A stretch of DNA of 64,000 nucleotides, taken from contig JAGKQI010000043.1 of NCBI GenBank assembly GCA_018806915.1, positions 62,001 through 126,000 of the forward strand, read 5' to 3'. The notes beneath the pieces were generated by a model, which ran no database searches, had not been told where the DNA came from, and saw nothing but the letters and a program-made list of their open reading frames with translations. The number at the start of each line of letters is the position of its first letter. Position 1 is the stretch's first letter. Shown here in pieces: positions 1 through 64,000 of this stretch. A program made the position numbers and the translations under genes. The DNA is from Phytophthora colocasiae. Its lineage: Eukaryota > Oomycota > Peronosporomycetes > Peronosporales > Peronosporaceae.

Positions 1-141
1 CAGTGAGCTGTAGCGCTGCGAGTCCTGGCGCACCATCGCCAGGCGCCGGTGCAGGTCGTGCAGCTGGTCCAGCAGCGAGCTCTCGCCCAGCTCCGTCAGG
101 CTCGGCGGCGCCGACTCCGCGTTCGAAGCCTCCGCCAGCAT
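1..141 (-). CDS. 5' end of an unidentified protein gene (partial, runs off window)
   Basis: An ATG on the minus strand at 141 opens a frame of 47 codons that stays open to base 1. The peptide begins MLAEASNAES and continues with a Leu/Gln/His/Arg-rich stretch (LLDQLHDLHRRL) that looks helical or coiled-coil-like. I do not recognise the family. It lies 141 bp downstream of the stop codon of the giant annexin gene, on the same strand, which fits the tight tandem spacing of oomycete genes. The codons are G/C-rich in third positions like the neighbouring genes. The rest of the gene lies outside the window, so function, length and intron content cannot be judged. Confidence 0.5.
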   Translation of the reverse strand, partial: MLAEASNAESAPPSLTELGESSLLDQLHDLHRRLAMVRQDSQRYSSL

Positions 142-282
142 CGTAATTCGCTTTTCTGACTGGAGATTTTCGGACTGTGAGCATAGTCGCTTCAACTTTG
201 CAAGTACGAAAAAAAATGCAAACCTACAGCATGTATTCATGTACATATGTATTAGCTAGCTGCACAACAATGCTTCTTCACC

Positions 283-1313
283 TTACTGCCCGTCCACGAT
301 GGACAAGAGCAAGTCACGGTACTCGCCGCTCGTGTCGCCGCGGATGCGTTTGCTCAGCTCCTTGCCGTATTGCTTCTTGTACGCAACCTTGATCTGGGGC
401 AGCATGATGTGGTAACGCACCACTGCCGCGCTAAGTCCGTACTCGTCCGTGCCCAGACCCTTCATCGTGCTCTCGAAGAGGTCTGCCAACATCTCGAACG
501 GCTCGAACACCATGCGCACATGGTACAGAAGTGCCGCCTGGGCGTCGCCCTTGAACTCCCCCTTGATCGCCTTGAGAATGTTTGTCTTCTTGTACTTCTT
601 TGAGTACGCGGCGTCGATGTTGCGGAGGTGTTCAGCAGGACTCGAGACGATGATCCGAATGAACGTTTCCTCGTCCGTGCCCCACTTTCCTTCGCCTGCC
701 TTATACAAGGCCTCAGCGTCGGCAGCAGCCTTCGAACTCGAGTACACGGCAGGGTCGAAGCTCGGCAAGTCTCCCTTCATAGCGGCCATGATTACCTTCT
801 TCAGATCACCGCTTAGTTCGCCACGCAGGACGTTCACAAGGTCATCACCATAAATTTCACGATACGTTTTTTTCAGCATGGCAATCTCGACGTTCGAGCG
901 AGCCATCACGACCGGGTAGATCCACTCCTCCGTCGTACCCACGCCCTTTGTCGCTTTGCGCAGGATCTCAGCTTCCACGTGCTCGAGAGGGCTTGCGAGC
1001 ATCTTTAGTAGAACACTGTAGTCACTCGTGCTCTTTACCCAAACCGTCAGGTTTTTCTTGTACAGGGTGTAATAGCGCCACCAGATCAGATAACGCTGTT
1101 CAGCTGACATCGACACAAGGATCGTAGCCAGCGTCTTCTCATCCGATCCAGCACCAGTGAGTTTCGTGTGAATTTCTTGGACAGTAGCTTCGATGTCGGC
1201 GTACAGAGTGAGCGATGACCCACCAGAAATATCGTGTGCACTCTGGGGGTAGAAGTTACCAAAGGATAGAGATCTTACAATCGAAGTAGATAGCGTTCCC
1301 AACACAGAAGGCA
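283..1313 (-). other. Divergent terminal annexin module
   Basis: This module lacks the repeated Ser/Ala linker and begins with a unique stretch (SVPSVLGTLSTS, FGNFYPQSAHD). It keeps all four annexin repeats. Calcium-site motifs are complete in II (KGVGTTEE with a downstream GELSGD), III (KWGTDEE) and IV (KGLGTDE with GDTSGEY); repeat I lacks one (TGAGSDEKT). It is probably the ancestral copy from which the amplified module was derived, because it retains the repeat IV site that the 13 copies have lost. Confidence 0.8.
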
Positions 1314-3574
1314 CGCTCTCCTTCTCACTCACACTCACGGCAGAGCTCGACGAAATGCTCGCCTTCTCTTCAACCGACACACGTGCACCGATGGCAGCAC
1401 TGCCCACAGCAGCACTTGAACCGCTCACACCAGCACTCACCGAAGTAGATCCAGACGTAGATGCAGCTCCAGACGAGCCGAACTCCGCCTCAGCAGACGC
1501 ACCGAACTCCACCTCAGCCGCGTCGAACACGGACAAAAGAAGCTGGCGGTATTCGCCGCTCACCACACCCTCAATACGCGTGCGCAGCTCCTGGCGGTAC
1601 AGACGCATGTACACGATGCGGATGTGCACGAGGAGGCGGTAGTACCGCACAACCCACGCGCTCAGCCCGTACGCGTTCTTGCCGGCACTCTTCAGCGTCG
1701 TCTCGAACAGCTCCGCAAGAAGCTCCACCGGCTCCAGCACTGAGCGCACCTGGAACAGCAGCGCACGCTTGGCGTCGCCAGAGAACTCCGCCTCGATCGC
1801 GCCCGTGACGCTCTTCTTGTACTTCGTCACGTACGCGCTGTTGATGCTGCGCACGTGCTCCGCAGGGCTCAACACCAGGATGTTGATGAATGTCGTCTCA
1901 TCGGTGCCCATGCGGCCTTCGCCAGCCTTGTACAAGGCATCTGCGTCCGCCGCAGCCTTCGCGCTCGTGTGGACAGACGCGTCGAAGTCCACCACCTCGC
2001 CGCGCATTGCGGTCAGGATCACCTTCTTCAAGTCGCCGCTCAAATCGCCACTCAAGACCTTCACCAGGTCGTCGCCGTATTTCTCCGCGAACGTCTTCTT
2101 CAACAGCGCAATCTCGGCGTTCGAGCGAGCCATCACGACCGGGTAGATCCACTCCTCCGTCGTGCCCATGCCCTTGGTTGCCTTGCGCAGGATCTCGGCC
2201 TCCACATGCTCCAGAGGGCTCGCGAGCATCTGCAGCAGAACGCCGTAGTCGCTCGTACTCTTTACCCACACCGTCAGGCTCTGCTTGTACAGAATGCGGT
2301 AGCGCCACCAGATCAGGTAGCGCTGCTCCACACTCTTCGACAGCAGCAGCTTCGCCAGCGCAGCCTCGTCCGAAGCCGAAGCCGCGCCAGTGCACACGCG
2401 CTGGATCTCCTGCGCAGCCGCGTCAATCTCAGACGAGAAAGTCATCGACTCCATGCTCGCGCTGCCCTTGTGCGCGTAGTGCGCGTACAGACCGCTCATC
2501 GCGGCACTACTGGCAGCCACCACAGCGGCGCTAGACGCCGCCATCCTCGACCCGCCAGACGCGCTCTCCTTCTCACTCACACTCACGGCAGAGCTCGACG
2601 AAATGCTCGCCTTCTCTTCAACCGACACACGTGCACCGATGGCAGCACTGCCCACAGCAGCACTTGAACCGCTCACACCAGCACTCACCGAAGTAGATCC
2701 AGACGTAGATGCAGCTCCAGACGAGCCGAACTCCGCCTCAGCAGACGCACCGAACTCCACCTCAGCCGCGTCGAACACGGACAAAAGAAGCTGGCGGTAT
2801 TCGCCGCTCACCACACCCTCAATACGCGTGCGCAGCTCCTGGCGGTACAGACGCATGTACACGATGCGGATGTGCACGAGGAGGCGGTAGTACCGCACAA
2901 CCCACGCGCTCAGCCCGTACGCGTTCTTGCCGGCACTCTTCAGCGTCGTCTCGAACAGCTCCGCAAGAAGCTCCACCGGCTCCAGCACCGAGCGCACCTG
3001 GAACAGCAGCGCACGCTTGGCGTCGCCAGAGAACTCCGCCTCGATCGCGCCCGTGACGCTCTTCTTGTACTTCGTCACGTACGCGCTGTTGATGCTGCGC
3101 ACGTGCTCCGCAGGGCTCAACACCAGGATGTTGATGAATGTCGTCTCATCGGTTCCCATGCGGCCTTCGCCAGCCTTGTACAAGGCATCTGCGTCCGCCG
3201 CAGCCTTCGTGCTCGTGTGGACAGACGCGTCGAAGTCCGCCACCTCGCCGCGCATTGCGGTCAGGATCACCTTCTTCAAGTCGCCGCTCAAATCGCCACT
3301 CAAGACCTTCACCAGGTCGTCGCCGTATTTCTCCGCGAACGTCTTCTTCAACAGCGCAATCTCGGCGTTCGAGCGAGCCATCACGACCGGGTAGATCCAC
3401 TCCTCCGTCGTGCCCATGCCCTTGGTTGCCTTGCGCAGGATCTCGGCCTCCACATGCTCCAGAGGGCTCGCGAGCATCTGCAGCAGAACGCCGTAGTCGC
3501 TCGTACTCTTTACCCACACCGTCAGGCTCTGCTTGTACAGAATGCGGTAGCGCCACCAGATCAGGTAGCGCTGC
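283..3574 (-). CDS. C-terminal open segment: terminal annexin module plus nearly two amplified modules
   Basis: Frame open from the one-base loss at about 3574 (CTGCTCACACTC instead of CTGCTCCACACTC) to TAA at 283-285. It ends in the residues LLLSIVDGQ. It carries about 1.8 amplified modules and the divergent terminal module. The second module here has a few private changes (GEVVDFDASV, TSAKAAAD) relative to the others, as is common at the edge of a homogenised array. Confidence 0.6.
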
Positions 3575-6500
3575 TCACACTCTTCGACAGCAGCAGCTTC
3601 GCCAGCGCAGCCTCGTCCGAAGCCGAAGCCGCGCCAGTGCACACGCGCTGGATCTCCTGCGCAGCCGCGTCAATCTCAGACGAGAAAGTCATCGACTCCA
3701 TGCTCGCGCTGCCCTTGTGCGCGTAGTGCGCGTACAGACCGCTCATCGCGGCACTACTGGCAGCCACCACAGCGGCGCTAGACGCCGCCATCCTCGACCC
3801 GCCAGACGCGCTCTCCTTCTCACTCACACTCACGGCAGAGCTCGACGAAATGCTCGCCTTCTCTTCAACCGACACACGTGCACCGATGGCAGCACTGCCC
3901 ACAGCAGCACTTGAACCGCTCACACCAGCACTCACCGAAGTAGATCCAGACGTAGATGCAGCTCCAGACGAGCCGAACTCCGCCTCAGCAGACGCACCGA
4001 ACTCCACCTCAGCCGCGTCGAACACGGACAAAAGAAGCTGGCGGTATTCGCCGCTCACCACACCCTCAATACGCGTGCGCAGCTCTGGCGGTACAGACGC
4101 ATGTACACGATGCGGATGTGCACGAGGAGGCGGTAGTACCGCACAACCCACGCGCTCAGCCCGTACGCGTTCTTGCCGGCACTCTTCAGCGTCGTCTCGA
4201 ACAGCTCCGCAAGAAGCTCCACCGGCTCCAGCACCGAGCGCACCTGGAACAGCAGCGCACGCTTGGCGTCGCCAGAGAACTCCGCCTCGATCGCGCCCGT
4301 GACGCTCTTCTTGTACTTCGTCACGTACGCGCTGTTGATGCTGCGCACGTGCTCCGCAGGGCTCAACACCAGGATGTTGATGAATGTCGTCTCATCGGTT
4401 CCCATGCGGCCTTCGCCAGCCTTGTACAAGGCATCTGCGTCCGCCGCAGCCTTCGTGCTCGTGTGGACAGACGCGTCGAAGTCCGCCACCTCGCCGCGCA
4501 TTGCGGTCAGGATCACCTTCTTCAAGTCGCCGCTCAAATCGCCACTCAAGACCTTCACCAGGTCGTCGCCGTATTTCTCCGCGAACGTCTTCTTCAACAG
4601 CGCAATCTCGGCGTTCGAGCGAGCCATCACGACCGGGTAGATCCACTCCTCCGTCGTGCCCATGCCCTTGGTTGCCTTGCGCAGGATCTCGGCCTCCACA
4701 TGCTCCAGAGGGCTCGCGAGCATCTGCAGCAGAACGCCGTAGTCGCTCGTACTCTTTACCCACACCGTCAGGCTCTGCTTGTACAGAATGCGGTAGCGCC
4801 ACCAGATCAGGTAGCGCTGCTCCACACTCTTCGACAGCAGCAGCTTCGCCAGCGCAGCCTCGTCCGAAGCCGAAGTCGCGCCAGTGCACACGCGCTGGAT
4901 CTCCTGCGCAGCCGCGTCAATCTCAGACGAGAAAGTCATCGACTCCATGCTCGCGCTGCCCTTGTGCGCGTAGTGCGCGTACAGACCGCTCATCGCGGCA
5001 CTACTGGCAGCCACCACAGCGGCGCTAGACGCCGCCATCCTCGACCCGCCAGACGCGCTCTCCTTCTCACTCACACTCACGGCAGAGCTCGACGAAATGC
5101 TCGCCTTCTCTTCAACCGACACACGTGCACCGATGGCAGCACTGCCCACAGCAGCACTTGAACCGCTCACACCAGCACTCACCGAAGTAGATCCAGACGT
5201 AGATGCAGCTCCAGACGAGCCGAACTCCGCCTCAGCAGACGCACCGAACTCCACCTCAGCCGCGTCGAACACGGACAAAAGAAGCTGGCGGTATTCGCCG
5301 CTCACCACACCCTCAATACGCGTGCGCAGCTCCTGGCGGTACAGACGCATGTACACGATGCGGATGTGCACGAGGAGGCGGTAGTACCGCACAACCCACG
5401 CGCTCAGCCCGTACGCGTTCTTGCCGGCACTCTTCAGCGTCGTCTCGAACAGCTCCGCAAGAAGCTCCACCGGCTCCAGCACCGAGCGCACCTGGAACAG
5501 CAGCGCACGCTTGGCGTCGCCAGAGAACTCCGCCTCGATCGCGCCCGTGACGCTCTTCTTGTACTTCGTCACGTACGCGCTGTTGATGCTGCGCACGTGC
5601 TCCGCAGGGCTCAACACCAGGATGTTGATGAATGTCGTCTCATCGGTTCCCATGCGGCCTTCGCCAGCCTTGTACAAGGCATCTGCGTCCGCCGCAGCCT
5701 TCGTGCTCGTGTGGACAGACGCGTCGAAGTCCGCCACCTCGCCGCGCATTGCGGTCAAGATCACCTTCTTCAAGTCGCCGCTCAAATCGCCACTCAAGAC
5801 CTTCACCAGGTCGTCGCCGTATTTCTCCGCGAACGTCTTCTTCAACAGCGCAATCTCGGCGTTCGAGCGAGCCATCACGACCGGGTAGATCCACTCCTCC
5901 GTCGTGCCCATGCCCTTGGTTGCCTTGCGCAGGATCTCGGCCTCCACATGCTCCAGAGGGCTCGCGAGCATCTGCAGCAGAACGCCGTAGTCGCTCGTAC
6001 TCTTTACCCACACCGTCAGGCTCTGCTTGTACAGAATGCGGTAGCGCCACCAGATCAGGTAGCGCTGCTCCACACTCTTCGACAGCAGCAGCTTCGCCAG
6101 CGCAGCCTCGTCCGAAGCCGAAGTCGCGCCAGTGCACACGCGCTGGATCTCCTGCGCAGCCGCGTCAATCTCAGACGAGAAAGTCATCGACTCCATGCTC
6201 GCGCTGCCCTTGTGCGCGTAGTGCGCGTACAGACCGCTCATCGCGGCACTACTGGCAGCCACCACAGCGGCGCTGAACGCCGCCATCCTCGACCCGCCAG
6301 ACGCGCTCTCCTTCTCACTCACACTCACGGCAGAGCTCGACGAAATGCTCGCCTTCTCTTCAACCGACACACGTGCACCGATGGCAGCACTGCCCACAGC
6401 AGCACTTGAACCGCTCACACCAGCACTCACCGAAGTAGATCCAGACGTAGATGCAGCTCCAGACGAGCCGAACTCCGCCTCAGCAGACGCACCGAACTCC

Positions 6501-9500
6501 ACCTCAGCCGCGTCGAACACGGACAAAAGAAGCTGGCGGTATTCGCCGCTCACCACACCCTCAATACGCGTGCGCAGCTCCTGGCGGTACAGACGCATGT
6601 ACACGATGCGGATGTGCACGAGGAGGCGGTAGTACCGCACAACCCACGCGCTCAGCCCGTACGCGTTCTTGCCGGCACTCTTCAGCGTCGTCTCGAACAG
6701 CTCCGCAAGAAGCTCCACCGGCTCCAGCACCGAGCGCACCTGGAACAGCAGCGCACGCTTGGCGTCGCCAGAGAACTCCGCCTCGATCGCGCCCGTGACG
6801 CTCTTCTTGTACTTCGTCACGTACGCGCTGTTGATGCTGCGCACGTGCTCCGCAGGGCTCAACACCAGGATGTTGATGAATGTCGTCTCATCGGTTCCCA
6901 TGCGGCCTTCGCCAGCCTTGTACAAGGCATCTGCGTCCGCCGCAGCCTTCGTGCTCGTGTGGACAGACGCGTCGAAGTCCGCCACCTCGCCGCGCATTGC
7001 GGTCAGGATCACCTTCTTCAAGTCGCCGCTCAAATCGCCACTCAAGACCTTCACCAGGTCGTCGCCGTATTTCTCCGCGAACGTCTTCTTCAACAGCGCA
7101 ATCTCGGCGTTCGAGCGAGCCATCACGACCGGGTAGATCCACTCCTCCGTCGTGCCCATGCCCTTGGTTGCCTTGCGCAGGATCTCGGCCTCCACATGCT
7201 CCAGAGGGCTCGCGAGCATCTGCAGCAGAACGCCGTAGTCGCTCGTACTCTTTACCCACACCGTCAGGCTCTGCTTGTAAAGAATGCGGTAGCGCCACCA
7301 GATCAGGTAGCGCTGCTCCACACTCTTCGACAGCAGCAGCTTCGCCAGCGCAGCCTCGTCCGAAGCCGAAGCCGCGCCAGTGCACACGCGCTGGATCTCC
7401 TGCGCAGCCGCGTCAATCTCAGACGAGAAAGTCATCGACTCCATGCTCGCGCTGCCCTTGTGCGCGTAGTGCGCGTACAGACCGCTCATCGCGGCACTAC
7501 TGGCAGCCACCACAGCGGCGCTAGACGCCGCCATCCTCGACCCGCCAGACGCGCTCTCCTTCTCACTCACACTCACGGCAGAGCTCGACGAAATGCTCGC
7601 CTTCTCTTCAACCGACACACGTGCACCGATGGCAGCACTGCCCACAGCAGCACTTGAACCGCTCACACCAGCACTCACCGAAGTAGATCCAGACGTAGAT
7701 GCAGCTCCAGACGAGCCGAACTCCGCCTCAGCAGACGCACCGAACTCCACCTCAGCCGCGTCGAACACGGACAAAAGAAGCTGGCGGTATTCGCCGCTCA
7801 CCACACCCTCAATACGCGTGCGCAGCTCCTGGCGGTACAGACGCATGTACACGATGCGGATGTGCACGAGGAGGCGGTAGTACCGCACAACCCACGCGCT
7901 CAGCCCGTACGCGTTCTTGCCGGCACTCTTCAGCGTCGTCTCGAACAGCTCCGCAAGAAGCTCCACCGGCTCCAGCACCGAGCGCACCTGGAACAGCAGC
8001 GCACGCTTGGCGTCGCCAGAGAACTCCGCCTCGATCGCGCCCGTGACGCTCTTCTTGTACTTCGTCACGTACGCGCTGTTGATGCTGCGCACGTGCTCCG
8101 CAGGGCTCAACACCAGGATGTTGATGAATGTCGTCTCATCGGTTCCCATGCGGCCTTCGCCAGCCTTGTACAAGGCATCTGCGTCCGCCGCAGCCTTCGT
8201 GCTCGTGTGGACAGACGCGTCGAAGTCCGCCACCTCGCCGCGCATTGCGGTCAAGATCACCTTCTTCAAGTCGCCGCTCAAATCGCCACTCAAGACCTTC
8301 ACCAGGTCGTCGCCGTATTTCTCCGCGAACGTCTTCTTCAACAGCGCAATCTCGGCGTTCGAGCGAGCCATCACGACCGGGTAGATCCACTCCTCCGTCG
8401 TGCCCATGCCCTTGGTTGCCTTGCGCAGGATCTCGGCCTCCACATGCTCCAGAGGGCTCGCGAGCATCTGCAGCAGAACGCCGTAGTCGCTCGTACTCTT
8501 TACCCACACCGTCAGGCTCTGCTTGTACAGAATGCGGTAGCGCCACCAGATCAGGTAGCGCTGCTCCACACTCTTCGACAGCAGCAGCTTCGCCAGCGCA
8601 GCCTCGTCCGAAGCCGAAGTCGCGCCAGTGCACACGCGCTGGATCTCCTGCGCAGCCGCGTCAATCTCAGACGAGAAAGTCATCGACTCCATGCTCGCGC
8701 TGCCCTTGTGCGCGTAGTGCGCGTACAGACCGCTCATCGCGGCACTACTGGCAGCCACCACAGCGGCGCTAGACGCCGCCATCCTCGACCCGCCAGACGC
8801 GCTCTCCTTCTCACTCACACTCACGGCAGAGCTCGACGAAATGCTCGCCTTCTCTTCAACCGACACACGTGCACCGATGGCAGCACTGCCCACAGCAGCA
8901 CTTGAACCGCTCACACCAGCACTCACCGAAGTAGATCCAGACGTAGATGCAGCTCCAGACGAGCCGAACTCCGCCTCAGCAGACGCACCGAACTCCACCT
9001 CAGCCGCGTCGAACACGGACAAAAGAAGCTGGCGGTATTCGCCGCTCACCACACCCTCAATACGCGTGCGCAGCTCCTGGCGGTACAGACGCATGTACAC
9101 GATGCGGATGTGCACGAGGAGGCGGTAGTACCGCACAACCCACGCGCTCAGCCCGTACGCGTTCTTGCCGGCACTCTTCAGCGTCGTCTCGAACAGCTCC
9201 GCAAGAAGCTCCACCGGCTCCAGCACCGAGCGCACCTGGAACAGCAGCGCACGCTTGGCGTCGCCAGAGAACTCCGCCTCGATCGCGCCCGTGACGCTCT
9301 TCTTGTACTTCGTCACGTACGCGCTGTTGATGCTGCGCACGTGCTCCGCAGGGCTCAACACCAGGATGTTGATGAATGTCGTCTCATCGGTTCCCATGCG
9401 GCCTTCGCCAGCCTTGTACAAGGCATCTGCGTCCGCCGCAGCCTTCGTGCTCGTGTGGACAGACGCGTCGAAGTCCGCCACCTCGCCGCGCATTGCGGTC

Positions 9501-12500
9501 AAGATCACCTTCTTCAAGTCGCCGCTCAAATCGCCACTCAAGACCTTCACCAGGTCGTCGCCGTATTTCTCCGCGAACGTCTTCTTCAACAGCGCAATCT
9601 CGGCGTTCGAGCGAGCCATCACGACCGGGTAGATCCACTCCTCCGTCGTGCCCATGCCCTTGGTTGCCTTGCGCAGGATCTCGGCCTCCACATGCTCCAG
9701 AGGGCTCGCGAGCATCTGCAGCAGAACGCCGTAGTCGCTCGTACTCTTTACCCACACCGTCAGGCTCTGCTTGTACAGAATGCGGTAGCGCCACCAGATC
9801 AGGTAGCGCTGCTCCACACTCTTCGACAGCAGCAGCTTCGCCAGCGCAGCCTCGTCCGAAGCCGAAGTCGCGCCAGTGCACACGCGCTGGATCTCCTGCG
9901 CAGCCGCGTCAATCTCAGACGAGAAAGTCATCGACTCCATGCTCGCGCTGCCCTTGTGCGCGTAGTGCGCGTACAGACCGCTCATCGCGGCACTACTGGC
10001 AGCCACCACAGCGGCGCTAGACGCCGCCATCCTCGACCCGCCAGACGCGCTCTCCTTCTCACTCACACTCACGGCAGAGCTCGACGAAATGCTCGCCTTC
10101 TCTTCAACCGACACACGTGCACCGATGGCAGCACTGCCCACAGCAGCACTTGAACCGCTCACACCAGCACTCACCGAAGTAGATCCAGACGTAGATGCAG
10201 CTCCAGACGAGCCGAACTCCGCCTCAGCAGACGCACCGAACTCCACCTCAGCCGCGTCGAACACGGACAAAAGAAGCTGGCGGTATTCGCCGCTCACCAC
10301 ACCCTCAATACGCGTGCGCAGCTCTGGCGGTACAGACGCATGTACACGATGCGGATGTGCACGAGGAGGCGGTAGTACCGCACAACCCACGCGCTCAGCC
10401 CGTACGCGTTCTTGCCGGCACTCTTCAGCGTCGTCTCGAACAGCTCCGCAAGAAGCTCCACCGGCTCCAGCACCGAGCGCACCTGGAACAGCAGCGCACG
10501 CTTGGCGTCGCCAGAGAACTCCGCCTCGATCGCGCCCGTGACGCTCTTCTTGTACTTCGTCACGTACGCGCTGTTGATGCTGCGCACGTGCTCCGCAGGG
10601 CTCAACACCAGGATGTTGATGAATGTCGTCTCATCGGTTCCCATGCGGCCTTCGCCAGCCTTGTACAAGGCATCTGCGTCCGCCGCAGCCTTCGTGCTCG
10701 TGTGGACAGACGCGTCGAAGTCCGCCACCTCGCCGCGCATTGCGGTCAAGATCACCTTCTTCAAGTCGCCGCTCAAATCGCCACTCAAGACCTTCACCAG
10801 GTCGTCGCCGTATTTCTCCGCGAACGTCTTCTTCAACAGCGCAATCTCGGCGTTCGAGCGAGCCATCACGACCGGGTAGATCCACTCCTCCGTCGTGCCC
10901 ATGCCCTTGGTTGCCTTGCGCAGGATCTCGGCCTCCACATGCTCCAGAGGGCTCGCGAGCATCTGCAGCAGAACGCCGTAGTCGCTCGTACTCTTTACCC
11001 ACACCGTCAGGCTCTGCTTGTAAAGAATGCGGTAGCACCACCAGATCGCGTAGCGCTGCTCCACACTCTTCGACAGCAGCAGCTTCGCCAGCGCAGCCTC
11101 GTCCGAAGCCGAAGCCGCGCCAGTGCACACGCGCTGGATCTCCTGCGCAGCCGCGTCAATCTCAGACGAGAAAGTCATCGACTCCATGCTCGCGCTGCCC
11201 TTGTGCGCGTAGTGCGCGTACAGACCGCTCATCGCGGCACTACTGGCAGCCACCACAGCGGCGCTAGACGCCGCCATCCTCGACCCGCCAGACGCGCTCT
11301 CCTTCTCACTCACACTCACGGCAGAGCTCGACGAAATGCTCGCCTTCTCTTCAACCGACACACGTGCACCGATGGCAGCACTGCCCACAGCAGCACTTGA
11401 ACCGCTCACACCAGCACTCACCGAAGTAGATCCAGACGTAGATGCAGCTCCAGACGAGCCGAACTCCGCCTCAGCAGACGCACCGAACTCCACCTCAGCC
11501 GCGTCGAACACGGACAAAAGAAGCTGGCGGTATTCGCCGCTCACCACACCCTCAATACGCGTGCGCAGCTCCTGGCGGTACAGACGCATGTACACGATGC
11601 GGATGTGCACGAGGAGGCGGTAGTACCGCACAACCCACGCGCTCAGCCCGTACGCGTTCTTGCCGGCACTCTTCAGCGTCGTCTCGAACAGCTCCGCAAG
11701 AAGCTCCACCGGCTCCAGCACCGAGCGCACCTGGAACAGCAGCGCACGCTTGGCGTCGCCAGAGAACTCCGCCTCGATCGCGCCCGTGACGCTCTTCTTG
11801 TACTTCGTCACGTACGCGCTGTTGATGCTGCGCACGTGCTCCGCAGGGCTCAACACCAGGATGTTGATGAATGTCGTCTCATCGGTTCCCATGCGGCCTT
11901 CGCCAGCCTTGTACAAGGCATCTGCGTCCGCCGCAGCCTTCGTGCTCGTGTGGACAGACGCGTCGAAGTCCGCCACCTCGCCGCGCATTGCGGTCAAGAT
12001 CACCTTCTTCAAGTCGCCGCTCAAATCGCCACTCAAGACCTTCACCAGGTCGTCGCCGTATTTCTCCGCGAACGTCTTCTTCAACAGCGCAATCTCGGCG
12101 TTCGAGCGAGCCATCACGACCGGGTAGATCCACTCCTCCGTCGTGCCCATGCCCTTGGTTGCCTTGCGCAGGATCTCGGCCTCCACATGCTCCAGAGGGC
12201 TCGCGAGCATCTGCAGCAGAACGCCGTAGTCGCTCGTACTCTTTACCCACACCGTCAGGCTCTGCTTGTAAAGAATGCGGTAGCGCCACCAGATCAGGTA
12301 GCGCTGCTCCACACTCTTCGACAGCAGCAGCTTCGCCAGCGCAGCCTCGTCCGAAGCCGAAGCCGCGCCAGTGCACACGCGCTGGATCTCCTGCGCAGCC
12401 GCGTCAATCTCAGACGAGAAAGTCATCGACTCCATGCTCGCGCTGCCCTTGTGCGCGTAGTGCGCGTACCAGACCGCTCATCGCGGCACTACTGGCAGCC

Positions 12501-15500
12501 ACCACAGCGGCGCTAGACGCCGCCATCCTCGACCCGCCAGACGCGCTCTCCTTCTCACTCACACTCACGGCAGAGCTCGACGAAATGCTCGCCTTCTCTT
12601 CAACCGACACACGTGCACCGATGGCAGCACTGCCCACAGCAGCACTTGAACCGCTCACACCAGCACTCACCGAAGTAGATCCAGACGTAGATGCAGCTCC
12701 AGACGAGCCGAACTCCGCCTCAGCAGACGCACCGAACTCCACCTCAGCCGCGTCGAACACGGACAAAAGAAGCTGGCGGTATTCGCCGCTCACCACACCC
12801 TCAATACGCGTGCGCAGCTCCTGGCGGTACAGACGCATGTACACGATGCGGATGTGCACGAGGAGGCGGTAGTACCGCACAACCCACGCGCTCAGCCCGT
12901 ACGCGTTCTTGCCGGCACTCTTCAGCGTCGTCTCGAACAGCTCCGCAAGAAGCTCCACCGGCTCCAGCACCGAGCGCACCTGGAACAGCAGCGCACGCTT
13001 GGCGTCGCCAGAGAACTCCGCCTCGATCGCGCCCGTGACGCTCTTCTTGTACTTCGTCACGTACGCGCTGTTGATGCTGCGCACGTGCTCCGCAGGGCTC
13101 AACACCAGGATGTTGATGAATGTCGTCTCATCGGTTCCCATGCGGCCTTCGCCAGCCTTGTACAAGGCATCTGCGTCCGCCGCAGCCTTCGTGCTCGTGT
13201 GGACAGACGCGTCGAAGTCCGCCACCTCGCCGCGCATTGCGGTCAAGATCACCTTCTTCAAGTCGCCGCTCAAATCGCCACTCAAGACCTTCACCAGGTC
13301 GTCGCCGTATTTCTCCGCGAACGTCTTCTTCAACAGCGCAATCTCGGCGTTCGAGCGAGCCATCACGACCGGGTAGATCCACTCCTCCGTCGTGCCCATG
13401 CCCTTGGTTGCCTTGCGCAGGATCTCGGCCTCCACATGCTCCAGAGGGCTCGCGAGCATCTGCAGCAGAACGCCGTAGTCGCTCGTACTCTTTACCCACA
13501 CCGTCAGGCTCTGCTTGTAAAGAATGCGGTAGCGCCACCAGATCAGGTAGCGCTGCTCCACACTCTTCGACAGCAGCAGCTTCGCCAGCGCAGCCTCGTC
13601 CGAAGCCGAAGCCGCGCCAGTGCACACGCGCTGGATCTCCTGCGCAGCCGCGTCAATCTCAGACGAGAAAGTCATCGACTCCATGCTCGCGCTGCCCTTG
13701 TGCGCGTAGTGCGCGTACAGACCGCTCATCGCGGCACTACTGGCAGCCACCACAGCGGCGCTAGACGCCGCCGCCATCCTCGACCCGCCAGACGCGCTCT
13801 CCTTCTCACTCACACTCACGGCAGAGCTCGACGAAATGCTCGCCTTCTCTTCAACCGACACACGTGCACCGATGGCAGCACTGCCCACAGCAGCACTTGA
13901 ACCGCTCACACCAGCACTCACCGAAGTAGATCCAGACGTAGATGCAGCTCCAGACGAGCCGAACTCCGCCTCAGCAGACGCACCGAACTCCACCTCAGCC
14001 GCGTCGAACACGGACAAAAGAAGCTGGCGGTATTCGCCGCTCACCACACCCTCAATACGCGTGCGCAGCTCCTGGCGGTACAGACGCATGTACACGATGC
14101 GGATGTGCACGAGGAGGCGGTAGTACCGCACAACCCACGCGCTCAGCCCGTACGCGTTCTTGCCGGCACTCTTCAGCGTCGTCTCGAACAGCTCCGCAAG
14201 AAGCTCCACCGGCTCCAGCACCGAGCGCACCTGGAACAGCAGCGCACGCTTGGCGTCGCCAGAGAACTCCGCCTCGATCGCGCCCGTGACGCTCTTCTTG
14301 TACTTCGTCACGTACGCGCTGTTGATGCTGCGCACGTGCTCCGCAGGGCTCAACACCAGGATGTTGATGAATGTCGTCTCATCGGTTCCCATGCGGCCTT
14401 CGCCAGCCTTGTACAAGGCATCTGCGTCCGCCGCAGCCTTCGTGCTCGTGTGGACAGACGCGTCGAAGTCCGCCACCTCGCCGCGCATTGCGGTCAAGAT
14501 CACCTTCTTCAAGTCGCCGCTCAAATCGCCACTCAAGACCTTCACCAGGTCGTCGCCGTATTTCTCCGCGAACGTCTTCTTCAACAGCGCAATCTCGGCG
14601 TTCGAGCGAGCCATCACGACCGGGTAGATCCACTCCTCCGTCGTGCCCATGCCCTTGGTTGCCTTGCGCAGGATCTCGGCCTCCACATGCTCCAGAGGGC
14701 TCGCGAGCATCTGCAGCAGAACGCCGTAGTCGCTCGTACTCTTTACCCACACCGTCAGGCTCTGCTTGTACAGAATGCGGTAGCGCCACCAGATCAGGTA
14801 GCGCTGCTCCACACTCTTCGACAGCAGCAGCTTCGCCAGCGCAGCCTCGTCCGAAGCCGAAGCCGCGCCAGTGCACACGCGCTGGATCTCCTGCGCAGCC
14901 GCGTCAATCTCAGACGAGAAAGTCATCGACTCCATGCTCGCGCTGCCCTTGTGCGCGTAGTGCGCGTACAGACCGCTCATCGCGGCACTACTGGCAGCCA
15001 CCACAGCGGCGCTAGACGCCGCCATCCTCGACCCGCCAGACGCGCTCTCCTTCTCACTCACACTCACGGCAGAGCTCGACGAAATGCTCGCCTTCTCTTC
15101 AACCGACACACGTGCACCGATGGCAGCACTGCCCACAGCAGCACTTGAACCGCTCACACCAGCACTCACCGAAGTAGATCCAGACGTAGATGCAGCTCCA
15201 GACGAGCCGAACTCCGCCTCAGCAGACGCACCGAACTCCACCTCAGCCGCGTCGAACACGGACAAAAGAAGCTGGCGGTATTCGCCGCTCACCACACCCT
15301 CAATACGCGTGCGCAGCTCCTGGCGGTACAGACGCATGTACACGATGCGGATGTGCACGAGGAGGCGGTAGTACCGCACAACCCACGCGCTCAGCCCGTA
15401 CGCGTTCTTGCCGGCACTCTTCAGCGTCGTCTCGAACAGCTCCGCAAGAAGCTCCACCGGCTCCAGCACCGAGCGCACCTGGAACAGCAGCGCACGCTTG

Positions 15501-18500
15501 GCGTCGCCAGAGAACTCCGCCTCGATCGCGCCCGTGACGCTCTTCTTGTACTTCGTCACGTACGCGCTGTTGATGCTGCGCACGTGCTCCGCAGGGCTCA
15601 ACACCAGGATGTTGATGAATGTCGTCTCATCGGTTCCCATGCGGCCTTCGCCAGCCTTGTACAAGGCATCTGCGTCCGCCGCAGCCTTCGTGCTCGTGTG
15701 GACAGACGCGTCGAAGTCCGCCACCTCGCCGCGCATTGCGGTCAAGATCACCTTCTTCAAGTCGCCGCTCAAATCGCCACTCAAGACCTTCACCAGGTCG
15801 TCGCCGTATTTCTCCGCGAACGTCTTCTTCAACAGCGCAATCTCGGCGTTCGAGCGAGCCATCACGACCGGGTAGATCCACTCCTCCGTCGTGCCCATGC
15901 CCTTGGTTGCCTTGCGCAGGATCTCGGCCTCCACATGCTCCAGAGGGCTCGCGAGCATCTGCAGCAGAACGCCGTAGTCGCTCGTACTCTTTACCCACAC
16001 CGTCAGGCTCTGCTTGTACAGAATGCGGTAGCGCCACCAGATCAGGTAGCGCTGCTCCACACTCTTCGACAGCAGCAGCTTCGCCAGCGCAGCCTCGTCC
16101 GAAGCCGAAGCCGCGCCAGTGCACACGCGCTGGATCTCCTGCGCAGCCGCGTCAATCTCAGACGAGAAAGTCATCGACTCCATGCTCGCGCTGCCCTTGT
16201 GCGCGTAGTGCGCGTACAGACCGCTCATCGCGGCACTACTGGCAGCCACCACAGCGGCGCTAGACGCCGCCATCCTCGACCCGCCAGACGCGCTCTCCTT
16301 CTCACTCACACTCACGGCAGAGCTCGACGAAATGCTCGCCTTCTCTTCAACCGACACACGTGCACCGATGGCAGCACTGCCCACAGCAGCACTTGAACCG
16401 CTCACACCAGCACTCACCGAAGTAGATCCAGACGTAGATGCAGCTCCAGACGAGCCGAACTCCGCCTCAGCAGACGCACCGAACTCCACCTCAGCCGCGT
16501 CGAACACGGACAAAAGAAGCTGGCGGTATTCGCCGCTCACCACACCCTCAATACGCGTGCGCAGCTCCTGGCGGTACAGACGCATGTACACGATGCGGAT
16601 GTGCACGAGGAGGCGGTAGTACCGCACAACCCACGCGCTCAGCCCGTACGCGTTCTTGCCGGCACTCTTCAGCGTCGTCTCGAACAGCTCCGCAAGAAGC
16701 TCCACCGGCTCCAGCACCGAGCGCACCTGGAACAGCAGCGCACGCTTGGCGTCGCCAGAGAACTCCGCCTCGATCGCGCCCGTGACGCTCTTCTTGTACT
16801 TCGTCACGTACGCGCTGTTGATGCTGCGCACGTGCTCCGCAGGGCTCCAACACCAGGATGTTGATGAATGTCGTCTCATCGGTTCCCATGCGGCCTTCGC
16901 CAGCCTTGTACAAGGCATCTGCGTCCGCCGCAGCCTTCGTGCTCGTGTGGACAGACGCGTCGAAGTCCGCCACCTCGCCGCGCATTGCGGTCAAGATCAC
17001 CTTCTTCAAGTCGCCGCTCAAATCGCCACTCAAGACCTTCACCAGGTCGTCGCCGTATTTCTCCGCGAACGTCTTCTTCAACAGCGCAATCTCGGCGTTC
17101 GAGCGAGCCATCACGACCGGGTAGATCCACTCCTCCGTCGTGCCCATGCCCTTGGTTGCCTTGCGCAGGATCTCGGCCTCCACATGCTCCAGAGGGCTCG
17201 CGAGCATCTGCAGCAGAACGCCGTAGTCGCTCGTACTCTTTACCCACACCGTCAGGCTCTGCTTGTACAGAATGCGGTAGCGCCACCAGATCAGGTAGCG
17301 CTGCTCCACACTCTTCGACAGCAGCAGCTTCGCCAGCGCAGCCTCGTCCGAAGCCGAAGTCGCGCCAGTGCACACGCGCTGGATCTCCTGCGCAGCCGCG
17401 TCAATCTCAGACGAGAAAGTCATCGACTCCATGCTCGCGCTGCCCTTGTGCGCGTAGTGCGCGTACAGACCGCTCATCGCGGCACTACCGGCAGCCACCA
17501 CAGCGGCGCTAGACGCCGCCATCCTCGACCCGCCAGATGCGCTCTCCTTCTCACTTGTCGATGTGGCTCTCTTATCTGCAGTCGTTAGAGTAGTTGTCTG
17601 TTTGGCTAGATTTGTTTCAGATAGTAAAACACTGTCGTCTGGAAAGCTGACGAAGGAGGATAATCGTTCGGTTCGCTGGTTCGCCTTCTGTTCGTTTGCA
17701 CCATCGATAACCGTGACGTGATACTTGGGATTTTGACGAGCACTGAGGCTGAGCAAAAACTCAGTGACCCCAATTTTTTGTGGTCCGGCGAACCCATGCT
17801 CTCGGAAGAATGCGAGAAGATATTTTCCCGACCCATAGAATACGGTTTCCCCGCCCTCCGTTATCAGAACATTTTCGTAGTCACCAGTCAGGTTAGGTGA
17901 TTCCTTCAGCATTGAGGTCAGGACTTGTGTACTTGCAACCTCAGACACCTGTTTGCCTTCACTAGGCATTTCATCGATCATCAAAACACGCTTGTACTGT
18001 CCAAACTCGACACCAAATTGGTGAACAGCAACCTCTGGGAAGTGAACCGACAGTGTTTGGGACACATTCCAAGCAGCTTGCTTCTCGTCCAACGAACCAC
18101 TTGCGTACAGATTTTCGTTGAAGCTGGAAAGACTATTCGAACAGAACTCCCGTGAAAGCTTCTGAACATCCGCCGAGTTTAGCGTCGAAACCTCTCTACC
18201 ACGGTTTTCGCAAAACCTGACGAACTCCTCCACCCACTTCCACTTGAACGAAGCCTTCTTCACCTCGACCAGCTTCGAACGATCCTTCATACCTCCGACG
18301 AGACTAAGGACAACAAGAGTATTCTGCTCCTCACCATTAACCCTCACAGAGCCCACAGAAACATTCTCACGACTGTGATCTCGACTCGTCACGGACTCCG
18401 TGGTCTCCCTCACTTCCGTCGTATCGGTCGAGCCGACATCGCTGGACGTAGCCGTAGAGCGAGTCGCGTGCACAGCAGACCCGATGGCGACTCCCGTGGC

Positions 18501-21500
18501 CACACCGACGACGCCCGCAGTCACACCGCTCACCTTCTTGCTCTCGCCAGAGATATCCTCCGACGTCACAGTCGTATCTGAAGACTCAATCGAACCTGAC
18601 GTCACCGTCGTGGGGGCCACGTCCTCCTCAGTCACGGTCGTCTCCTCCGTCGTCGTCTCCATAGTTTCGGTAGTCTCCGTGGTTTCAGTAGTCTCCGTGG
18701 TCTGCTGGCTCACGCCCGTGCCGCTCGTCCAGCCCGACGTCACAGCGTGCCCGCCGCGCTCAGTCACACTGCGGGTCACGTCACTGCTCACATCCTCGCT
18801 GGTCACGGCGCTCACGTCTCCACTCGTCACGGACTCCGTGGTCTCCCTCACTTCCGTCGTATCGGTCGAGCCGACATCGCTGGACGTAGCCGTAGAGCGA
18901 GTCGCGTGCACAGCAGACCCGATGGCGACTCCCGTGGCTACACCGACGACGCCCGCAGTCACACCGCTCACCTTCTTGTTCTCGCCAGAGATATCCTCCG
19001 ACGTCACAGTCGTATCTGAAGACTCAATCGAACCTGACGTCACCGTCGTGGGGGCCACGTCCTCCTCAGTCACGGTCGTCTCCTCCGTCGTCGTCTCCAT
19101 AGTTTCGGTAGTCTCCGTGGTTTCAGTAGTCTCCGTGGTCTGCTGGCTCACGCCCGTGCCGCTCGTCCAGCCCGACGTCACAGCGTGCCCGCCGCGCTCA
19201 GTCACACTGCGGGTCACGTCACTGCTCACATCCTCGCTGGTCACGGCGCTCACGTCTCCACTCGTCACGGACTCCGTGGTCTCCCTCACTTCCGTCGTAT
19301 CGGTCGAGCCGACATCGCTGGACGTAGCCGTAGAGCGAGTCGCGTGCACAGCAGACCCGATGGCGACTCCCGTGGCTACACCGACGACGCCCGCAGTCAC
19401 ACCGCTCACCTTCTTGTTCTCGCCAGAGATATCCTCCGACGTCACAGTCGTATCTGAAGACTCAATCGAACCTGACGTCACCGTCGTGGGGGCCACGTCC
19501 TCCTCAGTCACGGTCGTCTCCTCCGTCGTCGTCTCCATAGTTTCGGTAGTCTCCGTGGTTTCAGTAGTCTCCGTGGTCTGCTGGCTCACGCCCGTGCCGC
19601 TCGTCCAGCCCGACATCACAGCGTGCCCGCCGCGCTCAGTCACACTGCGGGTCACGTCACTGCTCACATCCTCGCTGGTCACGGCGCTCACATCCTCGCT
19701 GGTCACGGACTCCGTGGTCTCCCTCACTTCCGTCGTATCGGTCGAGCCGACATCGCTGGACGTAGCCGTAGAGCGAGTCGCGTGCACAGCAGACCCGATG
19801 GCGACTCCCGTGGCCACACCGACGACGCCCGCAGTCACACCGCTCACCTTCTTGTTCTCGCCAGAGATATCCTCCGACGTCACAGTCGTATCTGAAGACT
19901 CAATCGAACCTGACGTCACCGTCGTGGGGGCCACGTCCTCCTCAGTCACGGTCGTCTCCTCCGTCGTCGTCTCCATAGTTTCGGTAGTCTCCGTGGTTTC
20001 AGTAGTCTCCGTGGTCTGCTGGCTCACGCCCGTGCCGCTCGTCCAGCCCGACGTCACAGCGTGCCCGCCGCGCTCAGTCACACTGCGGGTCACGTCACTG
20101 CTCACATCCTCGCTGGTCACGGCGCTCACGTCTCCACTCGTCACGGACTCCGTGGTCTCCCTCACTTCCGTCGTATCGGTCGAGCCGACATCGCTGGACG
20201 TAGCCGTAGAGCGAGTCGCGTGCACAGCAGACCCGATGGCGACTCCCGTGGCTACACCGACGACGCCCGCAGTCACACCGCTCACCTTCTTGTTCTCGCC
20301 AGAGATATCCTCCGACGTCACAGTCGGTTCTTAAGACTCTATCTACCCTGTGGCCATCGACGTGGGTGCGACGTGCTCCTCAGTCACGGTCGTCTCCTCC
20401 GTCGTCGTCTCCATAGTTTCGGTAGTCTCCGTGGTTTCAGTAGTCTCCGTGGTCTGCTGGCTCACGCCCGTGCCGCTCGTCCAGCCCGACGTCACAGCGT
20501 GCCCGCCGCGCTCAGTCACACTGCGGGTCACGTCACTGCTCACATCCTCGCTGGTCACGGCGCTCACGTCTCCACTCGTCACGGACTCCGTGGTCTCCTC
20601 ACTTCCGTCGTATCGGTCGAGCCGACATCGCTGGACGTAGCCGTAGAGCGAGTCGCGTGCACAGCAGACCCGATGGCGACTCCCGTGGCTACACCGACGA
20701 CGCCCGCAGTCACACCGCTCACCTTCTTGTTCTCGCCAGAGATATCCTCCGACGTCACAGTCGTATCTGAAGACTCAATCGAACCTGACGTCACCGTCGT
20801 GGGGGCCACGTCCTCCTCAGTCACGGTCGTCTCCTCCGTCGTCGTCTCCATAGTTTCGGTAGTCTCCGTGGTTTCAGTAGTCTCCGTGGTCTGCTGGCTC
20901 ACGCCCGTGCCGCTCGTCCAGCCCGACATCACAGCGTGCCCGCCGCGCTCAGTCACACTGCGGGTCACGTCACTGCTCACATCCTCGCTGGTCACGGCGC
21001 TCACATCCTCGCTGGTCACGGACTCCGTGGTCTCCCTCACTTCCGTCGTATCGGTCGAGCCGACATCGCTGGACGTAGCCGTAGAGCGAGTCGCGTGCAC
21101 AGCAGACCCGATGGCGACTCCCGTGGCCACACCGACGACGCCCGCAGTCACACCGCTCACCTTCTTGCTCTCGCCAGAGATATCCTCCGACGTCACAGTC
21201 GTATCTGAAGACTCAATCGAACCTGACGTCACCGTCGTGGGGGCCACGTCCTCCTCAGTCACGGTCGTCTCCTCCGTCGTCGTCTCCATAGTTTCGGTAG
21301 TCTCCGTGGTTTCAGTAGTCTCCGTGGTCTGCTGGCTCACGCCCGTGCCGCTCGTCCAGCCCGACATCACAGCGTGCCCGCCGCGCTCAGTCACACTGCG
21401 GGTCACGTCACTGCTCACATCCTCGCTGGTCACGGCGCTCACGTCTCCACTCGTCACGGACTCCGTGGTCTCCCTCACTTCCGTCGTATCGGTCGAGCCG

Positions 21501-24500
21501 ACATCGCTGGACGTAGCCGTAGAGCGAGTCGCGTGCACAGCAGACCCGATGGCGACTCCCGTGGCCACACCGACGACGCCCGCAGTCACACCGCTCACCT
21601 TCTTGCTCTCGCCAGAGATATCCTCCGACGTCACAGTCGTATCTGAAGACTCAATCGAACCTGACGTCACCGTCGTGGGGGCCACGTCCTCCTCAGTCAC
21701 GGTCGTCTCCTCCGTCGTCGTCTCCATAGTTTCGGTAGTCTCCGTGGTTTCAGTAGTCTCCGTGGTCTGCTGGCTCACGCCAGTGCCGCTCGTCCAGCCC
21801 GATGTGGAGAGGCTGCTCTCCTCGGTCTCCGTCTCTTCACGCGTCTCCGTCTCCACGGTCGTGCTCTTCTCGCCGGACGTTGTCTCCGTCTCCGTCGTCG
21901 TCTCCACCTCGACAGTTCGCACCACCTCGCCACTGGCAGTCGTCGAAGGACGCGACGTCGCCTTCACTGTCTTCGTCACGATGCTGCCGTCGGCCTCCTG
22001 CGTCTGGAACACCTCCGTCTGCACCGTCTCGCCGGGGGCGGCACCGGCCTCCACAGTCGTGCGGATGGCGCGACCTCCAGACACGGTCGTCGTGCTGTCA
22101 GACCCGGACACGAGGCTGCTCTCCTCGGTCTCCGTCTCTTCACGCGTCTCCGTCTCCACGGTCGTGCTCTTCTCGCCGGACGTTGTCTCCGTCTCCGTCG
22201 TCGTCTCCACCTCGACAGTTCGCACCACCTCGCCACTGGCAGTCGTCGAAGGACGCGACGTCGCCTTCACTGTCTTCGTCACGATGCTGCCGTCGGCCTC
22301 CTGCGTCTGGAACACCTCCGTCTGCACCGTCTCGCCGGGGGCGGCACCGGCCTCCACAGTCGTGCGGATGGCGCGACCTCCAGACACGGTCGTCGTGCTG
22401 TCAGACCCGGACACGAGGCTGCTCTCCTCGGTCTCCGTCTCTTCACGCGTCTCCGTCTCCACGGTCGTGCTCTTCTCGCCGGACGTTGTCTCCGTCTCCG
22501 TCGTCGTCTCCACCTCGACAGTTCGCACCACCTCGCCACTGGCAGTCGTCGAAGGACGCGACGTCGCCTTCACTGTCTTCGTCACGATGCTGCCGTCGGC
22601 CTCCTGCGTCTGGAACACCTCCGTCTGCACCGTCTCGCCGGGGCGGCACCGGCCTCCACAGTCGTGCGGATGGCGCGACCTCCAGACACGGTCGTCGTGC
22701 TGTCAGACCCGGTCACGAGGCTGCTCTCCTCGGTCTCCGTCTCTTCACGCGTCTCCGTCTCCACGGTCGTGCTCTTCTCGCCGGACGTTGTCTCCGTCTC
22801 CGTCGTCGTCTCCACCTCGACGGTTCGCACCACCTCGCCACTGGCAGTCGTCGAAGGACGCGACGTCGCCTTCACTGTCTTCGTCACGATGCTGCCGTCG
22901 GCCTCCTGCGTCTGGAACACCTCCGTCTGCACCGTCTCGCCGGGGCGGCACCGGCCTCCACAGTCGTGCGGATGGCGCGACCTCAGACACGGTCGTCGTG
23001 CTGTCAGACCCGGTCACGAGGCTGCTCTCCTCGGTCTCCGTCTCTTCACGCGTCTCCGTCTCCACGGTCGTGCTCTTCTCGCCGGACGTTGTCTCCGTCT
23101 CCGTCGTCGTCTCCACCTCGACGGTTCGCACCACCTCGCCACTGGCAGTCGTCGAAGGACGCGACGTCGCCTTCACTGTCTTCGTCACGATGCTGCCGTC
23201 GGCCTCCTGCGTCTGGAACACCTCCGTCTGCACCGTCTCGCCGGGGGCGGCACCGGCCTCCACAGTCGTGCGGATGGCGCGACCTCCAGACACGGTCGTC
23301 GTGCTGTCAGACCCGGTCACGAGGCTGCTCTCCTCGGTCTCCGTCTCTTCACGCGTCTCCGTCTCCACGGTCGTGCTCTTCTCGCCGGACGTTGTCTCCG
23401 TCTCCGTCGTCGTCTCCACCTCGACAGTTCGCACCACCTCGCCACTGGCAGTCGTCGAAGGACGCGACGTCGCCTTCACTGTCTTCGTCACGATGCTGCC
23501 GTCGGCCTCCTGCGTCTGGAACACCTCCGTCTGCACCGTCTCGCCGGGGGCGGCACCGGCCTCCACAGTCGTGCGGATGGCGCGACCTCCAGACACGGTC
23601 GTCGTGCTGTCAGACCCGGACACGAGGCTGCTCTCCTCGGTCTCCGTCTCTTCACGCGTCTCCGTCTCCACGGTCGTGCTCTTCTCGCCGGACGTTGTCT
23701 CCGTCTCCGTCGTCGTCTCCACCTCGACAGTTCGCACCACCTCGCCACTGGCAGTCGTCGAAGGACGCGACGTCGCCTTCACTGTCTTCGTCACGATGCT
23801 GCCGTCGGCCTCCTGCGTCTGGAACACCTCCGTCTGCACCGACTCGCCGGGGGCGGCACCGGCCTCCACAGTCGTGCGGATGGCGCGACCTCCAGACACG
23901 GTCGTCGTGCTGTCAGACCCGGACACGAGGCTGCTCTCCTCGGTCTCCGTCTCTTCACGCGTCTCCGTCTCCACGGTCGTGCTCTTCTCGCCGGACGTTG
24001 TCTCCGTCTCCGTCGTCGTCTCCACCTCGACAGTTCGCACCACCTCGCCACTGGCAGTCGTCGAAGGACGCGACGTCGCCTTCACTGTCTTCGTCACGAT
24101 GCTGCCGTCGGCCTCCTGCGTCTGGAACACCTCCGTCTGCACCGTCTCGCCGGGGGCGGCACCGGCCTCCACAGTCGTGCGGATGGCGCGACCTCCAGAC
24201 ACGGTCGTCGTGCTGTCAGACCCGGTCACGAGGCTGCTCTCCTCGGTCTCCGTCTCTTCACGCGTCTCCGTCTCCACGGTCGTGCTCTTCTCGCCGGACG
24301 TTGTCTCCGTCTCCGTCGTCGTCTCCACCTCGACAGTTCGCACCACCTCGCCACTGGCAGTCGTCGAAGGACGCGACGTCGCCTTCACTGTCTTCGTCAC
24401 GATGCTGCCGTCGGCCTCCTGCGTCTGGAACACCTCCGTCTGCACCGTCTCGCCGGGGCGGCACCGGCCTCCACAGTCGTGCGGATGGCGCGACCTCCAG

Positions 24501-27500
24501 ACACGGTCGTCGTGCTGTCAGACCCGGACACGAGGCTGCTCTCCTCGGTCTCCGTCTCTTCACGCGTCTCCGTCTCCACGGTCGTGCTCTTCTCGCCGGA
24601 CGTTGTCTCCGTCTCCGTCGTCGTCTCCACCTCGACAGTTCGCACCACCTCGCCACTGGCAGTCGTCGAAGGACGCGACGTCGCCTTCACTGTCTTCGTC
24701 ACGATGCTGCCGTCGGCCTCCTGCGTCTGGAACACCTCCGACGGCACCGACTCGCCGGGGCGGCACCGGCCTCCACAGTCGTGCGGATGGCGCGACCTCC
24801 AGACACGGTCGTCGTGCTGTCAGACCCGGACACGAGGCTGCTCTCCTCGGTCTCCGTCTCTTCACGCGTCTCCGTCTCCACGGTCGTGCTCTTCTCGCCG
24901 GACGTTGTCTCCGTCTCCGTCGTCGTCTCCACCTCGACGGTTCGCACCACCTCGCCACTGGTAGTCGTCGAAGGACGCGACGTCGCCTTCACTGTCTTCG
25001 TCACGATGCTGCCGTCGGCCGCCTGCGTCTGGAACACCTCCGTCTGCACCGACTCGCCGGGGGCGGCACCGGCCTCCACAGTCGTGCGGATGGCGCGACC
25101 TCCAGACACGGTCGTCGTGCTGTCAGACCCGGTCACGAGGCTGCTCTCCTCGGTCTCCGTCTCTTCACGCGTCTCCGTCTCCACGGTCGTGCTAGGTTCG
25201 CCGGACGTTGTCTCCGTCTCCGTCGTCGTCTCCACCTCGACGGTTCGCACCACCTCGCCACTGGCAGTCGTCGAAGGACGCGACGTCGCCTTCACTGTCT
25301 TCGTCACGATGCTGCCGTCGGCCTCCTGCGTCTGGAACACCTCCGTCTGCACCGTCTCGCCGGGGGCGGCACCGGCCTCCACAGTCGTGCGGATGGCGCG
25401 ACCTCCAGACACGGTCGTCGTGCTGTCAGACCCGGTCACGAGGCTGCTCTCCTCGGTCTCCGTCTCTTCACGCGTCTCCGTCTCCACGGTCGTGCTCTTC
25501 TCGCCGGACGTTGTCTCCGTCTCCGTCGTCGTCTCCACCTCGACGGTTCGCACCACCTCGCCACTGGCAGTCGTCGAAGGACGCGACGTCGCCTTCACTG
25601 TCTTCGTCACGATGCTGCCGTCGGCCTCCTGCGTCTGGAACACCTCCGTCTGCACCGTCTCGCCGGGGCGGCACCGGCCTCCACAGTCGTGCGGATGGCG
25701 CGACCTCCAGACACGGTCGTCGTGCTGTCAGACCCGGTCACGAGGCTGCTCTCCTCGGTCTCCGTCTCTTCACGCGTCTCCGTCTCCACGGTCGTGCTCT
25801 TCTCGCCGGACGTTGTCTCCGTCTCCGTCGTCGTCTCCACCTCGACAGTTCGCACCACCTCGCCACTGGCAGTCGTCGAAGGACGCGACGTCGCCTTCAC
25901 TGTCTTCGTCACGATGCTGCCGTCGGCCTCCTGCGTCTGGAACACCTCCGTCTGCACCGACTCGCCGGGGGCGGCACCGGCCTCCACAGTCGTGCGGATG
26001 GCGCGACCTCCAGACACGGTCGTCGTGCTGTCAGACCCGGTCACGAGGCTGCTCTCCTCGGTCTCCGTCTCTTCACGCGTCTCCGTCTCCACGGTCGTGC
26101 TCTTCTCGCCGGACGTTGTCTCCGTCTCCGTCGTCGTCTCCACCTCGACGGTTCGCACCACCTCGCCACTGGCAGTCGTCGAAGGACGCGACGTCGCCTT
26201 CACTGTCTTCGTCACGATGCTGCCGTCGGCCTCCTGCGTCTGGAACACCTCCGTCTGCACCGACTCGCCGGGGGCGGCACCGGCCTCCACAGTCGTGCGG
26301 ATGGCGCGACCTCCAGACACGGTCGTCGTGCTGTCAGACCCGGTCACGAGGCTGCTCTCCTCGGTCTCCGTCTCTTCACGCGTCTCCGTCTCCACGGTCG
26401 TGCTCTTCTCGCCGGACGTTGTCTCCGTCTCCGTCGTCGTCTCCACCTCGACGGTTCGCACCACCTCGCCACTGGCAGTCGTCGAAGGACGCGACGTCGC
26501 CTTCACTGTCTTCGTCACGATGCTGCCGTCGGCCTCCTGCGTCTGGAACACCTCCGTCTGCACCGACTCGCCGGGGGCGGCACCGGCCTCCACAGTCGTG
26601 CGGATGGCGCGACCTCCAGACACGGTCGTCGTGCTGTCAGACCCGGTCACGAGGCTGCTCTCCTCGGTCTCCGTCTCTTCACGCGTCTCCGTCTCCACGG
26701 TCGTGCTCTTCTCGCCGGACGTTGTCTCCGTCTCCGTCGTCGTCTCCACCTCGACGGTTCGCACCACCTCGCCACTGGCAGTCGTCGAAGGACGCGACGT
26801 CGCCTTCACTGTCTTCGTCACGATGCTGCCGTCGGCCTCCTGCGTCTGGAACACCTCCGTCTGCACCGACTCGCCGGGGGCGGCACCGGCCTCCACAGTC
26901 GTGCGGATGGCGCGACCTCCAGACACGGTCGTCGTGCTGTCAGACCCGGTCACGAGGCTGCTCTCCTCGGTCTCCGTCTCTTCACGCGTCTCCGTCTCCA
27001 CGGTCGTGCTCTTCTCGCCGGACGTTGTCTCCGTCTCCGTCGTCGTCTCCACCTCGACGGTTCGCACCACCTCGCCACTGGCAGTCGTCGAAGGACGCGA
27101 CGTCGCCTTCACTGTCTTCGTCACGATGCTGCCGTCGGCCTCCTGCGTCTGGAACACCTCCGTCTGCACCGTCTCGCCGGGGCGGCACCGGCCTCCACAG
27201 TCGTGCGGATGGCGCGACCTCCAGACACGGTCGTCGTGCTGTCAGACCCGGTCACGAGGCTGCTCTCCTCGGTCTCCGTCTCTTCACGCGTCTCCGTCTC
27301 CACGGTCGTGCTCTTCTCGCCGGACGTTGTCTCCGTCTCCGTCGTCGTCTCCACCTCGACGGTTCGCACCACCTCGCCACTGGCAGTCGTCGAAGGACGC
27401 GACGTCGCCTTCACTGTCTTCGTCACGATGCTGCCGTCGGCCTCCTGCGTCTGGAACACCTCCGTCTGCACCGTCTCGCCGGGGGCGGCACCGGCCTCCA

Positions 27501-30500
27501 CAGTCGTGCGGATGGCGCGACCTCCAGACACGGTCGTCGTGCTGTCAGACCCGGTCACGAGGCTGCTCTCCTCGGTCTCCGTCTCTTCACGCGTCTCCGT
27601 CTCCACGGTCGTGCTCTTCTCGCCGGACGTTGTCTCCGTCTCCGTCGTCGTCTCCACCTCGACGGTTCGCACCACCTCGCCACTGGTAGTCGTCGAAGGA
27701 CGCGACGTCGCCTTCACTGTCTTCGTCACGATGCTGCCGTCGGCCGCCTGCGTCTGGAACACCTCCGTCTGCACCGTCTCGCCGGGGGCGGCACCGGCCT
27801 CCACAGTCGTGCGGATGGCGCGACCTCCAGACACGGTCGTCGTGCTGTCAGACCCGGTCACGAGGCTGCTCTCCTCGGTCTCCGTCTCTTCACGCGTCTC
27901 CGTCTCCACGGTCGTGCTCTTCTCGCCGGACGTTGTCTCCGTCTCCGTCGTCGTCTCCACCTCGACGGTTCGCACCACCTCGCCACTGGTAGTCGTCGAA
28001 GGACGCGACGTCGCCTTCACTGTCTTCGTCACGATGCTGCCGTCGGCCTCCTGCGTCTGGAACACCTCCGTCTGCACCGTCTCGCCGGGGCGGCACCGGC
28101 CTCCACAGTCGTGCGGATGGCGCGACCTCCAGACACGGTCGTCGTGCTGTCAGACCCGGTCACGAGGCTGCTCTCCTCGGTCTCCGTCTCTTCACGCGTC
28201 TCCGTCTCCACGGTCGTGCTCTTCTCGCCGGACGTTGTCTCCGTCTCCGTCGTCGTCTCCACCTCGACGGTTCGCACCACCTCGCCACTGGCAGTCGTCG
28301 AAGGACGCGACGTCGCCTTCACTGTCTTCGTCACGATGCTGCCGTCGGCCTCCTGCGTCTGGAACACCTCCGTCTGCACCGTCTCGCCGGGGCGGCACCG
28401 GCCTCCACAGTCGTGCGGATGGCGCGACCTCCAGACACGGTCGTCGTGCTGTCAGACCCGGTCACGAGGCTGCTCTCCTCGGTCTCCGTCTCTTCACGCG
28501 TCTCCGTCTCCACGGTCGTGCTCTTCTCGCCGGACGTTGTCTCCGTCTCCGTCGTCGTCTCCACCTCGACGGTTCGCACCACCTCGCCACTGGCAGTCGT
28601 CGAAGGACGCGACGTCGCCTTCACTGTCTTCGTCACGATGCTGCCGTCGGCCTCCTGCGTCTGGAACACCTCCGTCTGCACCGACTCGCCGGGGCGGCAC
28701 CGGCCTCCACAGTCGTGCGGATGGCGCGACCTCCAGACACGGTCGTCGTGCTGTCAGACCCGGTCACGAGGCTGCTCTCCTCGGTCTCCGTCTCTTCACG
28801 CGTCTCCGTCTCCACGGTCGTGCTCTTCTCGCCGGACGTTGTCTCCGTCTCCGTCGTCGTCTCCACCTCGACGGTTCGCACCACCTCGCCACTGGCAGTC
28901 GTCGAAGGACGCGACGTCGCCTTCACTGTCTTCGTCACGATGCTGCCGTCGGCCTCCTGCGTCTGGAACACCTCCGTCTGCACCGACTCGCCGGGGCGGC
29001 ACCGGCCTCCACAGTCGTGCGGATGGCGCGACCTCCAGACACGGTCGTCGTGCTGTCAGACCCGGTCACGAGGCTGCTCTCCTCGGTCTCCGTCTCTTCA
29101 CGCGTCTCCGTCTCCACGGTCGTGCTCTTCTCGCCGGACGTTGTCTCCGTCTCCGTCGTCGTCTCCACCTCGACGGTTCGCACCACCTCGCCACTGGCAG
29201 TCGTCGAAGGACGCGACGTCGCCTTCACTGTCTTCGTCACGATGCTGCCGTCGGCCTCCTGCGTCTGGAACACCTCCGTCTGCACCGACTCGCCGGGGCG
29301 GCACCGGCCTCCACAGTCGTGCGGATGGCGCGACCTCCAGACACGGTCGTCGTGCTGTCAGACCCGGTCACGAGGCTGCTCTCCTCGGTCTCCGTCTCTT
29401 CACGCGTCTCCGTCTCCACGGTCGTGCTCTTCTCGCCGGACGTTGTCTCCGTCTCCGTCGTCGTCTCCACCACCACATTTCGCACCACGTCGCACGTGCG
29501 AGCTGTCGAAGGACGCGACGTCGCCTTCACTGTCTTCGTCACGATGCTGCCGTCGGCCTCCTGCGTCTGGAACACCTCCGTCTGCACCGTCTCCGCGGGG
29601 GCGGCCCCCGCCTCACCAGTCGTGCGGATGGCGCGACCTCCAGACACGGTCGTCGTGCTGTCAGACCCGGTCACGAGGCTGCTCTCCTCGGTCTCCGTCT
29701 CTTCACGCGTCTCCGTCTCCACGGTCGTGCTCTTCTCGCCGGACGTTGTCTCCGTCTCCGTCGTCGTCTCCACCTCGACGGTTCGCACCACCTCGCCACT
29801 GGCAGTCGTCGAAGGACGCGACGTCGCCTTCACTGTCTTCGTCACGATGCTGCCGTCGGCCTCCTGCGTCTGGAACACCTCCCTCTGCAACGACTCGCAG
29901 GGCGAGGCACCGGCCTCCACAGTCGTGCGGATGGCGCGACCTCCAGACACGGTCGTCGTGCTGTCAGACCCGGTCACGAGGCTGCTCTCCTCGGTCTCCG
30001 TCTCTTCACGCGTCTCCGTTTCCACGGTCGTGCTCTTCTCGCCGGACGTTGTCTCCGTCTCCGTCGTCGTCTCCACCTCGACGGTTCGCACCACCTCGCC
30101 ACTGGTAGTCGTCGAAGGACGCGACGTCGCCTTCACTGTCTTCGTCACGATGCTGCCGTCGGCCGCCTGCGTCTGGAACACCTCCGTCTGCACCGACTCG
30201 CCGGGGTCGGCCACGGCCTCCAGATTCGTGCGGATGGCGCGACCTCCAGACACGGTCGTCGTGCTGTCAGACCCGGTCACGAGGCTGCTCTCCTCGGTCT
30301 CCGTCTCCTCACGCGTCTCCGTTTCCACGGTCGTGCTCTTCTCGCCGGACGTTGTCTCCTGCGTCTCATCGTCGTCGTTCCACCTCGACCGGTTCGCACC
30401 ACCTCGCCACTGGCAGTCGTCGAAGGACGCGGCGTCGCCTTCACGCTGTCTTCGTCACGATGCTGCCGTCGGCCTCCTGCGTCTGGAACACTTCCGTCTG

Positions 30501-33500
30501 CACCGACTCGCCGGGGGCGGCACCGGCCTCCAGGCGGATGGGGCGACCAGACACGGTCGCCGTGTCGTCTCGTGCTGTCTCAGTCACGGGCTGCTCTCCT
30601 CGGTCTCCGTCTCTTCACGCGTCTCCGTCCACGGTCGTGCTCTCTTCTCGCCGGACGTTGTCTCCGTCTCCGTCGTCGTCTCCACCTCGACGGTTCGCAC
30701 CACCTCGCCACTGGCAGTCGTCGAAGGACGCGACGTCGCCTTCACTGTCTTCGTCACGATGCTGCCGTCGGCCTCCTGCGTCTGGAACACCTCCGTCTGC
30801 ACCGACTCGCCGGGGGCGGCACCGGCCTCCACAGTCGTGCGGATGGCGCGACCTCCAGACACGGTCGTCGTGCTGTCAGACCCGGTCACGAGGCTGCTCT
30901 CCTCGGTCTCCGTCTCTTCACGCGTCTCCGTTTCCACGGTCGTGCTCTTCTCGCCGGACGTTGTCTCCGTCTCCGTCGTCGTCTCCACCTCGACGGTTCG
31001 CACCACCTCGCCACTGGCAGTCGTCGAAGGACGCGACGTCGCCTTCACTGTCTTCGTCACGATGCTGCCGTCGGCCTCCTGCGTCTGGAACACCTCCGTT
31101 TGCACCGACTCGCCGGGGGCGGCACCGGCCTCCACAGTCGTGCGGATGGCGCGACCTCCAGACACGGTCGTCGTGCTGTCAGACCCGGTCACGAGGCTGC
31201 TCTCCTCGGTCTCCGTCTCTTCACGCGTCTCCGTTTCCACGGTCGTGCTCTTCTCGCCGGACGTTGTCTCCGTCTCCGTCGTCGTCTCCACCTCGACGGT
31301 TCGCACCACCTCGCCACTGGCAGTCGTCGAAGGACGCGACGTCGCCTTCACTGTCTTCGTCACGATGCTGCCGTCGGCCTCCTGCGTCTGGAACACCTCC
31401 GTCTGCACCGACTCGCCGGGGTCGGCACCGGCCTCCACAGTCGTGCGGATGGCGCGACCTCCAGACACGGTCGTCGTGCTGTCAGACCCGGTCACGAGGC
31501 TGCTCTCCTCGGTCTCCGTCTCTTCACGCGTCTCCGTCTCCACGGTCGTGCTCTTCTCGCCGGACGTTGTCTCCGTCTCCGTCGTCGTCTCCACCTCGAC
31601 GGTTCGCACCACCTCGCCACTGGCAGTCGTCGAAGGACGCGACGTCGCCTTCACTGTCTTCGTCACGATGCTGCCGTCGGCCTCCTGCGTCTGGAACACC
31701 TCCGTCTGCACCGACTCGCCGGGGCGGCACCGGCCTCCACAGTCGTGCGGATGGCGCGACCTCCAGACACGGTCGTCGTGCTGTCAGACCCGGTCACGAG
31801 GCTGCTCTCCTCGGTCTCCGTCTCTTCACGCGTCTCCGTCTCCACGGTCGTGCTCTTCTCGCCGGACGTTGTCTCCGTCTCCGTCGTCGTCTCCACCTCG
31901 ACGGTTCGCACCACCTCGCCACTGGCAGTCGTCGAAGGACGCGACGTCGCCTTCACTGTCTTCGTCACGATGCTGCCGTCGGCCTCCTGCGTCTGGAACA
32001 CCTCCGTCTGCACCGACTCGCCGGGGGCGGCACCGGCCTCCACAGTCGTGCGGATGGCGCGACCTCCAGACACGGTCGTCGTGCTGTCAGACCCGGTCAC
32101 GAGGCTGCTCTCCTCGGTCTCCGTCTCTTCACGCGTCTCCGTCTCCACGGTCGTGCTCTTCTCGCCGGACGTTGTCTCCGTCTCCGTCGTCGTCTCCACC
32201 TCGACGGTTCGCACCACCTCGCCACTGGCAGTCGTCGAAGGACGCGACGTCGCCTTCACTGTCTTCGTCACGATGCTGCCGTCGGCCTCCTGCGTCTGGA
32301 ACACCTCCGTCTGCACCGACACGCCGGGTGCGGAACCGGCCACCACAGTCGTGCGGATGGCGCGACCTCCAGACACGGTCGTCGTGCTGTCAGACCCGGT
32401 CACGAGGCTGCTCTCCTCGGTCTCCGTCTCTTCACGCGTCTCCGTCTCCACGGTCGTGCTCTTCTCGCCGGACGTTGTCTCCGTCTCCGTCGTCGTCTCC
32501 ACCTCGACGGTTCGCACCACCTCGCCACTGGCAGTCGTCGAAGGACGCGACGTCGCCTTCACTGTCTTCGTCACGATGCTGCCGTCGGCCTCCTGCGTCT
32601 GGAACACCTCCGTCTGCACCGACTCGCCGGGGGCGGCACCGGCCTCCACAGTCGTGCGGATGGCGCGACCTCCAGACACGGTCGTCGTGCTGTCAGACCC
32701 GGTCACGAGGCTGCTCTCCTCGGTCTCCGTCTCTTCACGCGTCTCCGTCTCCACGGTCGTGCTCTTCTCGCCGGACGTTGTCTCCGTCTCCGTCGTCGTC
32801 TCCACCTCGACGGTTCGCACCACCTCGCCACTGGCAGTCGTCGAAGGACGCGACGTCGCCTTCACTGTCTTCGTCACGATGCTGCCGTCGGCCTCCTGCG
32901 TCTGGAACACCTCCGTCTGCACCGTCTCGCCGGGGGCGGCACCGGCCTCCACAGTCGTGCGGATGGCGCGACCTCCAGACACGGTCGTCGTGCTGTCAGA
33001 CCCGGTCACGAGGCTGCTCTCCTCGGTCTCCGTCTCTTCACGCGTCTCCGTCTCCACGGTCGTGCTCTTCTCGCCGGACGTTGTCTCCGTCTCCGTCGTC
33101 GTCTCCACCTCGACGGTTCGCACCACCTCGCCACTGGCAGTCGTCGAAGGACGCGACGTCGCCTTCACTGTCTTCGTCACGATGCTGCCGTCGGCCTCCT
33201 GCGTCTGGAACACCTCCGTCTGCACCGACTCGCCGGGGCGGCACCGGCCTCCACAGTCGTGCGGATGGCGCGACCTCCAGACACGGTCGTCGTGCTGTCA
33301 GACCCGGTCACGAGGCTGCTCTCCTCGGTCTCCGTCTCTTCACGCGTCTCCGTCTCCACGGTCGTGCTCTTCTCGCCGGACGTTGTCTCCGTCTCCGTCG
33401 TCGTCTCCACCTCGACGGTTCGCACCACCTCGCCACTGGCAGTCGTCGAAGGACGCGACGTCGCCTTCACTGTCTTCGTCACGATGCTGCCGTCGGCCTC

Positions 33501-36500
33501 CTGCGTCTGGAACACCTCCGTCTGCACCGACTCGCCGGGGCGGCACCGGCCTCCACAGTCGTGCGGATGGCGCGACCTCCAGACACGGTCGTCGTGCTGT
33601 CAGACCCGGTCACGAGGCTGCTCTCCTCGGTCTCCGTCTCTTCACGCGTCTCCGTCTCCACGGTCGTGCTCTTCTCGCCGGACGTTGTCTCCGTCTCCGT
33701 CGTCGTCTCCACCTCGACGGTTCGCACCACCTCGCCACTGGCAGTCGTCGAAGGACGCGACGTCGCCTTCACTGTCTTCGTCACGATGCTGCCGTCGGCC
33801 TCCTGCGTCTGGAACACCTCCGTCTGCACCGACTCGCCGGGGCGGCACCGGCCTCCGCAGTCCTGCGGAGGGCTCGTCCTACCGACACGGTCGTCGTGCT
33901 GTCAGACCCGGTCACGAGGCTGCTCTCCTCGGTCTCCGTCTCTTCACGCGTCTCCGTCTCCACGGTCGTGCTCTTCTCGCCGGACGTTGTCTCCGTCTCC
34001 GTCGTCGTCTCCACCTCGACGGTTCGCACCACCTCGCCACTGGCAGTCGTCGAAGGACGCGACGTCGCCTTCACTGTCTTCGTCACGATGCTGCCGTCGG
34101 CCTCCTGCGTCTGGAACACATCCGTCTGCACCGACTCGCCGGTGGCGGCACCGGCCTCCACAGTCGTGCGGATGGCGCGACCTCCAGACACGGTCGTCGT
34201 GCTGTCAGACCCGGTCACGAGGCTGCTCTCCTCGGTCTCCGTCTCTTCACGCGTCTCCGTCTCCACGGTCGTGCTCTTCTCGCCGGACGTTGTCTCCGTC
34301 TCCGTCGTCGTCTCCACCTCGACGGTTCGCACCACCTCGCCACTGGCAGTCGTCGAAGGACGCGACGTCGCCTTCACTGTCTTCGTCACGATGCTGCCGT
34401 CGGCCTCCTGCGTCTGGAACACCTCCGTCTGCACCGACTCGCCGGGGGGGCACCGGCCTCCACAGTCGTGCGGATGGCGCGACCTCCAGACACGGTCGTC
34501 GTGCTGTCAGACCCGGTCACGAGGCTGCTCTCCTCGGTCTCCGTCTCTTCACGCGTCTCCGTCTCCACGGTCGTGCTCTTCTCGCCGGACGTTGTCTCCG
34601 TCTCCGTCGTCGTCTCCACCTCGACGGTTCGCACCACCTCGCCACTGGCAGTCGTCGAAGGACGCGACGTCGCCTTCACTGTCTTCGTCACGATGCTGCC
34701 GTCGGCCTCCTGCGTCTGGAACACCTCCGTCTGCACCGACTCGCCGGGGGGGCACCGGCCTCCACAGTCGTGCGGATGGCGCGACCTCCAGACACGGTCG
34801 TCGTGCTGTCAGACCCGGTCACGAGGCTGCTCTCCTCGGTCTCCGTCTCTTCACGCGTCTCCGTCTCCACGGTCGTGCTCTTCTCGCCGGACGTTGTCTC
34901 CGTCTCCGTCGTCGTCTCCACCTCGACGGTTCGCACCACCTCGCCACTGGCAGTCGTCGAAGGACGCGACGTCGCCTTCACTGTCTTCGTCACGATGCTG
35001 CCGTCGGCCTCCTGCGTCTGGAACACCTCCGTCTGCACCGACTCGCCGGGGCGGCACCGGCCTCCACAGTCGTGCGGATGGCGCGACCTCCAGACACGGT
35101 CGTCGTGCTGTCAGACCCGGTCACGAGGCTGCTCTCCTCGGTCTCCGTCTCTTCACGCGTCTCCGTCTCCACGGTCGTGCTCTTCTCGCCGGACGTTGTC
35201 TCCGTCTCCGTCGTCGTCTCCACCTCGACGGTTCGCACCACCTCGCCACTGGCAGTCGTCGAAGGACGCGACGTCGCCTTCACTGTCTTCGTCACGATGC
35301 TGCCGTCGGCCTCCTGCGTCTGGAACACCTCCGTCTGCACCGACTCGCCGGGGCGGCACCGGCCTCCACAGTCGTGCGGATGGCGCGACCTCCAGACACG
35401 GTCGTCGTGCTGTCAGACCCGGTCACGAGGCTGCTCTCCTCGGTCTCCGTCTCTTCACGCGTCTCCGTCTCCACGGTCGTGCTCTTCTCGCCGGACGTTG
35501 TCTCCGTCTCCGTCGTCGTCTCCACCTCGACGGTTCGCACCACCTCGCCACTGGCAGTCGTCGAAGGACGCGACGTCGCCTTCACTGTCTTCGTCACGAT
35601 GCTGCCGTCGGCCTCCTGCGTCTGGAACACCTCCGTCTGCACCGACTCGCCGGGGGCGGCACCGGCCTCCACAGTCGTGCGGATGGCGCGACCTCCAGAC
35701 ACGGTCGTCGTGCTGTCAGACCCGGTCACGAGGCTGCTCTCCTCGGTCTCCGTCTCTTCACGCGTCTCCGTCTCCACGGTCGTGCTCTTCTCGCCGGACG
35801 TTGTCTCCGTCTCCGTCGTCGTCTCCACCTCGACGGTTCGCACCACCTCGCCACTGGCAGTCGTCGAAGGACGCGACGTCGCCTTCACTGTCTTCGTCAC
35901 GATGCTGCCGTCGGCCTCCTGCGTCTGGAACACCTCCGTCTGCACCGACTCGCCGGGGGCGGCACCGGCCTCCACAGTCGTGCGGATGGCGCGACCTCCA
36001 GACACGGTCGTCGTGCTGTCAGACCCGGTCACGAGGCTGCTCTCCTCGGTCTCCGTCTCTTCACGCGTCTCCGTCTCCACCTCGACAGTTCGCACCACCT
36101 CGCCACTGGCAGTCGTCGAAGGACGCGACGTCGCCTTCACTGTCTTCGTCACGATGCTGCCGTCGGCCTCCTGCGTCTGGAACACCTCCGTCTGCACCGT
36201 CTCGCCGGGGGCGGAACCGGCCTCCACAGTCGTGCGGATGGCGCGACCTCCAGACACGGTCGTCGTGCTGTCAGACCCGGTCACGAGGCTGCTCTCCTCG
36301 GTCTCCGTCTCTTCACGCGTCTCCGTCTCCACGGTCGTGCTCTTCTCGCCGGACGTTGTCTCCGTCTCCGTCGTCGTCTCCACCTCGACGGTTCGCACCA
36401 CCTCGCCACTGGCAGTCGTCGAAGGACGCGACGTCGCCTTCACTGTCTTCGTCACGATGCTGCCGTCGGCCTCCTGCGTCTGGAACACCTCCGTCTGCAC

Positions 36501-39500
36501 CGACTCGCCGGGGCGGCACCGGCCCCCACAGTCGTGCGGATGGCGCGACCTCCAGACACGGTCGTCGTGCTGTCAGACCCGGTCACGAGGCTGCTCTCCT
36601 CGGTCTCCGTCTCTTCACGCGTCTCCGTCTCCACGGTCGTGCTCTTCTCGCCGGACGTTGTCTCCGTCTCCGTCGTCGTCTCCACCTCGACGGTTCGCAC
36701 CACCTCGCCACTGGCAGTCGTCGAAGGACGCGACGTCGCCTTCACTGTCTTCGTCACGATGCTGCCGTCGGCCTCCTGCGTCTGGAACACCTCCGTCTGC
36801 ACCGACTCGCCGGGGGCGGCACCGGCCTCCACAGTCGTGCGGATGGCGCGACCTCCAGACACGGTCGTCGTGCTGTCAGACCCGGTCACGAGGCTGCTCT
36901 CCTCGGTCTCCGTCTCTTCACGCGTCTCCGTCTCCACGGTCGTGCTCTTCTCGCCGGACGTTGTCTCCGTCTCCGTCGTCGTCTCCACCTCGACGGTTCG
37001 CACCACCTCGCCACTGGCAGTCGTCGAAGGACGCGACGTCGCCTTCACTGTCTTCGTCACGATGCTGCCGTCGGCCTCCTGCGTCTGGAACACCTCCGTC
37101 TGCACCGACTCGCCGGGGCGGCACCGGCCTCCACAGTCGTGCGGATGGCGCGACCTCCAGACACGGTCGTCGTGCTGTCAGACCCGGTCACGAGGCTGCT
37201 CTCCTCGGTCTCCGTCTCTTCACGCGTCTCCGTTTCCACGGTCGTGCTCTTCTCGCCGGACGTTGTCTCCGTCTCCGTCGTCGTCTCCACCTCGACGGTT
37301 CGCACCACCACCTCGCCACTGGCAGTCGTCGAAGGACGCGACGTCGCCTTCACTGTCTTCGTCACGATGCTGCCGTCGGCCTCCTGCGTCTGGAACACTC
37401 TCCGTCTGCACCGACTCGCCGGGGCGGCACCGGCCACCACAGTCGTGCCGATGGCGCGACCTCCAGACACGGTCGTCGTGCTTTCAGACCCGGTCACCAG
37501 GCTGCTCTCCACGGTCTCCGTCTCTTCACGCGTCTCCGTCTCCACGGTCGTGCTCTTCTCGCCGGACGTTGTCACCGTCTCCGTCGTCGTCTCCACCTCG
37601 ACGGTCCGCACCACCTCGCCACTGGCAGTCGTCGAAGGACGCGACGTCGCCTTCACTGTCTTCGTCACGATGCTGCCGTCGGCCTCCTGCGTCTGGAACA
37701 CCTCCGTCTGCACCGACTCGCCGGGGCGGCACCGGCCTCCACAGTCGTGCGGATGGCGCGACCTCCAGACACGGTCGTCGTGCTGTCAGACCCGGTCACG
37801 AGGCTGCTCTCCTCGGTCTCCGTCTCTTCACGCGTCTCCGTCTCCACGGTCGTGCTCTTCTCGCCGGACGTTGTCTCCGTCTCCGTCGTCGTCTCCACCT
37901 CGACGGTTCGCACCACCTCGCCACTGGCAGTCGTCGAAGGACGCGACGTCGCCTTCACTGTCTTCGTCACGATGCTGCCGTCGGCCTCCTGCGTCTGGAA
38001 CACCTCCGTCTGCACCGACTCGCCGGGGCGGCACCGGCCTCCACAGTCGTGCGGATGGCGCGACCTCCAGACACGGTCGTCGTGCTGTCAGACCCGGTCA
38101 CGAGGCTGCTCTCCTCGGTCTCCGTCTCTTCACGCGTCTCCGTCTCCACGGTCGTGCTCTTCTCGCCGGACGTTGTCTCCGTCTCCGTCGTCGTCTCCAC
38201 CTCGACGGTTCGCACCACCTCGCCACTGGCAGTCGTCGAAGGACGCGACGTCGCCTTCACTGTCTTCGTCACGATGCTGCCGTCGGCCTCCTGCGTCTGG
38301 AACACCTCCGTCTGCACCGACTCGCCGGGGCGGCACCGGCCTCCACAGTCGTGCGGATGGCGCGACCTCCAGACACGGTCGTCGTGCTGTCAGACCCGGT
38401 CACGAGGCTGCTCTCCTCGGTCTCCGTCTCTTCACGCGTCTCCGTCTCCACGGTCGTGCTCTTCTCGCCGGACGTTGTCTCCGTCTCCGTCGTCGTCTCC
38501 ACCTCGACGGTTCGCACCACCTCGCCACTGGCAGTCGTCGAAGGACGCGACGTCGCCTTCACTGTCTTCGTCACGATGCTGCCGTCGGCCTCCTGCGTCT
38601 GGAACACCTCCGTCTGCACCGACTCGCCGGGGGCGGCACCGGCCTCCACAGTCGTGCGGATGGCGCGACCTCCAGACACGGTCGTCGTGCTGTCAGACCC
38701 GGTCACGAGGCTGCTCTCCTCGGTCTCCGTCTCTTCACGCGTCTCCGTCTCCACGGTCGTGCTCTTCTCGCCGGACGTTGTCTCCGTCTCCGTCGTCGTC
38801 TCCACCTCGACGGTTCGCACCACCTCGCCACTGGCGATCGTCGAAGGACGCGACGTCGTCGCCTTCACTGTCTTCGTCACGATGCCGCCGTCGGCCTCCT
38901 GCGTCTGGAACACCTCCGTCTGCACCGACTCGCCGGGGCGGCACCGGCCTCCACAGTCGTGCGGATGGCGCGACCTCCAGACACGGTCGTCGTGCTGTCA
39001 GACCCGGTCACGAGGCTGCTCTCCTCGGTCTCCGTCTCTTCACGCGTCTCCGTCTCCACGGTCGTGCTCTTCTCGCCGGACGTTGTCTCCGTCTCCGTCG
39101 TCGTCTCCACCTCGACGGTTCGCACCACCTCGCCACTGGCAGTCGTCGAAGGACGCGACGTCGTCTTCACTGTCTTCGTCACGATGCTGCCGTCGGCCTC
39201 CTGCGTCTGGAACACCTCCGTCTGCACCGACTCGCCGGGGCGGCACCGGCCTCCAGTCGTGCGGATGGCGCGACCTCCAGACACGGTCGTCGTGCTGTCA
39301 GACCCGGTCACGAGGCTGCTCTCCTCGGTCTCCGTCTCTTCACGCGTCTCCGTCTCCACGGTCGTGCTCTTCTCGCCGGACGTTGTCTCCGTCTCCGTCG
39401 TCGTCTCCACCTCGACGGTTCGCACCACCTCGCCACTGGTAGTCGTCGAAGGACGCGACGTCGCCTTCACTGTCTTCGTCACGATGCTGCCGTCGGCCGC

Positions 39501-42500
39501 CTGCGTCTGGAACACCTCCGTCTGCACCGACTCGCCGGGGGCGGCACCGGCCTCCACAGTCGTGCGGATGGCGCGACCTCCAGACACGGTCGTCGTGCTG
39601 TCAGACCCGGTCACGAGGCTGCTCTCCTCGGTCTCCGTCTCTTCACGCGTCTCCGTCTCCACGGTCGTGCTCTTCTCGCCGGACGTTGTCTCCGTCTCCG
39701 TCGTCGTCTCCACCTCGACGGTTCGCACCACCTCGCCACTGGCAGTCGTCGAAGGACGCGACGTCGCCTTCACTGTCTTCGTCACGATGCTGCCGTCGGC
39801 CTCCTGCGTCTGGAACACCTCCGTCTGCACCGACTCGCCGGGGGCGGCACCGGCCTCCACAGTCGTGCGGATGGCGCGACCTCCAGACACGGTCGTCGTG
39901 CTGTCAGACCCGGTCACGAGGCTGCTCTCCTCGGTCTCCGTCTCTTCACGCGTCTCCGTCTCCACGGTCGTGCTCTTCTCGCCGGACGTTGTCTCCGTCT
40001 CCGTTGTCGTCTCCACCTCGACCGTCCGCAACACCTCGCCTCTGGCAGTAGTTGACGTACGCGTCGTCGTCTTCACCGTCTTCGTCACGATGCTGCCGTC
40101 GGCCTCCTGCGTCTGGAACACCTCCGTCTGCACCGACTCGCCGGGGGCGGCACCGGCCTCCACAGTCGTGCGGATGGCGCGACCTCCAGACACGGTCGTC
40201 GTGCTGTCAGACCCGGTCACGAGGCTGCTCTCCTCGGTCTCCGTCTCTTCACGCGTCTCCGTCTCCACGGTCGTGCTCTTCTCGCCGGACGTTGTCTCCG
40301 TCTCCGTTGTCGTCTCCACCTCGACCGTCCGCAACACCTCGCCTCTGGCAGTAGTTGACGTACGCGTCGTCGTCTTCACCGTCTTCGTCACGATGCTGCC
40401 GTCGGCCTCCTGCGTCTGGAACACCTCCGTCTGCACCGACTCGCCGGGGGCGGCACCGGCCTCCACAGTCGTGCGGATGGCGCGACCTCCAGACACGGTC
40501 GTCGTGCTGTCAGACCCGGTCACGAGGCTGCTCTCCTCGGTCTCCGTCTCTTCACGCGTCTCCGTCTCCACGGTCGTGCTCTTCTCGCCGGACGTTGTCT
40601 CCGTCTCCGTTGTCGTCTCCACCTCGACCGTCCGCAACACCTCGCCTCTGGCAGTAGTTGACGTACGCGTCGTCGTCTTCACCGTCTTCGTCACGATGCT
40701 GCCGTCGGCCTCCTGCGTCTGGAACACCTCCGTCTGCACCGACTCGCCGGGGGCGGCACCGGCCTCCACAGTCGTGCGGATGGCGCGACCTCCAGACACG
40801 GTCGTCGTGCTGTCAGACCCGGACACGAGGCTGCTCTCCTCGGTCTCCGTCTCTTCACGCGTCTCCGTCTCCACGGTCGTGCTCTTCTCGCCGGACGTTG
40901 TCTCCGTCTCCGTCGTCGTCTCCACCTCGACAGTTCGCACCACCTCGCCACTGGCAGTCGTCGAAGGACGCGACGTCGCCTTCACTGTCTTCGTCACGAT
41001 GCTGCCGTCGGCCTCCTGCGTCTGGAACACCTCCGTCTGCACCGACTCGCCGGGGGCGGCACCGGCCTCCACAGTCGTGCGGATGGCGCGACCTCCAGAC
41101 ACGGTCGTCGTGCTGTCAGACCCGGTCACGAGGCTGCTCTCCTCGGTCTCCGTCTCTTCACGCGTCTCCGTCTCCACGGTCGTGCTCTTCTCGCCGGACG
41201 TTGTCTCCGTCTCCGTCGTCGTCTCCACCTCGACGGTTCGCACCACCTCGCCACTGGCAGTCGTCGAAGGACGCGACGTCGCCTTCACTGTCTTCGTCAC
41301 GATGCTGCCGTCGGCCTCCTGCGTCTGGAACACCTCCGTCTGCACCGACTCGCCGGGGGCGGCACCGGCCTCCACAGTCGTGCGGATGGCGCGACCTCCA
41401 GACACGGTCGTCGTGCTGTCAGACCCGGTCACGAGGCTGCTCTCCTCGGTCTCCGTCTCTTCACGCGTCTCCGTCTCCACGGTCGTGCTCTTTTCGCCGG
41501 ACGTTGTCTCCGTCTCCGTCGTCGTCTCCACCTCGACGGTTCGCACCACCTCGCCACTGGCAGTCGTCGAAGGACGCGACGTCGCCTTCACTGTCTTCGT
41601 CACGATGCTGCCGTCGGCCTCCTGCGTCTGGAACACCTCCGTCTGCACCGACTCGCCGGGGGCGGCACCGGCCTCCACAGTCGTGCGGATGGCGCGACCT
41701 CCAGACACGGTCGTCGTGCTGTCAGACCCGGTCACGAGGCTGCTCTCCTCGGTCTCCGTCTCTTCACGCGTCTCCGTCTCCACGGTCGTGCTCTTCTCGC
41801 CGGACGTTGTCTCCGTCTCCGTTGTCGTCTCCACCTCAACCGTCCGCAACACCTCGCCTCTGGCAGTAGTTGACGTACGCGTCGTCGTCTTCACCGTCTT
41901 CGTCACGATGCTGCCGTCGGCCTCCTGCGTCTGGAACACCTCCGTTTGCACCGACTCGCCGGGGGCGGCACCGGCCTCCACGGTCGACCGGATGGCGCGG
42001 CTACCGCCGGACACGGCCTTTGAGGCTCCGGAAGCAGTCGCCAGGCTACTCTCCTCCGTCTCCGTCTCTTCACGCGTCTCTGTCTCCACGGTCGTGCTCT
42101 TCTCGCCGGACGTTGTCTCCGTCTCCGTTGTCGTCTCCACCTCGACCGTCCGCAACACCTCGCCTCTGGCAGTAGTTGACGTACGCGTCGTCGTCTTCAC
42201 CGTCTTCGTCACGATGCTGCCGTCGGCCTCCTGCGTCTGGAACACCTCCGTTTGCACCGACTCGCCGGGGGCGGCACCGGCCTCCACGGTCGACCGGATG
42301 GCGCGGCTACCGCCGGACACGGCCTTTGAGGCTCCGGAAGCAGTCGCCAGGCTACTCTCCTCCGTCTCCGTCTCCGTCTCTTCACGCGTCTCTGTCTCCA
42401 CGGTCGTGCTCTTCTCGCCGGACGTTGTCTCCGTCTCCGTTGTCGTCTCCACCTCGACCGTCCGCAACACCTCGCCTCTGGCAGTAGTTGACGTACGCGT

Positions 42501-45500
42501 CGTCGTCTTCACCGTCTTCGTCACGATGCTGCCGTCGGCCTCCTGCGTCTGGAACACCTCCGTTTGCACCGACTCGCCGGGGCGGCACCGGCCTCCACGG
42601 TCGACCGGATGGCGCGGCTCCCGCCGGACACGGCCCCCGAGCCACCGGAAGCCGCCAGGCTACTCTCCTCCGTCTCCGTCTCTTCACGCGTCTCTGTCTC
42701 CACGGTCGTGCTCTTCTCGCCGGACGTTGTCTCCGTCTCCGTTGTCGTCTCCACCTCGACCGTCCGCAACACCTCGCCTCTGGCAGTAGTTGACGTACGC
42801 GTCGTCGTCTTCACCGTCTTCGTCACGATGCTGCCGTCGGCCTCCTGCGTCTGGAACACCTCCGTTTGCACCGACTCGCCGGGGGCGCACCGGCCTCCAC
42901 GGTCGACTGGATGGCGCGGCTACCGCCGGACACGGCCTTTGAGGCACCGGAAGCAGTCGCCAGGCTACTCTCCTCCGTCTCCGTCTCTTCACGCGTCTCT
43001 GTCTCCACGGTCGTGCTCTTCTCGCCGGACGTTGTCTCCGTCTCCGTTGTCGTCTCCACCTCGACCGTCCGCAACACCTCGCCTCTGGCAGTAGGTTGAC
43101 GTACGCGTCGTCGTCTTCACCGTCTTCGTCACGATGCTGCCGTCGGCCTCCTGCGTCTGGAACACCTCCGTTTGCACCGACTCGCCGGGGGCGGCACCGG
43201 CCTCCACGGTCGACCGGATGGCGCGGCTACCGCCGGACACGGCCTTTGAGGCACCGGAAGCAGTCGCCAGGCTACTCTCCTCCGTCTCCGTCTCTTCACG
43301 CGTCTCTGTCTCCACGGTCGTGCTCTTCTCGCCGGACGTTGTCTCCGTCTCCGTTGTCGTCTCCACCTCGACCGTCCGCAACACCTCGCCTCTGGCAGTA
43401 GTTGACGTACGCGTCGTCGTCTTCACCGTCTTCGTCACGATGCTGCCGTCGGCCTCCTGCGTCTGGAACACCTCCGTTTGCACCGACTCGCCGGGGGCGG
43501 CACCGGCCTCCACGGTCGACCGGATGGCGCGGCTACCGCCGGACACGGCCTTTGAGGCTCCGGAAGCCGCCAGGCTACTCTCCTCCGTCTCCGTCTCTTC
43601 ACGCGTCTCTGTCTCCACGGTCGTGCTCTTCCCGCCGGACGTTGTCTCCGTCTCCGTTGTCGTCTCCACCTCGACCGTCCGCAACACCTCGCCTCTGGCA
43701 GTAGTTGACGTACGCGTCGTCGTCTTCACCGTCTTCGTCACGATGCTGCCGTCGGCCTCCTGCGTCTGGAACACCTCCGTTTGCACCGACTCGCCGGGGC
43801 GGCACCGGCCTCCACGGTCGACCGGATGGCGCGGCTACCGCCGGACACGGCCTTTGAGGCTCCGGAAGCAGTCGCCAGGCTACTCTCCTCCGTCTCCGTC
43901 TCTTCACGCGTCTCTGTCTCCACGGTCGTGCTCTTCTCGCCGGACGTTGTCTCCGTCTCCGTTGTCGTCTCCACCTCGACCGTCCGCAACACCTCGCCTC
44001 TGGCAGTAGTTGACGTACGCGTCGTCGTCTTCACCGTCTTCGTCACGATGCTGCCGTCGGCCTCCTGCGTCTGGAACACCTCCGTTTGCACCGACTCGCC
44101 GGGGGCGGCACCGGCCTCCACGGTCGACCGGATGGCGCGGCTACCGCCGGACACGGCCTTTGAGGCTCCGGAAGCCGCCAGGCTACTCTCCTCCGTCTCC
44201 GTCTCTTCACGCGTCTCTGTCTCCACGGTCGTGCTCTTCCGCCGGACGTTGTCTCCGTCTCCGTTGTCGTCTCCACCTCGACCGTCCGCAACACCTCGCC
44301 TCTGGCAGATAGTTGACGTACGCGTCGTCGTCTTCACCGTCTTCGTCACGATGCTGCCGTCGGCCTCCTGCGTCTGGAACACCTCCGTTTGCACCGACTC
44401 GCCGGGGGCGGCACCGGCCTCCACGGTCGACCGGATGGCGCGGCTACCGCCGGACACGGCCTTTGAGGCTCCGGAAGCAGTCGCCAGGCTACTCTCCTCC
44501 GTCTCCGTCTCTTCACGCGTCTCTGTCTCCACGGTCGTGCTCTTCTCGCCGGACGTTGTCTCCGTCTCCGTTGTCGTCTCCACCTCGACCGTCCGCAACA
44601 CCTCGCCTCTGGCGATGGTTGACGTACGCGTCGTCGTCTTCACCGTCTTCGTCACGATGCTGCCGTCGGCCTCCTGCGTCTGGAACACCTCCGTTTGCAC
44701 CGACTCGCCGGGGGCGGCACCGGCCTCCACGGTCGACCGGATGGCGCGGCTACCGCCGGACACGGCCTTTGAGGCTCCGGAAGCCGCCAGGCTACTCTCC
44801 TCCGTCTCCGTCTCTTCACGCGTCTCTGTCTCCACGGTCGTGCTCTTCCCGCCGGACGTTGTCTCCGTCTCCGTTGTCGTCTCCACCTCGACCGTCCGCA
44901 ACACCTCGCCTCTGGCAGTAGTTGACGTACGCGTCGTCGTCTTCACCGTCTTCGTCACGATGCTGCCGTCGGCCTCCTGCGTCTGGAACACCTCCGTTTG
45001 CACCGACTCGCCGGGGGCGGCACCGGCCTCCACGGTCGACCGGATGGCGCGGCTACCGCCGGACACGGCCTTTGAGGCTCCGGAAGCAGTCGCCAGGCTA
45101 CTCTCCTCCGTCTCCGTCTCTTCACGCGTCTCTGTCTCCACGGTCGTGCTCTTCTCGCCGGACGTTGTCTCCGTCTCCGTTGTCGTCTCCACCTCGACCG
45201 TCCGCAACACCTCGCCTCTGGCAGTAGTTGACGTACGCGTCGTCGTCTTCACCGTCTTCGTCACGATGCTGCCGTCGGCCTCCTGCGTCTGGAACACCTC
45301 CGTTTGCACCGACTCGCCGGGGGCGGCACCGGCCTCCACGGTCGACCGGATGGCGCGGCTACCGCCGGACACGGCCTTTGAGGCTCCGGAAGCAGTCGCC
45401 AGGCTACTCTCCTCCGTCTCCGTCTCCGTCTCTTCACGCGTCTCTGTCTCCACGGTCGTGCTCTTCTCGCCGGACGTTGTCTCCGTCTCCGTTGTCGTCT

Positions 45501-48500
45501 CCACCTCGACCGTCCGCAACACCTCGCCTCTGGCAGCAGTTGACGTACGCGTCGTCGTCTTCACCGTCTTCGTCACGATGCTGCCGTCGGCCTCCTGCGT
45601 CTGGAACACCTCCGTTTGCACCGACTCGCCGGGGGCGGCACCGGCCTCCACGGTCGACCGGATGGCGCAGCTACCGCCGGACACGGCCTTTGAGGCACCG
45701 GAAGCAGTCGCCAGGCTACTCTCCTCCGTCTCCGTCTCTTCACGCGTCTCTGTCTCCACGGTCGTGCTCTTCTCGCCGGACGTTGTCTCCGTCTCCGTTG
45801 TCGTCTCCACCTCAACCGTCCGCAACACCTCGCCTCTGGCAGTAGTTGACGTACGCGTCGTCGTCTTCACCGTCTTCGTCACGATGCTGCCGTCGGCCTC
45901 CTGCGTCTGGAACACCTCCGTTTGCACCGACTCGCCGGGGGCGGCACCGGCCTCCACGGTCGACCGGATGGCGCGGCTACCGCCGGACACGGCCTTTGAG
46001 GCTCCGGAAGCAGTCGCCAGGCTACTCTCCTCCGTCTCCGTCTCTTCACGCGTCTCTGTCTCCACGGTCGTGCTCTTCCCGCCGGACGTTGTCTCCGTCT
46101 CCGTTGTCGTCTCCACCTCCACCGTCCGCAACACCTCGCCTCTGGCAGTAGTTGACGTACGCGTCGTCGTCTTCACCGTCTTCGTCACGATGCTGCCGTC
46201 GGCCTCCTGCGTCTGGAACACCTCCGTTTGCACCGACTCGCGGCGGCACCGGCCTCCACGGTCGACCGGATGGCGCGGCTACCGCCGGACACGGCCTTTG
46301 AGGCTCCGGAAGCCGCCAGGCTACTCTCCTCCGTCTCCGTCTCTTCACGCGTCTCTGTCTCCACGGTCGTGCTCTTCTCGCCGGACGTTGTCTCCGTCTC
46401 CGTTGTCGTCTCCACCTCGACCGTCCGCAACACCTCGCCTCTGGCAGTAGTTGACGTACGCGTCGTCGTCTTCACCGTCTTCGTCACGATGCTGCCGTCG
46501 GCCTCCTGCGTCTGGAACACCTCCGTTTGCACCGACTCGCCGGGGGCGGCACCGGCCTCCACGGTCGACCGGATGGCGCGGCTACCGCCGGACACGGCCT
46601 TTGAGGCACCGGAAGCAGTCGCCAGGCTACTCTCCTCCGTCTCCGTCTCTTCACGCGTCTCTGTCTCCACGGTCGTGCTCTTCTCGCCGGACGTTGTCTC
46701 CGTCTCCGTTGTCGTCTCCACCTCGACCGTCCGCAACACCTCGCCTCTGGCAGTAGTTGACGTACGCGTCGTCGTCTTCACCGTCTTCGTCACGATGCTG
46801 CCGTCGGCCTCCTGCGTCTGGAACACCTCCGTTTGCACCGACTCGCCGGGGGCGGCACCGGCCTCCACGGTCGACCGGATGGCGCGGCTACCGCCGGACA
46901 CGGCCTTTGAGGCACCGGAAGCAGTCGCCAGGCTACTCTCCTCCGTCTCCGTCTCCGTCTCTTCACGCATCTCTGTCTCCACGGTCGTGCTCTTCCCGCC
47001 GGACGTTGTCTCCGTCTCCGTTGTCGTCTCCACCTCGACCGTCCGCAACACCTCGCCTCTGGCAGTAGTTGACGTACGCGTCGTCGTCTTCACCGTCTTC
47101 GTCACGATGCTGCCGTCGGCCTCCTGCGTCTGGAACACCTCCGTTTGCACCGACTCGGCGGGGGCGGCACCGGCCTCCACGGTCGACCGGATGGCGCGGC
47201 TACCGCCGGACACGGCCTTTGAGGCTCCGGAAGCAGTCGCCAGGCTACTCTCCTCCGTCTCCGTCTCTTCACGCGTCTCTGTCTCCACGGTCGTGCTCTT
47301 CTCGCCGGACGTTGTCTCCGTCTCCGTTGTCGTCTCCACCTCGACCGTCCGCAACACCTCGCCTCTGGCAGTAGTTGACGTACGCGTCGTCGTCTTCACC
47401 GTCTTCGTCACGATGCTGCCGTCGGCCTCCTGCGTCTGGAACACCTCCGTTTGCACCGACTCGCCGGGGGCGGCACCGGCCTCCACGGTCGACCGGATGG
47501 CGCGGCTACCGCCGGACACGGCCTTTGAGGCTCCGGAAGCCGCCAGGCTACTCTCCTCCGTCTCCGTCTCTTCACGCGTCTCTGTCTCCACGGTCGTGCT
47601 CTTCTCGCCGGACGTTGTCTCCGTCTCCGTTGTCGTCTCCACCTCAACCGTCCGCAACACCTCGCCTCTGGCAGTAGTTGACGTACGCGTCGTCGTCTTC
47701 ACCGTCTTCGTCACGATGCTGCCGTCGGCCTCCTGCGTCTGGAACACCTCCGTTTGCACCGACTCGCCGGGGGCGGCACCGGCCTCCACGGTCGACCGGA
47801 TGGCGCGGCTACCGCCGGACACGGCCTTTGAGGCTCCGGAAGCAGTCGCCAGGCTACTCTCCTCCGTCTCCGTCTCTTCACGCGTCTCTGTCTCCACGGT
47901 CGTGCTCTTCTCGCCGGACGTTGTCTCCGTCTCCGTTGTCGTCTCCACCTCGACCGTCCGCAACACCTCGCCTCTGGCAGCAGTTGACGTACGCGTCGTC
48001 GTCTTCACCGTCTTCGTCACGATGCTGCCGTCGGCCTCCTGCGTCTGGAACACCTCCGTTTGCACCGACTCGCCGGGGGCGGCACCGGCCTCCACGGTCG
48101 ACCGGATGGCGCGGCTACCGCCGGACACGGCCTTTGAGGCACCGGAAGCAGTCGCCAGGCTACTCTCCTCCGTCTCCGTCTCTTCACGCGTCTCTGTCTC
48201 CACGGTCGTGCTCTTCTCGCCGGACGTTGTCTCCGTCTCCGTTGTCGTCTCCACCTCAACCGTCCGCAACACCTCGCCTCTGGCAGTAGTTGACGTACGC
48301 GTCGTCGTCTTCACCGTCTTCGTCACGATGCTGCCGTCGGCCTCCTGCGTCTGGAACACCTCCGTTTGCACCGACTCGCCGGGGGCGGCACCGGCCTCCA
48401 CGGTCGACCGGATGGCGCAGCTACCGCCGGACACGGCGCTTGAGGCTCCGGAAGCAGTCGCCAGGCTACTCTCCTCCGTCTCCGTCTCTTCACGCGTCTC

Positions 48501-51500
48501 TGTCTCCACGGTCGTGCTCTTCCCGCCGGACGTTGTCTCCGTTGTCGTCTCCACCTCGACCGTCCGCAACACCTCGCCTCTGGCAGCAGTTGACGTACGC
48601 GTCGTCGTCTTCACCGTCTTCGTCACGATGCTGCCGTCGGCCTCCTGCGTCTGGAACACCTCCGTTTGCACCGACTCGCCGGGGGCGGCACCGGCCTCCA
48701 CGGTCGACCGGATGGCGCAGCTACCGCCGGACACGGCCTTTGAGGCACCGGAAGCAGTCGCCAGGCTACTCTCCTCCGTCTCCGTCTCTTCACGCGTCTC
48801 TGTCTCCACGGTCGTGCTCTTCTCGCCGGACGTTGTCTCCGTCTCCGTTGTCGTCTCCACCTCAACCGTCCGCAACACCTCGCCTCTGGCAGTAGTTGAC
48901 GTACGCGTCGTCGTCTTCACCGTCTTCGTCACGATGCTGCCGTCGGCCTCCTGCGTCTGGAACACCTCCGTTTGCACCGACTCGCCGGGGGCGGCACCGG
49001 CCTCCACGGTCGACCGGATGGCGCGGCTACCGCCGGACACGGCCTTTGAGGCTCCGGAAGCAGTCGCCAGGCTACTCTCCTCCGTCTCCGTCTCTTCACG
49101 CGTCTCTGTCTCCACGGTCGTGCTCTTCCCGCAGGACGTTGTCTCCGTCTCCGTTGTCGTCTCCACCTCGACCGTCCGCAACACCTCGCCTCTGGCAGTA
49201 GTTGACGTACGCGTCGTCGTCTTCACCGTCTTCGTCACGATGCTGCCGTCGGCCTCCTGCGTCTGGAACACCTCCGTTTGCACCGACTCGCCGGGGGCGG
49301 CACCGGCCTCCACGGTCGACCGGATGGCGCGGCTACCGCCGGACACGGCCTTTGAGGCACCGGAAGCAGTCGCCAGGCTACTCTCCTCCGTCTCCGTCTC
49401 TTCACGCATCTCTGTCTCCACGGTCGTGCTCTTCTCGCCGGACGTTGTCTCCGTCTCCGTTGTCGTCTCCACCTCGACCGTCCGCAACACCTCGCCTCTG
49501 GCAGTAGTTGACGTACGCGTCGTCGTCTTCACCGTCTTCGTCACGATGCTGCCGTCGGCCTCACTGCGTCTGGAACACCTCCGTTTGCACCGACTCGCCG
49601 GGGGCGGCACCGGCCTCCACGGTCGACCGGATGGCGCGGCTACCGCCGGACACGGCCTTTGAGGCTCCGGAAGCCGCCAGGCTACTCTCCTCCGTCTCCG
49701 TCTCTTCACGCGTCTCTGTCTCCACGGTCGTGCTCTTCTCGCCGGACGTTGTCTCCGTCTCCGTTGTCGTCTCCACCTCAACCGTCCGCAACACCTCGCC
49801 TCTGGCAGTAGTTGACGTACGCGTCGTCGTCTTCACCGTCTTCGTCACGATGCTGCCGTCGGCCTCCTGCGTCTGGAACACCTCCGTTTGCACCGACTCG
49901 CCGGGCGGCACTGGCCTCCACGGTCGACCGGATGGCGCGGCTACCGCCGGACACGGCCTTTGAGGCACCGGAAGCAGTCGCCAGGCTACTCTCCTCCGTC
50001 TCCGTCTCTTCACGCGTCTCTGTCTCCACGGTCGTGCTCTTCTCGCCGGACGTTGTCTCCGTCTCCGTTGTCGTCTCCACCTCGACCGTCCGCAACACCT
50101 CGCCTCTGGCAGCAGTTGACGTACGCGTCGTCGTCTTCACCGTCTTCGTCACGATGCTGCCGTCGGCCTCCTGCGTCTGGAACACCTCCGTTTGCACCGA
50201 CTCGCCGGGGGCGGCACCGGCCTCCACGGTCGACCGGATGGCGCGGCTACCGCCGGACACGGCCTTTGAGGCACCGGAAGCAGTCGCCAGGCTACTCTCC
50301 TCCGTCTCCGTCTCTTCACGCGTCTCTGTCTCCACGGTCGTGCTCTTCTCGCCGGACGTTGTCTCCGTCTCCGTTGTCGTCTCCACCTCAACCGTCCGCA
50401 ACACCTCGCCTCTGGCAGTAGTTGACGTACGCGTCGTCGTCTTCACCGTCTTCGTCACGATGCTGCCGTCGGCCTCCTGCGTCTGGAACACCTCCGTTTG
50501 CACCGACTCGCCGGGGGCGGCACCGGCCTCCACGGTCGACCGGATGGCGCGGCTACCGCCGGACACGGCCTTTGAGGCTCCGGAAGCAGTCGCCAGGCTA
50601 CTCTCCTCCGTCTCCGTCTCTTCACGCGTCTCTGTCTCCACGGTCGTGCTCTTCCCGCCGGACGTTGTCTCCGTTGTCGTCTCCACCTCGACCGTCCGCA
50701 ACACCTCGCCTCTGGCAGTAGTTGACGTACGCGTCGTCGTCTTCACCGTCTTCGTCACGATGCTGCCGTCGGCCTCCTGCGTCTGGAACACCTCCGTTTG
50801 CACCGACTCGCCGGGGGCGGCACCGGCCTCCACGGTCGACCGGATGGCGCGGCTACCGCCGGACACGGCCTTTGAGGCTCCGGAAGCAGTCGCCAGGCTA
50901 CTCTCCTCCGTCTCCGTCTCTTCACGCGTCTCTGTCTCCACGGTCGTGCTCTTCTCGCCGGACGTTGTCTCCGTCTCCGTTGTCGTCTCCACCTCGACCG
51001 TCCGCAACACCTCGCCTCTGGCAGCAGTTGACGTACGCGTCGTCGTCTTCACCGTCTTCGTCACGATGCTGCCGTCGGCCTCCTGCGTCTGGAACACCTC
51101 CGTTTGCACCGACTCGCCGGGGGCGGCACCGGCCTCCACGGTCGACCGGATGGCGCGGCTACCGCCGGACACGGCCTTTGAGGCACCGGAAGCAGTCGCC
51201 AGGCTACTCTCCTCCGTCTCCGTCTCTTCACGCGTCTCTGTCTCCACGGTCGTGCTCTTCTCGCCGGACGTTGTCTCCGTCTCCGTTGTCGTCTCCACCT
51301 CAACCGTCCGCAACACCTCGCCTCTGGCAGTAGTTGACGTACGCGTCGTCGTCTTCACCGTCTTCGTCACGATGCTGCCGTCGGCCTCCTGCGTCTGGAA
51401 CACCTCCGTTTGCACCGACTCGCCGGGGGCGGCACCGGCCTCCACGGTCGACCGGATGGCGCGGCTACCGCCGGACACGGCCTTTGAGGCTCCGGAAGCA

Positions 51501-53806
51501 GTCGCCAGGCTACTCTCCTCCGTCTCCGTCTCTTCACGCGTCTCTGTCTCCACGGTCGTGCTCTTCCCGCCGGACGTTGTCTCCGTTGTCGTCTCCACCT
51601 CGACCGTCCGCAACACCTCGCCTCTGGCAGCAGTTGACGTACGCGTCGTCGTCTTCACCGTCTTCGTCACGATGCTGCCGTCGGCCTCCTGCGTCTGGAA
51701 CACCTCCGTTTGCACCGACTCGCCGGGGGCGGCACCGGCCTCCACGGTCGACCGGATGGCGCAGCTACCGCCGGACACGGCCTTTGAGGCACCGGAAGCA
51801 GTCGCCAGGCTACTCTCCTCCGTCTCCGTCTCTTCACGCGTCTCTGTCTCCACGGTCGTGCTCTTCTCGCCGGACGTTGTCTCCGTCTCCGTTGTCGTCT
51901 CCACCTCAACCGTCCGCAACACCTCGCCTCTGGCAGTAGTTGACGTACGCGTCGTCGTCTTCACCGTCTTCGTCACGATGCTGCCGTCGGCCTCCTGCGT
52001 CTGGAACACCTCCGTTTGCACCGACTCGCCGGGGGCGGCACCGGCCTCCACGGTCGACCGGATGGCGCGGCTACCGCCGGACACGGCCTTTGAGGCTCCG
52101 GAAGCCGCCAGGCTACTCTCCTCCGTCTCCGTCTCTTCACGCGTCTCTGTCTCCACGGTCGTGCTCTTCCCGCAGGACGTTGTCTCCGTCTCCGTTGTCG
52201 TCTCCACCTCGACCGTCCGCAACACCTCGCCTCTGGCAGTAGTTGACGTACGCGTCGTCGTCTTCACCGTCTTCGTCACGATGCTGCCGTCGGCCTCCTG
52301 CGTCTGGAACACCTCCGTTTGCACCGACTCGCCGGGGGCGGCACCGGCCTCCACGGTCGACCGGATGGCGCGGCTACCGCCGGACACGGCCTTTGAGGCA
52401 CCGGAAGCAGTCGCCAGGCTACTCTCCTCCGTCTCCGTCTCTTCACGCGTCTCTGTCTCCACGGTCGTGCTCTTCTCGCCGGACGTTGTCTCCGTCTCCG
52501 TTGTCGTCTCCACCTCGACCGTCCGCAACACCTCGCCTCTGGCAGTAGTTGACGTACGCGTCGTCGTCTTCACCGTCTTCGTCACGATGCTGCCGTCGGC
52601 CTCCTGCGTCTGGAACACCTCCGTTTGCACCGACTCGCCGGGGGCGGCACCGGCCTCCACGGTCGACCGGATGGCGCGGCTACCGCCGGACACGGCCTTT
52701 GAGGCACCGGAAGCAGTCGCCAGGCTACTCTCCTCCGTCTCCGTCTCCGTCTCTTGACGCGTCTCTGTCTCCACGGTCGTGCTCTTCTCGCCGGACGTTG
52801 TCTCCGTCTCCGTTGTCGTCTCCACCTCGACCGTCCGCAACACCTCGCCTCTGGCAGTAGTTGACGTACGCGTCGTCGTCTTCACCGTCTTCGTCACGAT
52901 GCTGCCGTCGGCCTCCTGCGTCTGGAACACCTCCGTTTGCACCGACTCGCCGGGGGCGGCACCGGCCTCCACGGTCGACCGGATGGCGCGGCTACCGCCG
53001 GACACGGCCTTTGAGGCACCGGAAGCAGTCGCCAGGCTACTCTCCTCCGTCTCCGTCTCCGTCTCTTCACGCATCTCTGTCTCCACGGTCGTGCTCTTCT
53101 CGCCGGACGTTGTCTCCGTCTCCGTTGTCGTCTCCACCTCGACCGTCCGCAACACCTCGCCTCTGGCAGTAGTTGACGTACGCGTCGTCGTCTTCACCGT
53201 CTTCGTCACGATGCTGCCGTCGGCCTCCTGCGTCTGGAACACCTCCGTTTGCACTGACTCGCCGGGGGTGGTGGTGTTTGTTGCTGTTGCAGTGGCTGAT
53301 GCAGGGCTTTGCGTTTGCTTGGCATCATGGCCTTTGTGGAGGCGTTTACCTTCCACCTCCGTCGTCGTTTCCGTCTTGACTGATGTTGTTATTTCTCCGT
53401 TTGTGGCTTCCGTTTCCGTAGTCGTCTCCACTTCGACTGTCGTGATGAGTTCTCCGGCAGCTGACATCTTTGTGCGTCGTGTAGTCTTGACAGTCTTGGT
53501 GACGACACATCCATCAGGCTCCACCGTGCGGAAAACCTCCGTTTTGGTGTCCTCCCCCTCAGAGGGGGCCTTACTCGGGTCGTTCGGCTCCGTCTCGGGC
53601 TCGTGGGACGACTTGGCGCCCTTGCTGCTGCTGCTTTTCTGCTCGCTCACGGCTTCAAAGTCCGTGACGGGCGCTTTCTTCTCCGTGCTCGTCGTTGTCG
53701 TCGTGTACGTGGTCACGCCGCCCTCCACTGTCTTCACCTGCTTCTTGGCCGCCGCCGCCAGTTTCTTCTGCTTGGTATCCATCTCGGCCGACTCGGCTCC
53801 TCCCAT
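283..53806 (-). CDS. Giant TETE-repeat / ABCG-remnant / poly-annexin protein (frame interrupted by indels)
   Basis: One minus-strand coding path runs from an ATG at 53806 to TAA at 283 with no intervening unique DNA and no intron I can see. Domain order is: unique head; ~104 Thr/Glu repeats; ~8 Thr/Ser/Gly repeats; degenerate ABCG NBD; 13 near-identical annexin modules; one divergent annexin module. Colinear length would be about 17,800 residues. The sense strand is certain because the annexin and ABC homology both read on it, and an independent relic at 55.6-59.3 kb encodes the same TETE motifs in the sense direction. The frame is broken by several dozen 1-5 base indels, mostly G5 to G4 in the TETE array, and by two nonsense codons near 20.33-20.35 kb. 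Both sides of each break resume the same repeat in a shifted frame, so consensus error is likelier than many separate genes. A real pseudogene, or several shorter genes, remains possible. Annexins bind acidic phospholipids in the presence of calcium; the overall role here is unknown. Confidence 0.7.
4086..10323 (-). CDS. Open segment: five consecutive annexin modules
   Basis: This is the longest unbroken annexin stretch, about 2,080 codons and five 416-residue modules in a single frame. Both ends are the same lesion, loss of one C in CAGCTCCTGGCGG (giving CAGCTCTGGCGG), at about 10323 and 4085. Identical lesions 6.24 kb (five units) apart suggest either one real variant copied with the array or a systematic consensus error. 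Inside the block there is no start or stop between modules, so they are domains of one polypeptide, not tandem genes. Confidence 0.55.
12470..16846 (-). CDS. Open segment: about 3.5 annexin modules
   Basis: A single frame of about 1,460 codons bounded by an extra C at about 16847 (GGGCTCCAACACC instead of GGGCTCAACACC) and an extra C at about 12469 (GCGTACCAGACC instead of GCGTACAGACC). It includes a unit with an extra alanine codon near 13771. It is internal to the giant gene. Confidence 0.5.
16848..20330 (-). CDS. Open segment joining 438-bp repeats, ABCG remnant and first annexin module
   Basis: One continuous frame runs from just below the TAA at 20331 through about 4.5 Thr/Ser repeats, the ABCG-like region and into the first annexin module, ending at the extra base near 16847. 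This segment is the key proof that the repeat stalk, the ATPase remnant and the annexins belong to the same polypeptide. The junction reads QTTTLTTADKRATSTSEKES without a splice site or stop. Confidence 0.6.
17554..18385 (-). other. Degenerate ABCG/PDR nucleotide-binding domain inside the giant protein
   Basis: About 277 unique residues sit between the repeats and the annexins. They match, from family knowledge, the first NBD of PDR-type ABCG transporters. LVVLSLVGGMKDRSKLVEV sits where the Walker A strand and loop should be but lacks GxxGxGKS/T. FCSNSLSSFNENL and HFPEVAVHQFGVEF correspond to the helical region after the Q-loop. KRVLMIDEM retains a Walker B-like hhhhDE. YENVLITEGGETVFYGSGKYL and FLLSLSARQNPKYHV match the post-H-loop end (LNEGEVMYHG, FLLDLGTNQ in typical family members). 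The stretch holding the VSGGE signature is missing between VEFGQY and Walker B. ATP hydrolysis is therefore not expected. The plus-strand relic at 56.3-56.8 kb shares the same deletion. Confidence 0.65.
18386..21800 (-). repeat. 438-bp tandem repeat, ~7.8 copies (146-residue Thr/Ser/Gly unit)
   Basis: The unit contains, in order, SGWTSGTGVSQQ, a run of TTE triplets, EETTVTEEDVAPTTVTSG, SIESSDTTVTSEDISG, a small hydrophobic stretch (GVTAGVVGVATGVAIGSAV), HATRSTATSSDVGSTDTTEV, and Thr/Ser-rich SVTSGDVSAVTSEDVSSDVT. Copies differ by only a few substitutions: GENKK or GESKK, SGDVS or SEDVS, and HAVT or HAVM. One copy carries a substituted patch with stops at 20325-20381, and another has a one-base loss at about 20598. 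The hydrophobic stretch is about 19 residues, rich in Gly, Val and Ala, and recurs once per unit. Confidence 0.85.
20325..20381 (-). other. Substituted patch with two in-frame stop codons
   Basis: Over 57 bp this copy of the 438-bp unit differs from all others at many positions but has exactly the same length. On the minus strand the in-frame codons include TAG (20343-20345) and TAA (20331-20333), where other copies read SGSIESSDTT. It is unlike the indel errors elsewhere in the array and would truncate the protein if real. Confidence 0.6.
21807..40015 (-). repeat. TETE repeat array, subfamily A (~303 bp units)
   Basis: About 60 tandem units of 302-303 bp. They differ from B by KATSRPSTTASGEVVRTVEVE in place of KTTTRTSTTARGEVLRTVEVE and by LVTGSDSTTTVSGGRAIRTT in place of LATASGASKAVSGGSRAIRST. 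Units are nearly identical at base level. Minor variants are PGES versus PGET, TQEADG versus TQAADG, and SGSDS versus TGSDS. Many units carry four rather than five Gs before CGGCACCGGCC, which shifts the frame by one each time. The array ends at about 21807, where it meets the 438-bp repeat. Confidence 0.85.
38943..42582 (-). CDS. Open segment of the giant gene spanning the B-to-A TETE transition
   Basis: About 12 units in one frame, running from B-type through hybrid units to A-type. It is limited upstream by a G4 tract near 42583 and downstream by a G4 tract near 38939. Within it, a G4 at about 39237 and a two-base loss in CTCCACAGTCG at about 39253 cancel each other, leaving a short altered peptide (TTGGRCRPGES). 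That compensation keeps the frame. Confidence 0.4.
40016..42010 (-). repeat. Hybrid A/B TETE units
   Basis: Units at about 40.02-40.68 kb and again near 41.84 kb have the B-type half (ARGEVLRTVEVE, coding for TTTRTSTT) joined to the A-type half (EESSLVTGSDSTTTVSGGRAIRTT). Pure A units lie between them at about 40.7-41.8 kb. This mosaic is what unequal crossing over or gene conversion between two subfamilies produces. Confidence 0.75.
42011..53265 (-). repeat. TETE repeat array, subfamily B (~306 bp units)
   Basis: About 37 tandem units of 300-312 bp, each about 102 residues. Landmarks in order are PGESVQTEVFQTQ, EADGSIVTKTVK, TTTRTSTTARGEVLRTVEVE, TTTETETTSGEKSTTVETET, then EESSLATASGASKAVSGGSRAIRSTVEAGAA. 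Alternating Thr/Glu/Val residues separated by turn-like ADGS, ARGE and TSGE suggest beta hairpins, which is inference. Length variants differ by multiples of three: an extra or missing TE pair, AAS versus ATAS, and TTSGG versus TETTSGE. This protects the frame. Parts are organised as a 912-bp three-unit higher-order repeat. Confidence 0.85.
46243..49562 (-). CDS. Open segment of the giant gene, B-type TETE units
   Basis: About 11 TETE units in one frame. The upstream limit is an extra A at about 49564 (GCCTCACTGCG instead of GCCTCCTGCG). The downstream limit is a five-base loss at about 46240 (GACTCGCGGCGG instead of GACTCGCCGGGGGCGG). It has no start or stop of its own and is best read as an internal part of the giant protein. 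Confidence 0.4.
49906..53806 (-). CDS. Longest intact N-terminal open segment of the giant gene
   Basis: From the ATG at 53806 the frame is open for about 1,300 codons through the head and roughly 11 B-type TETE units. It is then lost where the G5 tract is shortened by two bases at about 49903-49907 (GCCGGGCGGCAC instead of GCCGGGGGCGGCAC). This is the best uninterrupted evidence that the TETE array is translated from this start. A conservative gene model might end here, but the TETE repeat continues immediately in another frame. Confidence 0.55.
53266..53806 (-). other. Unique N-terminal head of the giant protein
   Basis: The ATG at 53804-53806 gives MGGAESAEMDTKQKK, followed by a basic stretch, a Thr run, a Ser-rich acidic stretch and a first divergent TETE unit (KTEVFRTVEPDGCVVTKTVK). 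I preferred this ATG because the codon five triplets upstream (53819-53821) is GTG. No signal peptide or membrane segment is visible, so a cytosolic start is expected. The divergent unit here resembles the single units of the plus-strand relic (FRSEEADGSIVTKT) more than the amplified array does, so it probably preserves an older form. The head ends where the Ala/Thr-rich spacer meets the first PGESVQTEVF unit. Confidence 0.65.
53789..53806 (-). other. Candidate N-myristoylation signal (MGGAES)
   Basis: The first six residues are Met-Gly-Gly-Ala-Glu-Ser, matching the general M-G-x-x-x-S/T rule for N-myristoyltransferase substrates. This is a short motif and only predictive. It would give the protein a lipid anchor at the end opposite its annexin modules. 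Confidence 0.35.
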
Positions 53807-54978
53807 GACGTCTCTTGACACTTAACACTCAACACTCGACACACCCAACACGCTGCGCTTGCGCTGTGGCTCGGCTTCCTCTCACACTCGACCTGCTCTC
53901 GAGTGCGCAAAAGCGAATATGAAGAGGAGGTCCGAGGCTTCAAGGAAGATCGTCGATCCACTCGTCACACAGGATATGTGGCCGTTTTATGCTTGATTAC
54001 CCTTTATAAAGAAGTACTCTCAGAAAATGATATCTTACAGGAAATACAAGGAACAACAAAACAGAGAGGTGACAGGCTTCATTGGAAACTGCCCACATGA
54101 ACAGTGTCTGTCAACCCCAAGTTGTCCGCAGCACAGTGCTATTTGCCATACGCGAGCTTGCTCATCGTATAGATCCATGTAGTGCTGCAGATGATGTCCA
54201 AGGGTAAACTATCGCGCGGTGCTTAGCGCTAATCATGTAATACTTGGTATCGAGTTTAACGTATTGTATTGTGTATTGTGAACGCGTTTCGCGAGCCGTC
54301 TAGCCACCGTAGTGGTTCAACTTCCGTCGTTATCTCTCAGCGAGTTTAACGTATTTCTAGTAAATCAGCCTGCCCAGATGCATAGAGCATCACTAGCAAT
54401 TCATTAAAAAAAGTAGCCACAGTGTCCTAGCAAGCAGAAGAAGCGCATGACCTGGACAGCACTACGAGCGAAATCATCAAAGCGAATACTGTGCTGGCGC
54501 TGGGCTGCTGCTATTGTAGCAACCTGCAGCAGGTTACCTGCTACGTGTGCCCCAGTCTGCGCCAGACCAAAGCACAGTGCTTAGCACACGAAGAAAAAAT
54601 ATCGCGTCTCGTTTGCTACGCAGCTGCCGGGGGAGTCGGCATGCTAGAGAGTTCGCGTGTCAGGTCTCAGACGAATGTTCACTTCCGATCCTGCCAACGA
54701 AACTCTCGCCGTCGGCGGCCGACTCAGCCAGCGAGTTGCTGCCAAGGCCACGTAAGAGCGGCTAGCAATGCCCTTATCTGTGCCGGAAGCTCTTCGGCTT
54801 GGTCTCTCGTTCGATGCGGTACGTTGAAGCACCGCATGCGCTACTGTACCTGTGACGAGGCGTCGAGTAAGGGCTTGTTGATGCAAGCCGGTGCAAGTAC
54901 ATGATGCATTCCCCCAGAGCATTCCCCCAATGCATTCCAATGGAATTTCCATGCTCGTACTACGGAGTATGTACAGAA

Positions 54979-55240
54979 TTCCCCGGCAAAGGGAGAAAGG
55001 TGGGACCAATAATAATTTCAAGTAAACAAGTTGGAACAGGAATTCGCATTCAGCCACATGTACTTAATTACGTTAGGTTTTAGTAGGACATAATACGACG
55101 CACAGACATTTGGTCTTGAAATGATACCTCCAACCTAACTTAGCTCAGTACACCAAAAAACAGCTGATGCAAATCGCATGCTAGGATCCACTATGTCTGG
55201 GAGGTATACTTATGCACACGATTCTCCCTTTGCCGGGGAA
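54979..55240. repeat. 262-bp element bounded by 19-bp perfect inverted repeats
   Basis: TTCCCCGGCAAAGGGAGAA at 54979-54997 recurs as its exact reverse complement at 55222-55240. The interior is A/T-rich and non-coding. This has the shape of a small non-autonomous DNA element, but I see no convincing target-site duplication outside the arms. Confidence 0.4.
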
Positions 55241-55243
55241 GTC

Positions 55244-55372
55244 CATGCATAGCCCATATCATGCTTGATGCGTTGCTTTCGACGGATGAATTTGGTTCAG
55301 CGTTATGCGTACATGCATAGCCCATATCATGCTTGATGCGTTGCTTTCGACGGATGAATTTGGTTCAGCGTT
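55244..55372. repeat. 61-bp perfect direct duplication
   Basis: The segment 55244-55304 (starting CATGCATAGCCCATATCATG) is repeated exactly at 55312-55372 with a 7-bp spacer, giving a 68-bp period. It lies just outside the inverted repeat and upstream of the relic gene. No function is evident. Confidence 0.85.
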
Positions 55373-56310
55373 TCAGTGTCAGCACCCAACTTTCTGGCCT
55401 CTCCCTCACTCACACAGCAGCATGTAGCGCTGTCAGACTCGGAGGCGCTCTTGCCACACGCTCCATGCTCATCGGTGCATCCTGATTCACGATCGAGCGT
55501 TCGCGGATTGGCCTAAATTGGCCGCCCGGGGAGTCCGATCAGCAAGGATGACAACGGCAGCAAAACGGCAAGACTGAATGCGGTGGGCGTCCAAGCCTTG
55601 GCTTTTCGGATTCCGGCAGCCAGAAGGCCTTCGGTTTTGACGAGAGCGGCGAGCGTGCGCGCATTGATCTGCTCGAAGACCACTACGCAGACAAGAAGGA
55701 AGACAAGGTCGACGAAGAGATGAAGGAAGACACAGGTGTGCAGACGCAGGTGTTTCAGTCGGAGGAGGCCGACGGTACCACACTGCATACTACGAAGACG
55801 ACAATGCGCACGAGCTCAGGGGAGTACGTCACGACCACCGAGGTGCAGATCACGACGGACAAAAGGTGGAGCTAAAAGCACGTCAACCACGACGGAGACC
55901 AGCACGGAGACAGTCTGGCCAAGTGTCGGTGATTACCGATGAGTCATTGGGAGGAGGTGCTGATGAGACTGCAGAAACGCAGATATTCCGCTGTGTGGAA
56001 GTTGCAGTATTATAACCAAGACGGTCCGTACTACTAGACGGACGGCGGTGACGAACGGCGTTGCTACAGCTGCTATTGAGGTTAAGACTACGACGAAAAA
56101 AGTAACCAAGGACGGTGTGAAGAGTACGAGTGTGTCTACCGAGATGCATACGGAGTCTGGGAGCGAAATTATGGGGCCAGTTTTGGAAGATAAAGCACCT
56201 TCATCTGATGTGCATGAGGGCCACCGCTCGTTCTTGTTTTAGAAGAAGCAAAAATGCCACAAGCAGTGGCTCCGGCACTTGTGGAATGTCAGGGTAAGCG
56301 AAGCGAAAGT

Positions 56311-56800
56311 CTAGCCACGTCAGATATTCTCGAATATGCGCGTGCGTTTTTGCAGTGAGAATGTTGCCGAGTTTCACTTGAAGGTTTTGAATGTTGAGTC
56401 AGCCGCGGAGAGTAAGGCGTCTAGGGAGGTGGAAGCGCAGCTTGCGGCCTACTATCCCTTAGTAGCTGTGCAATTGTTTGCGAAAGATTTGGGCAAGGGG
56501 AAGCTGCTCATTATGAATGAGGTTTCCCAAGATTTTGGCAACGAAACTCGCTTTCGCAAGGATGTGATAGTGTCCATGCTTGGGCTTTTCAATTCAGATG
56601 CCTGCCCAATATTTGATGATCTTCTTTTGCTGGAGAACGGAGAAGTGATGTACTACGGAGCTGGTGAAGACATGGGGGATTGATTATCTCACTGACCTAG
56701 GCTGTCAATGCGGCCCGGGCGAACGAGTAGCCCAGTTTCTACTGAACTTGGCCGGCGAGCAAGCTGATCGCTACAGTATCTTGATCCCGACTGATAACAT
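56311..56800 (+). pseudogene. ABCG NBD1 relic
   Basis: Pieces in shifting frames read DILEYARAF, then after a T5 slip FCSENVAEFHLKVLN, then LAAYYPLVAVQLFAKDLGKGK, LLIMNEVSQ, FDDLLLLENGEVMYYGAGED and, one frame over, DYLTDLGCQCGPGERVAQFL. From family knowledge these follow PDR NBD1 from the post-Q-loop helix to its end. The signature segment is absent and the Walker B acid is Asn (MNE). No Walker A is present. The same signature-loop deletion is seen in the giant protein. Confidence 0.6.
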
Positions 56801-57829
56801 TACACTAGTCGCAGGAGGCAACGCGCCTGCTGTGTTTTGAAGAATCGACTGCCACATTCTTCCTAGCTGTCCAACCCTCAAAAAAAGCTACTAAAGATAT
56901 TGAAGAGGCCGATTCAATATCTGGCGAGTCGGTGAAGACGGAGGTGTTCCGCTCGGAGGAGGCCGACGGCTCCATCGTGACCAAGACAATAAGCACGACC
57001 ACGCACACGGTGGCGTCCCCCGCCGGCGAGCTCGTGACGACAATCGAGGTGGAGACGACGACGGAGACGGAGGCTACGGATGGCACGATGATCGGTTGGA
57101 GTGGACACTCGCGAGGCGACTGAAATGGAGGTACCTGTAGTCAGTCTTTTGACAGCGTCTGGGACTGATGTGAATGAGGAGGTGAGTTTGCAGCCTGATA
57201 AGTGGGTGAAGAGTCTTCAGAAGACAGAGGTGCTCCGTTTCGAGGGGCTCGACGGCAGTATCGTCGTCAAGACTACACACCACGACATACACAGAAAATT
57301 TCCCCAGCAGGCGAGCTAATTGAAGTAGACACTCTGATGGAGACAGAGACATCGGATAGGGCAAAAGGCGTTACTCATCAACGTTAAGGCAGGATATTCG
57401 ACCACGATACAACCCGAAGGAGACTTCTGCGCCTTCCGTTCAGGAGACCGAGGAAACCGAGGAGACAACATTCACGACGGAGATATCGGAGAAACCTTTG
57501 GTTATTGGTGAGAGTGCGAGTTCGGCTGCTGTTGATTTGGTGAAAACAGAGGTGATTCGTTTTGAGGCGACCGTCGGTTGTATCATTACCAATACGGAGC
57601 GCACGACAGAGCGAACAGTGAAGGCGAGCGCGGGCACAATAGTGACAACGATCGAGATGGAACGACCACCGAAGCGGAGCCAACGAATGGCTCGGCGAGA
57701 ACGACGGTTGCGACGGAGACTCGCGAGGGTATCACGTCAGAGGGAACTGCGTCCGGTACTCTCGCTGATAGAGAACTCAGCGAAATGACTACTTCAACAG
57801 GGATTAATACGGCCAAGTTTGTCAAAGGG

Positions 57830-58570
57830 AACACGTACAAGAATGCCGCTTTCTGGGACTCTTCAGTTAAAACTGGCCAGAAACAAAGCGAATGTGTTGC
57901 CTCTGCATGGGGTGAAGAAGTCGCTGATGGCGTATCCACGGATTTGAGCAAGTGTATCCAGGTTTTGAACGTACGCAGTGGAAACTCTCTGAGGCTGGCA
58001 TTCGAAGGCCTCACGTGTGGTGCTGGTTAAGTCATCGAGAGCTCAACTCAAGGTGCTACTGGCTATGTGGAGGCAGGTAGGATGTCTGCTATAAGTTGGA
58101 GGGAGCCGAGTCGGCAAGCCCAACTTCCTCGGTGTTCTGGCTGGACGGGCAAATCTTCTACAATGGGAACTAGGCTAGCGACGCCGCTCCACAGACTACT
58201 GTTGGTTTGGGTAAGTTGACCCATACCAAACTCCACCTGACGATGTCTTAGGCTACTGTTGGTTTGTGGGCGAACATTCGTTTTGGAATGGGGGTGCAGC
58301 ACATTATTCGTGTGCTGCAACGTGTAACTCGCACAGGTCGGACGGTTGTGTGCAGTCTTGCTGGTACGGACGGCGTCATCCACAGAGTTGGATGCGTTCG
58401 ATCGATTGTTATTGCTGTCCAGCAAAGGCGAGACGCTCTTCCATGGCGAAACTCGTGCTCTCGTTCAGTATTTAGAGGTACTGCCTGGTGTGAAAAAGAT
58501 GAAAAGTGATGAGGGTATTGTGGCATGGCGTAGGTGCAGGATCGACAACTAAGACGACGGCTAGAAGCAG
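57830..58570 (+). pseudogene. ABCG NBD2 relic
   Basis: An upstream open piece ends SLRLAFEGLTCGAG followed by TAA, resembling the start of a PDR second half. After a degenerate gap, HIIRVLQRVTRTGRTVVC and then, one frame over, LDAFDRLLLLSSKGETLFHGE and YLEVLPGVKKMKSDEG match the end of NBD2 in PDR pumps (GRTVVCTIHQPS, FDSLLLLKRGGETVFFG as the usual family pattern). Walker A and signature motifs are not recognisable. Confidence 0.55.
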
Positions 58571-58939
58571 CAACGAGCGCGAAGAAGAAGCGACTCGCTA
58601 GTTCTGGATCAATGTCTACAGGCGCAGACTCTAACTCGGAAAAGGGGGCCAAGTTTCTCAACTGTTCCAGTGGAGTGAGACGAAGTGGTGACTCGAATGC
58701 AGTGTGTGGGCTACCTACGCGCAGGCTCGAATGAGCAACACGTTCCAGTTCTAATCAGAGCGTTCAAGAACGGAAACTTGGCACCTTACGCATCTTCATG
58801 GCGTACACGGACGACGTGGCTTGTTCGACGTGTAGCAATCTCGTACTGGCGGAGTCTGTCATCGATCTTGACGCCTCGTTCTTCAGCACAGTGGCAACGT
58901 CTTGGAGCGATGGGGTTGCTTTTGATGTTGTTCATGAGG

Positions 58940-59300
58940 TTCTTGTGGTTCTTCTTCCCGGCGACAAGTACGGAGTACGATACTTTTGATGGGGTTAACC
59001 AGCGCTTCGCTCATCGCGTGGTCGACGCTGATGCTTGGAGCTGCTTTGGCGTTTAGCGCCGTCGTGAGAGAGCAGGCTTGGCAAGCCCACCCAACAGCAG
59101 CTTACTACCTTTGCTCCTTCGTAGAGCTGGGATTCGTACTCGTGGTGGCGTTTAGGTGTCTACGTTCGCTTCTGGTCGGTCTACTGGCTCATGCTCACAA
59201 CCTTCGCACTGGGGCAATTGTACTTGGGACAGTGGCTTGTGTGTGATAGCAAGTGATATCTTCGTTGCTGCTGAATCAATTTACTGCCGCTACTGATGTT
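58940..59300 (+). pseudogene. ABCG second transmembrane domain relic
   Basis: Hydrophobic pieces read LMLGAALAFSAVVREQAW, AAYYLCSFVELGFVLVVAF and, one frame over, VYVRFWSVYWLMLTTFALGQ with LYLGQWLV. Order and character match PDR TMD2 around the conserved EERESFYRER region and the helices after it. Frame changes separate the pieces. It lies convergent with the UBX gene, whose stop is at 59517. Confidence 0.5.
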
Positions 59301-59516
59301 TGTATGGAGGGGCAGTGCGGTGGTTGCTTACACAGAGCTCGAGTACAGAGCAGAACGTAATCATAGCCCTGCAGAAGCGACAAACTCGCATGTGTGAAGA
59401 ATCCCCATTGAAGACTAGCTAGGCTAGCGGCGCGTTCATTTCATTTTCCTCGGTGTGGGTCGCTACATGCTATAACCATTAAGATCGAGAGAAAACAATT
59501 GGATTCGCAAATTTAC

Positions 59517-61580
59517 TCACAGCCATTTGACCATGAGCGATGCATTCTCGAGTTTGCCCTCTTCAATCGACAACGTGTCGTTGTATGCCACTGCGCTAGG
59601 TGGGAACGGTGTACGAAGCTCGAATGCGCGAGCGCGAGCCTCAGGTACCTGATCCTTCACGAACGTCCAGACCATAGCAAGCGGGTCAGTCTTGAGGAAA
59701 CGCCGCGTCAGTCGAGAACCGTCTGGTACACGAATTTGAACGCGGGTCACGCCGGGGGCTCCAGCTACAGGAGAACAAGGAGCAGCAAAATGTCAATGCA
59801 TAGCACAGACTCATAAAGGTCACTTCAGTCCACTGTACCATCAGGTTCAGGTGCCAATTCTACAACTGCCTCTTGTGCCTTTTCTTCCTCCAGGGCTTGA
59901 TCGTCTTCCTTCATCTCGCCTTCATCGTCGTCAGCGTTGCTGCCCTGCATCGAAGCGGCGATTGCTGCAGCGAGCTGATCATCCTCAGATGCGTCCATTA
60001 TGTCCGGCTCAGCCTTCTACAATAAAGAAGGCAAAGCGAAAGTTCAGTTTGTATAAAGTAAAAGTCAAAACCAGAAAATAACGCGGTACACATCTGTACC
60101 ATCTTTTGCTCAGTAGGCGGAGCATCAAGCGTGTGCATGCAGCAGAAATCCGACACTACCAACACAAATCAATCATCGATAAGAACGTCAGTACACTCGT
60201 CATCACTTCACTTCTAGCTCGAGCGTTCGTACATTTTTCAGTCATATCCTGTGGCTCGTGGAAACCCGTCCACCGCTGTCGGATATCCCCTGTCCGTGGA
60301 TCAATGATCAACACGATCGGAAGCGAGTCACGGTCGATCTGATACAGGCTACAAAACTTCTTGCCGTGCTCCGACGCCCAGTAATTCTGCCAGCACAGCA
60401 TGAGTTCTGGTCAACAAATTGACAAACGCTCTAATGGAACACTGCAGAATATACCTGCCAGAACACGAAGCCACTCGCCACGAGGTTCTGCACTACGTCG
60501 TCACTCCACGTGTCGCGATTCAGCATGTGACTAGCGAACACAATTTCGTCCTGAATGTTAACGAGCAACCACTTTCCCTCGCTCTTGGCAAGTGTACGGG
60601 CCTACAGTAGGAAAAAAACGTCAATACCTTCTTAAGACAACGCACAGTTAGCGACGTACATCCGAGTACGTCCCTTGGAACATGATGGCTGTCGGCGGCT
60701 GGAAAAGGGTGCTCAGATCACGCGTCCGCTCGTTGGTGGCACTGTCGTCGCCGGTTGAGTCTCCGAACGCTACCGCACTAGGACCTCCAAAGGCCGTGGA
60801 AATGCTGCCCGCCGTCATAGCCGCGATGCTCTCAGCTGCAAAATCGCGGTTTTGATCGCGCAGGTGGCGCATAGGCCGCACTGCGACAGAAAACATCGGT
60901 CAGTTCACTTGCTAGGGGTTAATTGCTGCCTTATGGACACTCACACAGGTCCATCTCCGACTCCACAAGGCGTTGGCGCTTGGACGGGTCTGGGGCTCGC
61001 ACTGCATTTTCACTGAGAACATCACAACCTGTTATTCCAGTACATTAGACGCGATCTGCTCAGGAAACGCACTCTTCTCCGTAAGCGGCAGCGATGGCAG
61101 CGGCTGTGGCTGCGTCCATGTCAGTGGACGGGGCTGGCGGAGGGCTGAAGCTGGTCGCGTGGGAACTGGAGGTTGCAGCAGGTTCACGAGGTGCACTGAA
61201 GGCTGTGCTGGCGCTCTGACCCCCGCTCTCCATGTACAGATTAACCTGTGTAAAGAAGAAAAAAAAATTTAGACTCTCAAGCGGAAAGGAGATCACAGAG
61301 GAGAGCGAGGCGCACCGCTTCGCCAAGTTTCCAGTTGGTGAGCTATAATTCCGGAGGTTAAACACAAGATTTCGGGCGTTAAAATCATCGTAAGAAAGGA
61401 TTCGATTTGGGGAGATGTAAAACCTCAAGATACTGCAGTGCGCTGCTGGAGTCAGCTCCGGTGATGCTCATGAATCTGCAGAAGGAAGAGAGTGTGAGGC
61501 ACAGCTATACTCAGAGGAGAATGCACGCGGGGGTTCACGCACGAGGCCAGCGCGTCCTGCGAATCTGGGGGGTTCTCCAT
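59517..61580 (-). CDS. UBXN7: UBXN7/Ubx5-like UBA-UAS-UIM-UBX protein (11 exons)
   Basis: Exons on the minus strand, 5' to 3', are: 61543-61580, 61424-61475, 61316-61342, 61073-61245, 60945-61012, 60660-60880, 60455-60601, 60233-60386, 60100-60155, 59839-60016, 59517-59764. They sum to 1362 nt, giving 453 residues. All ten introns are GT-AG and 58-83 bp, and every junction keeps frame. An in-frame TAA lies 21 bp upstream of the ATG. Domains: UBA at ~8-45 (FMSITGADSSSALQYLE, TNWKLGEAVNLYMESGG); a basic KRQR at ~108-111; UAS thioredoxin-like fold at ~177-300 (KWLLVNIQDEIVFASHMLNRD, FWQNYWASEHGKKF, PIVLIIDPRTGDI); UIM at ~322-336 (SEDDQLAAAIAASMQ); C-terminal UBX at ~373-453 with an FPPSAVAY loop. 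Family members link ubiquitylated substrates to the Cdc48/p97 segregase, in nucleus and cytosol. Human UBXN7 has the same domain order and similar length. Confidence 0.9.
61316..61342 (-). other. 27-nt micro-exon completing the UBA domain
   Basis: Nine codons (LTNWKLGEA) lie between a CAG-less TATAG acceptor and a GTGCGC donor, flanked by introns of 81 and 70 bp. Skipping it would keep the frame but remove the central part of the UBA fold. The join QYLE-LTNWKLGEA-VNLYMESGG restores the usual UBA spacing, which is the main support. Confidence 0.7.
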
Positions 61581-62099
61581 GTCTTGCAGCTGGCTCAGTT
61601 AGAGAAGTACTCGGGCCTGTATACTGTGATATCGATTTATACCAGTACTGTGAAATTATACGAAATATTCAAATACTCAATACTACAGGTATATCAAGAG
61701 TAAGAGTTTACCTCTGATATCTGTTACAGTGTATATAATGTCGCTCACTGTGCTCCTTAACGCCCACGGTACTGAGTGAGACTGACAGTAAGCCGGATCT
61801 TGACAGACAACACTAGACCAATGTCCAGGTGGAGGGAGGTTCTCTTCCAACAAGCAGCACCTTCGTCGTCGAAGTTCGGTATCAAATGCATTCAGGCGAG
61901 CACCGCTCTCACGATACTCAAGAGTCACTTCTAGTAAGAGGATACGAGCGAGTGAAGTCACCATTTAGATACACAAAACACGGCATATATTTCCACCACG
62001 TTGAAATGCCCTCCCTGCCGCCCCACTCTGACTACCTTCTACTACAAGTGGGAGTAAGTTGGGCGTGGTGAAGCAAAGGCTGCAGCCTCATTACACAAT
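61581..62099. other. Intergenic region upstream of the UBX gene
   Basis: About 520 bp between the ROK kinase stop and the UBX gene start, both on the minus strand. A TATAAAT on the minus strand at 61635-61641 lies about 55-61 bp upstream of the ATG and could be a promoter element. I see no convincing ORF or RNA gene. Confidence 0.4.
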
Positions 62100-62984
62100 C
62101 TACTGCAGCTCCAGGCGGGCCAGGTGCAGCGAGCTCACGAGACCGATGGCCGGGTGGAATGACGCGCGGATGTACTTCTCCACAGGAGGCTGCTGGCCGT
62201 ACTTGTTCACACGAGCCACGAACTTCTCGCGGATCAGATCGAACAGCTTCTCGCGACGAGCGATGCCGCCGCCAATGACGATCACGTCCGGGGACGTCAG
62301 GAACGTCACGTTGATGCACAGGTTAGCCAGGTAGTGCGCGATCGTGTCCCACACCGGGTCGTCGTCGGTGATGGTGGCCAGATCGCGGCGGTCCACGCCC
62401 GTACGCGCAGCGATGGAGCCCGAGGCGACCATACCTTCAATGCAGTTGCCGTGGAACGGACACACGCCCTTGAAGTCCGTCTCAATGTCCTGCGGAGCAG
62501 GCGGCACGATGATGTGACCGCCCTCCGGGTGCATGAAGCCGTGGATGGCGTTGCCGTTCGTGCACACACCGACGCCCACGCCAGTGCCCACCGTGATGTA
62601 GACAGCGCTGCTGATGTCGCCGTGGCCGCCGTAAGCCACCTCGTACAGCGCGGGCGCGTTCACGTCCGTGTCGAAGCCAATGGGGACGTCCGGGAACGCG
62701 CGCTTGAACACACCCACCACGTCCGTGTTGCCCCAGTTCGGCTTGGGCGTGCTCGTGATGTAGCCGTACGTCGGCGACTTCTTGTTCAGGTCCACGGGGC
62801 CGAACGACGCGATGCCGATCGAGTCGAACTTGCGCTCCTTCAGCCAGTCAACCACGGCGCCCATCGTGGCTTCGGGCGTCGTCGTGTCCACCTCGAACTT
62901 CTCGAGGATGTTCTCTGGGTGGTCCTCAGCGATGGCCACGACCCACGTGGTGCCGCCAACTTCGACTCCTGCGAAACGGGGCAT
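62100..62984 (-). CDS. ROK-family fructokinase (bacterial type)
   Basis: ATG at 62984, TAG at 62100, 294 residues, no intron. I chose this ATG (context GACAATG) because the frame upstream has no ATG; the only earlier candidate, at 63030-63032, is TTG. Motifs: N-terminal phosphate loop GVEVGGTTWVV (6-16); sugar-binding GFDTDVNAPALYE (103-115) with D107 as the likely catalytic base; GTGVGVGV (133-140); HPEGGH (152-157); a ROK zinc site CPFHGNC (175-181), probably with H157; and VIVIGGGI near the C terminus. The pattern is that of YdhR/GmuE-type fructokinases, which phosphorylate fructose with ATP in the cytosol. ROK kinases are mainly bacterial, so acquisition by transfer is plausible but needs a tree. 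Glucokinase or mannokinase activity is the alternative. Confidence 0.88.
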   Translation of the reverse strand: MPRFAGVEVGGTTWVVAIAEDHPENILEKFEVDTTTPEATMGAVVDWLKERKFDSIGIASFGPVDLNKKSPTYGYITSTPKPNWGNTDVVGVFKRAFPDVPIGFDTDVNAPALYEVAYGGHGDISSAVYITVGTGVGVGVCTNGNAIHGFMHPEGGHIIVPPAPQDIETDFKGVCPFHGNCIEGMVASGSIAARTGVDRRDLATITDDDPVWDTIAHYLANLCINVTFLTSPDVIVIGGGIARREKLFDLIREKFVARVNKYGQQPPVEKYIRASFHPAIGLVSSLHLARLELQ

Positions 62985-63096
62985 TGTCTTGAGAATAGAG
63001 TGTTTGGGTTGAGGCGAGTCGATCTGCTTCAAAGTGGAATTCTCGCTAAGTGGTGTCGTCGACCACGAAATCTGTGACGTGTGTGCATTGACAGAG

Positions 63097-63103
63097 AGAG
63101 TGA
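63097..63103 (-). promoter_or_regulatory. Candidate oomycete initiator (Inr) of the ROK kinase gene
   Basis: On the minus strand the sequence GCTCACTCTCTC contains TCACTCT, matching the oomycete initiator consensus YCAYTYY, in the GCTCA context often seen around it. It lies about 115 bp upstream of the ATG at 62984. A flanking FPR element (CAWTTTNYY) is not clearly present. Confidence 0.35.
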
Positions 63104-64000
63104 GCTGCGCATGTGCTATGCAGATCTGAAGTTTGGACTGGCTTTCAGTTCAACTTCAACGAGGATGCGCCTGGATACGCAAGGGGCCACCAAGCACCAG
63201 GGGAGTTGACAAGCATCCGCTTGGCACCACAGGTCTGATGCAACTGATACATTTACTGGTCAAACTTTGACTCAAAGGGCATCGGCCGACGGCGCGAGGC
63301 CACGGCGTGACATCCCAGATATGTAGCACAAAGTCATGGAAGGCTCGAGGTGCTAGCTCCGGGCGGAAAAAGAAGACCCACGCTTCAGGGCGATGCTTCA
63401 ACTGCAAGTTGTTGATTGATTTTGCATAGAGGCGGCAATGCGTGGAGCCAAGTGCCAGCAAGTGGTTGCGCACAGGTACCCACCCACCCGCCTTGAGCTC
63501 GAGACCACTTCTTGACAAGCTTGTCTTCGAACAATAAGATCGCATCGCTCAATCTGAAGCATTTGTGTATTTCAGCAAACCTTGTGTAGTTTTAGCGCAA
63601 ATGCAGCTCTTTTCACAAGACAGAATGTAAACTCCATAGATACTGTACGCACGCCTTCAAAAACAGGCGCAAAAATGACACGCATGGAATGGCTTCTTGT
63701 AATTTACAGCTTCCATTCTGCAGCAGCAGTGCTCTGCAGACAATGAGGAATATGCAATGGACAGATTGCCTGCTATCGCTTCTCGGTGTTGTTGCAAGTC
63801 TAGGATAGCGTTGCCAAAGACATCTTGTTGGGGTTTTGGGCCGATCTAAGACCACATGATCTATGCAAGATAGGGGAAGGTCAGTAAACTGAAGCAGCAC
63901 GACGCAATGAATCAGAGGGTGTTTACAAGCGGCTGGCCAGCTTTCATCCTTGCCCACTTGCTGCAAGCTGCCGTCAATGAGTTTGGAGCGAGAAGGTCTC
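63104..64000. other. Right-end region without a supportable gene
   Basis: About 900 bp. Minus-strand frames at 63156-63545 and 63613-63966 are open for 129 and 117 codons, but their peptides have no motif I recognise and no clear start context. They may be chance frames or remnants of a dispersed repeat. I see no RNA gene or element ends. Confidence 0.4.

What the first reader, a model, noticed from the sequence alone, without database searches (positions are those of the whole stretch)
283..53806. A ~53.5-kb intronless gene fusing a repeat stalk, an ABC ATPase remnant and 14 annexin modules
The frame joins TETE repeats, 438-bp repeats, a degenerate ABCG NBD and annexin modules with no gap of unique non-coding DNA. 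The segment 16848-20330 alone proves three of these parts are fused. I know of no described protein with this architecture; typical annexins have one four-repeat core (two in annexin A6). At about 17,800 residues it would rank with titin-scale proteins.
Basis: partly seen in the sequence, partly recalled or inferred. Interest (0 to 1): 0.92.

Follow-up and report, generated by a model that had tools for sequence, protein, structure and literature searches.

The report
Giant annexin gene in a Phytophthora-like oomycete
A Phytophthora-like water mould carries a very large gene that joins a long repetitive stalk, a dead transporter-ATPase remnant and fourteen calcium-dependent membrane-binding modules; relatives share the unusual domain order, but the full length still needs proof from RNA or protein.

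Summary
The architecture is real. On the minus strand, ATG at 53806 to stop at 283, lie in order: a head (MGGAES...), about 104 Thr/Glu-rich units of 303/306 bp, 7.8 copies of a 438-bp repeat, a remnant of a PDR-type ABCG nucleotide-binding domain, 13 internal annexin cores and a divergent 14th. Each junction between parts falls inside one open frame. Gene models of P. idaei and P. kernoviae hold all five parts uninterrupted; a P. boehmeriae model lacks only the 438-bp anchor. The ABC-like/annexin fusion occurs in nine Phytophthora species by Pfam annotation. A trehalose-phosphate synthase/phosphatase gene follows here and in a P. cactorum model. In this assembly the frame is broken: about 35 net shifts. 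In the stalk they look like consensus errors: all 24 off-frame units of 85 aligned have a shortened C run, and units identical elsewhere carry both lengths. This is indirect; the 17,800-residue length is unproven, and models elsewhere carry at most three cores, perhaps by collapse. A sister giant gene shares head, stalk and ABC remnant; no annexin was found there. Best reading: a cytosolic, probably N-myristoylated, Ca2+-switched membrane tether; function is inferred.

The parts
53249..53806 (-). Head: start codon, MGGAESAEMD..., ...VTDFEAVSEQK..., then a first degenerate stalk-like stretch
   Evidence: MGG[AT]ES head also in P0004, P0009, P0014, P0016, P0017 and MGGTES in the sister gene
21809..53268 (-). 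Thr/Glu-rich stalk of 303/306-bp units, about 104 by length (94 anchors found), two subtypes meeting near 39-41 kb
18379..21802 (-). 438-bp (146-aa) repeats, 7.8 copies
17544..18347 (-). Pseudo-ABC domain: remnant of the first nucleotide-binding domain of a PDR-type ABCG transporter; Walker A and signature stretches missing
1207..17543 (-). 13 internal annexin modules of about 1248 bp with their linkers; the 12 aligned units differ from the majority at 0-5 alignment columns each
283..1206 (-). Divergent 14th (terminal) annexin core ending ...LLLSIVDGQ, with stop codon
56006..57785 (+). Decayed stalk-like and ABC-like pieces of a sister gene, head-to-head with the giant; not part of it

Best explanation
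It is one protein-coding gene of Phytophthora and its kin: a giant annexin. Most frame shifts are consensus errors of the assembly in repeats. The protein is cytosolic (no signal peptide by eye). Its N-terminus fits the N-myristoylation motif MGxxxS (recalled) and would sit in a membrane; a long, charged, probably disordered Thr/Glu stalk follows; the pseudo-ABC domain is a binding or folding module, not an ATPase; the C-terminal row of 14 annexin cores binds acidic membranes when Ca2+ rises. Many sites on one chain would give a steep, high-avidity Ca2+ switch that tethers vesicles or cortical membrane to the plasma membrane. Shown: domain order, its conservation, constraint on the annexin protein sequence, loss of ATPase motifs, Ca2+-site motifs. 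Inferred: full length, lipid anchor, disorder, tethering.
For: Two head-to-end models of other species with all five parts, two more with part of them; 12 of the 14 hits carry Pfam annexin next to the ABC-like stretch. Trehalose-phosphate synthase and phosphatase domains follow the gene here and are run onto the P. cactorum model P0008. Internal against terminal core: dN 0.25, dS 0.97 over 303 codons by NG86 (the YN00 run failed). Third-position GC 0.80 in head+stalk and 0.76 in the last annexin frame. All 24 off-frame stalk units of 85 aligned have a shortened C run, and 22 units identical outside it carry both lengths; the remaining shared indels are multiples of three. GxGT...D/E in repeat II of 3 of 3 cores tested and in repeat IV of the terminal core. 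Head motif kept in the sister gene.
Against: No transcript, peptide or read was available. Models elsewhere have at most three annexin cores and at most three stalk anchors; collapse is assumed. The sister gene's arrays, without that C run, are also off frame in 8 of 30 and 13 of 61 spacings, by scattered single bases, so the C run does not explain all breaks. The exact four-C form is uneven: 2 of 42 units in one subarray, 18 of 43 in the other, which evenly spread error does not predict. Five off-frame stalk spacings were too long to be aligned. The pseudo-ABC stretch has low third-position GC, 0.52. Its fold could not be predicted (mean pLDDT 44.6).
Confidence: 0.6

Rival explanations
1. The gene is real but the array lengths are wrong: the fused gene has few modules, and the 14 annexin cores and about 104 stalk units are inflated or mis-assembled.
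For: Models in other species have at most three annexin cores; the internal modules are almost identical, as mis-joined copies would be.
Against: The array lies inside a 1.65-Mb contig, with stalk subtypes in blocks rather than uniform copies. P. sojae has three annexin models all listed with a contig of 379,513 bases, two of them marked partial, as expected for an array broken by gaps.
Confidence: 0.2
2. The frame shifts are real and the locus is a decayed array, perhaps with short transcripts from intact stretches.
For: About 35 net shifts in this assembly; the shortened C run is concentrated in one half of the stalk; a decayed sister piece lies next door.
Against: Decay should bring substitutions too, but 12 annexin modules show 14 changed codons and five one-base indels in about 15 kb, and 22 stalk units are identical outside one run. 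Uninterrupted models exist in other species; dN/dS between cores is about 0.26.
Confidence: 0.13
3. Several adjacent genes (stalk gene, 438/ABC gene, annexin gene) only appear joined.
For: Frames are broken between the frames that carry the junctions.
Against: Each junction lies inside one frame, and head-to-end models exist in other species.
Confidence: 0.07

Closest known systems
Annexin A6 (two four-repeat cores)
   Same: Annexin repeats; the best PDB matches of the last 1128 residues are two annexin VI chains, aligned on the terminal core. A review calls its eight repeats unique (PMC10882027, passages).
   Different: 14 cores instead of two, plus stalk, pseudo-ABC domain and head.
Annexin A13b (N-myristoylated annexin)
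   Same: N-terminal lipid modification of an annexin is known (PMC10882027, passages); the head here fits the motif.
   Different: No stalk; one core (recalled); modification here only predicted.
Ordinary oomycete annexins (one core)
   Same: The same genome holds at least four further annexin loci. A Saprolegnia annexin is a glucan synthase activator, and two annexin homologues were found in Phytophthora cell-wall proteomes (PMC4656261, passages).
   Different: One core, no fusion seen in the frames printed.
PDR-type ABCG transporters of Phytophthora
   Same: Pseudo-ABC domain is collinear with the first nucleotide-binding domain.
   Different: Walker A and signature stretches missing, no membrane domains.
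Giant vesicle protein Lpv of Phytophthora zoospores
   Same: Phytophthora makes glycoproteins over 400 kDa (PMC3869178, passages).
   Different: Lpv is stored inside vesicles; the word annexin does not occur in that paper.

Membership tests
Annexin family | Annexin repeats (Pfam PF00191) | tested here: met
   E=1e-129, 10 stretches in the last 1128 residues; own-genome search
Annexin family | Four-repeat core | tested here: met
   Anchors for repeats I, II, III 14 each, repeat IV 13; the terminal repeat IV is divergent but a Pfam match
Annexin family | Type II Ca2+ sites GxGT...D/E | tested here: met
   Repeat II in 3 of 3 cores tested, repeat IV in the terminal core only; repeat III GTDE by eye; repeats I and internal IV lack the motif
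Annexin family | Ca2+-dependent binding to acidic membranes | not testable with these tools
   needs protein
ABC ATPase | Homology to a nucleotide-binding domain | tested here: met
   no Pfam ABC hit, best PDB hit only E=0.14
ABC ATPase | Walker A and signature motif | tested here: not met
   In P0032 the match begins after Walker A, and the stretch with the signature lies between the two matched segments; neither is seen in the alignment. Motif names recalled.
N-myristoylated proteins | MGxxxS/T N-terminus | tested here: met
   MGGAES here; pattern MGG[AT]ES in 5 returned relatives; MGGTES in sister gene. Consensus recalled; modification itself untested
Single intronless gene | One uninterrupted frame and one transcript | tested here: inconclusive
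   About 35 net shifts; no RNA data

The most novel reading that the evidence does not exclude
A single protein near 17,800 residues, about half of titin (recalled size), in which a lipidated head and a roughly 10,000-residue stalk carry fourteen annexin cores: a Ca2+-operated, multivalent membrane tether, with a sister giant that shares head, stalk and pseudo-ABC domain but not the annexins.
Probability: 0.4. Interest if true: 0.85.

Novelty: new variant of a known kind. Interest (0 to 1): 0.64.

Why it matters
Annexins are known as one- or two-core proteins; fourteen cores on one chain would test how avidity shapes Ca2+ switching. The pseudo-ABC domain is a transporter ATPase recycled as a non-catalytic part. 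The gene is shared across Phytophthora but appears in the database mostly as fragments, so a conserved structural protein may have been overlooked. It also warns that repeat genes in an assembly can look like pseudogenes.

Tried and rejected
Plus-strand coding: frames up to 4748 aa are open there, but all three plus frames are stop-poor in the repeats (31-48 stops against 160-191 on the minus frames, which the shifts scramble), and relatives match the minus strand; rejected. Structure of the ABC-like domain: a nine-row alignment gave mean pLDDT 44.6; no fold search was run. PDB sequence search of that domain: best E 0.14, ABCG25. The third protein search, with residues 215-1050 of one annexin frame, gave 11 proteins, only P0035 new; searches scored only the candidates sharing most words. 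Literature: ten searches listed no paper that I recognised as describing this protein; I saw listings, and passages of PMC4656261, PMC12249911, PMC3869178, PMC3894181 and PMC10882027. I expected the sister arrays, lacking the C run, to be free of shifts; they are not. Unique genes as a control for error rate are weak, since I picked the longest frame of each locus: 12 frames, 26.9 kb, 20 runs of five or more C or G. The second half of the checking script failed; only its first two lines are used. The species was not identified.

Full report
What is there. The window is bases 62001-126000 of contig C36 (1.65 Mb) in a 92.5-Mb, 105-contig genome. The minus strand carries a start codon at 53806 (MGGAESAEMD...) and a stop at 283. 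Between them lie, in order, the head; the Thr/Glu-rich stalk (tandem repeats 36072-53268 and 21809-36080); the 438-bp repeats, 18379-21802; an ABC-like stretch, 17544-18347; and annexin modules down to the stop. Anchors for annexin repeats I, II and III occur 14 times each; the repeat IV anchor occurs 13 times because the last core is divergent. The stalk gives 94 anchors, about 104 units by length.

Is it one frame? Each junction between parts lies within one open frame: head to stalk (49778-53821), stalk to 438-bp repeats (20579-22702), 438-bp repeats through the ABC-like stretch into annexin (16548-20330), and the last annexin modules to the stop (283-3669). Elsewhere the frame shifts: 29 of 93 stalk spacings and 1 of 7 spacings of the 438-bp repeats are not multiples of three, and 12 aligned annexin modules hold five one-base indels and one three-base insertion. 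I read most of these as consensus errors. Of the 85 stalk units that could be aligned, 24 are off frame, and all 24 have a shortened run of C at one place. A group of 22 units identical outside that run contains ten with four C, nine with five and three variants. The remaining indels shared by several units are multiples of three. Substitutions are few: 7 synonymous and 7 nonsynonymous codon differences in the 12 annexin modules. Against this, the shortened run is uneven: 2 of 42 units in one subarray and 18 of 43 in the other, counting the exact four-C form; and the sister gene's arrays, without that run, are off frame in 8 of 30 and 13 of 61 spacings by scattered single bases. Five off-frame stalk spacings were too long for the alignment. 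So the error reading is likely but not proven.

Relatives. A search with the ABC-like stretch found 14 proteins, all from Phytophthora (P. idaei, ramorum, aleatoria, cactorum, megakarya, fragariae, sojae, kernoviae, infestans, boehmeriae); 12 of 14 list Pfam annexin, from nine species. A profile of the stretch matches all 14, seven of which gave it rows. P0004 (P. idaei) and P0014 (P. kernoviae) run from MGGAES to ...VDGQ with stalk, 438-type repeat, ABC-like stretch and two annexin cores. P0016 (P. boehmeriae) does the same with one core; no 438-type anchor was found in it and its stalk unit was seen by eye only. P0017 (P. kernoviae) is shorter, ends VDDQ, and lacks repeat I and II anchors. 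The P. fragariae fragment P0012 holds three cores, the most seen. A second search added annexin modules of Hyaloperonospora brassicae and H. arabidopsidis, without the ABC-like stretch in those models. P. sojae has three models listed with contig length 379,513 (P0013, P0018, P0019). The P. cactorum model P0008 carries trehalose-phosphate synthase and phosphatase domains behind the ABC-like part, and frames with the same two Pfam domains follow the giant here (E=1.2e-118 and 1.7e-34), so the loci appear orthologous.

The ABC remnant. The best own-genome matches outside the family are frames of 668-1445 aa, E 1.2e-6 at best, which hold PDR-type domains where checked. NCBIfam's PDR model matches at 4e-6; Pfam gives nothing. 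A profile from nine rows matches transporter P0032 in two collinear segments, residues 154-235 and 289-371. Walker A lies before the first segment and the signature between the two, so both are missing here. It is not an ATPase by these criteria. The fold could not be predicted with confidence.

Constraint. Internal against terminal annexin core, over 303 codons: dN 0.25, dS 0.97 (NG86; YN00 failed). The two stalk subtypes differ at 22 third, 8 first and 5 second codon positions (17 synonymous and 13 nonsynonymous codons). Third-position GC is 0.80 in head+stalk, 0.76 in the last annexin frame, 0.68 in the 438+ABC stretch, but 0.52 in the ABC-like part alone. The annexin reading is therefore under selection, at least since the cores diverged.

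Sister genes. Contig C35 bears a second giant on the minus strand, about 1392.2 kb down to 1358.9 kb, with head MGGTES, two pseudo-ABC stretches, related stalk arrays and a further 282-bp array, also with broken frames; no annexin match was listed there. A decayed piece with stalk-like and ABC-like stretches lies head-to-head with the giant in the window. Seven returned proteins from P. cactorum, P. idaei, P. aleatoria and P. nicotianae list protein-kinase and annexin Pfam domains (P0025, P0027-P0031, P0035); six of the seven hold a stalk anchor.

Mechanism. The head fits the N-myristoylation motif (recalled). The two stalk units are 63% and 66% T, S, E and V with net charge -8 and -11, so disorder is likely (inference). 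GxGT...D/E sites stand in repeat II of the three cores tested and in repeat IV of the terminal core; repeat III looks intact by eye. Annexins bind acidic membranes through Ca2+ and can bridge membranes (PMC10882027, passages). Hence the proposal of a lipid-anchored, Ca2+-switched, multivalent tether. This is inference from parts, at about one in three for the specific role.

Verdict. A genuine, conserved fusion gene and a new variant of the annexin family; the full length and role await RNA, protein and accurate reads.

Noticed in passing
window 56006-57785 (+): Decayed stalk-like and ABC-like pieces of a sister gene, head-to-head with the giant.
   Followed up: partly
G000 C35:1358935-1392264 (-), loci L033-L037: Second giant gene with MGGTES head, two pseudo-ABC stretches and several arrays, frames broken too, no annexin match listed.
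   Followed up: partly
P0025, P0027-P0031, P0035: Phytophthora proteins listing protein-kinase and annexin domains; six of seven hold a stalk anchor.
   Followed up: partly
L041 (C36:1424026-1426682): Two annexin genes in inverted orientation whose printed cores look the same.
   Followed up: no
window 62103-63149 (-): Open frame of 349 aa of the ROK family, Pfam E=2.1e-46.
   Followed up: no
window 55244-55372: A 68-bp unit repeated 1.9 times at 100% identity upstream of the giant.
   Followed up: no
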